A stretch of 64,000 nt of DNA, taken from assembly GCF_038396755.1 (NCBI RefSeq), contig NZ_CP149822.1, positions 806,001 to 870,000 of the forward strand, in the 5' to 3' direction. The notes under the pieces are model-generated. The model had not been told where the DNA came from. It searched no databases and was given only the letters and a program-made list of their open reading frames with translations. Positions 1-64,000 of this stretch are shown piece by piece. A program made the translations under genes and the position numbers. This stretch comes from Chitinophaga pollutisoli. Lineage in GTDB: Bacteria; Bacteroidota; Bacteroidia; Chitinophagales; Chitinophagaceae. Position 1 is the stretch's first letter. Each line of letters begins with the position of its first letter.

Positions 1-150
1 AGATACTATTAGCAATACTATAAACAGAATTATGCCAAGAGCAATCAGAACGTACTTCAATATTTTTGACGAACGCCTTTGATTTGCGCCTCCCTTCTTT
101 GGGGGCGGAGGTACAAACTTCCTTTTCCTTTTATTCTTCTTCTTAGGCAT
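1..150 (-). CDS. small membrane protein, N-terminal part (runs off window)
   Basis: The frame opens with ATG at 148-150 on the minus strand and is still open at the window edge. The visible 50 residues begin with a very basic stretch (MPKKKNKRKRK), then a PPPP run, then one hydrophobic helix (about residues 33-49, ending ALGIILFIVLLIVS). This is the layout of a single-pass protein with a positively charged cytoplasmic tail. It overlaps the end of the preceding gene by 8 bp, so the two are probably co-translated. No family is recognised. The C-terminus is missing and function is unknown. Confidence 0.5.
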   Translation of the reverse strand, partial: MPKKKNKRKRKFVPPPPKKGGANQRRSSKILKYVLIALGIILFIVLLIVS

Positions 151-457
151 TTTTAATTGCGTATAAAATAGTATAAGCGTCTTTGACAACTACAAGATGC
201 CCTTCATCAACTGTTGATGGCAATTCAAAAGGTGGATATCCTGTCTGCTCTACACCTTTTGAAACCGGGAGTAATTGGAACGTATGGCTGCCTTTTTCCT
301 GTTTTGTCTGAACAATAATATAGTCCACTCCCCCAACTGGACGAGAGCCTCGGTTGGAACTGCACTCTGTTACTGCGTACGGTTTCAAGTAATGCTTTAC
401 ATACATGCCCGGAAGTACGCCGGATTCCTGGGTAAAACGGCAATGCACGGGTATCAT
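143..457 (-). CDS. hypothetical protein, 104 aa
   Basis: An ATG-started frame of 104 codons lies downstream of the nitroreductase on the same strand (73-bp gap) and overlaps the next small membrane-protein gene by 8 bp, the tight packing of an operon. The protein has no signal peptide or membrane helix and no motif I recognise. It contains a short segment rich in Tyr/Val/Ile (VDYIIVQTK) and a C-terminal HLVVVKDAYTILYAI. No clear ribosome binding site is visible, which is normal in Bacteroidota. A shadow ORF is possible but the gene-like spacing argues for coding. Confidence 0.4.
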   Translation of the reverse strand: MIPVHCRFTQESGVLPGMYVKHYLKPYAVTECSSNRGSRPVGGVDYIIVQTKQEKGSHTFQLLPVSKGVEQTGYPPFELPSTVDEGHLVVVKDAYTILYAIKNA

Positions 458-530
458 TTTATTTTCGTTCGCCGCCTATCCAACGTCAAAGGTATTCAAT
501 GCACGATGCAGGTCGCTTGTTCTCATAATT

Positions 531-1187
531 TCAAAAAGCACATCGGTGGGCTACATATTTTCCTAAGTCAGTCGGGCGGTTAATTCCGTCTATAGTATCA
601 ATCCAATTTACCTTACTGCCTATTGGCTTCCGTTTTGAGATGGCAGTCACCGGTTTTTCAACATAACCAATATACAAAAAGCCCAAAAGCTTATCCGTTC
701 TTTCTAACCCGAAATGGGATTTTGCCTCTTCAAAGTACGTGATACCTGCCGTTGTCCAATAACACCCCAAACCGTAAGCGGTAACAGTTAGGAACATATT
801 CTGGACAGCACAGGCTACGGCTTCTACTTCTTCAATTTCGGGCAGTTTATCTACCGCACTCCGTTTCATCCCGATAGAGATAACGTGGGAAGACATTAAC
901 GGATATTCAATGAGTTTTTTATACCTGTCCTGCTGGTAACTGTCTGCTGCAAATTCCCTGTAAATATCAGCCTGTAATTGCCCAAAATGTTTCAGGCCCT
1001 CGCCCGAAAAAACGCAAAATCGCCACGGCTCGGTTTGCTTATGATTGGGCGCTCTGTTTGCATTTTCGAGAATTTGCCAGATGATGGCATCGGGAATAAC
1101 TTTGCCCCTTACATACTGATAGGGGTATATGCTCCTGCGGCGCAGCAGAATTTCATTGAACTCTTCAATATTATATCGCTTCTGCAT
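531..1187 (-). CDS. nitroreductase family protein
   Basis: This 218-aa protein matches the FMN-dependent nitroreductase fold: an N-terminal RRRSIYPYQYVRG segment (FMN phosphate contact), NRAPNHKQTEPWRF (residues 43-56, the family's AP(N/S)..N/H..PWRF motif), and a C-terminal GLGCYWTT...GFLYIGY segment typical of NfsA/NfsB-like oxidoreductases. It would reduce nitro groups, quinones or similar acceptors with NAD(P)H in the cytoplasm; the natural substrate is unknown. Its ATG overlaps the stop of the upstream metal ATPase by one base (TAATG), so the genes are translationally coupled. It is probably cargo of the ICE. Confidence 0.85.
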   Translation of the reverse strand: MQKRYNIEEFNEILLRRRSIYPYQYVRGKVIPDAIIWQILENANRAPNHKQTEPWRFCVFSGEGLKHFGQLQADIYREFAADSYQQDRYKKLIEYPLMSSHVISIGMKRSAVDKLPEIEEVEAVACAVQNMFLTVTAYGLGCYWTTAGITYFEEAKSHFGLERTDKLLGFLYIGYVEKPVTAISKRKPIGSKVNWIDTIDGINRPTDLGKYVAHRCAF

Positions 1188-3099
1188 TATCTCAATAATC
1201 TTAATCCACTTAAAATAACCAGCACCGTACTGCCTTCATGACCAACAACTCCTTGAGGAAGGCTTATTTTACCCTCACCGATAAAATTGAGCGTAATGAG
1301 TGTTAATGCAACTGCTATGGCGAACACGATATTTTGCTTGATAACACTGCTGGCCCTGCGACCAAGATTAATCGCAAATGGAATATTCTCTATATTATCA
1401 GCTATCAGGATAATGTCTGCGGTTTCCATTGCAACATCCGTTCCTCCGCTTCCCATTGCAATACCAACCGATGCAGCCGCCAAAGCGGGCGCATCATTGA
1501 CACCATCGCCTACCATTGCGACCTTGCCGTATTTTTCTCCCAGCTTCTTAACAGCGTCCACCTTTTGATCGGGCAATAGTTCCGAGTACACTAAGTTGAT
1601 ACCGGCCTGTTTGCCTATGGCTTTGCCGGTTATTTGGTTATCACCGGTTAATAAGACTGTTTTTATACCTTTTGATTTTAATTCTTCAATGACTTTTCTT
1701 GCCTGTGGGCGAATCGTATCTTCCACGGAGATCAAACCTATGGCATTACCGTCAGCAGCAACAAAAATCACGGTTCTGCCTTGCTCTTCTATACCGGTGG
1801 CTCTTTTCTGATCCTCATCGGTAATGTTTATATCATTAAGAAGATCCCTTTTACCGATTTTATATTCTTTACCATTTAAAATACCATGAACACCCAAACC
1901 ATGAATGGCTTGCAGTTCCTTTGGTTTGGAAAGATCCAATTTCTTATCCTTCGCTGCACGAACGATGGCCTTTGCTATGGGGTGTTCGGAGAGGGTTTCA
2001 ACTGAAGCGGTAATTTGCAGCAAATCATCCGTGCTCATTCCCGAAAAAGGTACAATATCTATCACTTTAGGTTTGCCGTGGGTTAGGGTTCCTGTTTTAT
2101 CAAAGGCAACTACTTTAACGCCTCCAATGTTTTCAAGATGAACACCCCCTTTAAATAGCACCCCTTTTCGTGCAGCATTGGATATCCCGGAAAGAATTGC
2201 GGGCATAATAGATGACACGAGCGCACAGGGCGAAGCCACTACAAGAAAAATCATTGCCCTGTATATCGTATCGCTCCAGGTCCAGTTGAATAAATACGGG
2301 GGAGCACCATCAATAAAATAGCGACCAATACCACGACCTTTGCATAGATGCTTTCAAAGCGTTCAACAAATAGCTGACTGGGCGGCTTTTCATTTTTTGC
2401 TTCCTGTACCAGATGAATGATCTTGGAGAGCACGGTTTCTTCTGACGGTTTGGTTACCTCTATTTCCAATGCACCCTGCCCGTTGATCGTTCCAGAATAA
2501 ACTTCATCCCCTTTTTTCTTATCTGCCGGAATGCCTTCTCCGGTAATGGACGCTTCATTGATGGCAGAATATCCCCCGATAATGATACCGTCAGCAGAAA
2601 TACGATCACCTGGCCGAACGAGGATAACGTCCCGCTTTTTAAGAGCCTCTACCTTTATTTTTCTTTCAACGCCATTTTCGAGTAAAACGGCTTCTTCCGG
2701 GCGAAGTTTCATTATAGACCTGATATCCCTGTTCGTTTTTTCCATTGTGTAATCTTCCAATGTACCGCTTAGCGAAAAAATGAATATCAGTATTGCTCCG
2801 TCCATCCAATAGCCGATGGATGCTGCACCGATTGCTGCCACAACCATCAAAAGATCCACATCCAAATCTTTTTCTTTAAAAAGTGTTGTCAATCCTTCTA
2901 TGGCTTTCTGATGACCTCCAACAACGTAAGCCAGTATAAAGAGGATAATTTCAGCAGTAGGCATATTTTGCCTGCCTGCCCACCAAGCCAATAGAATAAA
3001 CAGCAAACATAATGCTGTTATAATTGCAGCTCCGTGTTTCTCCCAAATATCGGAAAACGACCATCTTGCTCTGTCGTTGGGTATGGCTAATTCTGTCAT
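1187..3099 (-). pseudogene. P1B-4 type metal-transporting ATPase, frameshifted
   Basis: Two adjacent frames (2251-3099, N-terminal 282 aa; 1187-2254, C-terminal part) together make one ~640-aa P-type ATPase. Visible parts: several N-terminal helices, the actuator ITGEG motif, SPCAL in the metal-binding helix, phosphorylation site DKTGTLT, the GDGVNDAP hinge, and HEGST near the C-terminus. SPC plus HEGxT and the absence of an N-terminal HMA domain are the published hallmarks of P1B-4 pumps (CoaT/CtpD/PfeT-like; Co, Fe(II) or Zn efflux). The break is one missing base in a G5 run at 2298-2302: with six Gs the frame continues LPPYLFNWTW and joins perfectly. Decay or a sequencing error are both possible. 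Confidence 0.85.
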
Positions 3100-3174
3100 A
3101 ATTTTATCTGTTGAGTATGTATTTTTTAAAAACGCTCCCTAATATCGCCAGGCATAACACAACTTCACTTTTTG

Positions 3175-3182
3175 CAAAGGTA
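3175..3182 (-). promoter_or_regulatory. -7 box of the metal ATPase promoter
   Basis: On the minus strand the sequence TACCTTTG matches the Bacteroidota primary-sigma -7 consensus TAnnTTTG exactly. It lies 76 bp upstream of the ATPase start, between this gene and the divergent araC-type gene. The -33 box is weak (a TTTT about 17 bp upstream). Confidence 0.5.
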
Positions 3183-3240
3183 GATAAGGGAGAAAGGGTA
3201 AAACAGGTAAAAAACCGACATTTTTCGGTAGCTTTACTGC

Positions 3241-4101
3241 ATGAAATCGTTGCAGCTATTTACAGATAAGGAAATCACCGTTAAGGAATTGGCTTCTAAT
3301 AATTCCGGCCTGCATAAACATCATTTTTTTGAACTCATTTATGTTTTGGATGGTACGGGTATACATAATATCAATAACAACCAATTTGAATTTTCAAAGG
3401 GTGACGTTTTCCTGCTTACACCTGAAGATGCGCACACCTTTGAAATAAGCACACCCACCAAATTCTGTATAGTAGATTTTACTAAAGGCTTTTTTGTGAA
3501 GAATCGCAGGGTTGGAGAAACGAAAGCCAATATCAGCGAATTGTATAAACAACTGGAATTTATCTTTCATAATCATCATAATGTTCAGGGCAGCATTGTA
3601 TCCGATCCTGACAAACCAATATTCAAAGCACTGATCAACCAGTTGATCAAAGAAAAGGGCAAAAAACAATTCTTTGATGAGATCATTATCCAGGATATCA
3701 TTTTTCTGCTGCTTCATTTCATTGCAAGAAATATACAGCAGAACATTTCACTATTTTCGAAAAGGGAAAACCCCAAAAGCAGAGTACATGAAATTACCGC
3801 ATATATACAGCAGCACATTTACGATAGTGAATTGCTAAAGATCAGAAGTGTAGCCACTCATTTTGGTAAATCGACCGACCATCTAAACAGGTATTTTAAG
3901 GCTGAGACGGGAAGCACGATTAAAGACTATATTATTCGTTACAAACTCAATTTAGTGACAACAAGGCTTAAATTCAGCGACTTGACCATTTCGGAAATAG
4001 CAGGTGAATTGAATTTTACGGATGAGAGCCATCTAAACAAAATGTTTAAAAGCGCATTTGGCAAAACTGCCAAACAATATAAGAATGACCACAAACATTA
4101 A
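3241..4101 (+). CDS. AraC family transcriptional regulator
   Basis: 286 aa with an N-terminal cupin-like sensing domain (about residues 1-150, with HKHHFFELIYVLDGTG and KGDVFLLTPEDAHTF) and a C-terminal AraC/XylS double helix-turn-helix (about 185-284, with ISEIAGELNFTDESHLNKMFKS, the hallmark second HTH). It is divergent from the metal ATPase/nitroreductase operon with a 141-bp shared promoter region, so control of that operon is the simplest role. AraC proteins bind direct half-sites in successive major grooves, so it is also one of the few visible candidates to read the 10-bp phased operator arrays of this ICE; that is inference only. Confidence 0.88.
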   Translation: MKSLQLFTDKEITVKELASNNSGLHKHHFFELIYVLDGTGIHNINNNQFEFSKGDVFLLTPEDAHTFEISTPTKFCIVDFTKGFFVKNRRVGETKANISELYKQLEFIFHNHHNVQGSIVSDPDKPIFKALINQLIKEKGKKQFFDEIIIQDIIFLLLHFIARNIQQNISLFSKRENPKSRVHEITAYIQQHIYDSELLKIRSVATHFGKSTDHLNRYFKAETGSTIKDYIIRYKLNLVTTRLKFSDLTISEIAGELNFTDESHLNKMFKSAFGKTAKQYKNDHKH

Positions 4102-4128
4102 GTTCTAATGTTTTTGTGATACCATTTT

Positions 4129-6126
4129 TTATTGTTGCACCAGGTGCTGCAAATCAGGATCGTTCTTTATACGGTCCAGCTCACTTTCGATCACCTGCAC
4201 AATATCTGCTTTTACCTTCCGGTAATTAGCTTCAATTTCCTGCTTCATATTATCCGCTCCGTTCTCATCGGTAAAGGATAATATCTGCGGTATCTTTTTG
4301 TATGCTTTGGTTTCTACCATAACTCTTTCGTTATCCACTACAATTTCCGCATGAAAGATCTTTTGCTCAATGCGTTCATCAAAATTGTCGGACACAGCCC
4401 CAACGAACATGCCCTGTGTTAAGGTGGAGATTTTAGACGCTGGTATCAGGCTATCCATTTGTGTGGATATAGAAGTGGATTTGTCGTTCCTGTTAATAGT
4501 CATGCTTTGTCGCTTCTGCAATACCTTACCAAAGCGTTCGGAAAGGTTTTTGGCGGTTTCTCCTACCACCTGACCGGAAAAAATATTGCCAACAGTATTC
4601 TGTATTACCTTACTTTCTTTATCGCCATAATCGCGGGTTAACTGCGAATAATCCTGGAAACCTAAACATACTGCCACCTTGTTTGATCTGGCAGTTGCGA
4701 TCAGGTTATCAAGTCCCCTGAAGTAGATCGTGGGAAGCTCATCTATGATGACGGAACTCTTTAACTGCCCCTTTTTGTTGATGAGTTTTACGATGCGCGA
4801 ATTATACAAACCCAACGCAGCAGAGTATATATTTTGCCGGTCGGGATTGTTGCCTACACATAATATTTTCGGCTCTTTAGGATTGTTGATGTCTAATGAG
4901 AAGTCATCACCGGTCATTACCCAATAAAGCTGCGGGCTTATCATTCTTGACAGCGGAATTTTTGCCGATGCTATCTGCCCCTGCAACTGATCCTGCGCCC
5001 CTCCCTGCCAGGCGTCCATAAAAGGAGACAAATAATTTTCCAGGTCCGGGTAAGAAGTTAAAATGGTGAAGACATCCGCATACTTTTTATTCAGCAATTC
5101 TATTGCGTGTGGGAACGTGCAGTATTTGCCGTTTTCATAAATTCTCAAAAACCAAATAATTGCAGCTAATAAGATAATTGGGCTATCCACAAAAAAATCG
5201 CCCTGCTTCTGAATCCACGACCTGTTAAGATTGAGCATAATGGTATAGGCGGATTCGTAAGCATCGGATATATCTGTCATAAACTCAGGGTTGATAGGAT
5301 TACAACGATGGCTCCTTCGCGGGTCGTCAAAGTTGATGACGTAAAATTTAGGCTTTACTTTATACTTCTTGGTATGTTTCAGCAGATGATTGTAGGCAAT
5401 GGTGGAAAGGTCATCGAACTTGAAATCGTAGATATACATACTGAAGCCTTTTTCAATATGTTGCTTGATGTAGTTGTTTACGATGGCATAGCTTTTACCG
5501 GAACCGGGAGTTCCCAATACGATCGAGGCGCGAAAAGGATTGACTACATTGATCCATCCGTTGTTCCATTTGCCTTTGTAATAAAACTTTGTAGGGAGGT
5601 TCACCGAATATTCATTCTGCATCAACTGGGTTTCCTGCTGGAAGCTCTCGTTCTCGTTATTGAAAACATCATCCATCAGGTTATTGCGCAGCAAGCGGCT
5701 TATCCATAGGCCCGCAACCATTAGAGCGATATAGCCTAATGAGGTGGTCAGTATGTAAAGCGTAGTGGCAGTCTCTGCGGATAACTTTAAAAGGGGTGTA
5801 TTTAGAAAGAATAGAATAAAACCAATGACTAATGCTGTATTGATTTTTGTCCAGGTAATCTTTTCATTTTTTACGCCTTTAGTACCCAGACAGCTCAGCG
5901 CCAGTAAAACCAACGCAAAAATTTTGGTGTAAAGGGTATTTGAAAAAAGCCCTGCTGTGCGGTTGAAATTGGTCAGTATCTTACCAATAATTTCAAGTGT
6001 CCAGCCACGCCCGGCAAAGAAGCCGTAGCAGAACCAATAAAAGTGCATCAACACAATGATGATGCTTACTGCTCTCATAAAAGCCATGATTTTGGCTAAT
6101 CCTCTCAGATCGTCTTCTCCCTGCAT
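4129..6126 (-). CDS. mobC: type IV coupling protein MobC (TraG/VirD4-like)
   Basis: 665-aa membrane ATPase that delivers the relaxase-bound DNA strand to the secretion channel. The first ~150 residues hold about four transmembrane helices. A Walker A motif GTPGSGKS sits at residues 205-212, followed by IYDFKFDD, and a Walker B-like SSVIIDELPT is further on; RSNKVAVCLGFQDYSQL is typical of VirD4/TraG coupling proteins. In Bacteroidota ICEs the gene is called mobC and follows the relaxase, as here. It does not overlap mobB (141-bp gap), and that gap contains a phased GCCA operator, so mobC has its own regulated promoter. Confidence 0.92.
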   Translation of the reverse strand: MQGEDDLRGLAKIMAFMRAVSIIIVLMHFYWFCYGFFAGRGWTLEIIGKILTNFNRTAGLFSNTLYTKIFALVLLALSCLGTKGVKNEKITWTKINTALVIGFILFFLNTPLLKLSAETATTLYILTTSLGYIALMVAGLWISRLLRNNLMDDVFNNENESFQQETQLMQNEYSVNLPTKFYYKGKWNNGWINVVNPFRASIVLGTPGSGKSYAIVNNYIKQHIEKGFSMYIYDFKFDDLSTIAYNHLLKHTKKYKVKPKFYVINFDDPRRSHRCNPINPEFMTDISDAYESAYTIMLNLNRSWIQKQGDFFVDSPIILLAAIIWFLRIYENGKYCTFPHAIELLNKKYADVFTILTSYPDLENYLSPFMDAWQGGAQDQLQGQIASAKIPLSRMISPQLYWVMTGDDFSLDINNPKEPKILCVGNNPDRQNIYSAALGLYNSRIVKLINKKGQLKSSVIIDELPTIYFRGLDNLIATARSNKVAVCLGFQDYSQLTRDYGDKESKVIQNTVGNIFSGQVVGETAKNLSERFGKVLQKRQSMTINRNDKSTSISTQMDSLIPASKISTLTQGMFVGAVSDNFDERIEQKIFHAEIVVDNERVMVETKAYKKIPQILSFTDENGADNMKQEIEANYRKVKADIVQVIESELDRIKNDPDLQHLVQQ

Positions 6127-6188
6127 AATTCAATAAATTGAAGTGATGCAGGTGAATTTAGAAGTTGTGATTATCGGTTGCCAGTAAG

Positions 6189-6222
6189 TGGCGGCGGATG
6201 GCTTTTAGTGGCAGTATTTGGC
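6189..6222 (-). promoter_or_regulatory. phased GCCA-box operator upstream of mobC
   Basis: Four GCCA boxes on the minus strand (TGGC on plus at 6189, 6199, 6209, 6219) start exactly 10 bp apart. The 24-bp core, 6199-6222, matches the copy upstream of the recombinase operon (37151-37174) at 21 of 24 positions. It ends 73 bp before the mobC start. Regulatory function is inferred from repetition, orientation and position. Confidence 0.65.
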
Positions 6223-6267
6223 GTGTATAGAATAATTTATCTGATACTCCTGGAACTGCCTAAGTTA

Positions 6268-7581
6268 TTACTGTCTGCCCAGCCTTTTTCTTTTCTTCTT
6301 TTTCCTCATCCGGTTAGTAAAATCCTGTTCCTCGTAATCTTCGCCCTGGGCTTCGGGCAATAATCCACCTAACGCATCTATAAGTCCCAAGTCTTCATTG
6401 AGGTAGGCAGGCTGTTCTTCGTTCAGAAAATCAAAAAGCTCATGGGTTTCGTCTGACGCTTCCCCAATATTTTTACCAGTGGTTGGCAATGGCGTGTTGA
6501 TCCTTGCATCGTCGTCGTCCTGACGATGCTCTGCAAACTGCTCTTTCCACCAATCGTTAAAAACATTGGCTGAAAGATCTGTATCCAGTTGTGATCCATT
6601 CCAAACCATACGGCTTTCATGGTCTATGAATGTCATACCATAAATGCGCCCATCCCCGGTGCGTCGTACAACGGTGTTAATGCCTTGCTCCATCAATTGC
6701 TTTTTAAAATCGGCTTCGGTGCCGGTAAGGTGCATTGCCGCTTCAATGGTATTTTTGAGGATGGCTTTTGTGGGGTCAGTCTTCATTTTTTTCTTGGCCT
6801 CGATAAAGTGCTGTTGCAACGCCTCCCATCCGGCATCTTTACCAAAAAGGGATGATTTAAAAGGGTTGCTGGCTTTTTCTCCCTGTTCGTTCAGCGCAAA
6901 ATACACGATACCCTGCTTGGGCTGCCCGTGTAGTTCTCCTTTTACTTCTTCAGCGGTAATGTTAAATAGCGAAAGCAAGGCATTGTAAGCGCCCAGTGTT
7001 GTAAACTGGTAATACGTGGGCAGGTGCCGCACAACGGATGCTATCTGGCTTTTAATGTCACCGGCTTTATAATCCACCGGGCGGAATATCTGCTCGTTCC
7101 CTGTACGCTGCTTTTCGGTGGCAGGTATCAGGTTATAGTTTTGTTCCAATGCCCTGCAAGCGTCCATTGAACGTAGCTTCTCAAAGGTATCCGGTATCTT
7201 TTTACCATAGCGGTCCACGCAAGTCGATACAATATGGATATGTGTGCGTTCAATATCGGTATGCTTGAAAACCACATAAGGCTGATCGCCATACCCCATC
7301 CGATCCATGTAGTCTTTGGCAATCTGCTTAAAATTTTCGTCCGTTACCTTATCTCCCGGATCTGGGTTGAGCGATATATGCAATACAGGCTTTTCGGTGC
7401 GTTTATTGGCCATCAGATAAGGCTGGAAAGAGCGTAACAATTGCGCCACCGAAAAGCTGCCATCGGCTGTTTCGATAATCCTGTGCATGGTCAATATCTC
7501 GCCGTTTTCCTTATCTACTTTAAGCTGGTTGTAAGAAAGTGCACCCGTCATATTTACCCCGTGACCGATTTTTGCTATCAT
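6268..7581 (-). CDS. mobB: relaxase MobB (MOBP-like)
   Basis: 437-aa relaxase that nicks oriT and stays on the 5' end of the transferred strand. The N-terminal relaxase domain carries a candidate catalytic tyrosine in GALSYNQLK (Y17), LHISLNP, and the metal-binding histidines in FKHTDIERTHIHIVST (H107, H114, H116), the three-His signature of the family. The C-terminal third is charged and ends in KKKKRKRLGRQ. Its start overlaps the mobA stop (ATGA), so the two are coupled. The oriT candidate lies just upstream of mobA. Confidence 0.92.
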   Translation of the reverse strand: MIAKIGHGVNMTGALSYNQLKVDKENGEILTMHRIIETADGSFSVAQLLRSFQPYLMANKRTEKPVLHISLNPDPGDKVTDENFKQIAKDYMDRMGYGDQPYVVFKHTDIERTHIHIVSTCVDRYGKKIPDTFEKLRSMDACRALEQNYNLIPATEKQRTGNEQIFRPVDYKAGDIKSQIASVVRHLPTYYQFTTLGAYNALLSLFNITAEEVKGELHGQPKQGIVYFALNEQGEKASNPFKSSLFGKDAGWEALQQHFIEAKKKMKTDPTKAILKNTIEAAMHLTGTEADFKKQLMEQGINTVVRRTGDGRIYGMTFIDHESRMVWNGSQLDTDLSANVFNDWWKEQFAEHRQDDDDARINTPLPTTGKNIGEASDETHELFDFLNEEQPAYLNEDLGLIDALGGLLPEAQGEDYEEQDFTNRMRKKKKRKRLGRQ

Positions 7582-8066
7582 TTCCCGTCAATTTTATTGA
7601 GGTGATTAGCCTCAAATTCCATTGTCAGCTTCATCACTTCACGGCATAGCTTTGCCAGTTCTGCTGTTTGTTTTTCCAGTTTAAAGAGATAAGCGGCGGC
7701 CTTTTTTTCCGAAAAATTTCGGTAAAGGATCTTCACGACCTGGTTATAATTGACACCAACTGCCCTGAACTGCCCAAACAACGTGGTTAATCTGGTATAA
7801 TAATCCATTGCAGCCATATCTATGTTAACGCTCTTTACCGGTTTATCAAACAGTAAAGAGGTAACAAATTGTGCCTTGTTATCTGCTCCAGAGGCTTCAA
7901 AGAGCGAGAGGAATTTTGCATTTTCTTCATCCGTCAGACGAAATACATAACGGTGGATGCTTGGGTTTACTTTAGGGTTACGGCCACCTTTGTACTGTTT
8001 CTTTTTCTGCTGTTCATTCATCACTATATAATTTTTAAAACGAGCGTCAGCGAGCTGATCGTTCAT
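7578..8066 (-). CDS. mobA: relaxosome accessory protein MobA
   Basis: 162-aa basic protein with an N-terminal ribbon-helix-helix-like segment (IHRYVFRLTDEENAKFLSLFE, about residues 38-58) and a helical C-terminus, as in MobC-type relaxosome proteins that bind oriT and recruit the relaxase. In Bacteroidota ICEs it is named MobA and sits directly before mobB, as here (ATGA overlap). The ATG at 8066 gives MNDQLADARF; a second ATG 15 codons in (MNEQQKKKQY, 8021) is an equally good or better start because conservation seems to begin there. Confidence 0.85.
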   Translation of the reverse strand: MNDQLADARFKNYIVMNEQQKKKQYKGGRNPKVNPSIHRYVFRLTDEENAKFLSLFEASGADNKAQFVTSLLFDKPVKSVNIDMAAMDYYTRLTTLFGQFRAVGVNYNQVVKILYRNFSEKKAAAYLFKLEKQTAELAKLCREVMKLTMEFEANHLNKIDGK

Positions 8067-8118
8067 TAATCCAACAAAAACCCCGACTTCGGAGGGTGTT
8101 TTCCGGCCCCCTGCAAGG

Positions 8119-8245
8119 GCAAGTTGTTTTGAGGCACGGAACAGGTTCCGAGTGCCTCAAAACACAACTTGCTCTGTTCGGGTGAACAGAAAATCCGCCC
8201 TGCGGGACGGATTAGATAAAGCAGAAAAAAACGGCTGCGAGCCGT
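8119..8245. other. candidate oriT: four consecutive hairpins
   Basis: Between mobA and traA lie four inverted repeats in 127 bp: (i) 8119-8172, a 54-bp cruciform whose arms GCAAGTTG / CAACTTGC, TTTTGAGGCAC / GTGCCTCAAAA and GGAAC / GTTCC nest around a 2-nt loop with two 2-nt bulges; (ii) TCTGTTC / GAACAGA (8173-8190); (iii) AATCCGCCC / GGGaCGGATT (8192-8213); (iv) ACGGCT / AGCCGT (8231-8245). Transfer origins typically lie next to the relaxosome genes and carry such repeats. The nick site cannot be read from the sequence. Confidence 0.55.
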
Positions 8246-8350
8246 TCCACCTGTTACCTGTATATTGTAATGTTCTTTCCATTTACCCATAGCATTGGAG
8301 CTATTACAAAGTAAAGGCTGCTTTGTCAAAGCATTACAGTGCTCCACACT

Positions 8351-8384
8351 GCCAAAGACTGCCACTGAACGCCAATGACTACCA
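8351..8384 (+). promoter_or_regulatory. phased GCCA-box operator upstream of traA
   Basis: Boxes GCCA, GCCA, GCCA and ACCA begin at 8351, 8361, 8371 and 8381, exactly 10 bp apart; the core is 8351-8374. It is on the traA strand but 380 bp from the traA start, farther than the other four copies. The leader in between contains hairpins. It also lies next to the oriT candidate, so it could act on DNA processing as well as transcription. Confidence 0.6.
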
Positions 8385-8753
8385 CATTCTAAAATATAGC
8401 TGCCTGAGGTATTTTCTTTGTTTCAAAGTTATACAGGAGCACTTACAGAAAAAAGTGCGGAAAAGAAAAAAACAAAATGTATGTGCTGTTTCAAGCACAT
8501 ACAGAAAACAGGAAGAGAACACAGGTTTAAAAATGCAGGGGCGCAAAAGTATAAAGTTTTAAAACCATAAAAACGTAAAAGCAGCAATGTTTACAGAAAC
8601 AAGCCTTTACGGGTTTTCAGATTTAAGCAAAAGCATATAACAGGGAAACTGTAAAAAAACACAACGGTACAGCAACCCGGAAAAATGGTAAAGCAGAAAA
8701 GCGGCAGTACAACTGCACAATTTATCAAATGGACAATTTTAAATTTTAGAAAA
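8385..8753 (+). promoter_or_regulatory. A-rich leader of the traA operon with hairpins
   Basis: This gene-free stretch holds GCACTT / AAGTGC (8439-8458) and a perfect 10-bp inverted repeat TGTATGTGCT / AGCACATACA with a 6-nt loop (8478-8503), followed by about 250 bp very rich in A. A -7-like box (TTTTCTTTG) is near 8412. The hairpins could be operator or mRNA leader structures. No protein is supported here. Confidence 0.4.
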
Positions 8754-9521
8754 ATGGAAACAGTAAAAAAAACTTTAAAAATCAGCTTCTCCACACAAAA
8801 AGGCGGCGTGGGAAAATCAACCATAACAACCCTGCTTGCCAGCTTGCTCCATTACCGGCTCGGATTTAATATAGTGGTACTGGACTGCGATTTTCCCCAG
8901 CACAGCCTGAGCAAAATGAGGGAAAGGGATCTGAAGACCGTTATGCAGAACGATTATCACAAAAAAGCTGCAATGAAACAATTCCAGGCTATCAATAAGA
9001 AAGCCTATCCCGTTATCCGGTGCAAGGCAGATGAAGCGCTGGACAAAGCATTGGAGTATGTGCAGCAATCTGCGGCACACCCCGATATGATTTTTTTTGA
9101 CTTGCCGGGAACGGCAAACACAAAGGGCGTGCTGACAACGCTAAAAGCAATGGATTTCATTTTTTCCCCTATCACTGCGGACCGGTTTGTAGTGGAAAGT
9201 ACGCTGGGGTTTGCTAAAGCATTTCTCCAGCTCCCTGAAATTGAGAATGCCAATAAAGAGCAGGTATTCTGGTTGTTCTGGAACCAGGTGGACGGCAGGG
9301 AGAAAACGATGCTTTATGAGGCTTACCAAACGGTGATCGGACAGCTTGGCCTTTCCATTATGGATACAAGAATTATGGACAGCAAGCGCTTCCGTAAGGA
9401 AACGGACGATACGGGCAACTACATCTTCCGGTCAAGCCTGCTTGCCGCAGAGCCGGGCCTGCTGAAAATGACTAAAATGGATCTCTTTGTACAAGAGTTC
9501 TTGAAAATTGTTCATTCTTAA
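8754..9521 (+). CDS. traA: ParA-like ATPase TraA
   Basis: 255-aa ParA/MinD-type ATPase, first gene of the conjugation operon in Bacteroidota ICEs. The deviant Walker A motif KGGVGKST is at about residues 17-24, the VVLDCDFPQ motif follows near 45, and MIFFDLPGTANT is the Walker B/switch region. The family name TraA comes from CTnDOT; its exact role in transfer is unsettled, probably positioning or relaxosome support. The frame is open from 8685, but I chose ATG 8754 because the conserved domain starts right after it and an A-rich ribosome-loading stretch precedes it. Confidence 0.88.
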   Translation: METVKKTLKISFSTQKGGVGKSTITTLLASLLHYRLGFNIVVLDCDFPQHSLSKMRERDLKTVMQNDYHKKAAMKQFQAINKKAYPVIRCKADEALDKALEYVQQSAAHPDMIFFDLPGTANTKGVLTTLKAMDFIFSPITADRFVVESTLGFAKAFLQLPEIENANKEQVFWLFWNQVDGREKTMLYEAYQTVIGQLGLSIMDTRIMDSKRFRKETDDTGNYIFRSSLLAAEPGLLKMTKMDLFVQEFLKIVHS

Positions 9522-9533
9522 ATCAGTTGTGAT

Positions 9534-9938
9534 ATGGATACAGATAACATAAAGAAAGGATTTGAGAAACCCAACGTGGATGAGGATTACCTGATGAACA
9601 TTATGAGCGGCGATGAACCTGCTCCGGTAACAAAGGCTGGCAAGGATCACGCGGAGCCGAAAGAGCCTAAAGCCCGTGAAAAAACAAAGTCTGGTTCATC
9701 AAAGAAAATTGACTACGAAGATGTTTTCTTAACCAATCGTTACCCTTCCGGAAGAAATGGCAAAGTGGTTTATATCAGGCCGGAGTTTCATGAGCGGTTG
9801 CTGCGGATCGTTCAACTGGCAAGGGAGGATAAAACTACGCTCTATTCCTACATAGACAATATTCTCGAATACCATTTCAGGGAATTTGGCAACGAGATAA
9901 CGGATTATTTCAATGACAGGTATAAACCCATTTTATAG
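9534..9938 (+). CDS. DUF3408 protein (TraB-like), copy 1
   Basis: 134 aa; charged N-terminal half, then a DUF3408-type C-terminal domain (about residues 62-134) with VVYIRPEFHERLLRIVQ, LYSYIDNILEYHFREFG and an end NDRYKPIL. These small proteins follow traA in many Bacteroidota ICEs; some resemble ribbon-helix-helix DNA-binding proteins, but the role is not established. It starts 12 bp after traA and is the first of three paralogues in tandem. Confidence 0.75.
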   Translation: MDTDNIKKGFEKPNVDEDYLMNIMSGDEPAPVTKAGKDHAEPKEPKAREKTKSGSSKKIDYEDVFLTNRYPSGRNGKVVYIRPEFHERLLRIVQLAREDKTTLYSYIDNILEYHFREFGNEITDYFNDRYKPIL

Positions 9939-9951
9939 TAAAACAAAACCA

Positions 9952-10242
9952 ATGAAAAAGAATATTAAAAACGGAAAGCCCATGCAGGCAAATAATGGCT
10001 CTGTTAAAAAAGAAAGCTACGGAACCCAGTTCCTGAAACAGCACGCAATGGCGTGCCGGGGTGAGAAATCGATCTACATACGCCCTGAATACCATGAGCG
10101 TATCGTTAGGATTGTTCACGTCATCGGAGATGATAAAATCCCGTTGTATGCTTATCTGGACAATATACTCAAACATCATTTCGAGCAGTTCGAGAAGGCG
10201 ATTACAGAGGATTTTAATGAAAAGTTTAAACCCATTTTTTAA
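9952..10242 (+). CDS. DUF3408 protein, copy 2
   Basis: 96 aa from ATG 9952 (an upstream start at 9913 would overlap copy 1 and adds residues out of line with the family). It repeats the domain of its neighbours: SIYIRPEYHERIVRIVHVIG, LYAYLDNILKHHFEQFE and the ending NEKFKPIF. The 13-bp gap to copy 1 and 11-bp gap to copy 3 indicate one transcript. Function unknown; possibly a DNA-binding partner of TraA or the relaxosome. Confidence 0.75.
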   Translation: MKKNIKNGKPMQANNGSVKKESYGTQFLKQHAMACRGEKSIYIRPEYHERIVRIVHVIGDDKIPLYAYLDNILKHHFEQFEKAITEDFNEKFKPIF

Positions 10243-10253
10243 AATATTGGACC

Positions 10254-10526
10254 ATGAAAAAGACAAATCAAAAACAAAGGAACACGTTACGCATTGCCGA
10301 ATATCAGTTGGCATTCTTAACACCTACAGGTTTTTTGGCAAAAGACGGGAAGACGGTATATGTCAGCCCGGAGTTCCACGAAAAAATATCCCACATTGCA
10401 TTTATACTTGGTTCGGGGAAAATTAATATTGCTGATTATCTGCATAGTGTTCTGAAGCACCACTTCCCGGATTTTGGTCAGGAAATAAAAACCATTTATA
10501 ACGACAAGAACAAACCCATTTTTTAG
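10254..10526 (+). CDS. DUF3408 protein, copy 3
   Basis: 90 aa, the shortest of the three paralogues, almost only the conserved domain: TVYVSPEFHEKISHIAFILG, IADYLHSVLKHHFPDFG and the ending NDKNKPIF. It is followed after 2 bp by traD. The three copies share the layout YI(R/S)PE(F/Y)HE ... DN(I/V)L..HF ... KPI(L/F), which points to tandem duplication followed by divergence. Confidence 0.75.
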   Translation: MKKTNQKQRNTLRIAEYQLAFLTPTGFLAKDGKTVYVSPEFHEKISHIAFILGSGKINIADYLHSVLKHHFPDFGQEIKTIYNDKNKPIF

Positions 10527-10528
10527 TT

Positions 10529-11161
10529 ATGGAACTGCTGATTTTAATATGTCTGCTCATCGTCATTGTTCTGCTGGCGAAGGACAAAATCACCATAAAA
10601 AAAGTGGTGCGAAACAATCGGCAACAGCCGCCTTTAGATCCTGATTTACCGGAAATAATGGGCCAGCCAAAGCAGCATGTACGACACGCAGTGCCAAGTA
10701 ATGCCACCCAAAGTCAATTAGCTAAACCGAAGGTTACGGCTGATAATTTTGAAACAGAAACCAATGAAAAGGGTTTCGCAAAGGAAATTCCGCAGGAAGA
10801 GCTGGATGAAGTTTTTGGGGACGGCCCCAACCTTGAAGAAGAGGAGGAAGAATGGAATGGATATGGTTATCCGAACGGCGATGACGGTTTTGCCACGGGG
10901 GTTACCTTCGACGAACTGAGTACCGTGGGGGCCTTGTTACAGCAAGAAGTGTTGGAACCGGCCTTGCAGCAAAAAGCGGTGGATATAGTTCAAAGGATAC
11001 AAGGAACCGAACTATTCAGCCTTTTGGAAAACTCAATGGAAGGCGCTTCCCGAAAGATTGCAGCGTTATTGGACAGGAGCCTGCCTACAGGAATGGATTC
11101 CGGTTCTTCCGATTTGCGGAAAAATGATTTGAGTGACTTTGACATTGGGGATTTTGTCTGA
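10529..11161 (+). CDS. traD: conjugal transfer protein TraD
   Basis: 210 aa: one N-terminal membrane helix (residues 1-16, LLILICLLIVIVLLAK), a proline- and glutamate-rich linker with an acidic run near residue 105, and a C-terminal helical part (TFDELSTVGALLQQE...) ending GDFV. This is the usual TraD of Bacteroidota conjugative elements, whose biochemical role is unknown; it is not the F-plasmid coupling protein TraD. It is the last gene of the traA operon and converges with the RloC-like gene (18-bp gap). Confidence 0.7.
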   Translation: MELLILICLLIVIVLLAKDKITIKKVVRNNRQQPPLDPDLPEIMGQPKQHVRHAVPSNATQSQLAKPKVTADNFETETNEKGFAKEIPQEELDEVFGDGPNLEEEEEEWNGYGYPNGDDGFATGVTFDELSTVGALLQQEVLEPALQQKAVDIVQRIQGTELFSLLENSMEGASRKIAALLDRSLPTGMDSGSSDLRKNDLSDFDIGDFV

Positions 11162-11179
11162 AAAGGCAGCTCCCTTTTG

Positions 11180-13801
11180 TTATTGTTCCGTGGCAGGCTT
11201 TTTAAATTTTTTGACTTTTGCTCTGATAGCCTCAAACCGCTGAATTTCCTCGTTAAGGTGATTGGGTTCCGGCTTTTTGTAAGCATATTTATCACTATGT
11301 GTATGCCCTTCCATATAGCGGCAACATTGCCCGAAACTATCTTGCAGTTCATCTATCAGCCCGCTATCGAAAAAAACAGAATTGAGCGCTTCAATGCTTA
11401 CTCGCTCATTAAACCGCTGCACTACATTTTTAAACAGATCATTTATTACAAGCACTTCATAACTGGTTCTGAGGGACGCAAATCCTGTTTTCAGCAGAAA
11501 CTCTCTTTGGGCGGGAGGACAGTCATCCTTCTTCGCTTCGTTGTAGTATTTTTTGGCAGGTTCAGCGCTCCTGTATTCTTTTTCATACGATGGGGCATTA
11601 TTCAGCCATATCTGGCCAGGATTGCCGCTTCTGTTTTCAATCCAGTGGCATACATGAGTTGCTTTGATATCGGCGCAGTGCCCAATGAGTGACGAAACAA
11701 AAACAAGATCATGTGTAAATATGATCGTTTGTTTGTTCAGGCTTTCTTCAACAAGCCTTTTTGCGATTTCACTTTTTCGGGTCTCATCCAGCGAGGTTAC
11801 AGGGTCATCGAATATTATTCCCCGGTTTATCTCCGAAAGCCTCATTTCAGCAATAAAATCCGCGATTGCTATAACTTTTTGTTCTCCTTCACTTAGTACC
11901 GCGTTAGGATTATTACCTTTCAGTTTTAACTGCCTGTAGGATTTTCCGGCGGAGCCTGTGTGACTGATCTCAATGCCAAAATTCCCATTCATCTTTTTAC
12001 ATTCGTCATTAAAGGCATCGATATATTTCTGGCTGAAATATTTATCGGACAATGCTTTTTCAGCATAAGTGGTATCTGTCTTGGCCTTTCGGAAATTTGC
12101 TTTTCCTGCCTTCGCAATCCAATCCTGGTTTTCCAAAAACGTTTCAAACTTTGCAAGGTGCGTATTAAACTTTTCCTTATGAGCCAGGTAAGTCTTTTTT
12201 GCATTGAGCTGCGCTAACTCCTTGCTTTGCTCATTCTCCCGCAGAGAGGCGATGACTGTGTCAATATAATTACCAATGGTTTTATAGTGTTCCAATGATG
12301 TCAGGACTTCAGTATGATCAACAATCTTTTTAGCCTTGACATCTGATATTATGGTTTCACAAAGCGTTTTTTGTTGGGCAAGTGCATCTTTTAATGATTG
12401 CAGCGCTTCAGGATACCGCTCCGTCAGCCAGTCGGTAAGCGTGTTGTTTTCCGGAAACAGATCAAAGACAAATTTTCCCAAGCCGGTTTCCAATTTGTTG
12501 AGGATCTCCTGCGATTTGTTGAAATTTTCTTCTGCAACACTCTTGATAAATGACCAATAATTAGCAATCAGGTTGATAGCATCTGGCGATAATGGTTGCT
12601 GGCAAAGCAGACAGCTATCGCCCTTCTTGGGATAGGTATGCTGCTCAGGATCTTGCATCCTGGCAAAAGTTTCCGCTGCAATTATGAAGTTTTTCCATTG
12701 CTCTGATCCTACCCCTAATATGGTTTCCGTTTTAAAACTTTCAACGCCCTCTGCTTTTGTAATGCTTTCTTTATCTAAACAATCCTGTATAGCGTTCCTT
12801 ATTTTTTTCAGATAATCTATGCCAAAGTGTTGATTCAGCTTTTCAACAGCCAGCTTGTTCTCTGCCAATAATTTTTTTATCGTTAATAGTTGGGATATCT
12901 GCTTCTCTTTATCTTTTGAAGCGAGTAAAAGCTCGTCATAGGTTTTGTCGATTTTTACCTTTTCAGCTTTGTCGATTTCGGTAAAGGGGGCAAATTTCTG
13001 AAGGTCTGCTGCCTTTGATTTACTGCTCAACGCCTGTACAAAAGATTTTATTTCAGATTCGCCATCAAACAGGTCTGCCAGATCCTGTGCGGTACTACCT
13101 GTCTTTTTTAAGGAGAGGTCAGCATTTAGTTTCTGCTCTACCATTGCAAGCGCAGCGGTATAATCAGCAAAGAAAGCAAGGCCGGACGGCCTGAACTCAA
13201 ATTCGTTTCGCTGGTCAAGGTGGCGAATGACACTCTTGCCATCAAAAACGGAAAATTGCGTGAACTCCGCTTTCCCCTTGTCGTTCAGTGTTAATGATAT
13301 CGAATCGGTACCAGAGGTAAAACTAAAGTTTGCGCTTACAGCTTTATGGCCCGTATCAATGTGAATATTCTTTAAAATTTCTTCTTTCGATTTAGAATAA
13401 AAAACGAGCTTAAACAATCTGGTGTAACCAGATTTTCCCGAACCGTTTGCACCATAAATAATGGTAAGATGATTGCCAAATTCTATTGTCTGCCCTTCCA
13501 TTAACGCATTAACGCCTTCTACATTTTGAACTTTTGCAAACAGAAGATCACTTTTGTGATTCCCGGATTTTTGAACATCGTATTTGATCACAAGTGTCTG
13601 GCGTTCACTTTTTGTTTTTAATCCCAATTCTTCTAACAAGAAGAAATACGCGGCAGTGGTAACTTCTTCAGAGATTACTGATCCGGATAGCCATTTCTCC
13701 GCCATATACTTCGACCAATAGGGTAATCCATCAGCAAATACTTTGATTTCGGCCTCTAAGGTTTCGGGCAGCTTCTTGCTCAGTTTGGTTTCCTGCGCCA
13801 T
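11180..13801 (-). CDS. RloC/PrrC-like AAA ATPase with HEPN ribonuclease domain
   Basis: 873 aa with the architecture of the RloC family. Walker A GANGSGKS (117-124); long coiled-coil middle with a zinc-hook motif CLLC (C397, C400), as in RloC and Rad50 but not PrrC; ABC signature LSEGEQ (636-641); Walker B GIIFDDP (661-667); switch His in IIFTHD (H697). The C-terminal domain carries R778-x3-E782 (the R..E spacing of the PrrC active site) and R828-x4-H833, a HEPN RX4-6H motif. Family members cleave tRNA anticodons on phage infection or DNA stress. It lies alone on the minus strand between two ICE operons, like a cargo defence gene. tRNase activity is inferred, not shown. Confidence 0.75.
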   Translation of the reverse strand: MAQETKLSKKLPETLEAEIKVFADGLPYWSKYMAEKWLSGSVISEEVTTAAYFFLLEELGLKTKSERQTLVIKYDVQKSGNHKSDLLFAKVQNVEGVNALMEGQTIEFGNHLTIIYGANGSGKSGYTRLFKLVFYSKSKEEILKNIHIDTGHKAVSANFSFTSGTDSISLTLNDKGKAEFTQFSVFDGKSVIRHLDQRNEFEFRPSGLAFFADYTAALAMVEQKLNADLSLKKTGSTAQDLADLFDGESEIKSFVQALSSKSKAADLQKFAPFTEIDKAEKVKIDKTYDELLLASKDKEKQISQLLTIKKLLAENKLAVEKLNQHFGIDYLKKIRNAIQDCLDKESITKAEGVESFKTETILGVGSEQWKNFIIAAETFARMQDPEQHTYPKKGDSCLLCQQPLSPDAINLIANYWSFIKSVAEENFNKSQEILNKLETGLGKFVFDLFPENNTLTDWLTERYPEALQSLKDALAQQKTLCETIISDVKAKKIVDHTEVLTSLEHYKTIGNYIDTVIASLRENEQSKELAQLNAKKTYLAHKEKFNTHLAKFETFLENQDWIAKAGKANFRKAKTDTTYAEKALSDKYFSQKYIDAFNDECKKMNGNFGIEISHTGSAGKSYRQLKLKGNNPNAVLSEGEQKVIAIADFIAEMRLSEINRGIIFDDPVTSLDETRKSEIAKRLVEESLNKQTIIFTHDLVFVSSLIGHCADIKATHVCHWIENRSGNPGQIWLNNAPSYEKEYRSAEPAKKYYNEAKKDDCPPAQREFLLKTGFASLRTSYEVLVINDLFKNVVQRFNERVSIEALNSVFFDSGLIDELQDSFGQCCRYMEGHTHSDKYAYKKPEPNHLNEEIQRFEAIRAKVKKFKKPATEQ

Positions 13802-13928
13802 TAATTTAGATTTTAGATAAGGTTCGTTATCGTTTGATTCTGTTGCAACTTGTAGTTAGACCCTACTAAAATATCAAAAAAAGATGAAAACAGTAGTGAC
13901 TGTTTGCTGATCGCTAAGCGCCTCAAAC

Positions 13929-13962
13929 GCCTCGGGCTGCCAAACAGTTCCCCTGAAAGACA
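13929..13962 (+). promoter_or_regulatory. phased GCCA-box operator upstream of the 14040 operon
   Basis: Boxes GCCT, GCCA, TCCC and GACA begin at 13929, 13939, 13949 and 13959; core 13939-13962. It ends 78 bp before the start codon at 14040, and the sequence GACATTTG (one mismatch to TAnnTTTG) lies between, near 13993. Two boxes are degenerate, but the sequence around them (CCTGAAAGACA) matches the copy upstream of traE. Confidence 0.55.
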
Positions 13963-14039
13963 TTCCGGTAGCATTTCTTCACTCAGTCCTGACATTTGAC
14001 CGGCAGCGAAATTATTGGTTCCGGTTAAATATTACAATT

Positions 14040-15158
14040 ATGATCAAAAAAGACGATCTCGACTATATATTCGAGGAATATAAAGGACATACCATCGCCA
14101 GCCACAGGAACAACGTTGCTGAAAAGGACATCAATAACCTCATTATTGTTTATCGTACAGAAGACTTTCCCGAATACGGGTTTATAGTTGGTCTTGATGA
14201 TTCCAAGCTGTCCGGGCGCAGGAAATCGTTTCCTCATAATATGGAAGACGCAAAAAGCTATATTGATTGGGTGGTTGACGTGCGCCAGCAAAAAGAAGCG
14301 GGAAAAACAGAGCGGGAAAAACCAACGGTGTTTATTGAAGGAACGGAATTTATCGTTGATGGACTCAAAGATGAATTGCGCGAAAAATCCAACCCGAGAA
14401 ATGTGATGCACATAAAGGAAATGCAATATGTTGGTAATGGAAACGGATATACTTTTCATTATGATGTAAGTACCAAAAATTTCCCTACCAATGAAAGAAG
14501 AAGGGAACTGGCCTTTACAGATTCAACAGATCTGCAATTAGTGCAAATACCTGAGTTAACCAGTATTGACCCCATAGGCGTGGCGCAAAAGTATAACCTT
14601 AGTTTAGAGGAGGTAAAAGGAAAGATCGACTTTGGGCTTACCATAGAGAAGGGCAGTCTGCTGGACCTGCGCTGGAATAAGGGCGTGTTGCCTACACTGG
14701 ATATTGAAGGGCATACCTTTTATGTGGATATACAGATGGATATGCTCCGCCCAAAAGATGATTTCCGTTCCAAAGGCATCGTGTTCTCCGAGATTGAGAA
14801 GTTCTATGATCATGATACACAACGCTACTTTATCCCGTACCACCCGAAAGCACATGAGTTCCGGGACATAGATTACGAATCGATCACGCAAATTCCCAAA
14901 GACCTAATGGTTGTCTCCTTCCCGAACGAAGCCATACTTGACCCTGTTGGGTGGAACAAGAAGCATGGCTTTGACCTGATCGATGAAATGAAAGAACCGG
15001 GATTACGGATGAACTTTAAAGCCGTTCCTGAAACCTGGGAACATATTTATGTACCTGAAAGGATCAAAGAGAATCTGGATAAGCTGCAAAAGGAGTCGAA
15101 AAAGGAAAAACCGGATCGTACGGTTGACAAATCCCGAAAACGCGGGCGCAAGATGTAG
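14040..15158 (+). CDS. unknown ICE protein with IEGTEF-type repeat, paralogue 1
   Basis: 372 aa, soluble, no signal peptide. After a ~90-residue N-terminal part, it holds one ~250-residue unit: PTVFIEGTEFIVD, IPELTSIDPIGVAQKY, LPTLDIEGHTFYVDIQMDMLRPKDDF, a Y(F/L)IPY(H/D)PK-HEFR segment and a basic tail ending RKRGRKM. The same unit recurs in the next gene, so this is a small repeat family. Related unnamed proteins occur on Bacteroidota ICEs to my knowledge, but no function is known to me. It is preceded by a phased GCCA operator and shares a transcript with the gene at 15185. Confidence 0.6.
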   Translation: MIKKDDLDYIFEEYKGHTIASHRNNVAEKDINNLIIVYRTEDFPEYGFIVGLDDSKLSGRRKSFPHNMEDAKSYIDWVVDVRQQKEAGKTEREKPTVFIEGTEFIVDGLKDELREKSNPRNVMHIKEMQYVGNGNGYTFHYDVSTKNFPTNERRRELAFTDSTDLQLVQIPELTSIDPIGVAQKYNLSLEEVKGKIDFGLTIEKGSLLDLRWNKGVLPTLDIEGHTFYVDIQMDMLRPKDDFRSKGIVFSEIEKFYDHDTQRYFIPYHPKAHEFRDIDYESITQIPKDLMVVSFPNEAILDPVGWNKKHGFDLIDEMKEPGLRMNFKAVPETWEHIYVPERIKENLDKLQKESKKEKPDRTVDKSRKRGRKM

Positions 15159-16412
15159 CAATTGATGTGTTTAAAAACAAAAAAATGAAAAATGAAAAAC
15201 CAACGGTGATCATTGAGGGCACGGAGTTTCTCTTTGACATTGACAAAATAGTACTTTCAGAAAAGGCAGATCCCGATAACCGGATCTACTTTTCATCTAT
15301 GCGGAATTATGAGACGCATTATGAGTTTGATTACAGCAGGGTTTCCAAAAAATTCCATGTTTTGCATTCACCTTATCTGCGGAATAAACCTGTTGTTTTA
15401 GGAAAACCCAAAACGGCACCCGAAGGTGATCCGCTTATTACCGTTAAGATACCCTGCATTGGTGAGATTGATCCGGACGGCATGTGCCGCAAATACGGGT
15501 GCACATTGAAAGACATTTCGGAAAAAACCGATTTTGAGATCATGGTAGACCAGGACATTTTTGGCAGAAGAATGGACGGCGTTCCTGTAACCATAGACCT
15601 CGCCGGGAAAAGATTTGAAATTGATGTAGCTGGCAACGCATTGCGTCCGCAGGATGGCAACGGGGAAACCATTTACCTGAGCGCGCTGTATGATTACTTT
15701 TCCATAGACCGTGAATCGTATCGCCTGTTTTACAACACATCAACCTCCAGGGTTGAAGACCCGTTCAGGGATGGTACTATTGACAAAAACACTGACCGTT
15801 TGATCCTGGAGGTTCCCAGTCTATCCGACCTTGACCCCATCGGCACCAATTTGAGGTATGGGAATGATCCACGGTATGGATTGATGTACAGGGCACTTAC
15901 CATGCATTATGATCCGCAGACCATTCCTTATGAAGAATATATCAACACCTTGAAAAGCCAGCACCACCCAGCATTTCACAACCTGAATGCCAACCCATCA
16001 AAACAGCAACTGCCTACAGTGGATATAGAAGGAACAGCCTTCGTTGTTGATGTGGGCAAATTTGAACTTCGGGAAAAAGCCAATGAAGGCAATGTAATTT
16101 CCTTTACAGATATGACGGATTTCGGTGAGGGGTATTCTTTTGAATACAACAGGAAAGCTAAGAATATTCCCGATGTGTTTGAGAAAAGCGATGTATTGAT
16201 CGAGATACCGGAATTTGTGGGGCTTGATCCCGTAGGTATGGCACAAAAGTATGGCCTCACCGCGGATGAGGTAAAGGCTAAAACTGATTTTGAATTCATG
16301 GTGGATCAGTATGCTTTTGACCTGCGGTTGAATAAAGGAAGGTTACCTACTGTTGATATTGCCGGTCATCTTTTTTATGTGGACATCCGTATGGATATGC
16401 TGCGGCCAAAAG

Positions 16413-16426
16413 ATGATTTTTTATCA
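16413..16426 (+). repeat. target site duplication, left copy
   Basis: ATGATTTTTTATCA here is repeated at 17842-17855 on the other side of the IS. Fourteen matching bases is the maximum; the true duplication may be slightly shorter. IS4-family elements usually make duplications of about 8-13 bp. Confidence 0.85.
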
Positions 16427-17841
16427 CTATTGTCCGACTAAAGTAATCGAATCCGGGGTATAAAAAGGGCAGTTCCGAAGAACCACCCAGATTAGTTAAG
16501 TTTGGTTTACCACAACAAAACTTCACTAATGGGTGAAATTAAAAAAATTCCCGGACAGCCGATACTTTCTCAGATTTTAGAGCTTATTCCCGGGCAACTT
16601 ATTCATGCTGCCAACCGCAAACACAAAGCTAACCGATACTATAAAACCCTTTCCTTCCGGGTCCACCTGGTGAGTATGCTCTATGGGGTATTCAGCTACT
16701 GTAACGGGCTACGGGAGCTGTGTGAAGGGCTGCTCGCCTGTGAAGGTAAGCTCTCCCATTTAGGACTGGATAAGGCGCCCGCACGCAGTACTTTATCCGA
16801 TGCCAACAGCAATCGCCACTATCAGGTCTTTGAAACGATTTACTACGGATTGCTCAGGCGGTACCATAGCTTTATCTCGGACAGCCGGTTAAAAGGATTG
16901 AGTATCAGAAATTTGAAAGTAATAGACAGTACTACGATTCAATTATTCAGTGAAATCCTTCGAGGTGTGGGCCGCAACCGGCTGGATGGTGCCCGAAAAA
17001 AGGAGGCATCAAAGTACATGCGCTCATGGATGCCTTCAGCGGGGTAACCGAGTTTATCCGGATTACAGAAGCCCGGGAGCATGACCGCAAGTTTCTCTAC
17101 CACCTAAAACTGGTGCCCAACAGTTGGATTGTTTTTGATAAAGCGTACACTACCTACAACCAGTTCGCCAAATGGGCGGATCAGAAAATCTGGTTTGTAA
17201 CCCGCGAGCGTGGCAATGCTGATTTTCATGTAACCAAGGTACTGGTGGATAAAACCCGGCAGCGAAAATCGAAGGGTGTATTAAAAGAACAACTGGTAAC
17301 AGTGGGCGTAAAACAAAATGGCACTGTTGTTCAACGACTGAAGCTACGTAGGATAACCTATCTCTCTGAAGAAGGTAAAACCTATGTGTTCATCACCAAT
17401 AATATTACACTGCCGGCCACTCAGATCGCAACGATTTACAAGAATCGCTGGATGATTGAATTACTGTTCAAGCAAATCAAGCAAAACTTTCCGTTGCGCT
17501 ACTTCTGGGGTGAAAGCCCAAACGCAATTAAGATCCAGGTGTATTGTGTGCTGATCGCACAACTATTGATGGTGGTTATCCGGAAAAAAGCAGCTACAAA
17601 AAAATCCTTTGCGAATATGATAACCGTCATCCGGCTGCATTTAACCAGCTATGTGAATCTGCTGGAGTTCATAAAAGACACCTACAAAGCTTGGAGAAAA
17701 ACACACAATGCATATTTTGCATTTACTACCTGACGGATACCCGGGGTACTACCCCTGAAAATGAAACAAGCAAATAATCAACTGAAACCAACGCTGGATC
17801 TACATTACAGCGCAGGAATTGCTGTTTTTAACCGGACAAGA
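16427..17841 (+). mobile_element. IS4-family insertion sequence
   Basis: About 1415 bp bounded by a direct 14-bp target duplication. The ends form imperfect inverted repeats: left TATTGTCCGACTAAA from 16428, right (complement) TCTTGTCCGGTTAAA from 17841, 12 of 15 matching. It encodes one DDE transposase in two overlapping frames. It lies inside the second IEGTEF-repeat gene, and the exact ends are uncertain by 1-2 bp. Confidence 0.88.
16529..17733 (+). CDS. IS4-family DDE transposase, two frames joined by -1 shift
   Basis: The first frame (16529 to about 17047) carries IDSTTIQLF with the first Asp; the second (from 17002) carries VFDKAYTTY with the second Asp and YKNRWMIELLFKQIK, an exact IS4 Y-(2)-R-(3)-E-(6)-K signature with the Glu. 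Together they give ~400 aa, normal for the family. The frames meet at A AAA AAG (16996-17002), in phase as a -1 slippery heptamer; slipping yields RKKGGIKVHALMDAF, the expected sequence. A 7-bp stem (AGGCATC / GATGCCT) follows at once. It is either programmed frameshifting or the loss of one A from a run of seven. Confidence 0.8.
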
Positions 17842-17855
17842 ATGATTTTTTATCA
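17842..17855 (+). repeat. target site duplication, right copy
   Basis: Second copy of ATGATTTTTTATCA, directly after the right end of the IS; the interrupted reading frame resumes here (TCA then AATGGGATAGTG). Confidence 0.85.
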
Positions 17856-18290
17856 AATGGGATAGTGTTCGATGAAATCGATCATTATTTTTCTGAAGAC
17901 AGGAACGCCTACCTGATACCCTACGATCCGAAGAAACATGAATTTAGGGAACTGGATTACGATAAGATCACTGAGTTCCCAAAAGACCTGATAGCGGTTC
18001 AGTTCCCGTTCCAGAAAGACCTTGATCCTATTGGGTGGAACAGGCACGGTGGCTGGGATATAAAAGACGATTTAAAAAAGATCGGCGTAAAATGCCATTT
18101 CACCGCCCAAACAATTCCGTGGCAGCAAACATACTTGCCGGAAATTATAAAGGAAAATCTGAAAAGGCAACAAAAGCAGGTGAAAAAAGAAAAGCCGGTG
18201 ATCAAATCGCCAGTAAATAAATCGCAAAAAGGTAAAGGTCGAAAGATGTAGATCGACTAAAAAACTGCTGCTTATTGTACTTCATTTTCA

Positions 18291-18324
18291 AGTGTCAGGA
18301 TTGTAGAATCCTGACACTTTTTTT
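18291..18324 (+). terminator. intrinsic terminator before traE
   Basis: A perfect 12-bp stem AGTGTCAGGATT / AATCCTGACACT with a 4-nt loop, followed by a T7 run. It closes the operon of the two IEGTEF-repeat genes, so traE must be transcribed from its own promoter. Confidence 0.9.
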
Positions 18325-18347
18325 ATGCCCTGAAACCTCATTACAAA

Positions 18348-18381
18348 GCCACATACTGCCAAGTAATTCCACTGAAAGACA
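18348..18381 (+). promoter_or_regulatory. phased GCCA-box operator upstream of traE
   Basis: Boxes GCCA, GCCA, TCCA and GACA begin at 18348, 18358, 18368 and 18378, exactly 10 bp apart; core 18358-18381. It ends 50 bp before the traE start and follows an intrinsic terminator, so it sits where the promoter of the transfer operon has to be. CATTTTTG (one mismatch to the -7 consensus) lies downstream, near 18410. Confidence 0.65.
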
Positions 18382-18430
18382 CTTCATTAGAGTGCTTCGA
18401 TTTCCATGACATTTTTGTTCCGAAGCCCGC

Positions 18431-18775
18431 ATGAAGCGGGAAAGTAGTAACAAAATAATTCAGTTCAAACATGGAAAAGCAAAGAAAAAAGTGTGGCTGA
18501 CAGGCGCTGCATTGCTGTCAGCATTTAGTGTATTCGCTCAAGGAAATGGAGGTGCGGGCATCAACGAGGCCACACAAATGGTGACCTCTTATTTTGACCC
18601 GGCTACCAAATTAATTTATGCCATTGGAGCCGTCGTTGGGTTAATCGGAGGTGTTAAGGTGTACAACAAATTCAGCAGTGGCGACCCTGACACGAGCAAG
18701 ACAGCGGCAAGCTGGTTCGGTGCGTGCATCTTCCTTATTGTGGCTGCTACCATCCTTCGTTCATTCTTCCTTTAA
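18431..18775 (+). CDS. traE: TraE, VirB2-like pilin candidate (DUF4134)
   Basis: 114 aa. A basic N-terminus is followed by a signal-like hydrophobic stretch ending SVFAQG (about residue 37), then two hydrophobic helices (about 60-80 and 95-113) around GGVKVYNKFSSGDPDTSKTA. This is the DUF4134 protein TraE of Bacteroidota conjugative transposons, the likely VirB2-type pilus subunit of the inner membrane. First gene of the transfer operon. The start gives an unusually long basic leader, but no in-frame later ATG fits. Confidence 0.88.
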   Translation: MKRESSNKIIQFKHGKAKKKVWLTGAALLSAFSVFAQGNGGAGINEATQMVTSYFDPATKLIYAIGAVVGLIGGVKVYNKFSSGDPDTSKTAASWFGACIFLIVAATILRSFFL

Positions 18776-18786
18776 TCCGCCGCCCT

Positions 18787-19119
18787 ATGAGTAATTACAA
18801 TATCAATAAAGGCATCGGAAGAACAGTTGAGTTCAACGGATTGAAAGCGCAGTACCTGTTCATTTTTGCAGGTGGTTTGCTAGGTGTGCTGATCCTTGTG
18901 ATGGTGATGTACATGGTTGGGGTGAACTCTTATATCTGCCTGGTCATTGGAGCCGGTGGTGCATCGCTCATTATCTGGCAAACATTTGCGCTCAATGGTA
19001 AGTACGGTGAACACGGATTAATGAAGCTCGGTGCAAGAAAAAGACACCCGAAGTTCATCGTCTGTCGTAAGCCTGTTCATCGCTACCTGAAGTTAACCCA
19101 TAAATCCAGTGCCGTATGA
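18787..19119 (+). CDS. traF: TraF, VirB3-like membrane protein (DUF4133)
   Basis: 110 aa from ATG 18787 (MSNYNINKGIGRTVEFNGLK; the frame is open upstream but conservation starts here). Two adjacent transmembrane helices (about residues 25-65) are followed by a basic tail. It matches the DUF4133 protein TraF that precedes the TraG ATPase in all such operons and is comparable to VirB3. It overlaps the traG start by 4 bp. Confidence 0.87.
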   Translation: MSNYNINKGIGRTVEFNGLKAQYLFIFAGGLLGVLILVMVMYMVGVNSYICLVIGAGGASLIIWQTFALNGKYGEHGLMKLGARKRHPKFIVCRKPVHRYLKLTHKSSAV

Positions 19120-21623
19120 GAAACACCGCAAAGACCACGACACTGGAAAACAAGTTTCCGCTGCTCGCAGTGGAGAACCATTGCATCATCTCCAAGGATG
19201 CAGATATAACGGCCTGTTTTCGGGTACATCTGCCGGAGCTGTTCACCGTAGCTGCACCGGAATACGATGCCATCCATTCGGCATGGCACAAGGCGATCAA
19301 AACATTGCCAGACTTTTCCATTATCCACAAGCAAGATTGGTATATCAGAGAGAACTACGATCCCGACATTGCGCAGGAGAACCAGAGCTTTCTTGCAAAA
19401 TCTTATCAGCGCCATTTTAATGAGCGCCCGTTCCTGAACCATTATTGCTACCTCTTCCTGACCAAGACAACAAAGGAACGAATGCGGATGCAAAGCAATT
19501 TCAGTTCGCTTTGTAAAGGTGTTCTTATTCCCAAAGAAATCAGGGACAGGGAAACCGTTCGCCGTTTTATGGAGGCGGTAGCTCAGTTTGAGCGGATCGT
19601 GAACGATAGCGGGTTTGTGAAACTGGAACGCCTTAGCGAAGAAGACATCATGGGTACGCCGAAAAGCCTGGGATTACTGGAGCAATATCTTACCCTGTCA
19701 AGGGAAGCGGGAACAGCTATGCAGGATATCGGCCTGGGAAATGAGGAAGTACGCGTAGGCAATAAACGTTTAAGTCTGCATACCTTATCTGATACGGACG
19801 ACCTTCCAGGAACGGTATCGGCAAATACCCGATACGAAAAACTTTCAACAGACAGGAGCGACTGCCTTTTATCCTTTGCATCGCCTGTAGGATTGCTGCT
19901 TAACTGCAATCACATTTATAATCAGTATCTGTTTTTAGATAACAGCGAAGAGAACCTGCGCAAGTTTGAAAAGTCCGCACGCAATATGCACTCCTTGGCA
20001 AGGTACAGTCGTGCCAACCAGATCAATAAAGAGTGGATCGAGCGTTATCTTAATGAAGCGCACAGCTTTGGGCTTTCCTCAATCCGGGCACACTTCAACG
20101 TGATGGCCTGGTCAGACGATCCGCATGAGCTGAAGCACCTGAAGAACGACACGGGCAGTGCACTGGCATTGATGGAATGCAAGCCACGGCACAACACCAC
20201 AGATGTTGCCACGCTGTATTGGGCAGCGATGCCGGGAAATGCAGGCGACTTCCCCAGTGAAGAAAGTTTTTATACGTTCATTGAACCGGCATTGTGCTTC
20301 TTCACCGAAGAAACCAACTACCAGAGTTCACCCTCACCCTTCGGGATTAAGATGGCTGACAGGCTTACAGGCAAGCCTATTCATCTGGATATTTCAGATC
20401 TGCCCATGAAGCGCGGCATCATTACGAACCGCAATAAGTTCATATTAGGACCGTCGGGTTCAGGCAAGTCTTTTTTTACCAACCACATGGTACGGCAGTA
20501 TTACGAACAGGGCGCTCACGTTCTGCTCGTGGATACCGGTAACAGTTATCAGGGCTTGTGCGAACTCATCAAAGGAAAAACCAAAGAACAAGACGGTGTG
20601 TATTTTACGTACACCGAGGATAACCCGATTGCTTTTAATCCCTTCTTCACGGACGATGGTGTGTTCGATATTGAAAAAAGGGAAAGCATCAAAACACTCA
20701 TTCTTACCCTTTGGAAACGTGACGACGAACCTCCGAAACGCTCCGAAGAAGTAGCGTTGTCCAACGCTGTGAGCGGTTATATCGAACGCATCAAACAACA
20801 TGAGGATTATCCTTCCTTTAACGGCTTCTATGAATATGTACAAAGCGACTACCGGGAAGTGCTGGAAGAAAAGAAAGTAAGGGAAAAAGACTTTGATCTT
20901 GCCAACTTCCTCAACGTGCTGGAACCGTATTACAAAGGTGGCGAGTATGATTACTTACTCAACTCCGATAAGCAACTCGACCTGCTCTCCAAGCGCTTTA
21001 TAGTCTTTGAAATTGACGCGATCAAGGATCACAAAATTTTGTTCCCCATCGTAACGATCATCATAATGGAGGTCTTCATCAACAAGATGCGCAGGCTAAA
21101 AGGTGTGCGTAAACTCATTTTGATCGAAGAAGCGTGGAAGGCCATTGCGAAAGAGGGAATGGCGGAGTATATAAAATATTTATTCAAAACCGTCCGCAAA
21201 TTTTTTGGCGAGGCTATCGTCGTGACACAAGAAGTAGATGATATTATCCAGTCTCCCATCGTAAAGGAAAGCATCATCAATAATAGCGACTGTAAAATTT
21301 TATTAGACCAGCGCAAATACATGAACAAATTCGATGACATCCAGGCAATGCTTGGCCTCACCGAAAAAGAAAAATCCCAGATCCTTTCGATCAATATGAA
21401 CAATGATGCCAGCAGGCTTTACAAGGAAGTCTGGATCGGGCTGGGCGGCACGCACTCGGCTGTATATGCCACCGAAGTTAGCCTGGAAGAGTACCTGGCC
21501 TATACCACAGAGGAGTCGGAAAAAATGGAAGTGATGCAACTCGCCCATGAACTGGATGGCAATGTGGAAATGGCGATCAAACGCATTGCTCTTCAGAGGC
21601 GTGAAAAAGCGGATAACTATTAA
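19116..21623 (+). CDS. traG: TraG, VirB4-like conjugation ATPase
   Basis: 835-aa ATPase that powers assembly of the transfer channel at the inner membrane. Walker A GPSGSGKSFFTNH lies near residue 445, VLLVDTGNSYQGL follows, Walker B LILIEEAWKAI is near 670, and the TQEVDDI..SPIVKESIINNSDCKI block is typical of VirB4/TraG family ATPases. Length is normal for the TraG conjugative transposon ATPase. Coupled to traF by ATGA overlap. Confidence 0.94.
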   Translation: MRNTAKTTTLENKFPLLAVENHCIISKDADITACFRVHLPELFTVAAPEYDAIHSAWHKAIKTLPDFSIIHKQDWYIRENYDPDIAQENQSFLAKSYQRHFNERPFLNHYCYLFLTKTTKERMRMQSNFSSLCKGVLIPKEIRDRETVRRFMEAVAQFERIVNDSGFVKLERLSEEDIMGTPKSLGLLEQYLTLSREAGTAMQDIGLGNEEVRVGNKRLSLHTLSDTDDLPGTVSANTRYEKLSTDRSDCLLSFASPVGLLLNCNHIYNQYLFLDNSEENLRKFEKSARNMHSLARYSRANQINKEWIERYLNEAHSFGLSSIRAHFNVMAWSDDPHELKHLKNDTGSALALMECKPRHNTTDVATLYWAAMPGNAGDFPSEESFYTFIEPALCFFTEETNYQSSPSPFGIKMADRLTGKPIHLDISDLPMKRGIITNRNKFILGPSGSGKSFFTNHMVRQYYEQGAHVLLVDTGNSYQGLCELIKGKTKEQDGVYFTYTEDNPIAFNPFFTDDGVFDIEKRESIKTLILTLWKRDDEPPKRSEEVALSNAVSGYIERIKQHEDYPSFNGFYEYVQSDYREVLEEKKVREKDFDLANFLNVLEPYYKGGEYDYLLNSDKQLDLLSKRFIVFEIDAIKDHKILFPIVTIIIMEVFINKMRRLKGVRKLILIEEAWKAIAKEGMAEYIKYLFKTVRKFFGEAIVVTQEVDDIIQSPIVKESIINNSDCKILLDQRKYMNKFDDIQAMLGLTEKEKSQILSINMNNDASRLYKEVWIGLGGTHSAVYATEVSLEEYLAYTTEESEKMEVMQLAHELDGNVEMAIKRIALQRREKADNY

Positions 21624-21645
21624 CCCATTTTAAAAAGCAGGAAAG

Positions 21646-21861
21646 ATGGAAAAAGAAAAAATCACGCTGCCCATAGGGGGCAACAAGGCTTTAATATTTG
21701 AAGCCGATCCCGCAAATAAGGAGGAGCAGGATTTTGCAAAACTATGTAAGGATGTTGCGGCAACCAAGCCTCAAAGCCTACAGGATTTTTTTATCCGGCT
21801 CAATGATCTGCAACAGAAACAATCCACTGGAGTCGGCAGAAAAAAGGGCAGGAAGATATAA
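21646..21861 (+). CDS. small hypothetical protein in the tra operon
   Basis: 71 aa, charged, with a basic end (GRKKGRKI). ATG-started, preceded by AAAAAGCAGGAAAG as a plausible ribosome site, 22 bp after traG and 61 bp before traI. No membrane helix or signal peptide and no recognised domain. Spacing and strand make it a likely co-transcribed gene. Confidence 0.6.
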   Translation: MEKEKITLPIGGNKALIFEADPANKEEQDFAKLCKDVAATKPQSLQDFFIRLNDLQQKQSTGVGRKKGRKI

Positions 21862-21922
21862 TGCCTTCCACCTGAAGGAGACAAGCAAAATAATTATTAA
21901 TCATTTTAAAAATTAAGAAACA

Positions 21923-22555
21923 ATGGAAAAGATCATGTTAGTAGTGTGTACGGCAATCATGCTTGCCGTAGCACCTTGTGCAAAAGCGCAATGGGTCGTG
22001 ACCGATCCCGGAAATCTTATATCCGGTATTCTCAATAGCGCCAATGAAATTGTACAGACCTCATCCACGGTGTCCAATGTGGTAAAGAACTTCAACGAGG
22101 TAAAAAAAGTGTATGACCAGGGCAAGGAATATTACGACAAACTCAAAGCCGTGAACAACCTTGTCAAAGATGCACGTAAGGTGCAGCAGATTGTTTTACT
22201 TGTAGGTAATGTTTCCGAAATGTATGTAAAGAATTTCGGAAAGATGATGAACGATCCCAATTTCACACCACAGGAGCTTTCGGCAATTGCCAACGGCTAT
22301 TCCACATTGCTCAACGAAAGCACCGAACTGTTAAAGGAGTTGAAACAGATTGTTTCCTCCAACGGCCTCTCACTGAACGACAAGGAGCGCATGGACGTAA
22401 TTGACCGTGTGTACAAAGAAGTAAAGGACTATCACAATCTTGTCCGCTACTATACCAACAAGAATATTTCTGTGAGTATTCTGCGGGCAAAAAAACAGAA
22501 CAACACCAAAAGAGTGCTGGAACTGTATGGTACTGCTGAACAAAAATACTGGTAA
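21923..22555 (+). CDS. traI: TraI, DUF4141 protein
   Basis: 210 aa with a signal peptide (residues 1-22, ending AKAQ), then an all-helical, coiled-coil-rich periplasmic region (SANEIVQTSSTVSNVVKNF...). It matches the DUF4141 protein called TraI in Bacteroidota ICEs, which by position and fold resembles VirB5-like minor components. It ends 3 bp before traJ. Confidence 0.83.
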   Translation: MEKIMLVVCTAIMLAVAPCAKAQWVVTDPGNLISGILNSANEIVQTSSTVSNVVKNFNEVKKVYDQGKEYYDKLKAVNNLVKDARKVQQIVLLVGNVSEMYVKNFGKMMNDPNFTPQELSAIANGYSTLLNESTELLKELKQIVSSNGLSLNDKERMDVIDRVYKEVKDYHNLVRYYTNKNISVSILRAKKQNNTKRVLELYGTAEQKYW

Positions 22556-22558
22556 GCT

Positions 22559-23554
22559 ATGGAATGGGAAAATCTTCATCAACTCCTGCGCTCACTGTAC
22601 GATGAGATGGTGCCATTATCGGCAGACATGGCGGCAGTGGCAAAAGGTATAGCCGGGTTAGGCGCGTTGTTCTATGTGGCTTTAAAGGTATGGCAAGCAC
22701 TCAGTCGGGCAGAACCGATAGACGTGTTTCCTCTTTTAAGACCTTTTGCCATAGGGCTTTGCATAATGTTCTTCCCAACCATTGTGTTGGGGACTATCAA
22801 TGCGGTATTAAGCCCGGTGGTGAAAGGCACAAATGCAATGCTGCAAAATCAGGTACTTGACCTGAACAAGCTGCAAGAACAAAAAGACCTGCTGGAAAGG
22901 GAGGCAATGCTTCGTAATCCCGAAACAGCCTATCTGGTATCGGACGAAGAGTTTGATAAAAAGCTGGACGAGCTGGGTTGGTCACCATCTGACCTGGTAA
23001 CGATGTCGGGCATGTACATGGAAAGAGGAATGTACGATCTAAAGAAAAGTATCCGCGACTGGTTCCGGGAACTGCTTGAAATGCTTTTTCAGGCGGCGGC
23101 ATTGGTCATTGACACGATACGAACGTTCTTCCTGATCGTGCTTTCAATACTGGGGCCGATAGCTTTTGCCATATCGGTGTGGGATGGCTTCCAATCCACT
23201 CTTACGCAATGGCTCACCCGATACATCAGCGTATATCTATGGTTGCCCATCGCCGATATGTTTAGCTCTATGCTCGCCAAAATCCAGTCGCTTATCCTGG
23301 AGCGGGATATCGAGATGCTGGCTGACCCCACCTACATACCTGATACTTCCAATACGGTGTATGTGATATTCATGTTGATTGGCATTGTGGGCTACTTCAC
23401 CATTCCAACAGTAGCGGGTTGGGTAATCCAGGCAGGAGGCGCAGGGAACTTTATGCGCAATGTCAACCAGACCGCATCGAAAACAGGAAATATCGCAGGA
23501 GCCGGTACCGGAGCTGTGGCAGGCAATATCGGTGGCAGGCTATTGAACAAATAA
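22559..23554 (+). CDS. traJ: TraJ, VirB6-like polytopic membrane protein
   Basis: 331 aa with about six hydrophobic helices, two in the first 90 residues and four in the C-terminal half (from FQAAALVIDTIRTFFLIVLS), ending in a small Gly/Ala-rich tail. This is the family of conjugative transposon protein TraJ, equivalent to VirB6 in the inner-membrane channel. Operon position between traI and traK is canonical. Confidence 0.9.
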   Translation: MEWENLHQLLRSLYDEMVPLSADMAAVAKGIAGLGALFYVALKVWQALSRAEPIDVFPLLRPFAIGLCIMFFPTIVLGTINAVLSPVVKGTNAMLQNQVLDLNKLQEQKDLLEREAMLRNPETAYLVSDEEFDKKLDELGWSPSDLVTMSGMYMERGMYDLKKSIRDWFRELLEMLFQAAALVIDTIRTFFLIVLSILGPIAFAISVWDGFQSTLTQWLTRYISVYLWLPIADMFSSMLAKIQSLILERDIEMLADPTYIPDTSNTVYVIFMLIGIVGYFTIPTVAGWVIQAGGAGNFMRNVNQTASKTGNIAGAGTGAVAGNIGGRLLNK

Positions 23555-23569
23555 TAATCATTAATAGAA

Positions 23570-24193
23570 ATGGAATTTAAGACTTTAAGAAACATCGAAA
23601 ACAGTTTCAGGCAAATAAGGCTATATGCCATTGTATTTGCCGTACTCTGCATTAGCGTGGTGGGATATGCCGTTTGGCAATCCTACCGCTTTGCGGAGCA
23701 ACAAAGGCAAAAAGTTTATGTGCTTGACAACGGCAAATCATTGATGCTGGCACTCTCACAGGACGCAAGTATTAACAGGCCGGTAGAAGCCCGTGAGCAT
23801 GTACGTCGCTTTCATGAACTGTTCTTTACGCTGGCACCGGACAAAAATGCCATCGAAAGCAATATGAAACGGGCGTTCAACCTTGCCGACAAAAGCGCCT
23901 TTGACTATTACAAGGATCTTTCGGAAAAAGGTTACTACAACCGGATCATATCCGGCAACGTACAGCAACGCATCGAAGTGGACAGTGTAGTCTGCAATTT
24001 TGACAACTATCCCTATGCCGTAAGAACTTATGCCAAACAGTTTATCATCCGTTCAAGCAATGTAACAAGGCGCAGCCTGGCTACCTCCTGCTATCTGGTC
24101 AACTCTGTTCGATCTGACAACAACCCGCAGGGCTTCAATATCGAAAAGTTTGCTGTGTTGGAAAACAAAGACGTGGAGGTCGTAGACCGCTAA
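23570..24193 (+). CDS. traK: TraK, VirB8-like protein
   Basis: 207 aa; one transmembrane helix near the N-terminus (about residues 20-36, AIVFAVLCISVVGYAVW) and a periplasmic NTF2-like domain, the layout of VirB8. The sequence (MEFKTLRNIENSF...; EAREHVRRFHELFF) is that of the conjugative transposon protein TraK, a scaffold of the inner-membrane complex. Confidence 0.9.
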   Translation: MEFKTLRNIENSFRQIRLYAIVFAVLCISVVGYAVWQSYRFAEQQRQKVYVLDNGKSLMLALSQDASINRPVEAREHVRRFHELFFTLAPDKNAIESNMKRAFNLADKSAFDYYKDLSEKGYYNRIISGNVQQRIEVDSVVCNFDNYPYAVRTYAKQFIIRSSNVTRRSLATSCYLVNSVRSDNNPQGFNIEKFAVLENKDVEVVDR

Positions 24194-24203
24194 AATCAAT
24201 ATT

Positions 24204-24629
24204 ATGGAAGCATTATCAGATTTGAACGCATTTGCGAAAATCCTTACTGACAAAGGATATGACGGTTATTTCCATACGCAGGGTGCGTATGCCGGAAAGC
24301 TGAAAGAAAGTATTGGCGAATACCTGAACAACTGCCGCAATGGTGCGGAGGGTGTACCTAAGCCTGTATTGTTGTTGACGGGATACCTGCAATGGTCGGG
24401 TGAAGACAAACCGCGAATTGAATGCAGCATGTGGGTAAAATACCAGAACGGCAAATTTAATCTCCAAAAAATGGAGGTCACGAAAAAAGATCGTTTTGGT
24501 CAACTGTTGAAAAAAACGGAATTAAATAACCTGTCTACGATTGGCGCACCAAGATCAAAAGAGTCTATTGCTATGGTCAGTGATGCCGCCATACAAAAAG
24601 TTGTTACCCGTACAGGGCGAAAGCTATAA
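24204..24629 (+). CDS. hypothetical protein between traK and traL
   Basis: 141 aa, soluble, no signal peptide. It starts 10 bp after traK and ends 23 bp before traL on the same strand. The sequence (GYDGYFHTQGAYAGKLKESIGEYLNN; WSGEDKPRIECSMWVKY) shows no motif known to me. Similar unnamed proteins occur at this place in some elements, so it is probably an accessory of the transfer operon rather than core machinery. Confidence 0.65.
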   Translation: MEALSDLNAFAKILTDKGYDGYFHTQGAYAGKLKESIGEYLNNCRNGAEGVPKPVLLLTGYLQWSGEDKPRIECSMWVKYQNGKFNLQKMEVTKKDRFGQLLKKTELNNLSTIGAPRSKESIAMVSDAAIQKVVTRTGRKL

Positions 24630-24652
24630 AAATCCGCAACAATAATTATGGA

Positions 24653-24937
24653 ATGAAAAATTTAAGAACAATCATCAATAACCGGATCGACAAGCTCGAT
24701 GAACGGTGGCGTGCATTGCCCTGGAAAAAACAGCATCGATATATGTTGTTGCTCTTTGCCGGTTATGCGTTACTGTCTGTCATCGTCATCGTGAAAGTAT
24801 GTTATGATGTTGGCAAACCCAATGAGGGAATGAACATTGAGCATATTGAGAACCCGGTTATCAAACAAAAAAAGTCCTCGGTTCCATCGCAGGACAGTAT
24901 TTCAAAAATTCTTAAAAATAAAATGTATGAAAGATAA
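24653..24937 (+). CDS. traL: TraL (DUF3989)
   Basis: 94 aa; N-terminal basic part with the motif DKLDERWRALPWKKQHRYM, then one transmembrane helix (about residues 28-47) and a polar tail. This is the small DUF3989 protein TraL of Bacteroidota ICEs, always before traM. It overlaps traM by 11 bp. Confidence 0.82.
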   Translation: MKNLRTIINNRIDKLDERWRALPWKKQHRYMLLLFAGYALLSVIVIVKVCYDVGKPNEGMNIEHIENPVIKQKKSSVPSQDSISKILKNKMYER

Positions 24938-26264
24938 CGAAAACAAAAGAGTGAGTTTTCTGGTCGAGGAAGATGAACAGAAAACCGGTACAGATGCACC
25001 CAATGAGGGTGTGCATAAAAAGGCAGAAAAACTTAAAAAGCCGGTCATTTTTATCCTGATGGGTATTGTGTTTTTCGGTTGCATGTACCTGATCTTTAAA
25101 CCTTCTTCTGACAAGAAAAAAGTAGAAGATATCGGTTTGAACGATGCCGTGCCGCAAGCCACCGATGCAGGACTTCAATCTGATAAACAAAAGGCTTACG
25201 AACAGGAAATGCTCGAAAAGAAAATGCAGGAAAAACGTGATGCACTGACCTCGCTTTCTGACTACTGGAGCACTGACAGTGCAACTGATGAACAGATAGA
25301 ACAGCCGGAGGAAGGCATTGGAGAAGATACTGGCTACGAAGATGGCAAAAGAAGGTCGGGTAATCCTGCCCTGAATAGTTACCGCAATGCGCAGAGTACC
25401 CTGAGCTCATTCTATCAGGATAACAACTACGAGACACAGGAACTGCGAAAGCAGGTCGAAGAACTGAAGGAACAACTGGCAGAAAAGAATGTACCTCCTA
25501 CCTCTACGGTACAGGATCAACTGGCCCTGATGGAAAAATCTTACGAGATGGCTTCACGCTATCTGCCTTCAGGCATAAATAATCCTGCACAGTCAGCCAA
25601 AGGCGATTCCGCAACAGCGGTATCGTCCCAGGCCACGCAAAAGGAACACTTTGCGGCATTCACCCCGAGCCGAAAAAATGCTGTTTCCGCCCTTTACCGT
25701 GAACCGACCGACAGTGCTTTTCTTGCAAGCTGGAATCAAACACGGAACCGGAGTTTTTATACAGCGGGTGTTTCGGAGCAGGTGATACAGTCTAAAAACA
25801 GCATCAGGGCGGTGGTACAGGAAACACAGACCGTTACGGAGGACAGTGATGTGAAATTACGATTGTTGGAACCTGCCCATATCACAGATAGGATTATTCC
25901 GCAGGGAACTACCATAACAGCCAGAGCCAAGTTTGGGAGCAATCGCCTACAACTTAAAGTTACTTCTATTGAATTAGATGGCTATTTCATGCCTGTAGAT
26001 ATTACGGTATATGGTCTTGACGGGCAGCAAGGATTAAATGTACCATATTCTCCCGAAATGAACGCTTTAACGCAAATCGCCTCCAACATGAGCCAGACTT
26101 CAGGCACCAGCATTATGATGACTCGTTCGGCAGGACAGCAAATGGCGGGCGACTTGAGCCGTGGCGTGGTACAGGGCATATCCGGCTATTTCTCCAAAAA
26201 AGTGAAAACACCTAAAGTAACCGTCAAGGCAGGTCATCAACTGTTCCTTGTTTCAAAAAACTAA
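24927..26264 (+). CDS. traM: TraM, VirB10-like protein
   Basis: 445 aa. Cytoplasmic charged N-terminus, one transmembrane helix (about 34-52), a long coiled-coil and low-complexity periplasmic part, and a C-terminal beta domain (SIRAVVQETQTV..., LLEPAHITDRIIPQGTTI) like VirB10. It links the inner membrane to the outer-membrane complex. ATG 24927 was chosen because the upstream frame extension overlaps traL and adds unrelated residues. Confidence 0.9.
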   Translation: MKDNENKRVSFLVEEDEQKTGTDAPNEGVHKKAEKLKKPVIFILMGIVFFGCMYLIFKPSSDKKKVEDIGLNDAVPQATDAGLQSDKQKAYEQEMLEKKMQEKRDALTSLSDYWSTDSATDEQIEQPEEGIGEDTGYEDGKRRSGNPALNSYRNAQSTLSSFYQDNNYETQELRKQVEELKEQLAEKNVPPTSTVQDQLALMEKSYEMASRYLPSGINNPAQSAKGDSATAVSSQATQKEHFAAFTPSRKNAVSALYREPTDSAFLASWNQTRNRSFYTAGVSEQVIQSKNSIRAVVQETQTVTEDSDVKLRLLEPAHITDRIIPQGTTITARAKFGSNRLQLKVTSIELDGYFMPVDITVYGLDGQQGLNVPYSPEMNALTQIASNMSQTSGTSIMMTRSAGQQMAGDLSRGVVQGISGYFSKKVKTPKVTVKAGHQLFLVSKN

Positions 26265-26293
26265 TTGTTCAACACTAAATAAATAAGAAAGAA

Positions 26294-27196
26294 ATGAAAA
26301 TATTGTTTAAAAGTATATTGGCTTTGACCTGTATTGTCGCAGGCCATTTCCACTCGTATGCACAGCAGTCTGCAACTACTACAACCAAATTAAATATGGG
26401 TAAGGTGGAACCTTACCAGATGGAGGTTACCTATAACAAAACTTCTCACCTGATCTTCCCTGCGGCTATCCGATATGTGGACTTGGGTAGTGAGTATCTC
26501 ATTGCCGGTAAAGCGGAGGATGCCGAAAATGTCTTACGTGTAAAAGCATCTGTGAGAGATTTTGATGAAGAAACTAATTTTTCGGTGATCACCGATGACG
26601 GTCGTTTTTACAACTTCAATGTTTTTTACAGTCCAAATCCCCCAACAATGAACTATGATCTTCTTACGATGCAGAAGATATCCAGCAGGGAAAATAGTAA
26701 TGACGTGCTTTTTGAAGAACTTGGAAAGAACCCGCCTTCGCTTGCCGGACTGATATTAGAAACGATCTACAAAAAGAACAAAAGAATCGTTAAGCACATT
26801 GGCTCAAAAAGCTATGGCATCCAGTTTTTGTTAAAGGGCATATACGTTCATAACGGGAAGTTTTATTTCCATGCCGAATTGAGGAACAAAAGCAACGTTC
26901 CTTTCAATATTGACTTTGTGAACTTTAAGGTAGCTGATAAAAAAGTAGCCAGGCGCACGGTGGTACAGGAAAAACCGATGGTGCCGCTTCGGTTGTACAA
27001 ACCACTGGATGAAATCGCGGGTAACACCGTTGAGCAAAACGTATTCCTGCTGGACCAATTTACCATTGCCGATGATAAGGTATTGATTATCGAAATCTTT
27101 GAAAAGAACGGCGGCAGGCAGCAAACCTTACAGGTAGAAAATTCCGACCTCGTAAACGCGAAGCAAATAAAGGATATGCACCTAAAGATTAATTAA
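26294..27196 (+). CDS. traN: TraN, VirB9-like protein (DUF4138)
   Basis: 300 aa with a signal peptide (about residues 1-24, ending SYAQQ) and beta-rich periplasmic domains; VTYNKTSHLIFPAAIRYVDLGS is the typical start of the mature DUF4138 protein TraN. It is comparable to VirB9 and works with TraM/TraO in the outer-membrane channel. Confidence 0.9.
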   Translation: MKILFKSILALTCIVAGHFHSYAQQSATTTTKLNMGKVEPYQMEVTYNKTSHLIFPAAIRYVDLGSEYLIAGKAEDAENVLRVKASVRDFDEETNFSVITDDGRFYNFNVFYSPNPPTMNYDLLTMQKISSRENSNDVLFEELGKNPPSLAGLILETIYKKNKRIVKHIGSKSYGIQFLLKGIYVHNGKFYFHAELRNKSNVPFNIDFVNFKVADKKVARRTVVQEKPMVPLRLYKPLDEIAGNTVEQNVFLLDQFTIADDKVLIIEIFEKNGGRQQTLQVENSDLVNAKQIKDMHLKIN

Positions 27197-27213
27197 TCCA
27201 AACAGAAAGAACA

Positions 27214-27770
27214 ATGAGAATATACATTTTTGCCGTAATGCTTTCGATGTTAAGCATTACGGCTGTACAGGCACAGCGTATGCTCCCCAAACAAAAGGGG
27301 TGGAAATAAACGCAGGTTTATTGTCCAAAGAAGTAAGCGACAATTATTATCTCAATATCATGCTTACTGTAAACGGAAAGAATGGCAATTACTGGCTGTG
27401 GGGTGCGGAGTACACACATCAGGTTGCCGATTACAGGGATTTGCAGTTACCATTGGAAGCCTATACGGGCGAGGTGGGTTACAGTCTTCAGTTATTGGGC
27501 GATGCAAGAAAGACCATCACGTTGAATGCAGGACTTACAGCCATTGCAGGCTATGAAACCATCAACCGTAGTAAGGCAATGCTTTATGACGGTTCAGTAA
27601 TTCTCGATAAAAACAACTTTATCTATGGAGCTGGAGGGCGGTTGTCTTTTGAAACCTATCTGTCCGACAGGTTTGTCCTACTCCTGCAAGGTCGTACCAA
27701 AGTATTTTGGGGTACGGATTTAAAACAGTTTCGTCCATCGGCAGGTGTTGGACTAAGGTTTAACTTTTAA
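27214..27770 (+). pseudogene. traO: traO, frameshifted in the signal-peptide region
   Basis: The start at 27214 gives a signal peptide (MRIYIFAVML...VQAQ) and runs into TAA at 27307. The mature part continues in the -1 frame (VEINAGLLSKEV...) to 27770. Adding one G to the G4 run at 27297-27300 gives QRMLPKQKGVEINAG and one 186-aa TraO, the outer-membrane-associated protein of these systems, with beta-rich C-terminal GVGLRFNF. As read, the exported protein would not be made unless translation starts at GTG 27300 without a signal. A sequencing error is quite possible, since the rest of the operon is intact. Confidence 0.8.
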
Positions 27771-27782
27771 AAAGAACAAACA

Positions 27783-28217
27783 ATGAAACGATTATTGAAT
27801 AAAAGCAAATTTCTGTGGATGCTTGTCCTGGTCTTTACAAGTGCCATCATGTTATCATCCTGTGATAAGGACGAATTGGAGATACAACAAAATTACCCGT
27901 TTGAAGTTAAAGTGATGCCTGTTCCCACAGACATGGCGAACGGACAGACCGTTGAAATAAGGATTACCATACAGCGTGCGGGCAACTTCAGTGACGCCCA
28001 GTATTACATCCGATACTTCCAGTTCGAAGGCATAGGAGCCTTACGATACTATAATGAAACGCCATACCTGCCCAATGATCTCTACCCATTACCGCAGACA
28101 CAGTTCAGGTTATATTATACATCGGCTTCTGCGGTGTCGCAATCCTTTGATATTTGGATTTCTGACAATTTCGGTAATGAAAAGCAGGCGAGCTTTCAAT
28201 TCAATAGTAGCGACTAA
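27783..28217 (+). CDS. traQ: TraQ-like lipoprotein (DUF3872)
   Basis: 144 aa with a lipoprotein signal: basic start, hydrophobic core and lipobox LSSC (cysteine about residue 27), followed by DKDE. The mature domain is a single Ig-like beta domain (YPFEVKVMPVPTDMANGQTVEIRITIQRAG), characteristic of DUF3872, annotated TraQ in these ICEs. Last gene of the transfer operon, 12 bp after traO. Confidence 0.85.
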   Translation: MKRLLNKSKFLWMLVLVFTSAIMLSSCDKDELEIQQNYPFEVKVMPVPTDMANGQTVEIRITIQRAGNFSDAQYYIRYFQFEGIGALRYYNETPYLPNDLYPLPQTQFRLYYTSASAVSQSFDIWISDNFGNEKQASFQFNSSD

Positions 28218-28240
28218 AATTGAGGGGTATAAAAATCGAA

Positions 28241-28278
28241 CAAAAGTCCCCGAAGTATTTTATGATCGAGGACTTTTG
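28241..28278 (+). terminator. hairpin after the tra operon
   Basis: CAAAAGTCC / GGACTTTTG, perfect 9-bp arms around a 20-nt loop, 24 bp after the traQ stop. No strong T-run follows, so it may protect the mRNA end rather than terminate. Confidence 0.4.
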
Positions 28279-28415
28279 CTGTTTGCGGCCTTTTGTCACT
28301 TGATTTTTCGCAGGAACCGCACCGGCAGAAGGTCTTGTAATGGAATACATTTGGAATAGAAAATGGCGATTAATTTTCTTAAATTTATACTTGTGAAATT
28401 GTAAAGATTAAGAAT

Positions 28416-28694
28416 ATGGTTGCATCATTGGTATTGGGTATTATAGCGCTGGTGTTGGGCTTAGTTCTGCGATATTGGATTAATCGGCGGAAATTTTACC
28501 GGCGCAGTCCTACCGGCGCTGAGGGCTTTTCATCTTATGAGAAGTCGGTTGCCATTAAGTTTATTGAACGGGTTGGCAAATGGATAGCTTATGCCCTGAT
28601 TATTTTTGGGTTATTATTTTTATGGAGCTATTCAAGGCAGAAAAAGGCAAAAGAAAAAGCATCTCAAAACGTAGAAACACAAAATTCTCGGTAA
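28416..28694 (+). CDS. small two-helix membrane protein
   Basis: 92 aa with hydrophobic helices at about residues 3-21 and 54-72, a basic loop between them (RRKFYRRSPTGAEG) and a charged tail. No family recognised. Followed by an intrinsic terminator 25 bp downstream, so it is the last gene of its transcript. Confidence 0.55.
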   Translation: MVASLVLGIIALVLGLVLRYWINRRKFYRRSPTGAEGFSSYEKSVAIKFIERVGKWIAYALIIFGLLFLWSYSRQKKAKEKASQNVETQNSR

Positions 28695-28718
28695 GCATAC
28701 GATAACAAATCTTAAAGT

Positions 28719-28755
28719 AAATCGGATACCTTGAAAGGGTATCCGATTTTTTTTT
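28719..28755 (+). terminator. intrinsic terminator
   Basis: Perfect 12-bp stem AAATCGGATACC / GGTATCCGATTT with a 7-nt loop, running into a T9 tract. Confidence 0.92.
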
Positions 28756-28869
28756 GCTTATAGAACTGTAAATGTAAACAGTGGCGCATCTGAATGCTGC
28801 TTTTTTACACATCGAGGCAATTGTGTGCACTCCAAAGATGCATCATTTTAAAAATAAAGAGGAGTTTGG

Positions 28870-28877
28870 TATCTTTG
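28870..28877 (+). promoter_or_regulatory. -7 promoter box for the structured leader RNA
   Basis: TATCTTTG matches TAnnTTTG exactly. It follows an intrinsic terminator, so it is the first promoter available for the downstream structured region. The -33 element is weak. Confidence 0.5.
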
Positions 28878-28883
28878 CAGAAA

Positions 28884-29060
28884 TATATTGAAAATCTTAA
28901 AGTGTTTTTGCTTTAAGTCTCGATACTGAAAACTGGTAATTTTTATATCTCCGAGACAATAAGTAAGAACGCTCATGCTATGGCGTGGGCGCTCGCTTAT
29001 TCGGAGACAGGCATACCAGTGCCCCAGTATCGGTAAGTGTGGTTGCCTGCGCTTTTTTTT
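28884..29060 (+). ncRNA. candidate structured RNA / leader with nested stems
   Basis: A 400-bp gene-free gap holds several perfect pairings in order: CTTAAAG / CTTTAAG (28896-28917); CGATACTG / CAGTATCG (28921-28928 with 29025-29032); ACTGGT / ACCAGT nested inside (28932-28937 with 29015-29020); TCTCCGA / TCGGAGA plus AATAAG / CTTATT nested again (28948-28963 with 28996-29007). A T8 run follows at 29053-29060, with a possible alternative stem GGCAtACC / GGTTGCC that competes with the ACTGGT pairing. It could be a small RNA (CTnDOT encodes an sRNA, RteR, acting on tra expression) or an attenuator of the gene at 29095. Confidence 0.5.
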
Positions 29061-29094
29061 GTACAGTGCTCCACTAAACCCAAAAAACAAGAAT

Positions 29095-29325
29095 ATGGAC
29101 ACTGGCAGCAAAAACTATCCCGCCCTGAACATTCCCGACTCTGAGCTATCTGCTTTTACAGTGTGTATTGACCTTTTTATCATCTCCCTCAAAAATGGCG
29201 AATTGATCCGGTTTACGCCCGATGATGTCGGGCGATTTTACGACTGGTTAATCTCTCATAGCGTGAGGGATATACGAACGACCGATTTACTCAATGATGC
29301 TGCTAAAAATGAAGAGATGTCTTAA
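29095..29325 (+). CDS. small hypothetical protein, 76 aa
   Basis: ATG at 29095 follows an A-rich stretch (CCCAAAAAACAAGAAT). The protein (MDTGSKNYPALNIPDSELSA...) reads FIISLKNGELIRFTPDDVGRFYDWLISHSVRDIR, a compact alpha/beta pattern without a recognised family. It lies 34 bp after the structured RNA and 21 bp before the response regulator, probably in one operon with the latter. The frame extends further upstream through the structured element, which I reject as start. Confidence 0.55.
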   Translation: MDTGSKNYPALNIPDSELSAFTVCIDLFIISLKNGELIRFTPDDVGRFYDWLISHSVRDIRTTDLLNDAAKNEEMS

Positions 29326-29346
29326 CTCAAATAAAAATGGAAAACT

Positions 29347-29796
29347 ATGAGCGAACAAAAAATAATAAAAATAGCTATTATAGATGACCACGATCTACTC
29401 AGGGAGAGTATCTGCCAGTTTCTCAAAGATCATGGTCTTGAAACTGTGTTTGAAGCCGAAAACGGCCAGTTGGCATTGATAAAAATGGAAGCCTGTGAAC
29501 GGCTCCCCGATCTGTGTATTGTTGATGTCAATATGCCGGTTATGGATGGATTTGAGACGGTCAAATCACTACGGGCAAAATATCCATTACTGAAATTTTT
29601 GGCGTTCAGTGTAAACGATGATGAAGATGATGTGGTGCAAATGCTTCGCAATGGGGCCGACGGATATATCCTGAAAGGCGCAGATCCCCAGGAACTGGCA
29701 AAGGCAATCCGCGTCATCTGCGATGGGGGACGTTATTTCAGTGCTGGTATATGCGAAGTGGCAAAGGATTATTTTAAACTTCGATTACAATCTTAG
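29347..29796 (+). CDS. receiver-domain response regulator without output domain
   Basis: 149 aa. The receiver domain fills residues 7-125: acidic pair DDHD (13-16), phospho-acceptor Asp in CIVDVNMPVMDG, conserved Ser in FLAFSVND and Lys in GYILKGADP. The region after it, where NarL-type regulators carry the HTH, is cut to about 20 residues (FSAGICEVAKDYFKLRLQS), so it cannot bind DNA by itself. It would act by protein contact or be a remnant of a LuxR-type regulator. No kinase is encoded nearby in the ICE, so the signal probably comes from a host kinase. Confidence 0.85.
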   Translation: MSEQKIIKIAIIDDHDLLRESICQFLKDHGLETVFEAENGQLALIKMEACERLPDLCIVDVNMPVMDGFETVKSLRAKYPLLKFLAFSVNDDEDDVVQMLRNGADGYILKGADPQELAKAIRVICDGGRYFSAGICEVAKDYFKLRLQS

Positions 29797-30106
29797 GTTT
29801 CTTTGCTACTTTCTTTTTCGCCATCTCACCAAAGAAAGTAGCCTGGTCGTCGGCAATAACAGCGGCGTTCTTTTGCTTCTTTTCTTTGGTCGCTTATGGG
29901 GAAAGAAAAGAAGTCTGCCAGAATAAAGAAAGGGATAACGAATATCCCACAAACATTACGCAACCTGTTTTTGTAAAATGTTCAAAGAGATATTGTGCAT
30001 TGGGGACATTTTACCAAAGGGGTTGCTCCGCTTTACAGCAAAAAGACTGCCCCGCCCATCGGAAGGGAGTGTCTTTTTGCCCGCCCCGATAGCCATCGGG
30101 GACGGG
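29797..30106. repeat. intergenic block of four inverted repeats
   Basis: Between two convergent genes: GCTACTTTCTTT / AAAGAAAGTAGC (29805-29842) and CTTCTTTTCTTT / AAAGAAAAGAAG (29876-29913), both with perfect 12-bp arms and 14-nt loops; GCAAAAAGAC / GTCTTTTTGC (30038-30080); CCCCGAT / ATCGGGG (30084-30101). They probably end transcription from both sides; the first two resemble each other and may be one repeat family. No coding potential is seen. Confidence 0.65.
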
Positions 30107-30913
30107 TCAGGTTATGGGGATGGGCTGTGTGCGGAACTCCCCGATATTATGAAAAAATCCCCTGTATGGTGTTAAACCTTTACGGAACAGGTTCCATAAC
30201 AAGGAACATCCCATTTGAGCAAGCGAGCCGTTTATGTACAAATCCTGCCTTTCCAATGCTTCCGCCAACGAACAGCTTGGCGTGTCGTCCTGCTCTTCGG
30301 CTTGCTTCAGTAGGTCGCCAAATTCTTCGGTAACAAAAGGCATGAGGGCTGCTGTTTCATATCGCTCGGACTTGGGTTGCCGTATCTCCCTGATAGTGGA
30401 TAGTATGACCTGTCCAGTATAAAGGGTATTACCAAAGTCAAGCCAATAGCTTGGATGGTTTGTATAATACCTGCCGCTGTTCATTTTTTTCAATATATCG
30501 GCTATTTCAAATCTTGCTGCTACGCTATCAACGCAGGTAATAAAAATATTCGCCTCTGCATGTTCGGGTAACCTACCTAAACTGTCTCTTTCAAATTTTC
30601 GATTTTCTGCTTTCCAGTTTGTACCCTCGCAACGGTTTGCCCGATTTATCAGGGCTACGGATTTATACAGTCCTGTTTCGCATTCCGAAAAACGCTGTCG
30701 TCCCAAATTGGCTTCTGTTACAATATCGTCATCCCATAAACGAACTTGCAACCCTGCATGTCCCAAAGCTATAAGGCTGTGGTTCATCTCCAACAGGGCT
30801 GTCAGCACTTTGGAGCCTGTGCCACCTGCACCGATAAGGTTTACCGTTACGGGATTGGTGGCATTGATTAAATCGCTGTCCGTAAAATGGACTTTTATTT
30901 TATCTGTATTCAT
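30107..30913 (-). CDS. PRTRC system ThiF family protein
   Basis: 268 aa, E1/ThiF-type nucleotide-binding fold: NLIGAGGTGSKVLTALLEM (about residues 25-43, the GxGGxGS motif), RLWDDDIVTEANLGRQRF (about 58-75), and ITCVDSVAARFEI. ThiF-like enzymes adenylate C-termini or ubiquitin-like proteins; here it belongs to the PRTRC cassette (ParB-related, ThiF-related), whose role is unknown. The start overlaps the stop of the protein B gene (ATGA). Last gene of the long minus-strand operon from ssb. Confidence 0.88.
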   Translation of the reverse strand: MNTDKIKVHFTDSDLINATNPVTVNLIGAGGTGSKVLTALLEMNHSLIALGHAGLQVRLWDDDIVTEANLGRQRFSECETGLYKSVALINRANRCEGTNWKAENRKFERDSLGRLPEHAEANIFITCVDSVAARFEIADILKKMNSGRYYTNHPSYWLDFGNTLYTGQVILSTIREIRQPKSERYETAALMPFVTEEFGDLLKQAEEQDDTPSCSLAEALERQDLYINGSLAQMGCSLLWNLFRKGLTPYRGFFHNIGEFRTQPIPIT

Positions 30914-31623
30914 TGTAAAAAATCGTTTAAGGTTATGTTACTCTTTTTCAGTACCTCTTTGGGAAATACATCTCCAGTTGCGATAAGCTGCTCCCAAAGG
31001 CTTACACAATTGCCGTTAATCGGATTGTAGTCCTGCATTAGATGGCTGAAATAGGAATTAAAAAAGTAGCCTTCCCACGCGGTGATAAATTCATCCAGTG
31101 ATGCGGTTTTCTTAATACGCACATCCACCGTCCCCATACATACATTTCCTTCTTCGTACACGTTAAAAAATGGCGCATTATAAAGCGTTGTACGTGTGGT
31201 AGGTCTGCGGTTGGATGCCAATGCAAAAACATACAGGCTGTTTCTGTCTGCCACCCACAGCATCGGCGGTACATGGGCGGTTCCTTTGGGAATACCCAAC
31301 TTTTCGGTAAAGTATAGTTCCCTTTTCATGGTTTTGGTAAACCATATCGCCATGCCTTTCTGCGGGTCAAGGTGTAAAACGTGGTTACCCAAAATGCCGT
31401 TAACTTTCAGGCAGGGTTCTTTTTCTTCCTTTGCCGTCTTCAATGCTTTTGCCAGTTGGTTTGCTTCTCTTACCGTCAATGGATGGGCATTGATGGGCGT
31501 ACCATTACTGTCCATGTCGAAGTATTCCACATAGGTATCTGTGTTGGTTCCTTTCGTTTGATAAAATACCAAAGCCTTTTGGGGGTGGTAAAGTGTTCCG
31601 AAGTTTGCTGTTATATCGTTCAT
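30910..31623 (-). CDS. PRTRC system protein B
   Basis: 237 aa. HPQKALVFYQTKGTNTDTYVEYFDMD at the start, RELYFTEKLGIPKGTAHVPPMLWVADRNSLYVFAL in the middle and NCVSLWEQLIATGDVFP near the end match the protein B family of the PRTRC cassette. It always neighbours the ThiF protein, as here with ATGA overlap, which suggests joint action. Function unknown. Confidence 0.85.
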   Translation of the reverse strand: MNDITANFGTLYHPQKALVFYQTKGTNTDTYVEYFDMDSNGTPINAHPLTVREANQLAKALKTAKEEKEPCLKVNGILGNHVLHLDPQKGMAIWFTKTMKRELYFTEKLGIPKGTAHVPPMLWVADRNSLYVFALASNRRPTTRTTLYNAPFFNVYEEGNVCMGTVDVRIKKTASLDEFITAWEGYFFNSYFSHLMQDYNPINGNCVSLWEQLIATGDVFPKEVLKKSNITLNDFLQ

Positions 31624-31634
31624 CGTTCCTGTTT

Positions 31635-32789
31635 TTAAATGTTGCTTAGTAGGTATGCCAGTTCCTCCATTAAGATGAACAAGCGGTTTTCAAAATCGAG
31701 ATTGTTGCCCGCTATGTCGTTTCCGTCAAAGCGCTTAATAATAATAGGTTCCTCCATTTGCCCGTATTCCTGTAAATCCGTATTTACGCATTGTTCGAGG
31801 TTTTCATTTAACCAGCCTTTTCCATCGGCACAAAATGAAACGTACTTATCCATTGGAATGACGTTTTCCATGTCGTCTTCCTCCGCTTCGCCATTGGGTC
31901 GGGCATTGCGAAATACATTTTCATGAGGGTATCTTTGATATAGTTCAAACGCTTCCTGGGCAAGTTTCAAGCAATCGAGGTCTAAGGCATCTGCGGTTTT
32001 AAACCGTGCAAGACGTTGCTCGAAAAATGTAAGGTTGGCACGGTGGAAAATTTTCTGTTCCATGCGGTCGCCAATCCATTCAGCCTGTTCTAACTCACTT
32101 AGGTAGATGCTCGTTTCGTCCGTATATTCATCACTTACTATCCATTCCTTCAACATCTCGTACTGCCAGTACAGGAAGCTGTTTTCCTGCCTGTAATACG
32201 GTATGTCCGCTACATGGTACAGGTAAGTACATACCGATAACAAAAGCTGTGCGGTATATTTCCTTTTTGGTTTTTTGAGCATTCGGTACAAAGGCACTAC
32301 GGGAATATAGAACAATGTAGCACCTGTATTGTATCGTTCCTCGCTCGTGAAATATGTTTTCCTGCTATCCTGTAGGAGTTTAATTTCTTCCCAATCCCTT
32401 ACGTTTCTGCCCAAACGTTCCTGCGTGTCCCATAATGCCAATGCGATATTGTACGGATAGCCATAAGACTGCGTTTGCATGGGCTGTATGGCGTAATGCT
32501 CGGCAAGTTGGGAAAGGGACTTATAAAAATCCCTCTCCGTTTTTGCAGATTTCCCACAAGCCTGTATGGTTTCCGTTTCTTTCAGCTTTGGCAGGAAGGA
32601 ACATTTTAGAAAACCATTGGCAACATGGCTATTGGTACGGACTGTCGCTTGTCCTTTTGTATCTCTGCTGTATCCTTTGGACGGTTCATCCAGTTTGCGA
32701 ACTCGCTCAACTGGCGGTGCAACCGTCTTTGCTTTGGCTCTTTGGGTAGGCGTATCATACCCGATATGATATGTTGTTGCATAAGTCAT
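31635..32789 (-). CDS. PRTRC-associated protein, likely protein F
   Basis: 384 aa, soluble, rich in aromatic residues and Glu, with no nucleotide-binding or catalytic motif visible. Position between protein B and protein C, 11 bp from the former and 19 bp from the latter, is where PRTRC clusters carry the large F-type protein. I assign it by context and length rather than by motif. Confidence 0.6.
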   Translation of the reverse strand: MTYATTYHIGYDTPTQRAKAKTVAPPVERVRKLDEPSKGYSRDTKGQATVRTNSHVANGFLKCSFLPKLKETETIQACGKSAKTERDFYKSLSQLAEHYAIQPMQTQSYGYPYNIALALWDTQERLGRNVRDWEEIKLLQDSRKTYFTSEERYNTGATLFYIPVVPLYRMLKKPKRKYTAQLLLSVCTYLYHVADIPYYRQENSFLYWQYEMLKEWIVSDEYTDETSIYLSELEQAEWIGDRMEQKIFHRANLTFFEQRLARFKTADALDLDCLKLAQEAFELYQRYPHENVFRNARPNGEAEEDDMENVIPMDKYVSFCADGKGWLNENLEQCVNTDLQEYGQMEEPIIIKRFDGNDIAGNNLDFENRLFILMEELAYLLSNI

Positions 32790-32808
32790 CGTTTTACTAT
32801 TTTTTGGA

Positions 32809-33027
32809 TTAACCTTTTGTTCCCATTACGCTCTCAAAACGGTACTGCACCGTATCTTCCCTGATAGCAGGTGCGGATATTTTTGCAGTGGTGAGTATCG
32901 GGTAGGTATTGGAATAGAAATTTAATACCGCCTGTACGCTCCATTGGGGTTCGGGGTCTGTCAACCTGATTTCCTGCCCCTTGTCTTCAAATAGGAATAT
33001 GCGTTCTAACTGTGTTGCTAATAACAT
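32809..33027 (-). CDS. PRTRC system protein C
   Basis: 72 aa: RIFLFEDKGQEIRLTDPEP, then WSVQAVLNFYSNTYPILTTAKISAP, typical of the small (~70-aa) PRTRC protein C. Compact beta-alpha-beta pattern. Protein C is sometimes compared with ubiquitin-like partners of ThiF proteins, but no terminal Gly-Gly is present here (ends MGTKG). Confidence 0.83.
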   Translation of the reverse strand: MLLATQLERIFLFEDKGQEIRLTDPEPQWSVQAVLNFYSNTYPILTTAKISAPAIREDTVQYRFESVMGTKG

Positions 33028-33059
33028 GATTGCTGATTTTTGGCGTTGAACAATTTGTT

Positions 33060-33587
33060 TTACTCTGCTTGCCCGAATAGGCTCGGTGATGCGAACTTGT
33101 CGGACAATTGCGATTTACGTTTGCGTATTGCCTCGGCGTGTTCGGGGTATTCGGTCGGGTCGGGTACTTTCATCCATGCTTCACGGTGTTTGCCCTCTAT
33201 TTCCAGTTCATCCGCTTTTGTCATTGCTTCTTTGTACTTCTTGTCCCTTGCTTCCTTTTCCCTGCGCTCTTTGTCTGCTTTTTCCTTCTCCATCGCAGAT
33301 TGCTTCTGCGCTTCCTCCAATTGCTTTAAAAAGGCTTCCATGTTCACCATTAAGCCCGAAGCCTTTTCAATAGGTGCGGTTATACGCTCAAAATATCCCT
33401 CGTCCAGTTCTTCTGCCGTTCCCTTTAGATTGAGCGGAACTATGGTGTGCTTTGCATCGTCTCCGCAATGCTCATTGTTTAACTGTGTGGTAACAATAAG
33501 GGTATTATCTACACCCTTTGAAATGATCAGATGCAAATCACCTGTGATTTCCATCTGCGCTATCTGATTGAAAAAATTTGCGTTCAT
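33060..33587 (-). CDS. PRTRC system protein E
   Basis: 175 aa. The N-terminal domain (MNANFFNQIAQM..., LHLIISKG, TIVPLNLKGTAEELDEGYFERI) is the PRTRC protein E signature. The middle is a strongly charged coiled coil (about residues 85-135). The ending DKFASPSLFGQAE follows a segment RKRKSQLSDKF. 33 bp from protein C on the same transcript. Confidence 0.83.
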   Translation of the reverse strand: MNANFFNQIAQMEITGDLHLIISKGVDNTLIVTTQLNNEHCGDDAKHTIVPLNLKGTAEELDEGYFERITAPIEKASGLMVNMEAFLKQLEEAQKQSAMEKEKADKERREKEARDKKYKEAMTKADELEIEGKHREAWMKVPDPTEYPEHAEAIRKRKSQLSDKFASPSLFGQAE

Positions 33588-33620
33588 TGCTTGGTATTTT
33601 GAATGTTGTACAATTTGATT

Positions 33621-33959
33621 TTATTTACCCCCGATAGTTTTTAAATAGCTATCATACCTTTCGGTGATTTCCTTGCCTTTTCGGAAAGTATCCGTTTGGT
33701 AGTTATAATGTTCCTCAAACATTCTTACTTCCTTTTTGGTAAGGTCTATGGTATAGCGGTATGTTGCATTTACACGCCCTTCATCCATTGTGCAATGCTC
33801 TGAAAGCAATTGGAGTTCTTTGTCGCTGTCTTCGAGTAATAACAGGGGGGCAAATAGATTTTCAACAATATATCCGTGTTCAGGTGCGCTGCTGCTGTCT
33901 GCAACGCAGATAATTGATGTGCTGTTGCTTAATCTGATATGAAGATTGGAACGTGTCAT
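33621..33959 (-). CDS. hypothetical protein in the PRTRC operon
   Basis: 112 aa, soluble, no recognised motif. Beta-rich start (LHIRLSNSTSIICVAD) and a helical, charged C-terminus. Spacing of 33 bp to the protein E gene and 43 bp to the next upstream gene supports co-transcription. Confidence 0.6.
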   Translation of the reverse strand: MTRSNLHIRLSNSTSIICVADSSSAPEHGYIVENLFAPLLLLEDSDKELQLLSEHCTMDEGRVNATYRYTIDLTKKEVRMFEEHYNYQTDTFRKGKEITERYDSYLKTIGGK

Positions 33960-34002
33960 GTGTTTGCGTTTTTAATTTTGATAATTAGAACTCTGCCTTG
34001 CG

Positions 34003-34386
34003 TTAAAGCATTTCGCCACCGTATTTTTTTATGTTCGCCTCTCTTACGGCTTCAACGTTTGGCAGTACGTACAGGGTTATATAAGTTTCAGGGGGTGTTC
34101 CTTTTTGTCTTTCCCTTCTGATCAGGTCTTTGTCGGCATTTACCTCGTACCACCTTAAATGGTGGATGGCAGGGTTTCTAAATATTGTTGTTAAATAGAG
34201 GTCGTCCCGTTGCTCGTCATTGGCTATGCCTATGGAAACAGCATCCCTGTTGTCCTTAATTTCCGCTATGGCCTGCTTTAGCTGTTCTTTGGTGTGATGC
34301 GGTTCAGGAAACAGCACAAAGGCAGCACCGTTTATTGATATAATGTTCTCAGTAAACATGATACCATTGGTTGTATATTCTGTCAT
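34003..34386 (-). CDS. hypothetical protein in the PRTRC operon
   Basis: 127 aa, soluble: GAAFVLFPEPHHTKEQLKQAIAEIKD then DDLYLTTIFRNPAIHHLRWYEV. No domain recognised. Lies between two short hypothetical genes on the same strand with intergenic gaps of about 42 bp. Confidence 0.6.
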   Translation of the reverse strand: MTEYTTNGIMFTENIISINGAAFVLFPEPHHTKEQLKQAIAEIKDNRDAVSIGIANDEQRDDLYLTTIFRNPAIHHLRWYEVNADKDLIRRERQKGTPPETYITLYVLPNVEAVREANIKKYGGEML

Positions 34387-34428
34387 TGCTGTATTTTTTA
34401 AAATGTTACTAATTATGAATTGTTTCCG

Positions 34429-34626
34429 TTACTCTGCTGCGGTATAAACTCCATTTTCATAGTAGCCTATAAGCCGCTCCCAAAGCCTTATTAAGCTGTC
34501 CGTATCTATATAGAAATACTTGGTTCTATTACAGTAAATGATATATATAGCATTGTCCTTGTATTGCGCTTCAAGGTTCTTTTCTTTAGCCAGACTTTTT
34601 GCTTCGTCTATTGATTTCGCTTTCAT
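34429..34626 (-). CDS. small hypothetical protein, 65 aa
   Basis: MKAKSIDEAKSLAKEKNLEAQYKD..., followed by AIYIIYCNRTKYFYIDTDSLIRLWERLIGYYENG. Short, aromatic-rich, no known family. Four bp after the neighbouring upstream gene, so very likely translated as part of the operon. Confidence 0.55.
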   Translation of the reverse strand: MKAKSIDEAKSLAKEKNLEAQYKDNAIYIIYCNRTKYFYIDTDSLIRLWERLIGYYENGVYTAAE

Positions 34627-34629
34627 ATC

Positions 34630-34803
34630 TCACTGTTTTATATTGTTACCAACCTTTTTTATTTTCACAATGGCTCTTTGGGGGCATCTTTCTGCTGCCA
34701 TTATCTGTTCGATTACTCCTTGTTCTCCGTTCATTGATACAACCCTAATTCGAATTTTGCCATTGTCGTGTTTTACGGTTGCTATAAAGGTTTCGAGTAC
34801 CAT
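34630..34803 (-). CDS. small hypothetical protein, 57 aa
   Basis: ATG 34803 gives MVLETFIATVKHDNGKIRIRVVSMNG..., a basic protein ending KIKKVGNNIKQ. The frame also opens at GTG 34830, but the ATG is the better start. No family recognised. It is located 53 bp after the DUF932 gene. Confidence 0.5.
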   Translation of the reverse strand: MVLETFIATVKHDNGKIRIRVVSMNGEQGVIEQIMAAERCPQRAIVKIKKVGNNIKQ

Positions 34804-34856
34804 GTCTGTAAGTTTTTTAAGGGCGACCACCTTTTCAGGCGGTCGCCCGTGGTTAC

Positions 34857-35930
34857 TTAATTGAGTTCAAAAGCGTCTGCCCCGATTTTCTCGAATGAGG
34901 TACACAGTTCAAAGGCTTTTTGGGTCTTTAACTGTGCAGTACCGCCCAATACAATGCTCTGTAATTTGGCTTCGCTGTCTTTGTAGTTCCTTACGTTCTG
35001 ATAGTAGCCTGTCACGGCATTGTACGCTCCGAACAAAGTACCTTTGGTGGTTTCCATCTGCTGTGTATCGCTTATCATTGCATAGGCAAAGGCATCATCA
35101 ACGGTATTTTTGAACACAGTGGAAACTTCTTCCTCTGCACCTTTTTTGAGCAGGTCTAGGGTTTCCTTGTTGGGGCAAAGTGCAAGCTGTATCAGTTTCT
35201 TTACTTCGCTATCCGTTACCCTTACTTTTGTCCAGTTGTTGAAAATGTCCTGTAACTGGTTGCTGAGGGTGTTTGCCAGTCCCATAACCTTGTGCGCATC
35301 CTCTAAGCGTTGTTTAGCGCCTGATGTATGCTTAATACGTACCACGTTGCTCATGTTGCGAAGCGAAGCGTTAAGGGTATTTTGGCAAACGATACGGATG
35401 GGCGTAAACGCTGCCGTAATACTTCCGCTTCCATCGTGGGAGGTTGTCAGGAAGATGTATTTTTCTGTAATATCATCACCGTTGCCAACTCGTATATAGT
35501 CGGGCAGTTTTGCCGTAATAAATATGCGCTCACCGTTGCCCAATGCACCTGCTGTTTCATACAGGATGCCGTCCCCACCGCCTACAATGGCATCAAAGAA
35601 ATTGAACGCTTCGCGGTTCTGCACGATATGGTAATCCTTGCCTACAACGCCTAACACTGCATTGTTGTCGCTTCGTATGTTGGCAAAGTAGTTGGGAACG
35701 TCCAGTTCGCCGTATCCTACTTCGATACCCTGTGAAGTTTCTATGATGTTTGAGCTTTTGGTGAACAGCGGACTTTTGATGACTTCGTAATCAAGCCCTG
35801 CATATCGGATTGCCTCTTCACTTGTGGGATAGTCCTGTACGATCTGCCCCAAGCCGTGCCATGCTTTTTCCTGAACGCTGAAGAAACTGTATTTACCTGT
35901 TCTGCTGTTGAAATTGAGATTATGTGCCAT
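34857..35930 (-). CDS. DUF932 domain-containing protein
   Basis: 357 aa. EKAWHGLGQIVQDYPTSEEAIRYAGLDYEV (about residues 21-50), YHIVQNREAFNFFDAIVG (about 100-117), ERIFITAKLP, and SHDGSGSITAAFTPIRIVCQNTL are the conserved blocks of the DUF932 phage/plasmid-like protein family. These proteins are common on plasmids, phages and ICEs; function unknown, sometimes suggested to act in DNA metabolism. It follows ssb (44-bp gap). Confidence 0.9.
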   Translation of the reverse strand: MAHNLNFNSRTGKYSFFSVQEKAWHGLGQIVQDYPTSEEAIRYAGLDYEVIKSPLFTKSSNIIETSQGIEVGYGELDVPNYFANIRSDNNAVLGVVGKDYHIVQNREAFNFFDAIVGGGDGILYETAGALGNGERIFITAKLPDYIRVGNGDDITEKYIFLTTSHDGSGSITAAFTPIRIVCQNTLNASLRNMSNVVRIKHTSGAKQRLEDAHKVMGLANTLSNQLQDIFNNWTKVRVTDSEVKKLIQLALCPNKETLDLLKKGAEEEVSTVFKNTVDDAFAYAMISDTQQMETTKGTLFGAYNAVTGYYQNVRNYKDSEAKLQSIVLGGTAQLKTQKAFELCTSFEKIGADAFELN

Positions 35931-35974
35931 GATGTTTTAAATTTTGAATTGTTAAAAAAATGATTGATTGCTGT

Positions 35975-36355
35975 TTAAAATGGTAGGTCGTCTTCCTGTG
36001 TATTGCCTGTGTTCAGTTCCGTAGTAGCCTGTGGCGTTTCGCTTCTTCTACCTCCTGCAAGCGGTTTGATGTTGGAGGTATGGAAGTTTAGCCCTGCTTT
36101 TGGCTCTCCGTCCTTGCTTACCCACGCCCTTGTACTTACCCTGCCTGTGAGTTCCACCAGTAGCCCTTTGGTGAGCATCTTCACCACGTTCGGGGTTATC
36201 CAGTATGAGCAGTCGAAGAAGGCGGTTTGCTCAACTCGCTCGCCCTGTTTGTTCTTGTAGCTGTCGTTTACCGCTACGGAAAAGTTTACTACCTGTTTGC
36301 CGTTTGACGTTGTGCGTACTTCCGCATCCCTTGTCAGTCTTCCAGTGATGTTCAT
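35975..36355 (-). CDS. ssb: single-stranded DNA-binding protein
   Basis: 126 aa with one OB fold: MNITGRLTRDAEVRTTSNGKQVVNFSVAVND, then QTAFFDCSYW, typical of bacterial SSB. The short disordered tail ends DDLPF, the acidic tip that recruits partner proteins. An ICE-borne SSB would coat the transferred strand in the recipient or support element replication. First gene of the minus-strand PRTRC operon; the palindromic region lies just upstream. Confidence 0.93.
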   Translation of the reverse strand: MNITGRLTRDAEVRTTSNGKQVVNFSVAVNDSYKNKQGERVEQTAFFDCSYWITPNVVKMLTKGLLVELTGRVSTRAWVSKDGEPKAGLNFHTSNIKPLAGGRRSETPQATTELNTGNTQEDDLPF

Positions 36356-36448
36356 GATTGTTGATTTTTAGCGTTATTGAATTTGTTCTTGTCTGATTTT
36401 TTTTGATTTATTCGGCAATGAGAGGAGGTGCTGTTTCGTTTCACTTTG

Positions 36449-36742
36449 TTGCCGTTTCCAATGCTGTATTTTTTCACTTCTGACATTTTTTTTATTCGTG
36501 TAAAGAGCCGGAGTATGCTATGTTTCGTTTCACGAGCAGGAAAGGTTAGTGTTTAGGAGGCACAAGGTTTTGGGAAAAAATACTACCCAAGGGGTGGAGA
36601 TTTTTTTCCAAACTTGCACGACCTTTTGCCCCCGTTAAGAACACGGTCATACCTTTGCTCTTGAAACGAAACAAAAACAGCATACTGGCTCTTGAATAAA
36701 AAAATCCGTGGAAGCAGTGAAAAAGGCATTAGGAAACGGCCT
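36449..36742. repeat. large imperfect palindrome upstream of ssb
   Basis: Two arms of ~140-150 bp align in reverse complement with gaps, centred near 36,590-36,600. Matching blocks from outside in: GCCGTTTCC (36451) / GGAAACGGC (36732); GAGCC (36505) / GGCTC (36687); TATGCT (36514) / AGCATA (36679); GTTTCGTTTCA (36522) / TGAAACGAAAC (36662); GGAAAAAAT (36573) / ATTTTTTTCC (36600); ACCC (36585) / GGGT (36592). A third copy of TGTTTCGTTTCAC lies outside at 36432. It fills part of an 887-bp gene-poor gap between ssb and the recombinase module. Origin of replication, recombination site or foldback element are all possible. Confidence 0.6.
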
Positions 36743-37140
36743 GGAGTGTATCAAAACAACACAACCAATTCGTTAAATTTTCTAACCCTTTTTTTAAAGT
36801 TTGTGGCTGTAAAAGCCACACAACAGAGGGGAGATATTTGAAAATGAAGGAGCGTTTTTATAGAAAGGTATTATCGCTTCAAAATGGAAAATATGGAATG
36901 ATGGGTAGTTGTTGCAATCGTATGCTGCTTTCCCTGGTTTTAATGAAGAAGTCTCGCAATTGATCGTGAAATTGATTTCAATTCTTTGTAAAGGAATAGG
37001 AAAGACAATAAGGCTAAAATCTGAACGCAGGCAACAAACCATAAAATGAGGGTAATGCTTATTTGATATAAATACCCAATTGAAGTGCTTCCTAAGAACC
37101 AGGCTAATCCATAAAACCGCGTTTTACAGTTCTATGAGGC

Positions 37141-37174
37141 GTCCCGGATAGCCAAATACTTCCACTCAATGCCA
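37141..37174 (+). promoter_or_regulatory. phased GCCA-box operator upstream of the recombinase operon
   Basis: Boxes GTCC, GCCA, TCCA and GCCA at 37141, 37151, 37161 and 37171, each 10 bp apart; core 37151-37174, ending 69 bp before the 52-aa gene that leads the recombinase operon. Nearly identical (21/24) to the mobC copy on the other strand. Confidence 0.65.
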
Positions 37175-37242
37175 CATTTGAAAAACCGCCACAACTCTTT
37201 GATAATTTAAACCTTCCATAATTGTCAAGAGTAGTGAATAAG

Positions 37243-37401
37243 ATGAATAACAGTTTCTCAAATAGCAAGGTGACACCTGAAAAACTCATTAAAATGTTTA
37301 ATGGAGAGGCTAAGGGAATGAGCAGTGAGGATGCAGCAAAGCTGTTGTTGTTTTTAAAGAAACTGGCCAGGATTGTGGTCGTAAAATATTTAGAGAGATG
37401 A
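37243..37401 (+). CDS. 52-aa protein leading the recombinase operon
   Basis: ATG 37243 opens a short frame (MNNSFSNSKVTPEKLIKMF...), ending KLARIVVVKYLER, whose TGA overlaps the ATG of the serine recombinase (ATGA). The protein is helical and basic (LIKMFNGEAKGMSSEDAAKLL, LLFLKKLARIVVVKYL). The coupled overlap and the operator 69 bp upstream support a real gene. Small basic proteins encoded with serine integrases can be directionality factors; that role is only a guess here. Confidence 0.6.
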   Translation: MNNSFSNSKVTPEKLIKMFNGEAKGMSSEDAAKLLLFLKKLARIVVVKYLER

Positions 37402-38867
37402 AAAAGGAAAGGGAACCTATCGCTGATCTATATATCCGCGTGAGCACCGATGAGCAGGCGGACAAAGGTTATTCGCAAAGAAACCAGGAGGAAATGTTAC
37501 GGAAATATTGTGACAACCATTCTATCGAGATCCGTAATATTATTTATGAAGATCATTCCGCAAAATCTTTCAACAGGCCGGAATGGAAGAAATTAATTCA
37601 GCAACTTAAAAAGCATAGAAATCGGATAGACCTGATCTTGTTCACAAAATGGGACCGATTCAGCCGCAATGCCGGCGATGCCTACCAAATGATAAATGTG
37701 CTGCGTGACCTCAACGTTGAGCCGCAGGCTATTGAGCAGCCTTTAGATTTATCTATACCGGAGAATAAAATGATGCTGGCATTCTATCTTACCGCACCTG
37801 AAGTTGAAAATGACCGCCGTGCCCTCAACGTTTTTTACGGAATGAGACGGGCAAAGAAGGAAGGTCGTTATATGGGACTTGCTCCGGTGGGTTATAAGAA
37901 CAAAGTTGATGAGACAGGCAATAAATACATCGCTCCAAAACAACCTGACGCATCAATTCTTTTATGGGCTTTTGAACATATAGGCAAAGGGGCTTTCAAT
38001 ACTGCACAGATTTGGAAAAAGGCAAAAGATAAAGGTCTCAGATGTAGCAAAAATGCCTTTTGGCAATTGATCAGGAATCAGTTGTACTGTGGAAAGATTT
38101 TTATTCCCAGGTTTAAGGATGAGGAAAGTTATTTTGTACAGGGGCAACACGAGGCTATTATTACAGAAGAATTGTTTGATCGTGTGCAGGACGTTTTGGA
38201 CGGTCGTGGTAGAAAATACAGACCAAAGATTGAGACGCAGCGGGAATTTCCCCTGAAAGGCTTTCTTATATGCCCCGAATGCGGAAAGCTGCTTACAGCA
38301 AGTAAATCAAGAGGAAGAAGTCGGCATTATACTTACTACCATTGTTACCGAGGATGTTCACATCGGATTAATTCTGAAAAAATAACAAAGGCTTTCGACG
38401 ATGAGCTGAAAAGATACGTACCCCAAAAAGACATATTGGATATTTATCAAAGGATAGTGTGCGAAACTTATTACGAAATGACAAATGATATTCAGGTCTC
38501 AAAAAAACAGGTTTTGGGCCAGATAAATGAATATGAAAAAAGAATGTCCCACATCAGAGACCTTCTTGCAACGGATAAGATAGAGGCATCGGATTACAAC
38601 GATTTTAAAGCTCAATACAGTTCCACGATCGAGCAGTTAAATATAAAACTCGATGGCCTTAACGCAAAAGTTCCTTGTCTGGACGGGCTTCTTTCATCGG
38701 GACTGGAGAACCTCATGAGGTTGGATAAGATATTAAGAGAAGGGAATAATGAAGATGTACGAGCCATCGTAAACATGATATACCCTGATAAACTAACCTT
38801 TAATGGGAATGTTTTTTCAGTGGGAAAAGTAAACGTAGCATTGAGTTATAGTTATCATCTTAGATAA
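37398..38867 (+). CDS. large serine recombinase 1
   Basis: 489 aa. N-terminal resolvase domain with catalytic Ser16 in [21 protein letters not shown] with the active-site arginines, then the recombinase domain (about 160-270), a zinc-ribbon (LICPECGKLL...YYHCYRGCSH) and a coiled-coil C-terminus, the architecture of large serine integrases. It would integrate or excise the ICE at an att site without homology. Close in sequence to the recombinase at 39523. Followed by an intrinsic terminator (38932-38957). Confidence 0.93.
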   Translation: MKKEREPIADLYIRVSTDEQADKGYSQRNQEEMLRKYCDNHSIEIRNIIYEDHSAKSFNRPEWKKLIQQLKKHRNRIDLILFTKWDRFSRNAGDAYQMINVLRDLNVEPQAIEQPLDLSIPENKMMLAFYLTAPEVENDRRALNVFYGMRRAKKEGRYMGLAPVGYKNKVDETGNKYIAPKQPDASILLWAFEHIGKGAFNTAQIWKKAKDKGLRCSKNAFWQLIRNQLYCGKIFIPRFKDEESYFVQGQHEAIITEELFDRVQDVLDGRGRKYRPKIETQREFPLKGFLICPECGKLLTASKSRGRSRHYTYYHCYRGCSHRINSEKITKAFDDELKRYVPQKDILDIYQRIVCETYYEMTNDIQVSKKQVLGQINEYEKRMSHIRDLLATDKIEASDYNDFKAQYSSTIEQLNIKLDGLNAKVPCLDGLLSSGLENLMRLDKILREGNNEDVRAIVNMIYPDKLTFNGNVFSVGKVNVALSYSYHLR

Positions 38868-38931
38868 TGTGTAAGGTCAGGATCTTCCAAAAGAACCTCA
38901 ACAGTTTTATCTTTTTGCTTTCATCATTTAG

Positions 38932-38957
38932 AGCATCCTGGAAGGGATGCTTTTTTT
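38932..38957 (+). terminator. intrinsic terminator after recombinase 1
   Basis: AGCATCC / GGATGCT stem with a 6-nt loop followed by a T7 run. The downstream resolvase-like gene therefore needs its own promoter. Confidence 0.85.
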
Positions 38958-39054
38958 GTGGCCAAACACGCTCTCACTAACCTTCCTGGCTTTCAAAACC
39001 CACTATGGGTAATCCTTGCCTTCTAATATTACAGCTAAACAACTATTTCTGTCG

Positions 39055-39088
39055 GCCAAATAACGTAAATTAGTGCCAAACAAAGACA
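39055..39088 (+). promoter_or_regulatory. degenerate phased GCCA array upstream of the resolvase-like gene
   Basis: GCCA at 39055, GTAA at 39065, GCCA at 39075 and GACA at 39085 keep the 10-bp phase, but the second box is lost and the CCACTGAA core is absent. It sits 8 bp from the start codon. May be a decayed or weak sixth operator, or chance. Confidence 0.25.
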
Positions 39089-39095
39089 CTAAGAT

Positions 39096-39512
39096 ATGGA
39101 GAGAAGTATAAGAAAGCGAGCGGTGTCCTATTTGCGGGCTGCGAAAATCGAAATGGGAAATTTCGATTCGCTTATTCGACAAAAGGCGACTATTAAAGAG
39201 TATTGTTTGAAGAACAATATTGAGTTAGTAAATGTCTTTTGGGATGTTTCATCCGGAAATAATTTCAATCGAAAAGGCTGGAAGGAATTGGAGGTTTATC
39301 TAAGCAACAATCTTGGAAGAGCCCAACTTCTGATAAGTGTAGATTCATCTCGCATAGGAAGGAATTATGCGTTGTTTGCAACAGAGCAAGAACGTTTCAA
39401 AGGGCTATACGATGTGGATTTTTGTTTCTGCGCTGACAGGAGTAAACTTCAAGATTTGACAACTGAACAATTATTTGGTAGGTTATTTAGCCAACCGATA
39501 AAGGGCAATTAA
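39096..39512 (+). CDS. resolvase-like protein lacking the catalytic serine
   Basis: 138 aa, only a resolvase catalytic domain. It aligns with recombinase 1 from the first residues: SYLRAAKIE against LYIRVSTDE, so the nucleophile Ser16 is replaced by Ala16. Other landmarks persist: FNRKGWKELE (FNRPEWKKLI in the recombinases) and SVDSSRIGRN ([10 protein letters not shown]), keeping arginines. It has no DNA-binding or zinc domain. The frame is intact and ATG-started, so it is not an obvious pseudogene. It could form inactive heterodimers and steer the two active recombinases, or be a directionality factor; this is inference. Confidence 0.75.
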   Translation: MERSIRKRAVSYLRAAKIEMGNFDSLIRQKATIKEYCLKNNIELVNVFWDVSSGNNFNRKGWKELEVYLSNNLGRAQLLISVDSSRIGRNYALFATEQERFKGLYDVDFCFCADRSKLQDLTTEQLFGRLFSQPIKGN

Positions 39513-39522
39513 ATTATAGATC

Positions 39523-41520
39523 ATGGTAAATATTGCTGATTTATACATTCGGGTAAGTACCGACGAGCAAGCCGATAAGGGGTACTCCCAGAGAAACCAG
39601 GAAGAGATGCTGCGCAAATATTGTGAGAGCCATTCCATCATGATTCGTAACGTTATATACGAGGATCATTCTGCAAAGTCTTTCAACAGGCCACAATGGA
39701 AAAGTTTGATACAAGGTCTGAAAAAGAAAAAAAGCAATGTTAATCTGATATTGTTCACTAAATGGGATCGGTTCAGTCGTAATGCTGGTGATGCTTATCA
39801 GATGATTAACGTGCTGCGTGGATTTGGCGTGGAACCACAGGCGATAGAGCAACCATTAGATCTTTCCATACCGGAAAACAAAATGATGCTGGCATTCTAC
39901 CTTGCCGCCCCGGAAGTGGAGAACGACAGGCGTGCCTTGAATGTTTTCTTTGGCATGAGAAGGGCGCGTAAAGAGGGGCGCTATATGGGTCTTGCACCCG
40001 TTGCTTACATTAATAAGACAGAGGAAAACGGGAAAAAATATATTGCCCCACTGGAACCTGATGCGTCGATACTACGATGGGCCTTTGAAGAAATAGCAAA
40101 GGGTATCTTCAATACGGAGCAGATATGGAAGCGGGCTAAAGAAAAAGGGTTGAAATGTAGCAAAAATGCTTTTTGGCAGGTAATACGAAACCCTCTTTAC
40201 TGTGGTAAGATTTTCATCCCTCAATTCAAGGATGAAGAAAGTCGTTTTGTAAAAGGACAACATAAAGCCATTATATCGGAGGAACTATATTATGAGGTGC
40301 AGGATATCCTTGATGGCCGAGGAAGAAGCTACCGTCCAAAGGTCAAAACCCTTGATGAGTTTCCAATGCGCGGATTTTTGATCTGTCCTGAATGTGAAAA
40401 ATTATTAACAGGAAGCAAGTCTAAAGGCCGTACAAAATACTATTCCTATTATCACTGTGTTGGCGCGTGTAAGCATAGAACAAATGCAGAAATAGTGAAC
40501 GAAGCTATTTTGAAAGATCTTGCGAGCTTCGTTCCTGAAATTGGTGACATGGCATTTTATCAGGAATTGATCATCAAGGAGTACCTTAATAAGACGAATG
40601 AAGTTCAATTTGAAAAGAAAGAAATTCTGCTTCAAATAAAGGATTTTGAAGATAGACTTTCACACACAAGGGACCTCCTTGCAACACGTCAAATAGACGC
40701 CGATGACTATCGTGATATGAAATCACAGTACAGTGCAAAAATATCAATGCTGGAGTCACAATTGACACGAATGAATAATGATGCTGATAATGTTCAAATC
40801 CTTATAAAACGAGGGGTTAAAAGGGTATTTGAAATAAAGGAAGCGCTAAAAGACGGATGTTTATCCGAGATAAGAAAAGATGTTGGTTCAATTTACCCTG
40901 AAAAAATCGTTTTTGAGGAAAGCAAAGTTCGAACCGCCCGGCGTAACGATTTCATTCAATACATCAATCTGATTAATAAGAAGTTACGACAAAATAAAAA
41001 CGGGACAAAAGTAGATCTTTCTACTTTGTCCCGTCAAGTCGGGATGACTGGATTCGAACCAGCGGCCTCTTCGTCCCGAACGAAGCGCGCTACCGGGCTG
41101 CGCTACATCCCGTACGGGGTCGCAAATCTACGCTATGAAAATCGAATTTCAAAAATATTTTTAGAACTCCCTTCAAACCCGCCACTATACCGGTTCCCAG
41201 GCGCCTTAACTTTTATCCCGGGCACGCTGCACCAGGTACAATCCCCCCACCACGAGCATCACACCGGCGAAGGTCCACCAGCTCAAAGGCTCTCCCATGA
41301 GCACCGCCGAAATGGCGAAACCGAAAACAGGACAGAGAAACAGCCAGAAGGAAGCTTTCACGGGGTTATCTTTCAACAGGAACAGCCACAACAATACCGC
41401 CACGATCGAAACCGGGCCCGCCAGCCAAAGCATCGACAGCAGCCAGAGCATATTGAAATCATTGGCCGCAGGTTCATACCAGCCGATCATCACCGGGAAA
41501 AGAAAAATCCCGCCGAATAA
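39523..41520 (+). CDS. large serine recombinase 2, reading through the element edge
   Basis: Residues 1 to about 495 are a large serine integrase very close to recombinase 1: catalytic Ser12 in [20 protein letters not shown], recombinase domain, zinc ribbon [10 protein letters not shown]...[10 protein letters not shown] and coiled coil. No stop follows; the frame continues through the tRNA-Pro terminator and the tRNA gene itself (antisense, giving [16 protein letters not shown]) to 41520, overlapping the convergent EamA gene. The ~165 extra residues are not native protein. The true C-terminus was probably redefined by the insertion at this site. It starts 10 bp after the resolvase-like gene. 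Confidence 0.88.
40960..41039. other. probable right edge of the ICE / attachment junction
   Basis: Element genes with AT-rich codons end here and GC-rich host genes begin. The recombinase 2 frame lacks a stop and runs into the tRNA-Pro terminator, as expected when the integrase gene lies at the very end of an element inserted just 3' of the tRNA gene. The exact crossover dinucleotide cannot be set without the other end of the element, which is outside the window. Confidence 0.55.
41001..41033 (-). terminator. intrinsic terminator of tRNA-Pro
   Basis: On the minus strand, CGGGACAAAGTAGA / TCTAC(t)TTTGTCCCG with one bulged base and a 4-nt loop, followed by TTTTTATTTT. It lies 5 bp after the tRNA 3' end. 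The plus-strand recombinase frame crosses it. Confidence 0.85.
41039..41112 (-). tRNA. tRNA-Pro (anticodon CGG)
   Basis: 74 nt with a full cloverleaf: acceptor CGGGATG / CATCCCG, D arm GCGC-AGCCCGGTA-GCGC, anticodon stem CTTCG / CGAAG with loop TTCGGGA (anticodon CGG, 41076-41078), T arm GCTGG-TTCGAAT-CCAGT, discriminator A; CCA is not encoded. It reads codon CCG. Terminator and promoter are both present, so the gene stays functional beside the ICE. Confidence 0.97.
41123..41153 (-). promoter_or_regulatory. promoter of tRNA-Pro
   Basis: Minus strand: -33 box TTTG (41150-41153), 19-bp spacer, -7 box TAGATTTG (41123-41130), which is the Bacteroidota consensus TTTG-N19-TAnnTTTG without mismatch. 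The tRNA 5' end is 11 bp downstream. Confidence 0.8.
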
Positions 41521-42087
41521 GGTTTGCCAGCCGTTGATCGTGAAAATATGAAGGTCCCCCCACTTGCTGGCGGTGAAGTATAATGCACCGATCGAATAGG
41601 TGATCATACTGAACAACACAAGCCCCAGCCCCAGGGGCGTCGCGTAACTATCGGCGAGCAACGGCCAGGCGGCCACGCCGATCCCCGCCATACAAAGCGC
41701 CAGGCTCAATATCGTTACCGGCTGCAATGGCCTGCGGAGCCAGATGGAGCTCATCAGGCTGATAAAAACAGGATTGGTGGCTGTAGCCAGCGCTCCCAGC
41801 CCGGCAGACACTTCCATCATCCCCACCACATAAATACCCAGGTACAAAGAAACGTTGAACAACCCGTACACCGCCACCTGCTTCCACTCCTTTCCGCGCG
41901 GCAGGCGCTTCTTCAACACCCCGTGCGACAAAAACAACATGATGCCTGCCGCCAGGAAAAAGCGCGGTACAAACAACACAAAAGGCTGCACCGCACGCAA
42001 ACCCAGTTTCGTGGCGGCAGCGGCGGATGCCCAGAGAAAGGCGAAAACGATCCCCGCGACAATCAATTGTATACGACGGTTTTCCAA
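41206..42087 (-). CDS. EamA family (DMT) exporter
   Basis: 293 aa with ten predicted membrane helices in two EamA repeats of five (repeat 1 about residues 8-140, repeat 2 about 150-287). Conserved parts: FLWASAAAATKLGLR, RFFLAAGIMLF, ALGALA-type ATATNPVFISLMSSIWLRRPL and [16 protein letters not shown]. These inner-membrane carriers export metabolites or amino acids; substrate unknown. First host gene beside the ICE; its 3' end overlaps the artificial recombinase tail. Confidence 0.9.
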   Translation of the reverse strand: MENRRIQLIVAGIVFAFLWASAAAATKLGLRAVQPFVLFVPRFFLAAGIMLFLSHGVLKKRLPRGKEWKQVAVYGLFNVSLYLGIYVVGMMEVSAGLGALATATNPVFISLMSSIWLRRPLQPVTILSLALCMAGIGVAAWPLLADSYATPLGLGLVLFSMITYSIGALYFTASKWGDLHIFTINGWQTLFGGIFLFPVMIGWYEPAANDFNMLWLLSMLWLAGPVSIVAVLLWLFLLKDNPVKASFWLFLCPVFGFAISAVLMGEPLSWWTFAGVMLVVGGLYLVQRARDKS

Positions 42088-42159
42088 AGCAGGTTAAAAC
42101 TAGAAAACGGATTCCGGAAAAAAACCGGTATTTTAGAAAGAATTACGATCTCCAAACCT

Positions 42160-42789
42160 ATGCGCATCTTCCTTTTATCCCTGTTGATGCTGGCGTTTTT
42201 ACCGACCCGCGCCCAACACCGCCCGGCCCGATTCCCGCTGTGGACCTTCCACGAGCGCAACGTCCGCATCTACGGCATCAGCGTGGGCGCCTACTCCCTG
42301 AACGAAAACGCCAATACGACCACCAACGGCATCCGGGTCGAAGCGCCCGGGGCAGGACTGCTCCTCAGCCTCATGCCGCGCGCACCCTGGGACACCGCCC
42401 ATGGCACTACCCCCGAAACCTTTCCAGAAGACAAGTTCCCGCAACAGGCAAACGGCATCAATATTTCCGCATTGGGCGGCGTCTGCTACCGGGTTAATGG
42501 CATCTCGATCGGAGGGCTGACGCAAATCAACTGGCGCGTCAACGGGATATCCGTCTCCGCGATGATCAACGCCTGCGAAGTAATGAATGGCATCCAATAT
42601 GGCACCTTCAATGTTTGCGAAACCGCCAACGGCATCCAACTGGGCATGGGGGTGCGCACGGAAAGGCTCCGCGGAATACAGATCGGGTTCATGAATGCTA
42701 GCAAAAACACCCGCGGCGTACAGATCGGCCTCTGGAACGAGAACGAAAAACGGAAACTACCCCTTATCAACTGGAACTTCCGGTCCTGA
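42160..42789 (+). CDS. LA_2272-type surface repeat protein
   Basis: 209 aa from ATG 42160 (MRIFLLSLLMLAFLPTRAQ, a signal peptide ending TRAQ). The mature part contains repeats of the form (N/R)GI.IG: YGISVGAYS, NGINISALGG, NGISIGGL, NGISVSAM, NGIQYGTF, NGIQLGMG, RGIQIGFM, RGVQIGLW. These ~16-20-residue units are those of LA_2272 repeat proteins, thought to be exported beta-structures. The longer upstream frame is out of line with the signal peptide. Function unknown. Confidence 0.8.
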   Translation: MRIFLLSLLMLAFLPTRAQHRPARFPLWTFHERNVRIYGISVGAYSLNENANTTTNGIRVEAPGAGLLLSLMPRAPWDTAHGTTPETFPEDKFPQQANGINISALGGVCYRVNGISIGGLTQINWRVNGISVSAMINACEVMNGIQYGTFNVCETANGIQLGMGVRTERLRGIQIGFMNASKNTRGVQIGLWNENEKRKLPLINWNFRS

Positions 42790-42794
42790 CGCGT

Positions 42795-44381
42795 CTACAA
42801 TGCAATCTCACCCGTCATCCCCAGCGAAGCGAGGAATTCCCCGTCGTGGGAAACCACCAACAATGTACCGTCGTAGCCATTTATGGCCGCCGTGAGGATC
42901 TCCACATTCTGCATGTCCAGGTTATTGGTGGGCTCGTCGAGGATGATCATATCCGGCGCTTTCGTGCCGATATTCAACACGCATAACAACAGCCGCATCC
43001 TTTCCCCGCCGCTCAGGCCAGAAGAAGGCTTGTTCCAGTCCTCCGGCCCGAACAGGAACCTGTTCAGCCGCATTTTGACTTCATGCTCTTCCAGCGCGCC
43101 GGGATTATGCCGCTGTGCCTGCTCATAAACGGTCAGCCCGCCATCGAGATAAGAATAATCCTGGTCGATGTACACCGCCCGGAAATCCGCCCGCTGCAAC
43201 GTTCCTTCGGACGGCTCCAACTCGCCCAACAGCAAACGGATCAACGTCGTTTTGCCGGAACCGTTACCACCACGGATGGCGGTCCTGTCGCCGCTCCTGA
43301 TCTGGAAGTCAAGCCCCTCCGGCCAGAGGAGCCTTTCCCCGAAACGGATGTTCAGCGCCTGCGCGGTGAGGAGCACCTTTCCTTTATGCAAAGCCGAATC
43401 GTCGACATTCAGTTTCATTTTATCGATATCGGGCATTTCTTTGCGGAGGCGATTCACTTCTTCGGCGATGCCGTCCATTTTCTCCGCATGCGCTTTCTTG
43501 AGGCTGGCGGCGCTCTTCTCGGCGTTGTTGCGGAGGGTATTGAGGACGATAGTGGGCACGTTGGATTTGTCCTGTTTCTTTCTGCCGCGGGCATCCATCT
43601 TCGCTTTTCGCTCCATGGCTTCACGCTCCGTTTCCCGCGCTTTGCGCAGCGCTTTTTCGCGGCTGTGGAGGTCCTGGCGCAGGGCGTCCTGCTCAATCGC
43701 TTTCTGTTCTTTGTAGAAATCAAAACCACCGCCATACACCGTGATCCCTTTTTTACCCAGTTCGAACACCTCCGGTAAAAGCCGCAACAAAGTGGCGTCG
43801 TGGCTGACGAGCACAAGCGTTTGCCGCCATCCTGCGATCAGTTCGCGGAGGAGCGCACGCCCGGCCGCGTCGAGGTGATTACCGGGCTCATCGAGCAGGA
43901 GGAACGCAGGTTGGTTCACGAGTATACCGGCCAGGAAAACGCGCGTCTTCTGCCCCCCGCTCAACGCTGCGAGCCGGAGGTCAAGCGGCAAGCCGGCGAG
44001 GTGCCAGTGCGCGAGGGCTTCCCGACAACGCTCTTCGATGGTCCAGTCGTCGTCCAGCGCCGCCATGCGTGCATCGGTCACGTTTCCGCTGAGGATTTCG
44101 CGCAGGGCGTGGAGGCGCTCTCCGGCACGGAGCGCCTCGCCTACCGTCAGGTGGTCGAACTGCCCGAAATGCTGGGGAATGTAGTATGGGGGCTCGTCTT
44201 GCCGGATATTGCCGGACAGCGGCTGCAACTCCCCCGCCATCAGCCGGAGCAAAGTGGATTTTCCCGCGCCGTTCGGGCCGATCAGCGCGATTTTTTCTCC
44301 GCGGTTCACGGTAAAATGAAGCCCGGAAAACAATACGTCTTTATTGGGATGCGCGTAAGTAACGTCTTGAAACGCCAACAT
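42795..44381 (-). CDS. ABC-F family ATP-binding protein
   Basis: 528 aa with two ABC domains and no membrane part: Walker A GPNGAGKST (35-43), signature LSGGQ, FLLLDEPGNHLD; a charged linker (about 230-320); second Walker A GGNGSGKTT, signature LSGGERMR, MIILDEPTNNLD. ABC-F proteins act on ribosomes as translation factors or give antibiotic protection; which one cannot be told. Its gene is convergent with the LA_2272 gene (5-bp gap). Confidence 0.92.
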   Translation of the reverse strand: MLAFQDVTYAHPNKDVLFSGLHFTVNRGEKIALIGPNGAGKSTLLRLMAGELQPLSGNIRQDEPPYYIPQHFGQFDHLTVGEALRAGERLHALREILSGNVTDARMAALDDDWTIEERCREALAHWHLAGLPLDLRLAALSGGQKTRVFLAGILVNQPAFLLLDEPGNHLDAAGRALLRELIAGWRQTLVLVSHDATLLRLLPEVFELGKKGITVYGGGFDFYKEQKAIEQDALRQDLHSREKALRKARETEREAMERKAKMDARGRKKQDKSNVPTIVLNTLRNNAEKSAASLKKAHAEKMDGIAEEVNRLRKEMPDIDKMKLNVDDSALHKGKVLLTAQALNIRFGERLLWPEGLDFQIRSGDRTAIRGGNGSGKTTLIRLLLGELEPSEGTLQRADFRAVYIDQDYSYLDGGLTVYEQAQRHNPGALEEHEVKMRLNRFLFGPEDWNKPSSGLSGGERMRLLLCVLNIGTKAPDMIILDEPTNNLDMQNVEILTAAINGYDGTLLVVSHDGEFLASLGMTGEIAL

Positions 44382-44503
44382 GATTTTCTTTCTTTAACAG
44401 TGAAGAATAACGGCGGCCTGGGTATTACGGCCACGCAGCTACGGGTTAATCTTGAAAGAAATTAAATCTCACATGTTGGTACGAATGAAGTTTAAATGTG
44501 ATG

Positions 44504-44533
44504 CAAAAATACAAAATTCTCCGGAAATTCAAA
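44504..44533 (-). promoter_or_regulatory. promoter of the ABC-F gene
   Basis: Minus strand: TTTG (44530-44533), 18-bp spacer, TATTTTTG (44504-44511), fitting TTTG / TAnnTTTG. It gives a leader of about 115 nt, long enough for an upstream regulatory element as in some ABC-F genes. Confidence 0.55.
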
Positions 44534-44539
44534 TTCCTG

Positions 44540-44701
44540 TCAATCCCACCAGAGATATAACGTGCCGGTTTCCTTCATCTCCGCGGCCAGGGCATCCACA
44601 TTACGGACCAGTGGCGATGGCCCGCCGGCATTTACTTACCATTCCTGCATTACTTCCGGTGGCACTCCAACGGAATATTCGATTTCCGGTTTTTCGAACA
44701 T
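44540..44701 (-). pseudogene. possible 53-codon gene with an in-frame stop
   Basis: In the 565-bp gap between the ABC-F and PI-PLC genes, the minus strand reads MFEKPEIEYSVGVPPEVMQEW, a TAA at 44636-44638, then VNAGGPSPLVRNVDALAAEM...GTLYLWWD and TGA, all in one frame. The residue pattern looks protein-like on both sides of the stop. It may be a small gene with one nonsense mutation, or chance. No family recognised. The rest of the gap shows nothing but the ABC-F promoter and the PI-PLC terminator. Confidence 0.25.
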
Positions 44702-44854
44702 TGTCTACTATCGCCCGCCCCGGCTGCCGGTGGTTCATGCGACATTTGCATAAGCGGCGGTAAGCAACAGGCAGGTGGAATGTTTAGGTCAGGGATAAAT
44801 TCGTTTAAAATGATTTGCGAACAAAATTGTGCTTTTCCGAGTATTTTTTATAGA

Positions 44855-44888
44855 AAAGGCTCCCGGCAAATACTTCGCGGGAGCCTTT
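44855..44888 (-). terminator. terminator of the PI-PLC gene
   Basis: AAAGGCTCCCG / CGGGAGCCTTT, perfect 11-bp stem with a 12-nt loop, 59 bp after the stop codon; a TTTTCTATAAAAAA tail follows on the minus strand. Confidence 0.75.
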
Positions 44889-44947
44889 AGAAAAGCGCAC
44901 AGCCTGCCCTGACGCCGGGCTGAAAAAGTGTTACACGGAATTTTCTG

Positions 44948-45934
44948 TTAGAAATTGGATTCCACGATAAGTTGCGCCCTTGTGGCGTCCACGAAATCCA
45001 TGGGAATAATACCGTACCTGCCAAAAGTATTGGTAGTGAAATAGGTGTTGATGCGCGGGTTGATATTATTGGAAACGGTGGTGATGCGGGGGATACCGAA
45101 GATGAGGGATTTGTATCCGCTGGTAAAATTGATGAACAGCGTGTTGTTGGTACTGGTGTTGGCCTCATTGAACAGATTGGTGACGCCGGTCCATTTCGCA
45201 TTGTTGTCGGGCACCACGTACTGATCCTGCACGCGCAGCGTGGCATCGGCGTTGCTGCTGGTAAACGTGGTGTTGTCGGCCCAGTTGGTGGCGTCGATGC
45301 CTTTGGGCAAGGAGGAAGCGCCGAAACGGCGCAGCAGCACTATTTTATTGCGGACGCTGCCCAGGTTTGGCACGGATGCGCCCATGTGCCAGCGGCCGGG
45401 GTTCACTGCTACGTAAGCATCGAACGTTTGCTCGAAGCTACGCGTGTTGCCGGTGGGATCGTATTCTTCCTTCACGCACATGATGATGGTTTCGCCAGGG
45501 TGGTTGTCGAGGAAGGAAACGCAGGCGGTGATGACGTCGGTGAAATTCAGGTTCTGGTAAATGCTGCCATGATGGATGGCGAACGCGTCGCCGATGTGGC
45601 GGCAGCGGATGTCGAGGAAACGGACGCCTGCTTCCAGTTGCTCGCCGATGGTGAGGTGCTGGCATTTGGCGGTGCCGCCGATGGGCTCGAAGCGCGCGCC
45701 GGAATCGTGGGTACCGGGGATGGTGATGCGGGCGAGGTTCGTGTTGTCGGGAAGGCCGGTCATCCAGCTGTTCATAACGGCCAGCAAGGTGGCCTGCGGA
45801 GCGGCGCCGGAAAGGCTTTCGGGCCGAAGGAGCGGTGAAGTTTCTCGGGCGTCTTTGCTGCAACTGATGCCAAACAGGGTAATGGCCGCGAGGGCTGCGG
45901 CTTGCAAACGGGTTTTGATGCTCATAACATACAT
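44948..45934 (-). CDS. PI-PLC-like phosphodiesterase, lipoprotein
   Basis: 328 aa. Signal with lipobox LFGISC (Cys about residue 25), so probably a membrane-anchored lipoprotein. The PI-PLC X domain follows: ITIPGTHDSGA with the first catalytic His (about 75), VRFLDIRCRH, and IHHGSIYQNLNF with the second His (about 120-121), then GETIIMCVKEEY. Such enzymes cleave phosphatidylinositol or related phosphodiesters, outside the cytoplasm. The start may be ATG 45925 (MSIKTRL) instead of 45934. Confidence 0.87.
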   Translation of the reverse strand: MYVMSIKTRLQAAALAAITLFGISCSKDARETSPLLRPESLSGAAPQATLLAVMNSWMTGLPDNTNLARITIPGTHDSGARFEPIGGTAKCQHLTIGEQLEAGVRFLDIRCRHIGDAFAIHHGSIYQNLNFTDVITACVSFLDNHPGETIIMCVKEEYDPTGNTRSFEQTFDAYVAVNPGRWHMGASVPNLGSVRNKIVLLRRFGASSLPKGIDATNWADNTTFTSSNADATLRVQDQYVVPDNNAKWTGVTNLFNEANTSTNNTLFINFTSGYKSLIFGIPRITTVSNNINPRINTYFTTNTFGRYGIIPMDFVDATRAQLIVESNF

Positions 45935-46182
45935 GGGTTTGAGAAGGGTTATCCTATCGCTGCTGTCAGGGCCGGGTGTCGTATCCTGAAAATAAGCCGG
46001 AATTTCCAGCTAAACTTCCAATATATCTTTTAGCAGTAAGAATTAAGACAGAAGTCATATACCGTTTATGGAATTGCGGCTTGCGGAAAAAGCAAATATA
46101 TCCTAACTTGGCGGGCTACACAGGTAATACCGGCGGCAACCGGCGCTGTGGTCACCCAACTTTCAATAGGCAAAACTCAACA

Positions 46183-47163
46183 ATGATGCATAAAAAAATC
46201 CTTGCACTGGGCATGGGCCTGGCAACGATCCTCGGTACCGCAGGCACCGCGGCCGCCCAGGAGCAGCAACACGCCAATTCCGTTAAGGCGGCGGCAGACC
46301 AGAAAGAACTCATCGGCCGGTGGGATATCACCATCGACCAGAACGGCCAGCCCGCACCTTCCTGGCTGGAAGTGAAGCTCTCCGGTTTCCGAACGCTGGT
46401 TGGCCATTTCGTAGCTACCTCCGGCAGCTCCCGTCCCGTTTCCCATGTGAAGTTTGAAAACGGAAAGTTCAGCTTTACCATTCCACCGCAATGGGAAAGC
46501 GGTAAAGGCGACCTTACCGTGAACGGCGAAGTAACCGCCAGCGGCCTCAAAGGCACCATCTCCTACCCCGACGGCGGCACCTTCAACTGGACAGCCGTAA
46601 AAGCTCCCGAAATGAAACGCGCCGCGGCACCCTCCTGGGGCAAATCGATCAAGTTGTTCAACGGGAAAGACCTTACCGGCTGGAAAGCAGTAGGCGCGCC
46701 CAACCAATGGGAAGTGCGCGACGGCATCCTCACCAGCCCAAAATCCGGCGCCAACCTCATCTCCGAGCAGAAATTCACCGACTTCAAGCTGCACGTTGAA
46801 TTCCGCTACCAGAAAGGCAGCAACAGCGGTGTATACCTGAGAGGCCGTCATGAAGTACAGATCGAAGACAGCCCGAAAGACGCGCACCCTTCGTCCACAC
46901 TCTTCAGCGGTGTGTACGGCTTTATCGCTCCCAGCGAAATCTACGCCCTCGGCCCCGATACCTGGCAGACGTTTGACATCACCCTCGTTGGTCGCCACGT
47001 CACTATCGTGGTGAACGGCAAAACAGTAGTGAGCAACCAGGAGATCCCCGGCATCACCGGCGGCGCGCTCGACAGCAACGAAGGCGAACCCGGACCGATT
47101 TACTTCCAGGGCGACCACGGCCCGATCGAGTTCCGCAAGATCGTGATCACGCCCGCGAAATAA
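46183..47163 (+). CDS. DUF1080 protein (3-keto-disaccharide hydrolase family)
   Basis: 326 aa from ATG 46183 with a signal peptide (MMHKKILALGMGLAT...AAAQE). An N-terminal beta domain (GRWDITIDQNGQPAPSWLEV..., about 45-145) precedes the DUF1080 lectin-like domain (about 160-325: SIKLFNGKDLTGWKAVG, NQWEVRDGILTSP, FRYQKGSNSGVYLRGRHEVQIEDS, QGDHGPIEFRKI). The family includes 3-keto-glycoside hydrolases of Bacteroidota. It is secreted and probably degrades sugars. An upstream in-frame extension to 45976 is rejected because the signal peptide starts at 46183. Confidence 0.88.
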   Translation: MMHKKILALGMGLATILGTAGTAAAQEQQHANSVKAAADQKELIGRWDITIDQNGQPAPSWLEVKLSGFRTLVGHFVATSGSSRPVSHVKFENGKFSFTIPPQWESGKGDLTVNGEVTASGLKGTISYPDGGTFNWTAVKAPEMKRAAAPSWGKSIKLFNGKDLTGWKAVGAPNQWEVRDGILTSPKSGANLISEQKFTDFKLHVEFRYQKGSNSGVYLRGRHEVQIEDSPKDAHPSSTLFSGVYGFIAPSEIYALGPDTWQTFDITLVGRHVTIVVNGKTVVSNQEIPGITGGALDSNEGEPGPIYFQGDHGPIEFRKIVITPAK

Positions 47164-47182
47164 TCTTTCCGGATAAATAAAT

Positions 47183-47214
47183 AAGCCCGCTCCTCACCGA
47201 GCGGGCTTTTTGTT
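47183..47214 (+). terminator. intrinsic terminator after the DUF1080 gene
   Basis: AAGCCCGCTC / GAGCGGGCTT with a 6-nt loop and a TTTTTGTTTT tail. Confidence 0.93.
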
Positions 47215-47294
47215 TTCAAGGCCAGCGTTTGAATTTCGCAATTTCCCATTTCTCCCGCGCAATTTCCATGCCCGCCAAAATCCGACATTTGGGC

Positions 47295-48035
47295 ATGCAA
47301 AATCTATCGAAAAAAGTAATACTGGTGACCGGCGCCTCCAGGGGTATTGGCGCCACCGTTGCCCGCGATCTGGCCGCAGCTGGCGCGAGCGTGATCGTGA
47401 ACTTCGCAGGCCGTAAAGCCGACGCAGAGAACGTCGTATCCTCCATCACCGCTACCGGCGGAAAAGCCATCGCCATCCAGGCCGACGTGAGCAACTCATC
47501 GCAGGTGCGCCGCCTGTTCGACGAAGCGATCGACCATTTCGGCCGCATCGACGTGCTGATCAACAACGCCGGCATCATGTTCACCAAACCGATCAAAGAC
47601 ACCACCGACGAAGAATTCAGCCGGATGTTCGACATCAACGTGAAAGGCGTTTTCAATACACTCCGCGAATCGGCCACCCGCCTGGCGGACAACGGCACCA
47701 TCATTAATTTCTCCACTTCCGTCAACCGGATCATGGTTCCCGGATACGCCAGTTACGTGGCCACCAAAGCCGCTGTGGAACAATTAACACGCGTTTTCGC
47801 CAAAGAAGTGGGCACCCGCGGCATTAACGTCAATTCCATTTCGCCGGGGCCCACCAACACCGAACTGTTCACGAACGGCAAATCCGACGAAGCCATCGCC
47901 AGGCTCGCCGGACTGTCGGCTTTCGGGCGCATCGCCGAGCCGGAAGACATCTCGCGCGTGGTGGTTTTCCTCGCTAGCGACGATGCCAAATGGATTTCCG
48001 CGCAAAACATCGGCGCAAACGGCGGTATGGCATAA
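47295..48035 (+). CDS. SDR family oxidoreductase
   Basis: 246 aa classical short-chain dehydrogenase: TGASRGIG (cofactor motif, residues 12-19), NNAG (about 90), catalytic Ser in INFSTSV, YASYVATKAAVE with the Tyr-x3-Lys pair, and SPGPTNTEL. It would be an NAD(P)-dependent 3-oxoacyl-reductase-like or sugar/alcohol dehydrogenase. ATG 47295 is chosen; the frame extends to 47229 but the family starts at SKKVILVTGAS. Confidence 0.92.
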   Translation: MQNLSKKVILVTGASRGIGATVARDLAAAGASVIVNFAGRKADAENVVSSITATGGKAIAIQADVSNSSQVRRLFDEAIDHFGRIDVLINNAGIMFTKPIKDTTDEEFSRMFDINVKGVFNTLRESATRLADNGTIINFSTSVNRIMVPGYASYVATKAAVEQLTRVFAKEVGTRGINVNSISPGPTNTELFTNGKSDEAIARLAGLSAFGRIAEPEDISRVVVFLASDDAKWISAQNIGANGGMA

Positions 48036-48037
48036 AT

Positions 48038-48073
48038 GCAACGTCCCGGAGACTTGTGGCCCCGGGACGTTGC
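48038..48073. terminator. hairpin between convergent genes
   Basis: GCAACGTCCCGG / CCGGGACGTTGC, perfect 12-bp arms around a 12-nt loop, 3 bp after the SDR stop. No T-run, but placed to serve both converging genes. Confidence 0.6.
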
Positions 48074-48090
48074 TGATATATTGCAGCGGA

Positions 48091-48503
48091 TTAAATTTTC
48101 ACTTTCGCGCGCTGCCGCTCCGCCTTTTTAACAATATCGGCTACGTTCACGGGCATACTTTTTTTCACCCGGCTTTCCTGCGCCGCGCCCATGAATGCGT
48201 AACTGTCTATGGTTTCCGCTTCCGGCGCGGGCGGTGTGCCTTTCTGGAAAAATTCGATGATCGGCGGCATGAGGGGCGCATAACCCGTGAAATCGCACAG
48301 GGTCATATGCCCTTTATCTACGAAGGCATGCCCGCCGAAGTTTCGCATATCGCTGCGGAAACCGCGCAGTGAGCCGATACGGCCTCCCTCCCATTCTCCG
48401 CCACTGCATCCGTATCGTCCGCCTGGTAATGCGTCACGCGCCGGCAACCGGTGCCCAGCATCGCAAACAACATTGCGACCTGACGGTCACTTTTCTTGTC
48501 AAG
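48091..48503 (-). pseudogene. Gfo/Idh/MocA-type oxidoreductase, C-terminal remnant
   Basis: The minus strand encodes only the end of a Gfo/Idh/MocA oxidoreductase: DKKSDRQVAMLFAMLGTGCRRVTHYQADDTDAV, split here as DKKSDRQVAMLFAML and GTGCRRVTHYQADDTDAV, then a one-base frameshift near 48,395-48,405 into GGEWEGGRIGSLRGFRSD, FGGHAFVDKG, PPIIEFFQKGTPP and ETIDSYAFMGAAQESR. The N-terminal Rossmann domain is missing; the fragment begins at the stop of the amidohydrolase gene. A deletion that joined the amidohydrolase to this remnant is the likely history. Confidence 0.65.
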
Positions 48504-48504
48504 G

Positions 48505-49833
48505 CTATTGAAGGGTATTTTTGTAGACGATTCCGTCTTTCATAATCAGCGTGAGATTCTTTTCCGGATCTTCCAGCAGCTTAATTTCCTGGATGGGATC
48601 ACCGTTTACAAGGATCATATCCGCCAGCGCCCCCTCTTCCAACACGCCCAGCTTGCCTTTGTAGGGGCTCCGTTTCCCGGAAAGCGCCAGCAGCTCGCCA
48701 TTATTCCGCGTGGCCATCTGCAGTATCTCCAACGGTTTGAACCAGCGCGTCATCGCTACCAGCCGCGCGCCCTGGCGGCTCGCCACCCGGGCGTCGAACA
48801 AAGCGTCTGTACCCCAGGCGATTTTGACTTTATATTTTTTGGCCAGCGCCATTGCATTGTCGGTGCCGCCGTACATTTCCAGTTGCTTCTCGCGGCCTTC
48901 CCCTGTTTTGGGATTGCTGTCCTCATCGTCGATAAACGGCTGCAACGACCACCAGATACCTTTTTCCGCAATCATCTTCGCCGAGGCTTCATCCGCCAGC
49001 TGCCCGTGCTCGATGCATTTCACGCCGGCCTTGATCGCGGTCTGTATCGCATGCGGCGTATAGGCATGTACAGTAACATAGGTACCCCAGTTTTCCGCTG
49101 CTTCCACCGCCGCGCGGAATTCCGCTTCGGTATATTGCGCCACGTCCAGCGGGTCGTATACTGAGCTGACGCCCCCGCCCGCCATCAGCTTGAGCTGGCT
49201 CGCGCCCGCCATCAGCTGCTCCCGCGAGCGGAGCAACACCGCATCCACACCATCTGCGATGGCCGCCGCCCGGATGCGCTCCGAATAGCTGAGGGGCTCG
49301 TTGGCCGCACGTGGTATTTCATATGGCAAGCGAAAATCGCCATGGCCACCGGTTTGACTGATAAACGCACCGGAAGGCCAGATCCTCGGCCCCGGCGTTA
49401 CGCCCGCATCGATCGCATCTTTTAAACCGAAAATCGGCCCACCCATGTCCCGCACGCTTGTGAAACCGCGCATGAGCGTATTACGGGCGTTGTTCCCCGC
49501 CATCAGCACCACAAATCCAAAGTCTTTTGTGATGGCAGCCATTTGCGGAATATTGGCAAACATTGCGTGATAATGCGCATCGATAAGCCCGGGCATGAGG
49601 AATTGCCCCTTCCCGTCGATGATCGTGGTGTTCATACTTCGGTCTGTAGGGATGGGACCTGCCGATATTTTCGTGATAACATTGCCGGTGACTAGTACGT
49701 TCCCGTTAAAGGGCGCTGCATCCTTCCCCGTAAATACACGCACATTCATGATGAGCGTTACGGGTTTCGGTTTTTCCTGCGCAGCGGCCAGGCCGTTTAC
49801 GATCACCATACAAAGGGTAAGAATCCGTTTCAT
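48505..49833 (-). CDS. amidohydrolase (prolidase/imidazolonepropionase-like)
   Basis: 442 aa from ATG 49833 (MKRILTLCMVIVNGLAAAQ, signal peptide). Metal-dependent hydrolase motifs in order: LIDAHYHAMF (first HxH), LKLMAGGG (Lys likely carboxylated), VHAYTPHA, IEHGQLAD, WGTDALFD. It belongs to the secreted Xaa-Pro dipeptidase-like amidohydrolases; substrate unknown. The start at 49854 is possible but the signal peptide fits 49833. Followed directly by the Gfo/Idh remnant. Confidence 0.9.
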   Translation of the reverse strand: MKRILTLCMVIVNGLAAAQEKPKPVTLIMNVRVFTGKDAAPFNGNVLVTGNVITKISAGPIPTDRSMNTTIIDGKGQFLMPGLIDAHYHAMFANIPQMAAITKDFGFVVLMAGNNARNTLMRGFTSVRDMGGPIFGLKDAIDAGVTPGPRIWPSGAFISQTGGHGDFRLPYEIPRAANEPLSYSERIRAAAIADGVDAVLLRSREQLMAGASQLKLMAGGGVSSVYDPLDVAQYTEAEFRAAVEAAENWGTYVTVHAYTPHAIQTAIKAGVKCIEHGQLADEASAKMIAEKGIWWSLQPFIDDEDSNPKTGEGREKQLEMYGGTDNAMALAKKYKVKIAWGTDALFDARVASRQGARLVAMTRWFKPLEILQMATRNNGELLALSGKRSPYKGKLGVLEEGALADMILVNGDPIQEIKLLEDPEKNLTLIMKDGIVYKNTLQ

Positions 49834-49898
49834 GTTGCGATTTTTTGAGCCCATAGGCCGGTGTTCGAATTAAACGGTTTCCCTCCCGCAAATGTTCA

Positions 49899-50426
49899 CT
49901 ACTTCAGCCGAAGTATCGCCCAAACGGATAATATCGCCGATACTACGGAGGCGGCGGTCCGCACAACATTCCACCGGTTCCACGGCTCCTCGAACCGAAG
50001 GCGCCACTCTTTCAGCGTCTGCTCCCCCGCCGACGCCAGATCCTGCTTGTCGAGCCATTCGTTCAACGGCACATTACACGCCACCGTTACCCCGAATACA
50101 CCGGTAATGTAAATAGCCCCGGCCGCCACAAGCGCCCACCAGGCCAAGTTCGCCGGCTGTGAAAATTGCTGCCACGCGCTGAAGGGCAACAAAAACACCG
50201 GCGCCATGAACACGATGAGAAACCAGGGATTCAGTATCGCGCGGTTGATGGACTGGTAAGCTGTCAGGTACGCTGAATCCTTAACCCGCCCCAGCCCCGG
50301 CACAACGGACACCGCATAGGCATAAAAGATACCGGCCGACAGGCAGGTGAGGATGACGGCCGCCAAAAAAACGATGCCTGGGAGGCCATCAGTAAGAGAT
50401 ACCGGGTGTTTGCCTGAGATATGCAT
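49899..50426 (-). CDS. DUF1772 membrane protein (anthrone oxygenase family)
   Basis: 175 aa with four hydrophobic segments (about 15-38, 65-88, 100-122, 150-172), GIFYAYAVSVVPGL, NVPLNEWL and WNRWNVVRT, the pattern of the DUF1772/anthrone-oxygenase family. Start ATG 50426 (MHISGKHPVSL) overlaps the end of the NmrA-like gene by 38 bp; a longer start at 50483 adds unrelated residues. Same transcript as the two genes upstream. Confidence 0.8.
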   Translation of the reverse strand: MHISGKHPVSLTDGLPGIVFLAAVILTCLSAGIFYAYAVSVVPGLGRVKDSAYLTAYQSINRAILNPWFLIVFMAPVFLLPFSAWQQFSQPANLAWWALVAAGAIYITGVFGVTVACNVPLNEWLDKQDLASAGEQTLKEWRLRFEEPWNRWNVVRTAASVVSAILSVWAILRLK

Positions 50427-51027
50427 GGGATTTGATTTGCTGTAACATGAAATGCGCAACGTCGGCGCGTGAAACCTTAACATGTATTTTGTTGTCGTCC
50501 GCCGCGAAACCGTGGCGGTAATTTTCGGTCAAAGGCCCGTTGGTGAGGTTCCCCGGCCGAACGATCACCCAGTCCAGCCCGCTGTTGCGGACATGTGTTT
50601 CCTGCAGGGCGTGATCCGCGAAGCCTTTTTTCAAAAGGAACGGAACGATGATATTGCGGAAAACGAAAGGCGTGCGGCGAAGCGTGGCTTTGCTGTCGCC
50701 ATACCCCAGCGAGGTTTGCACCACCAGCCGGCGGATGCCCGCGTGCTGCATGGCTTTGACGATATTTAGCGTGCCCTGTGAGCGGATGGTGCCGGTTTTG
50801 TTGGCCGGCGCGCCAAGGGTGGACAACACGGCGTCGTGCCCTTTGACCGCTACCTGCACCGCGGACTCGTCGAGCGCGTCGCCGGCTAGTTTTGTGAGCA
50901 GCGGGTGGTCGATCTGCAGGGAAGCCGGGTTGCGGACGAAGGCGGTCACGCGGTGGCCGGCTTCGAGGGCCTGTTGGGTAAGGAGGCGTCCGGTTGCGCC
51001 GCTGGCGCCGAAAATAATGAGTTGCAT
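50389..51027 (-). CDS. NAD(P)H-binding protein, NmrA-like
   Basis: 212 aa, Rossmann fold: IIFGASGATGRLLTQQAL (residues 3-20, GxxGxxG), VTAFVRNP, VLSTLGAP, VQTSLGYGDS and DWVIVRPGNLT. Atypical SDR that senses or uses NAD(P)H. It follows the AraC regulator (79-bp gap) and overlaps the DUF1772 gene; the trio is a small operon, probably stress- or quinone-related. Confidence 0.88.
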   Translation of the reverse strand: MQLIIFGASGATGRLLTQQALEAGHRVTAFVRNPASLQIDHPLLTKLAGDALDESAVQVAVKGHDAVLSTLGAPANKTGTIRSQGTLNIVKAMQHAGIRRLVVQTSLGYGDSKATLRRTPFVFRNIIVPFLLKKGFADHALQETHVRNSGLDWVIVRPGNLTNGPLTENYRHGFAADDNKIHVKVSRADVAHFMLQQIKSHAYLRQTPGISY

Positions 51028-51106
51028 GGGTGATAATTTTCAACAAAACTACCGCGGGCACCGGGGGAGAAATAGAACAAAACCGACAAAATCGGGAACG
51101 GGAATA

Positions 51107-51928
51107 TTAGCGGGATAGCATTGCGCCGGAATTATAGCTCACGGGGCCGGCGTCCTGGAATTTCTGGGGGCTGCAGCCGGCGAATTCGCGGAAGGTGCGG
51201 ATAAAGTGGGATTGATCCGCATAATCGTTGCTGTAAGCCAGGTCCGACAATTTATCGAATTGTTTTCCGCGCAGTTGCTGCAGGGAAGCCTGGAACTGGG
51301 CAATGCGCGCGAAGCGTTTCGGGCTCATGCCGGTGTATTGTTTGAAGCGGCGCTCAAAGCTTCTTTCGGTGATGCGCAGTTCGTCGCGCAGGTCGCGCAA
51401 CGAAAGGGCGCCCTGCGTTTCCTGGAGACGGCTGAGCGCAGTTTCCAGCATCGGATCTTCATGCTGGCGGTGGCGGTCCAACTGTCCGGACACAAATGCC
51501 GAAAGGCCCTGCAGGTGTGCTTCTCCGGGCGACGGCCCCTCCGCGATATCTTCCAGCCAGCCTGCCAGCGCGGGTTGCAGCTCGCGGGCATCGATACATC
51601 CGTCGGTCAGTTCTCCCGGGTTGAGGCCGAAAACGGAACGGAGCGCGCCCGGCCGGAGGACCATCCCGCTCACCCCGAATTCACCTTCGAGGCGGAGACC
51701 GGCGTGACGCGTGGATTGGCCGTAAAGAAACACAGGCGGCAGGAGCTTGTTTTCCTGGTACAGCACGCCCTTTCCCGGATGCTGGAAGATAATACCCGGC
51801 GACGCGTCGGCCAGGGTGCGGAATGCCTGCGCTTCATCGCCCGCATGGCTCTCCAGCGTCCAGCAATATTGGACGAACCGGCGGAGAGCAGGCGGCGGGG
51901 GAAGACGGCGGTAGATCATTGCAAACAA
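51107..51928 (-). CDS. AraC family transcriptional regulator
   Basis: 273 aa. N-terminal sensing part begins PPPALRRFVQYCWTLE; the C-terminal AraC HTH pair is at about 160-258 (SLRDLRDELRITERSFERRFKQYTG and LSDLAYSNDYADQSHFIRTFREFAG). First gene of the AraC/NmrA/DUF1772 operon, so it likely regulates that operon. A start at ATG 51919 (MIYRRLPPPP) is more typical. Confidence 0.9.
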   Translation of the reverse strand: MFAMIYRRLPPPPALRRFVQYCWTLESHAGDEAQAFRTLADASPGIIFQHPGKGVLYQENKLLPPVFLYGQSTRHAGLRLEGEFGVSGMVLRPGALRSVFGLNPGELTDGCIDARELQPALAGWLEDIAEGPSPGEAHLQGLSAFVSGQLDRHRQHEDPMLETALSRLQETQGALSLRDLRDELRITERSFERRFKQYTGMSPKRFARIAQFQASLQQLRGKQFDKLSDLAYSNDYADQSHFIRTFREFAGCSPQKFQDAGPVSYNSGAMLSR

Positions 51929-52016
51929 ATATATCGAAATAATCTGTCGTAAATACCCCGCTAATTTGTCGATAATACAACCCGTGCAACAGCCGGAATC
52001 CCGGTAGCTTTACATT

Positions 52017-52655
52017 ATGCCCGAACTGCCCAAACTATTGCTCTATTCCTTGTCCATCAACGAGCGCCAATACAGCGCCCTCGACAAGCTGGTGGGGAAG
52101 GAAACTTCCGCGATCCGTATCGCTTTCATCGAAAACGCCGCCGACGTAATCCCGGATTCAGCGCCCTGGGTGCGCTCCATCCGCAACGCCTTCATCCGGC
52201 GGGGTTACCAGGTAGAGCCCATCGACCTGCGGGTGTGGCAGCAGCGACCGGCGCAATTGCAGGCGCGGCTGGCTGCGAAAGACGTGATCTGGCTGGGCGG
52301 CGGCAACACCTACTACCTCCGCTGGATCCTAAAAACCAGCGGGGCCGACGGCATGATCCAGCGCCTCGTGCGCGAAGGCAAGGTTTTCTGCGGCTGGAGC
52401 GCCGGCGCCATCGTAGCCGGGCCCACCATCGAGTACTTCCAGGCAATGGACAATGTGGAAGATGCGCCGGAAATCGTGCTCGACGGGTTATGCCTCACTT
52501 CCATCACCATTATTCCCCATATCGACAACGCCGATTTTATCGAAGGCGCCCACATGGCCAACATGCAGCTGCAGGCTGCGGGATACAGCACCCTCCCGCT
52601 GGGCGACACCGAAGCGTTGGTGATCGACGGCAGCCATCAGCGGATTATCGATTAG
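52017..52655 (+). CDS. peptidase E-like protein (S51, class I glutamine amidotransferase fold)
   Basis: 212 aa: LGGGNTYYLRWIL (about 99-111) and GWSAGAIVAGPTI (about 128-140) with the nucleophile Ser in place of the Cys of amidotransferases, and LGLTS-like LCLTSITIIPH. Peptidase E cleaves N-terminal Asp dipeptides in the cytoplasm. Divergent from the AraC gene with an 88-bp promoter region. Confidence 0.85.
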   Translation: MPELPKLLLYSLSINERQYSALDKLVGKETSAIRIAFIENAADVIPDSAPWVRSIRNAFIRRGYQVEPIDLRVWQQRPAQLQARLAAKDVIWLGGGNTYYLRWILKTSGADGMIQRLVREGKVFCGWSAGAIVAGPTIEYFQAMDNVEDAPEIVLDGLCLTSITIIPHIDNADFIEGAHMANMQLQAAGYSTLPLGDTEALVIDGSHQRIID

Positions 52656-52713
52656 GGGTTTTAGCAGATTTAGCAGGAAATCCGGGTAATTGTGTTAATT
52701 TTCCGCTGTTTAT

Positions 52714-53520
52714 ATGTGGAAGGATATGATGATAATTCCTGAAATAGAACTGCGGACCGTCAACGTGACCCGTTACGTAACGCCGCTGCGCGAAGGCGGC
52801 TCCCTGCCCGCCATCGCGGAGGCGGACGACGGATTTCTGTACGTGCTGAAATTCCGGGGCGCCGGCCAGGGCGTAAAATCGCTCATCGCCGAGCTGATCG
52901 GCGGGGAAATAGCGAGGATCCTGGGGCTGCGGGTACCCGAGCTCGTTTTCGCAAAACTGGACGAAGCCTTCGGGCGTACCGAGGCCGACGAGGAAATCCA
53001 GGATCTCCTCAAAGCCAGCACCGGCCTCAACCTGGCGCTGCATTACCTTTCCGGCTCCGTTACCTTCGACCCCAACGCCGCTGAAATCGATCCGCTCCTG
53101 GCCTCGAGAATCGTATGGCTCGACTGCCTGCTGACCAATGTGGACCGCACGGCGCGCAATACGAATATGCTCTGGTGGAACCGGGAACTGTGGCTCATCG
53201 ATCATGGCGCTTCCCTGTATTTCCATCATTCCTGGGACAACTGGGAAGAACAATCGCTCAAACCGTTCGTCCAGGTGAAAGACCATGTGCTGCTCCCCTA
53301 CGCAACGCAACTGAAGGAAGCGGACGCGGAACTGCGCCCCCTGTTGACGCCGGAGCGCATCCGCGCGGTGACAAATCTGTTGCCGGATTCGTGGCTAACG
53401 ACCCACGGCGAGTCTCCCGAAGCGGTGCGCGATGTCTATACCCGATTTCTTACCAACCGGCTCGCCCATGCCGATAACTTTTTAAATAACGCCCTGCATG
53501 CCCGAAATGCCCTTATATGA
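52714..53520 (+). CDS. HipA-like kinase
   Basis: 268 aa. FLYVLKFRGAGQGVKSLIAELIGGEIARILGL (nucleotide-binding Lys and helix), VWLDCLLTNVDRTARNTNMLWW (catalytic loop D..xxNxDR..xN), and LWLIDHGASLYFHHSW (metal-binding DHG) form the core of a HipA-family kinase, smaller than HipA proper and without its N-terminal domain. The next gene, a DUF3037 protein, overlaps it by 23 bp; the pair recurs in many genomes to my knowledge. Target unknown. The start could be ATG 52726 or 52729. Confidence 0.8.
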   Translation: MWKDMMIIPEIELRTVNVTRYVTPLREGGSLPAIAEADDGFLYVLKFRGAGQGVKSLIAELIGGEIARILGLRVPELVFAKLDEAFGRTEADEEIQDLLKASTGLNLALHYLSGSVTFDPNAAEIDPLLASRIVWLDCLLTNVDRTARNTNMLWWNRELWLIDHGASLYFHHSWDNWEEQSLKPFVQVKDHVLLPYATQLKEADAELRPLLTPERIRAVTNLLPDSWLTTHGESPEAVRDVYTRFLTNRLAHADNFLNNALHARNALI

Positions 53521-53872
53521 GTACGCCGTGATCCGCGTGGTGCCGAAGGTGGAGCGGGAAGAGTTCATGAACGTGGGCGTGATCCTGTTCTGCAAGCAGA
53601 AACGGTACCTCGGATGCATCATCACCCTGAACGAGGAAAGGCTGAAAGCCTTCAGCCCGGAACTGGATTTGGGGGAGCTGAAGGCATTTGCAGACGGGTT
53701 CGAGAAAACCTGCCGCGGCGAAGGCCCCATCGGGCAGCTCGACGCAGCAAGCCGCTTCCGGTGGCTAACCGCCATGCGCAGCACAATTTTACAGACATCA
53801 CGGGTGCATCCGGGGCTGTGTGCGGGGCCGGAAGATACCCTGGAAAGACTGCACCGCCAGTTAGTGCTGTGA
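53498..53872 (+). CDS. DUF3037 protein paired with the HipA-like kinase
   Basis: 124 aa: YEYAVIRVVPKVEREEFMNVGVILFCKQKRYLG, split as YEYAVIRVVPKVEREEF and MNVGVILFCKQKRYLG, is the hallmark of DUF3037. Ends with a helix (PEDTLERLHRQLVL). Overlap of 23 bp with the kinase means coupled translation, as in a two-protein module. It may be substrate, antitoxin or regulator of the kinase; not established. ATG 53507 is an alternative start. Confidence 0.82.
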   Translation: MPEMPLYEYAVIRVVPKVEREEFMNVGVILFCKQKRYLGCIITLNEERLKAFSPELDLGELKAFADGFEKTCRGEGPIGQLDAASRFRWLTAMRSTILQTSRVHPGLCAGPEDTLERLHRQLVL

Positions 53873-53907
53873 AGGAATCCCGAACGGCCTAATTGCCAAA
53901 TAATGAG

Positions 53908-53915
53908 TAGCTTTG
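53908..53915 (+). promoter_or_regulatory. -7 box upstream of the ABC exporter
   Basis: TAGCTTTG, exact match to TAnnTTTG, 25 bp before the start codon at 53940. The -33 box is not clear. Confidence 0.55.
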
Positions 53916-53939
53916 CACGTTTTACTATAGCTAAAGTAC

Positions 53940-55784
53940 ATGAAGACATATTTCCGGCTTTTATCGTTTGCCAGACCGATTGAGAAATACGCTATACCCT
54001 ATATACTTTTCACAATTGTGGCGGTCGTTTTCGGCACGCTCAACCTGGCGTTGGTAGCACCGCTGCTGACCACGCTCTTCAAGCAGCCCGCCGCGGGCGA
54101 AACCGTTGCCGTTGCGGCGCCGCTCCCCGCCGAACCGCCCTCCGGCTTCGACCTGATCGCATTCATGAACTATTACGCACAAAAGTTCAATGACGATTTC
54201 GGCCTGATGACGACGCTGAAATATGTGTGCGCCGTGATCGTGATTTCCGTGATCATCAGCAATATTTTTAAATATCTCGGGGAGCGGACGATGGAGAATC
54301 TCCGCATCCACACCCTGCTCAACCTCCGCAAATCCGTTTTCAATAACGTCATGAACCTGGATATCGCATATTTCAACAATGAAAGGAAAGGCGATATCAT
54401 TTCAAAAGTTGCTTCAGATGTGCAGGTGGTGCAGTTCTCGGTGACCAGTACCTTGCAGGTGGTGTTCAAGGAACCGCTGCAGCTGATTGCCTACCTGGTA
54501 ATGCTGTTTATGATTTCGGTGAAACTGACGCTGTTTTCCATGCTGGTGATCCCTGTCGCCGGTTGGCTGATCTCCCGGATCGTAAAAAGGCTCAAATCCC
54601 AGGCGGCGGAATCGCATTCCACTTACGGAATGATGATCAGCTACCTGGACGAGGCGCTGTCGGGGATCAAAATCATCAAGGCATTCAACGCGATTCCCTT
54701 CATCCGCAAGCGTTTCGATGATGAAAACCAGAAATACAGCCGTATTATGCGCTCGATGGCCCGGCGCCAGCAACTGGCCAGCCCGGTATCGGAAACGCTC
54801 GGGGTGATCATGGTGGCAGGCATTGTGCTGTACGGCGGGAAACTGATTGCCGAGGGGTCCAACGAACTGGATCCGGGCGCTTTCATCGCATACATTGCGA
54901 TTTTCTCCCAGATCATGCGGCCCGCCAAAGCGATCGGACAGTCGTTTTCTTCCATCCACTCCGGTATTGCGGCAGGTGAAAGGGTGTTGGCGCTGATCGA
55001 TGAAAAACCGGCGATCGTCAATAAACCCGACGCCATCGAAATCCGGGACTTCAAAGATTCGCTGGAATTCAGGAATGTTACTTTCGGTTACCAGGATAGG
55101 AAAATCCTTGATAATGTGAACATTACGATCCCCAGGGGCGCATCAGTTGCGCTGGTGGGGCCCTCCGGCGGGGGCAAGTCTACGCTGATGGACCTCATTC
55201 CCCGGTTTACGCAGCCCTGGAGCGGCGAAATCCGGATAGACGGGCACAATATCCAGGATTACACGATGGAGTCGCTCCGCGGGCTGATGGGTACCGTAAA
55301 CCAGGAAACAATTCTTTTCAACGACACTATTTTCAATAATATAGCGTTTGCTTATCCTGAAGCCACGCAGGAACAGGTGGAAGCGGCGGCGCGGATCGCC
55401 AATGCCCACGATTTCATCGTGGCTTCGGAAGAAGGCTATCAGACCCGCATCGGCGACCGCGGGGTGAAACTCAGCGGCGGCCAGCGCCAACGGATCTGCA
55501 TCGCCAGGGCCGTGTTGCGCAATCCCCCTATCATGCTGCTCGACGAAGCCACCTCCGCGCTCGATACCGAATCGGAACGCCTGGTGCAGGATGCATTGAA
55601 TAACCTGATGAAAAACCGGACGTCGCTCGTCATCGCCCACCGACTGAGCACGATCCAGAGTGCGGACATGATTATCGTACTCGAAGGAGGCCGTATTGTA
55701 GAAACCGGCACCCATTTTGAGTTATTGGAAAAAAACGGGCTTTACCGGAAGCTGATCGAGATGCAAACTTTTAACGGCAATTAA
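53940..55784 (+). CDS. MsbA-like ABC transporter, fused permease and ATPase
   Basis: 614 aa. An N-terminal membrane domain of six helices (to about residue 340) is followed by one ABC ATPase: Walker A GPSGGGKST (about 403-411), Q-loop VNQET, signature LSGGQRQR, Walker B IMLLDEATSALD, H-loop IAHRLST. It works as a homodimer to flip or export lipids or drugs. The closest known role in Bacteroidota is lipid A-core export (MsbA), but multidrug export is also possible. Confidence 0.92.
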   Translation: MKTYFRLLSFARPIEKYAIPYILFTIVAVVFGTLNLALVAPLLTTLFKQPAAGETVAVAAPLPAEPPSGFDLIAFMNYYAQKFNDDFGLMTTLKYVCAVIVISVIISNIFKYLGERTMENLRIHTLLNLRKSVFNNVMNLDIAYFNNERKGDIISKVASDVQVVQFSVTSTLQVVFKEPLQLIAYLVMLFMISVKLTLFSMLVIPVAGWLISRIVKRLKSQAAESHSTYGMMISYLDEALSGIKIIKAFNAIPFIRKRFDDENQKYSRIMRSMARRQQLASPVSETLGVIMVAGIVLYGGKLIAEGSNELDPGAFIAYIAIFSQIMRPAKAIGQSFSSIHSGIAAGERVLALIDEKPAIVNKPDAIEIRDFKDSLEFRNVTFGYQDRKILDNVNITIPRGASVALVGPSGGGKSTLMDLIPRFTQPWSGEIRIDGHNIQDYTMESLRGLMGTVNQETILFNDTIFNNIAFAYPEATQEQVEAAARIANAHDFIVASEEGYQTRIGDRGVKLSGGQRQRICIARAVLRNPPIMLLDEATSALDTESERLVQDALNNLMKNRTSLVIAHRLSTIQSADMIIVLEGGRIVETGTHFELLEKNGLYRKLIEMQTFNGN

Positions 55785-55794
55785 ATAAAAATTA

Positions 55795-55802
55795 TATATT
55801 TG
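55795..55802 (+). promoter_or_regulatory. -7 box upstream of the glycosyltransferase
   Basis: TATATTTG matches TAnnTTTG exactly, in an AT-rich gap after the exporter. Leader of about 160 nt to the glycosyltransferase start. Confidence 0.45.
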
Positions 55803-55966
55803 CTTTTTTTGTAACTTATATTTATTTTGTTCCTAAAACCGGATGTAACATCTTTGATAGTCTTCCCGTTATACCTGTATTGCGAACATGTACCTGACTA
55901 TAAGGGAGGCGGGTTTATAAATGACCGGTCTTTATCTTAAAACCCGAATTAATTAATCGACCTGGA

Positions 55967-56767
55967 ATGCAAAATAGATCATTCACAGTAGGATTACTGA
56001 TTTCAACCTACAACTGGCCCAAGGCGCTGGAGGCCGTCCTGAAAAGTGTGATGCGCCAATCCCGGATGCCGGATGAAATCATCATAGCAGATGATGGGTC
56101 CGGCGCCGCAACAGAATCCGTCATCCGCAAATACGCGGCATTGATGGGCATTCCTTTCCGGCATGCCTGGCACAAGGATGACGGTTTCAGGAAAAGCATT
56201 ATTCTCAACAAGGCAGTTAAACTTTCAGAATCCGATTATATTATTGAAATTGACGGCGATATCGTGCTGCACCCCAGGTTTGTGGAAGATCACGTTCGCC
56301 ATGCCCAAAAAGGCGTTTTCATCCAGGGGGCCCGTACCATGGTGGAAGAAAACCGGACGAAAGGGATTCTCAGAACCGGGGATTTCGACACCATCTTTTT
56401 CTTCACCCCCGGTATCAGCAATCGTTTCAATTCCCTGAGAATCCCCTTATTGTCATGGCTGTTCCAGCTTTCCCGGCAGGACGCTACTAAAACAAGAGGT
56501 TGCAACCTCGCTTTCTGGAGAGAAGATTTTATCGCCGTAAACGGCTATAACAATACGTTCAGCGGCTGGGGTTCCGAAGACAATGAATTTGCCGCCAGGC
56601 TTATTAATGCGGGTATCAAGAAAGTTCGGCTGAAACTCGCCGCCAACTGTTATCACCTGCATCATAAATGCAATTCCAAATCTGAAGTCGAGGCCAACGA
56701 ATATCGTTATATGGAAACCATTCGTTATAATATGATTTCTTGCATGAACGGCTACGCCGAAGTATAA
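55967..56767 (+). CDS. family 2 glycosyltransferase with GT7-type C-terminal motif
   Basis: 266 aa: GLLISTYNWPKALEAVLKSV (N-terminal GT-A start), ADDGSG, EIDGDIVLHPRF (DxD-type metal motif), then RGCNLAFWREDFIAVNGYNN and GWGSEDNEFAARL, the Glyco_transf_7C block with GWGxED. It transfers a sugar from a nucleotide donor, in lipopolysaccharide or capsule assembly judging by neighbours. Converges with the split glycosyltransferase, overlapping its end by 16 bp. Confidence 0.9.
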   Translation: MQNRSFTVGLLISTYNWPKALEAVLKSVMRQSRMPDEIIIADDGSGAATESVIRKYAALMGIPFRHAWHKDDGFRKSIILNKAVKLSESDYIIEIDGDIVLHPRFVEDHVRHAQKGVFIQGARTMVEENRTKGILRTGDFDTIFFFTPGISNRFNSLRIPLLSWLFQLSRQDATKTRGCNLAFWREDFIAVNGYNNTFSGWGSEDNEFAARLINAGIKKVRLKLAANCYHLHHKCNSKSEVEANEYRYMETIRYNMISCMNGYAEV

Positions 56768-57872
56768 ATCATCCACGCCGCCCAAATCAGCAACGGGTAT
56801 AAAATCCACTTTACAATTTTATAGGTATTGGTCCGGAAGAGGTTGCTTTTCCGGAATGTGCCATTGTCGTTGAACCGGCGGGTAATCCCCTCGATTCTCC
56901 CACGGCGCAGGTTGCCCCACAGCAATCCCAGGTCGTGGCTGAGCCGCAGCACCGTTACATACCAGTACACCCGGATATCGGTTTTTGCTTTCCGTTTGAT
57001 GGATTGCACCGTAGTGGCGATGAATTCGATCACCAATACTCCCGCAATAAATAGTGCAATCGGCGCCAGCAGCGATGGTTGCACGATAGCGGCCACCAGT
57101 GCAGCCACGAGGGCGAGCAACACCGTTTCCACTGTATTCGGCAATTCGCGCGAGGCATGTTGGGGCAATTGTTCCGGTAATAGAGCATTCCCCGTACCGT
57201 ACCGGAACGGCCGTTTGAAATCCGGCGCCTCCCCTTTCCACCAGGGATGGTTCACCGCCGCTTCCGGGAGCGTGCGGTAATTGCGGTAATCATTTGCCGC
57301 GCGGATTCTCAGGAAAAAATCCACATCTTCCCCCCACCCGATTTGGGATATACTTCCGAAAACCTTACGTCACCGATGGCGGAACGGCGGATCATGATAT
57401 TGGCAGTGGCGCCCCAGGCGAAATCTTTCCTGTGTTGCGCGATAGTAAAGATATCCATGCTGCCGCTGGCGAGGATGGCGTCAGAAAATGGCTTTCCGGG
57501 CGGCGGGAGGCGCACCAGGCCGATGAACCCCAACGCCCCGGGATCCCCTTCCGCCGCACGGGCGTAAACAGACAGCAGGTCCGAAGGCACCGTGATATCA
57601 TCATCCAGGAACAGCACCCAATCCCCATCCCCCGCAGCAATCCCGCGGTTGCGCGTGTAAGCCGCACCCATATTCCGCGGGTTCACTTCCAGGAACACGT
57701 CTTTCCCATCCACCATCTCAGCAATCGACGGCGCCACCGCCACCCCCGGGTTGTCGGACAGCAAATAGAACCTTACCCTCACACCCTCGGGCCGTTCCAG
57801 CCGTAAAATGGGTACCAGGTAATGTTCAATTAGCCGGAAAGAAGGAATAACTACGTCTATGCTGATCGCCAT
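56752..57872 (-). pseudogene. family 2 glycosyltransferase, frameshifted
   Basis: The N-terminal frame (57309-57872) holds the GT-A domain: DVVIPSFRLIEHYL, NMGAAYTRNRGI, FLDDDITVP, and ends SGGGKMWIFS. The C-terminal frame (56752-57324) continues DFFLRIRAANDYRNYRT, then two membrane helices (about VLLALVAALVAAIVQP and LLAPIALFIAGVLVIEFI) and a final helix. With seven Cs instead of six at 57330-57335 the frames join as SGGGEDVDFFLRI, the normal EDVDF motif. So it is one ~370-aa membrane-anchored glycosyltransferase broken by a one-base loss, or intact and misread. Confidence 0.82.
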
Positions 57873-58024
57873 ACTGGAAATTTGATATAAATAGGATCGC
57901 CGCTACCGCCGCGGCCGCAAAAATAGTTTTTTTTCGCACTATGTTTTGCGAAGATAGGCAAGGAATATTCACCGCCGCCCTAACAATATGAGCCCTTGAT
58001 TGTTATAGTGAAAAACGACCCGTC

Positions 58025-58840
58025 ATGCAAAAAATCCTCGTTCCGGTAGACTATTCAGACACAGCTTTCCATGCCGCACGGTACGCCATTTCCCTCGCCC
58101 GCCAGATTCACCCGGCGACGATCACCCTGTTCCATGCCTACGGGTTGCCGCCTTCCGCCAATACCACGGTATTGACCATGCTCCCCGCCGACACGCCGGA
58201 ATACATCGCCGGTATTGAAACGGAAATCGCCAAATGGAAAAAAGACCTGCAGGCGGAGCTGGTGGAATACGTTCAGCTCGACACCCATATCAGCGCCCTC
58301 CCGTTCATGGACGCCATGAAAGAAGCCACCAACGCCGCCAATTTCACGTTCATCGTGATGGGCATTACCGGTAAAAGTCCCCTGGGCCAACGTTTCATCG
58401 GAAGCAACTCGCTCGATGTGGCGCACGGCACGCACGTCCCCCTTATCATCGTTCCACCCGGCGCCGAAATGCGCAAAGTAAAACGCATCCTCTTCGCCTA
58501 CGACCGCAAGCAAACCCTCCAGCCCGCACAGGCCGAAGGCATCCGTTCCGTACTTAGCACGTTGGATGCACAAATCGAAGTAGTGCACGTTACAACCGGG
58601 GAGCCCGACGATACCCCGCCGCCTGCGCTTTCGGAAGCGCTGCACCTTGCCCAGGCGCAATACCGCGAGATCCAACATACCGACCTGGTAACCGCCATCC
58701 AGGAGTACGCTGGCGAAACCCATGCCGACCTACTGCTGGCAGTGCCCGGCGAATATGGCTTCTTCGCGGAGATCTTCCATCGCAGCGCCACCAAACGGCT
58801 CGCTTTCAACGCCGGCATTCCTGTGCTGGTCATTAAATAA
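58025..58840 (+). CDS. universal stress protein, two UspA domains
   Basis: 271 aa. First UspA domain 1-145: KILVPVDYSDTAFHAARYAISLA, and IVMGITGKSPLGQRFIGSNSLDVAHGTHVPLIIVPPGA (split as IVMGITGKSPLGQRFIG and VAHGTHVPLIIVPP) with the G-x2-G-x9-G(S/T) ATP motif. Second domain 150-271 starts RILFAYDRKQ and ends RLAFNAGIPVLVIK with a degenerate nucleotide motif. Cytoplasmic stress protein. Followed by an intrinsic terminator. Confidence 0.92.
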   Translation: MQKILVPVDYSDTAFHAARYAISLARQIHPATITLFHAYGLPPSANTTVLTMLPADTPEYIAGIETEIAKWKKDLQAELVEYVQLDTHISALPFMDAMKEATNAANFTFIVMGITGKSPLGQRFIGSNSLDVAHGTHVPLIIVPPGAEMRKVKRILFAYDRKQTLQPAQAEGIRSVLSTLDAQIEVVHVTTGEPDDTPPPALSEALHLAQAQYREIQHTDLVTAIQEYAGETHADLLLAVPGEYGFFAEIFHRSATKRLAFNAGIPVLVIK

Positions 58841-58863
58841 AAGGATGCTTATGAAAAAAGAAG

Positions 58864-58895
58864 GGCCCGCAGCTACCGAATGCCGCGGGCCTTTT
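58864..58895. terminator. intrinsic terminator of the usp gene
   Basis: GGCCCGC / GCGGGCC with a 14-nt loop, followed by TTTTA. It also lies behind the convergent permease gene. Confidence 0.75.
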
Positions 58896-58917
58896 ACATG
58901 AATGGGGAAACAGTGAA

Positions 58918-61269
58918 CTAATCTTTTAGATGCTGCACCGGGTTTACCCGCGACGCCTTCACCGCCTGGCTCCCTACGGTCAGCCACGCCGTCACCAGCG
59001 CCAACACGCCCGCCAGCGCAAAATACCACCACTGCAATTCGATCCGGTAGGCAAAGCCGTCCAGCCATTTACGGGTAATGAGATACCCCAACGGCAGCGC
59101 CACGCACACCGCTACACCTACCAGTTTGGTGAAGTCCGCCGATAGCAGCAGCACGATATGCGCCGCGCTTCCGCCCAATATCTTGCGTACGCTGATTTCC
59201 TTCATCCTCCGTTCGGCCGTGAACGCCGCCAGCCCGAAGAGCCCCAGGCAGGAAATGATCACCGCCAGCCCCGCGAAATAGCGCGACAGTACGCCCACCC
59301 GCAATTCCGACACATATACCGTCCGGAAGTCTTCATCCATAAAACGGAAATCCGGAATGCTGCCGGGGTTCATCTCCCGGAACAGGGATTCGATGCGCCG
59401 GAGCGTTTCCTGCTGGTCGCCCCGCGCGAGGCGCGCCACCACGGCGTTGGCCTGGTCGGGCCGAAAGTAGAAAATCCAGGGAGTTACCGCTTTATGGATC
59501 GTTTTGAAATGAAAATCCTTCACCACACCGATGATCGTCACTTTTTCCTCCCAAAAATCCACCTGCTTGCCGATAGGATCGTCCAAGCCCATCGCGGCGG
59601 CGGCTACTTCATTGATGATCACGGCTGTACTGTCTGTGGGAAAAGCCGGCGAAAATGCCCGGCCCTTGGCCATTTGCATGCCCATCGTTTCAATCAACCC
59701 GAAATCAATCGCCTGGCAGCCAAATTCTATGTTCAGCCCTTTTTGCTTACCGGGCCATTCCACCCCGGTGGTGGTACCCCAGTGTGTAGTGAGGTTGCCG
59801 GTGGCGTTGCTGGCGTTCACCACGCCCGGTATCTCCCGGAGCCGTTGCATGAACTGCCGGCTATCGTCCCGCAGTTTGCCTTCCTTGAAAAAATACACCA
59901 CGTTTTCCCGGTCGTATCCCATGTTTTTGCCCTGCACGAACCGGAGCTGGAGAAACACGACGATCACCGCGAGGATCAGGACGATGGAAATGGAAAACTG
60001 GAAAACCACCAGCCCCTTGCGCACCCATAATTCGCGGATGGTTGATGTGAACTGGCCCTTCAAAATCATCACCGGCCTGAAACCGGAAAGATACAGCGCC
60101 GGATAACTGCCCGCGAGCAAACCCGTTACGATCGTCAGCAGCAGGAAAATACCCGTCATCCGCATATCCGCGAACAGCGAAAGTTCTTTACCGGTAATGG
60201 TATTAAAAAATGGCAGGAGGAGAAACACCGCCACCAGCGCCACACCCAGCGCCATAAACGCCAGCAGCAGCGATTCGCCGAGGTATTGCAGGATAAGGGA
60301 ACGCCTTCCCGCCCCGATCGCCTTCTTTACCCCTACTTCCTTCATCCTCCGCGATGCGCGGGCCGTCGAAAGGTTCATGAAATTGATGCTGGCGATGAGC
60401 AGGATGAAAAGCGCTATCAGCGAAAACAACCGCACGTATTCGATCCGGCCGCCATCTTGCACGCCGTTCGTAAACTTGCCGTACAGGTAGTTTTCGAAAT
60501 GCGGCTGGGTGGACAATGTCACGGCGGTGAAGTCGATTTTCGTTTTGAGGAAATCCTTGATTTTCGCATCAAACGCCGCCACGTTTGCGCCGGGTTTGAG
60601 TATGACGAAGTTATGGACGTTGTGGTTATCCCAATGCACGTTGAAATTATCCAGGAAAACGTCGTAAGAAACAATGTAGTCGAACGGGTCGGTCACGTTG
60701 GAGGGGAGGTCTTTAAAAATGCCGGAAATGGTGAAAGTCTCCTCCTGCCGCCAGGTTACCGGTTTGCCGATGAGGCCGTGGGTGGTATGGAAAAGTTTTT
60801 GCGCCGTGGATTCCGACAGCAGGATCGTTTTTTTGTTTTTCAGCACCGTTTCGGGATTGCCGTCGGCCAGGGGAAAGGGGAATACCTTGAAATAATCGGC
60901 GCTGGCGAACATTTGCCGCGCTTTGTAATGTTCGTTGCCCGAACTGATGGTGAAGCGGGGCATCGAGCCCGGCGGGCGCGTGGCTACCGCGTATTCTACT
61001 TCGGGCATTTCCGCTTTGAGGGCTTCAGCCATTACACCGGGTGTCGCCAAAGCGGTTTTAATGCCGCCCTCCTGATGGTGGTTGCCCAGGACATGCAGGA
61101 TGCGCGCATCGTGGGAAAACAGTTTATCCATCCGGTACTCGTCCATCACCCACAAGCAAATAAGCATGGCGCATGCCAGCCCGCTGGCTAAACCGGTCAG
61201 GTTGATGAAGAATGTACTCCTGTACTTCCTGAAATTGCGGAATATCAATAAGAGGGTGTGCCTGAACAT
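58918..61269 (-). CDS. MacB/FtsX-type ABC transporter permease
   Basis: 783 aa from ATG 61269 (MFRHTLLLIFRNFRKYRSTFFINLTG). Two repeats of a MacB-type periplasmic domain followed by FtsX membrane helices: helix near residue 20, three helices at about 285-420, and three near the end (SRYFAGLAVIISCLGLFGLAAF..., ALAGVLALVTAWLTVGSQ), with the conserved RMKEVGVKKAIGA and RMKEISVRKILGG segments and the final RVNPVQHLKD. Bacteroidota have many such permeases of mechanotransmission type; the partner ATPase is not encoded next to it. Substrate unknown. Confidence 0.88.
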   Translation of the reverse strand: MFRHTLLLIFRNFRKYRSTFFINLTGLASGLACAMLICLWVMDEYRMDKLFSHDARILHVLGNHHQEGGIKTALATPGVMAEALKAEMPEVEYAVATRPPGSMPRFTISSGNEHYKARQMFASADYFKVFPFPLADGNPETVLKNKKTILLSESTAQKLFHTTHGLIGKPVTWRQEETFTISGIFKDLPSNVTDPFDYIVSYDVFLDNFNVHWDNHNVHNFVILKPGANVAAFDAKIKDFLKTKIDFTAVTLSTQPHFENYLYGKFTNGVQDGGRIEYVRLFSLIALFILLIASINFMNLSTARASRRMKEVGVKKAIGAGRRSLILQYLGESLLLAFMALGVALVAVFLLLPFFNTITGKELSLFADMRMTGIFLLLTIVTGLLAGSYPALYLSGFRPVMILKGQFTSTIRELWVRKGLVVFQFSISIVLILAVIVVFLQLRFVQGKNMGYDRENVVYFFKEGKLRDDSRQFMQRLREIPGVVNASNATGNLTTHWGTTTGVEWPGKQKGLNIEFGCQAIDFGLIETMGMQMAKGRAFSPAFPTDSTAVIINEVAAAAMGLDDPIGKQVDFWEEKVTIIGVVKDFHFKTIHKAVTPWIFYFRPDQANAVVARLARGDQQETLRRIESLFREMNPGSIPDFRFMDEDFRTVYVSELRVGVLSRYFAGLAVIISCLGLFGLAAFTAERRMKEISVRKILGGSAAHIVLLLSADFTKLVGVAVCVALPLGYLITRKWLDGFAYRIELQWWYFALAGVLALVTAWLTVGSQAVKASRVNPVQHLKD

Positions 61270-61649
61270 AAGCGAGTAATTGGTCGGATCGAAGGGAACA
61301 ATCCCCATGCCGCCAACAAAACCCGCTACCATGGCGGAGTGGGCAAAACATCACCGTTCACTGGCGGACAAGTAACGTCCGCTTTCGGACACCGGGCGGC
61401 CCGGGCTGTTGGTACAAATATCCGGAAAATGGAAAAATAACCGCTCCAGGAGTGAAGCGGTCTCTACACTCCATCTGAATTGACCTTTCACCGCCCAAAC
61501 CCGTTTCCGGGAAGGGTTCAGCAATCAGCCGCAATACATGTAACACATGCATTATAGTATAAAAATAGTCTATTTTCAGATTCAATGAAATGTTTTCACA
61601 CTAATTGATTGCAGATTAACCGTTAACTTGACGCAGGAAACATTACAAA
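61270..61649. other. intergenic region upstream of the permease and marR genes
   Basis: 380 bp without a gene between divergent transcripts. It contains one 6-bp hairpin (ACCGCT / AGCGGT, near 61440) and an AT-rich stretch at about 61550-61640 that probably carries the marR promoter. No consensus -7 box, repeat or RNA is seen with confidence. Confidence 0.4.
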
Positions 61650-62282
61650 TTGGATTACAGTTTAATTAAACAACTGATAGACCTGGCGGAGGAATATGAG
61701 CAATCCGCGGGAGAAGGCAGCGGTGATATCAAGGATTTCGTGCGTTGGCTGAAGGAAGGCCAGTCTCCGGAAATCGTCAGGACTACAAATCACTACAGCG
61801 ACGACCACGTGCCGGGTCTGATCAGCAAATTGCTGGTGTATATGCACCGGTACGCAAAATTGTATTTCAAACGCGCATTGGAGCGCCGGCCCATCCAGTC
61901 GATGGATGAGTTCGGTTACATGGTTTCGCTCCTGCAGTACGGGCCGATGAACAAAACAGCGCTCATCCAGCAGAATATCCAGGAAAAACCCACCGGGATG
62001 GAAATCATCAACCGGCTCGTGAAGCTCGGCTTCATCGAAGAAACGCCCGACGCCAATGACCGGCGCAGCAAGCTCATCCAGGTTTCCGGCGCGGGGCAGC
62101 AAATGATGGGCGAACTGTTCGGCGATATGGACAAGATCTCGCGCCTCATCCTTGGCGACCTCCTCCCCCGCGAACAATACCAGCTCCTCGAAATGCTCGA
62201 ACGGCTGCATGGTTTCCATAAACCCATTTTCCAGGACGATCTCCAGCAACTCGACGATCTGATAGACAAAAAAACTTCCTGA
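61650..62282 (+). CDS. MarR family transcriptional regulator
   Basis: 210 aa starting with TTG (MDYSLIKQLIDLAEEYE), since no ATG lies nearby in frame and the family begins here. The winged helix is at about 88-165: LLQYGPMNKTALIQQNIQEKPTGMEIINRLVKLGFIEE, split as NKTALIQQNIQEKP (HTH) and LVKLGFIEETPDANDRRS (wing with the DxRRxxK-like motif). Dimeric repressor; its target could be the divergent permease or the kinase 44 bp downstream. Confidence 0.88.
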   Translation: MDYSLIKQLIDLAEEYEQSAGEGSGDIKDFVRWLKEGQSPEIVRTTNHYSDDHVPGLISKLLVYMHRYAKLYFKRALERRPIQSMDEFGYMVSLLQYGPMNKTALIQQNIQEKPTGMEIINRLVKLGFIEETPDANDRRSKLIQVSGAGQQMMGELFGDMDKISRLILGDLLPREQYQLLEMLERLHGFHKPIFQDDLQQLDDLIDKKTS

Positions 62283-62326
62283 ACGAGAATTCCCTATCTT
62301 GTAGCCTTAACCATTTCCCATACCGG

Positions 62327-64000
62327 ATGTTGAAAGGGGCTCTCCTGTCGATTGTATTGCTGATTTTTTGCCGGCTTTCCGTAGCAGGACAGCAGTCGTT
62401 CCATGTACTGGAAGACAGTTCCCGGCAACTCACGCCCGCGGGGGCGCTGGCAGCATGGCAGAACGGAGCTTTCAGGCCGCTGCAGCCTTCTTACCTCAAT
62501 CCCGGTTATACCACATCCCATTTCTGGATCGCCGTTACCGCGCCCGATGTCGCCTTCTCGGAAAACATGTTGCTGGTGGCGGATAATCCGCATATCAACC
62601 GGCTGGAATGGTATGCTGCGGGGCGCAACGCAATGCAGCTGTTGTCGCTTACGGGCGATTACTTTCCCTTTCACCAGCGGCCGGTCAGGCATCCGTCGTT
62701 CGTGTTCCGGTTCAGTAATGGTCCGGGGTTGTACCTGCTCAAGATCGACAAGCATCATGAATCGTTGCAGGCGCCGCTCCGGCTGGAACGCCGTTCTGTT
62801 TTCCGGGCCGAAAGTGAGCGTTCGGCGCTGATCAACGGCATCCTCACGGGCATTGTGCTCCTGATCGTGTTGTTCGGCGCTTTCCTGTACGCCAACACCC
62901 GCGACGCGGTATACGGCTGGTACGCGCTCTATGTGCTGAGTACGCTGGGTTGGATCTGGTCGAACAGCGGGTTGGGGTTCCAGTATCTCTGGCCGGAATC
63001 CGAATATTTCCCCAGCCGTTCGCGCGTGGTTTTCGTATTCGCGAACTTCGTTCTTACCGTGCAATTCCTGAAAGTATTCACCGGCCTGGGGCAACCGGGC
63101 AGCCGTTTGCGGCAACCGTTGTTGTTTGCACAGGGCGTCTGGCTCGCGATGCTGGTTATCACATTGTGGCCCATCCATTATCAGCAGTACGCGCAGGCTA
63201 CGATGGTTTTATTACGCGCGCTGCCGTTCTTTTCGCTGGCCGCGCTGGGATTGTTGCTGGCGGGATTGATCTACAAAGTTGTGAAAGGGAACCGCCCTTC
63301 GATGATTTACATAGCGGCGGTGCTGGTGCTGATGTTTTTTACGGTGATGGAAAACCTCTATCACCTGGGCACCGTAAAATTGCCGTCGTACTTCGCGCAT
63401 TACGGATTGTTTACCGGTATCGTGCTGGAGATGATCATCATCACCTTCGGACTGGCGGCACGTTTTTCGTTTTACAGAAAAGAAAAGGAAGCCATCCTGC
63501 AAAAGATGAATGAACAGCAGAAACAACTGACCGATACGATCGTGACGGTGGAGGAGAACGAGCGGAAGGTGCTGGCAGACCGGCTGCACGACGAAATCGG
63601 CTCCCTACTCGCCCTGGCCTCGCTACAGCTCGATGCGGTGAAAGGGAATCCCATGCAGGGAAGCGCCCCGGCGGAACGCGCCAGCGGCATCATCAAAGAA
63701 ATCAGTGAAACGGTGCGCAACATCAGCCACCAGCTCACGCCTGTGGCCATGGAAAAATACGGCCTCGTGAAAGCGGTGACCGACCTGGCCGGGATCGCCA
63801 ACGCTTCGGGCAGGATCCGGATCGAACTGGTCATCATCGGCTTTGAAAACGATACGCATTACTCCCGGAACTTCCGGGTTATTTTATACCGCATCATCCA
63901 GGAATTGCTGCAAAACGTATTGCGCCACGCCGATGCAGGGCATGTGCTCATCCAGCTGATAGAGCACGAGGACCATTGCACGCTGATGGTGGAAGACGAC
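62327..64000 (+). CDS. 7TMR-DISM sensor histidine kinase (runs off window)
   Basis: 558 codons visible, no stop. Signal peptide (residues 1-20), an extracellular 7TMR-DISM jellyroll domain (about 25-165, with SHFWIAVTAPD), seven membrane helices (about 170-375: GILTGIVLLIVLFGAFLYA, GWYALYVLSTLGWIWS, ...), a coiled coil, and a HisKA_3 dimerisation domain with the phospho-acceptor His in NERKVLADRLHDEIGSLLA (about 418-436). The N-box region begins near the edge (QELLQNVLRHADAG). It is the LuxR-coupled kinase type; a partner regulator probably follows outside the window. Senses an extracellular, perhaps carbohydrate, ligand. Confidence 0.93.
   Translation, partial: MLKGALLSIVLLIFCRLSVAGQQSFHVLEDSSRQLTPAGALAAWQNGAFRPLQPSYLNPGYTTSHFWIAVTAPDVAFSENMLLVADNPHINRLEWYAAGRNAMQLLSLTGDYFPFHQRPVRHPSFVFRFSNGPGLYLLKIDKHHESLQAPLRLERRSVFRAESERSALINGILTGIVLLIVLFGAFLYANTRDAVYGWYALYVLSTLGWIWSNSGLGFQYLWPESEYFPSRSRVVFVFANFVLTVQFLKVFTGLGQPGSRLRQPLLFAQGVWLAMLVITLWPIHYQQYAQATMVLLRALPFFSLAALGLLLAGLIYKVVKGNRPSMIYIAAVLVLMFFTVMENLYHLGTVKLPSYFAHYGLFTGIVLEMIIITFGLAARFSFYRKEKEAILQKMNEQQKQLTDTIVTVEENERKVLADRLHDEIGSLLALASLQLDAVKGNPMQGSAPAERASGIIKEISETVRNISHQLTPVAMEKYGLVKAVTDLAGIANASGRIRIELVIIGFENDTHYSRNFRVILYRIIQELLQNVLRHADAGHVLIQLIEHEDHCTLMVEDD

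Follow-up and report, generated by a model that had tools for sequence, protein, structure and literature searches.

In an ICE of Chitinophaga pollutisoli, arrays of GCCA boxes spaced one helical turn apart stand at a fixed distance before the promoters of transfer and excision genes, here and in related elements, and because of this arrangement a single small DNA-binding protein probably turns on the entire element. With modest confidence, we favour the reading that the arrays are operators of activator-dependent promoters bound by a winged-helix protein of the ICE, most likely a Xis2d-like one, the identity of this binder being the least certain part. The window analysed is a stretch of 64,000 nt (contig NZ_CP149822.1, 806,001-870,000). 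Bacteroidota ICEs carry genes among many species, and to our knowledge the control of their transfer is understood mainly from CTnDOT. The promoter geometry of the arrays is the new part of this analysis; a full-text literature search, with most subscription papers outside its reach, returned no title or beginning of an abstract describing such arrays.

The original prediction had placed five GCCA-box cores of 24 bp in the window, and a sequence check recovered all five with the predicted coordinates and strands, the mobC and recombinase copies being identical at 21 of 24 bases as claimed. The count itself was too low, since a sixth array lies in the window, two lie just to its left (genome 781995 and 787566) and four lie elsewhere in the genome (three at 1.38 Mb, one at 4.92 Mb). 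The relevant features, in window positions unless marked, are:

6199..6223, minus strand, array before mobC (T4CP gene, 4129-6126, minus strand), PWM 36.4
6268..7581, minus strand, mobB relaxase (PF03432)
7578..8066, minus strand, mobA (PF19514, NCBIfam Bacteroid_MobA)
8350..8374, plus strand, array between mob and tra genes, ahead of traA (8685-9521, plus strand), PWM 38.2
9534..10526, plus strand, three DUF3408 genes, encoding rival candidate binders
10692..10716, plus strand, sixth array, within a traD-like ORF (10529-11161), PWM 26.4
13938..13962, plus strand, array before orf14040 (14040-15158, plus strand), PWM 29.4
18357..18381, plus strand, array before traE (18431-18775, plus strand), with an extra box upstream, PWM 29.5
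37150..37174, plus strand, array before a small ORF at 37243 and a serine recombinase gene (37398-38867), PWM 33.5
Genome 781688-781969, left of the window, xis2d-like HTH_17 gene behind rteC

The short predicted distances from core to start codon were also recovered, at 49 bp for traE, 68 bp for the small ORF before the recombinase, 72 bp for mobC and 77 bp for orf14040; for traA the distance is 310 bp. The arrays had been expected to precede genes, which holds for the five, but the sixth, overlooked earlier, is intragenic and is conserved in relatives. The PRTRC/ssb operon and both flanks of the window are free of arrays at a PWM score of at least 15.5. A putative terminator before traE was spotted by eye.

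A 25-bp position weight matrix (PWM) built from the five arrays, distinct from the matrix behind the scores listed above, scored its own sites at 31.6-33.4, while the peaks in five Markov shuffles of the window reached 12.4-16.5, and in a leave-one-out analysis each withheld site ranked 5th or 6th over all window positions. Across the 6.08-Mb genome, a degenerate pattern gave 12 matches at up to two mismatches and its reversed control none; at up to three mismatches the pattern was unspecific (15 matches vs 14 for the control). Chance or a simple repeat was ruled out by the shuffles, the leave-one-out analysis and the reversed-pattern controls. Eight stretches of the same genome (L130-L134, L112, L113 and L017; about 137 kb) contained no site at a PWM score of at least 13, including the surroundings of the tyrosine integrase at 757 kb (L130, L132), an absence that speaks against the favoured reading and comes from a scan anchored on the integrase.

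A motif scan, set beforehand as the refuting test, left the prediction standing: among 195 genomes of the family, the pattern had 32 matches, spread over 13 genomes, while its reversed control had none. All ten carriers of the MobA family of this ICE have the motif, compared with 3 of the 185 non-carriers, a distribution that tells against a host factor as the binder, since such a factor would predict arrays outside ICEs. The ten carriers account for 27 of the 32 matches; the remaining five, in G060, G094 and G162, were treated as unrelated, zero ICE genes being recognised in the stretches fetched from these genomes (L062, L065-L067, L114), though L062 and L065-L067 were nonetheless included in the 68-array set, and L062 also in the 91-array set, of the -7 spacing analyses. 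Orthologous ICE promoters keep the arrays, also in loci picked by rteC (L098-L111) or relaxase (L165-L180) with the motif unused; conservation counts from L051-L064 are inflated because these loci were fetched for having motif matches. Named Bacteroidales ICEs likewise contain an array in the mob-tra intergenic region. The family scan and the orthologous promoters thus lend support to a putative co-control of relaxosome, transfer and excision genes by one shared factor, as predicted, although calling this factor unknown was somewhat too strong because the excisionase-type regulators of CTnDOT offer a direct precedent.

The Bacteroidota -7 element (TAnnTTTG) starts 27-28 bp, or 38 bp with one extra turn, downstream of the three-box core, and this 10-bp-quantised distance independently backs the predicted one-turn phasing. 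The putative -7 elements in the window are:

6153..6160, minus strand, TAAATTCA, mobC array, offset 38, 4/6 match, best of 52 offsets
8413..8420, plus strand, TTTCTTTG, traA array, offset 38, 5/6 match, best of 52 offsets
10744..10751, plus strand, TAATTTTG, traD-internal array, offset 27, 6/6 match, best of 52 offsets
13991..13998, plus strand, GACATTTG, orf14040 array, offset 28, 5/6 match, best of 52 offsets
18410..18417, plus strand, CATTTTTG, traE array, offset 28, 5/6 match, best of 52 offsets
37203..37210, plus strand, TAATTTAA, recombinase array, offset 28, 4/6 match, tied with three other offsets

The best offset was 27, 28 or 38 in 7/7 promoter classes with n of at least 7, outside which stand 13 arrays of the 91-array set without an assigned gene and five single-array classes; the corresponding chance figure of about 1e-4 takes the classes as independent and comes from a calculation devised after the data were seen. 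Within the own genome, 13 of 14 arrays fit the spacing (three of these 13 tied with another offset), and the -7 element of the mobC class is only weak (3.46/6). At the mob-tra loci of named Bacteroidales, 62 of 74 scored high at the 27/28/38 spacings vs none of the 74 when five shifted sets of offsets were used, the 74 being redundant (53 distinct upstream sequences, 29 of them scoring at least 11) and a further 6 of 80 having been left out for less than 400 bp upstream of mobA. The fixed spacing therefore points to an activator, which would work through these -7-like elements; a constant array end 28 bp before -7 is also easier to reconcile with activation than with repression. According to PMC7366714, sigma-ABfr promoters have a poorly defined -33 element; the array spacing offers an activator geometry for such promoters.

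A mechanism can be proposed for the favoured activator, Xis2d. RteC, through which xis2d is switched on in CTnDOT, may act upstream here as well. Xis2d would then form a short filament by binding three to five TGCCA(N5) boxes head to tail, one per turn along a single face of the helix; the end of this filament nearest the promoter would lie about 28 bp upstream of -7, near the expected -33 position, and the filament would recruit RNA polymerase. Switching on xis2d would thereby activate exc/topoisomerase, DUF1896, mobC, traA, the traD-internal promoter, traE, the 14040 operon and the recombinases, the last presumably replaced as a target in relatives by a second pair of excisionase-like genes. 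Xis2d had a strong match in 14 of the 16 genomes with ICE-associated arrays, and eight of nine family genomes with strong Xis2d were pattern-positive, the ninth (G103) having a five-box array behind xis2d. In the other two array genomes, G028 and G096, Xis2d was undetected; assembly gaps are possible there, and both leave room for another binder, whether Xis2c, the product of some other ICE gene or a protein of the host. Such a binder, or a repressor role for the arrays, seems unlikely to us, given the ICE-bound distribution and the promoter geometry. Xis2c as the sole binder was set aside, since 8 of the 16 array genomes lack a strong match to it (E 1e-50).

The Xis2d-like protein contains an HTH_17 domain, matches NCBIfam excisionase models only below their cut-offs, and is predicted by AlphaFold to fold into a long N-terminal helix and a winged HTH (pLDDT 83, pTM 0.55); a PDB sequence search gave no match at E <0.1 for Xis2d and none at E <0.33 for DUF3408. 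This predicted architecture resembles RdfS of ICEMlSymR7A, described in PMC11963761 as a winged-helix RDF that oligomerises, has an N-terminal helix, is required for excision and conjugation, and switches on other RDF genes. RdfS lacks an obvious consensus motif, whereas the motif of the present ICE system is sharp and phased. Phage 186 Apl, lambda Xis and Pukovnik Xis have operators of the excisionase type, built of direct repeats placed head to tail at one-turn intervals, and Apl doubles as excisionase and regulator of transcription, as PMC7498355 reports. The boxes of this ICE are likewise same-orientation direct repeats one helical turn apart, but unlike Apl, a repressor, their geometry suggests activation.

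CTnDOT has the order rteC, xis2c, xis2d, orf3, exc, with mob and tra divergent, and the order of rteC, xis genes, orf3 and exc is matched in L016 and L019, L016 being without xis2c. The action of CTnDOT Xis2d at mob-tra is a precedent, and this ICE also has a candidate site between mob and tra; beyond that precedent, it has arrays before exc, DUF1896, mobC, traE, 14040 and the recombinases and inside traD. Xis2d of CTnDOT is reported to bind a dyad and not direct repeats, which speaks against the favoured binder; in the CTnDOT-like L181 the gap of about 20 bp between xis2d and DUF4099 contains no array. CTnDOT excisionases activate conjugation genes, according to PMC9956884, and a phased operator at a fixed -7 distance turns this statement into a testable promoter code, which predicts the ICE regulon from sequence together with transcript start positions.

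The same activator-dependent promoters could instead be bound by RteC, with GCCAA half-sites inverted before xis and direct in the arrays. RteC adjoins every xis2d inspected, and the presumed RteC sites in an 11-locus alignment of xis promoters contain GCCAATTGGC, so that GCCAA is common to the box and the RteC half-site in this type of ICE. Eight of these 11 promoters, however, lack an array at a PWM score of at least 9, and G417 has two other ICE types whose palindromes before xis2c (ACCAACTTGGT; CCACAG/CTGTGG), assumed to be the RteC sites, are unlike the boxes of the same ICEs (GGACA; GCCA), so that we consider RteC an improbable binder. At least as improbable, in our view, is binding by the DUF3408 proteins encoded beside the ParA-like TraA, with the boxes as operators or as a centromere-like partition site. 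Known partition systems pair a ParA with a small protein that binds arrays of DNA repeats, DUF3408 proteins are presumably ribbon-helix-helix-like, and a DUF3408 ORF occurs in each of the 11 motif-examined loci with traA and mobA, G028 and G096 included. Yet every large array class shows promoter geometry, and L056 has only a-type and L064 only b-type DUF3408 (67% and 39% identical to the first copy of the window) while the traD arrays of the two loci are identical at all but one of 25 bases. The second ICE of G285 (L106, L171) keeps a DUF3408a protein (66% identical) with zero arrays by PWM; xis2d is present there too, a point likewise against Xis2d as the binder, and inspection by eye for an alternative box gave nothing convincing. 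Arrays also occur at L018, where DUF3408 and TraA are absent nearby.

For the favoured Xis2d-like activator, a phylum-wide code may tentatively be envisaged, at somewhat less than even confidence, in which an excisionase-type winged-helix filament replaces -33 recognition at transfer and excision promoters with a precision of one turn, added phased arrays, even intragenic ones, have split and rewired operons, and mobilizable elements with genes for anti-phage defence have gained arrays and thereby answer to the resident ICE by induction in trans. Such a promoter code flags mobilizable elements that may respond in this way. The mobilizable-element-like L018 of the own genome carries four arrays, with RteC, Xis2d, DUF3408 and tra matches absent within 19 kb, and because no candidate activator lies nearby, its arrays hint at hijacking of the ICE activator. 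SGI1 responds to the IncC plasmid activator AcaCD; L018 would similarly be a mobilizable-type element carrying putative activator sites of a conjugative helper, with a different activator and in a different phylum.

The original prediction had placed five cores of GCCA boxes before mobC (6199–6222, minus strand), traA (8351–8374), the 14040 operon (13939–13962), traE (18358–18381) and a recombinase operon (37151–37174). All five were recovered at exactly these positions of the window, each consisting of three TGCCA-like boxes in a single orientation with starts 10 bp apart and lying on the strand of its downstream gene; some arrays contain further in-phase boxes. The position weight matrix (PWM) scores of the 25-bp cores were 31.6–33.4, compared with maxima of 12.4–16.5 in five shuffles of the window, and a PWM scan revealed a sixth array (10692–10716) within the traD-like open reading frame (ORF). 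Searching the whole genome with the motif pattern at up to two mismatches gave 12 sites, all in mobile-element surroundings, and none for the reversed control; at three mismatches the pattern was unspecific (15 sites vs 14 in the control). The array observation is confirmed and extended. A weak array-like site at 39064–39088 (plus strand; PWM 14.1 with the five-site matrix, under the threshold used later) lies directly 5' of a small serine-recombinase-like ORF (39096–39512).

Pattern sites in the own genome (12)
Window (genome 806001–870000): six sites
781995 and 787566: one site each
1.38 Mb: three sites
4.92 Mb: one site

Left of the window, the locus L016 (772–790 kb) carries in order rteC, xis2d, an array, DUF4099 and DUF3945 genes, an exc-like topoisomerase gene, a second array and a DUF1896 gene. 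The gene labelled xis2d by its position encodes a 128-aa HTH_17 protein, Xis2d; the first array overlaps its stop codon and the second precedes the DUF1896 gene. This order, which we take to be that of the CTnDOT excision operon, recurs with an additional xis2c-like gene in L019 (4.92 Mb). A tyrosine integrase with an adjoining HTH_17 ORF was found at 757 kb.

The proposal of an ICE-wide regulon is well supported by comparison between loci and genomes. The pattern search found the motif in 13 of 195 family genomes (32 sites; reversed control 0), namely 10/10 with MobA (PF19514) vs 3/185 without it (Fisher 1.7e-14). Strong Xis2d occurs in nine family genomes, eight of them pattern-positive, and the ninth, G103, also has an array of five boxes behind xis2d, which escaped the pattern search. 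In-phase TGCCACGGAA/TGCCACTGAA boxes in G162 (L062 9109, minus; L067 175, plus), with no recognised ICE gene around them in the fetched stretches, are unexplained and perhaps unrelated.

Array positions were counted in Set 1, whose loci were chosen by motif hits and are hence biased, and separately in Set 2, whose loci come from three other families and were selected through their relaxase or rteC (PWM thresholds 15.5 and 13). In Set 1, the traA array was present in 11/11 loci holding traA and mobA, the traD-internal and mobC arrays in 11/11 each, and the traE array in 7/7. The corresponding counts in Set 2 were 5/7 for traA (absent from L171 and L105), 6/7 for both traD and traE (absent from L171) and 5/7 for mobC (absent from L168 and L171), and an array stood behind xis2d in 7/10 loci (absent from L105, L106 and L107; the L104 stretch ends before DUF4099). 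In G157 (L270), xis2d is present and is not followed by an array at PWM 14. Among distant Bacteroidales-type ICEs, the PWM detected the traA array in 1/5 (L172; absent from L173, L178, L179 and L180, with L175/L176 and L177 left out of the count) and the traE array in 0/6.

Relatives with tyrosine integrases bear an extra array 5' of a small HTH_17 gene pair near the integrase end in 9/9 loci showing the pair (L184, L265–L269, L271, L272 and L275, the last reaching only PWM 14.3), whereas the window array at this place precedes serine recombinases. This second HTH_17 pair perhaps encodes the true excisionases of the relatives' integrases.

Between the traD-like gene and the 14040 operon sits an inserted gene (11180–13801, minus) for an 873-aa AAA protein, a match to PDC-S06 (1.6e-122), a candidate defence family of PADLOC. 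Pieces of an IS transposase (16502–17733, plus), with DUF4372 and DDE_Tnp_1 on overlapping ORFs, two in number, sit between that operon and traE. In G123, traE is preceded by two traE-type arrays (L052 1312 and 2074, minus) that are almost identical and lie about 760 bp from each other, which suggests a local duplication.

The arrays keep a fixed distance to an element resembling the −7 promoter consensus TAnnTTTG (PMC7366714). Among 68 arrays, −7 matches of at least 5/6 began 28 bp from the core in 22, 27 bp in 11 and 38 bp in 14, with at most two at any other offset; no TTTG-like −33 was evident by eye in the base composition just 3' of these cores.

Offset of the −7-like element by array class (analysis of 91 arrays)
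traD-internal: 27 bp, n = 16
traE: 28 bp, n = 12
exc: 28 bp, n = 9
traA: 38 bp, n = 9
DUF1896: 38 bp, n = 7
HTH pair: 38 bp, n = 7
mobC: 38 bp, weak (mean 3.46 of 6), n = 13

In the 38-bp classes an additional in-phase box follows the core (traA 9/9, mobC 69%, DUF1896 57%, HTH pair 29%), and in the traE (75%) and exc (89%) classes one precedes it, so that a one-box shift of the array is accompanied by a one-turn shift of the −7 element. In the own genome, 13/14 arrays have a match of at least 4/6 at 27, 28 or 38 bp, three of them tying with another offset; the exception is L018 10741. At least 80 named Bacteroidales loci contain MobA, and of 80 listed, 74 had enough upstream DNA; when four boxes were scored together with a TWnnTTTG 27/28/37/38 bp away, 62/74 reached at least 11, and each of five shifted offset sets gave 0/74. 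The 74 loci are redundant (53 distinct sequences, 29/53 scoring at least 11). By eye, the box sequence varies (TGCCA; GCCA/GCAA; GGACA in L173 and L175/L176) and the spacing stays constant. The traD array has a perfect −7 element, TAATTTTG, and since its boxes fall in differing codon phases, 10 not being a multiple of three, protein constraint explains it poorly. This new geometry suggests that the array promoters are activated.

Xis2d is the likeliest candidate for the array-binding factor. Its predicted structure combines a long N-terminal helix with a winged HTH (pLDDT 83.1, pTM 0.55, 11 sequences), and strong Xis2d was found in 14/16 genomes with ICE-associated arrays, compared with 8/16 for strong Xis2c; its absence from the hits in the other two, G028 and G096, counts against this assignment, as does the dyad that CTnDOT Xis2d reportedly binds. 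Binding by the DUF3408 proteins encoded beside the ParA-like TraA would be another explanation. Against it, L056 has just the a-type of these proteins and L064 just the b-type, yet their traD arrays differ at 1/25 bases. Conserved GCCAATTGGC palindromes precede the xis genes in the window's ICE type (L016 9341–9611 and equivalents) and are replaced by ACCAACTTGGT in L174; they are presumed to be RteC operators changing between ICE types. Their sharing of GCCAA with the array boxes in the window's type speaks for RteC as the binder and against Xis2d, but two ICE types of G417 carry palindromes 5' of xis2c whose sequence differs from that of the array boxes. For Xis2d, the literature describes head-to-tail repeats one turn apart as a common operator form of excisionase-type regulators (PMC7498355), transfer genes activated by CTnDOT excisionases (PMC9956884), and RdfS governing ICE excision and transfer and activating further RDF genes (PMC11963761), the last resembling the arrays that precede the HTH pair. 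We regard the array system as a variant of excisionase-coupled ICE control with an unusually explicit promoter code.

Arrays also occur in loci resembling mobilizable elements. L018 (1.374–1.393 Mb), a mobilizable-element-like locus, has an array before its serine recombinase, three more arrays, a relaxase and a MobA that looks frameshifted; RteC, Xis2d, DUF3408 and tra proteins had no match in its 19 kb. Such elements may borrow the ICE activator, as SGI1 borrows AcaCD. L275 (G099), with MobA, tyrosine integrases, the HTH pair and an array scoring 14.3, is a second, weaker case. The L018 cargo (4547–18981) comprises an IetAS-like pair, an AbiEii-like gene, type II/IIG methyltransferases and a PDC-M19A gene, and two of the arrays are oriented towards the orf120/IetA-like and AbiEii-like genes.
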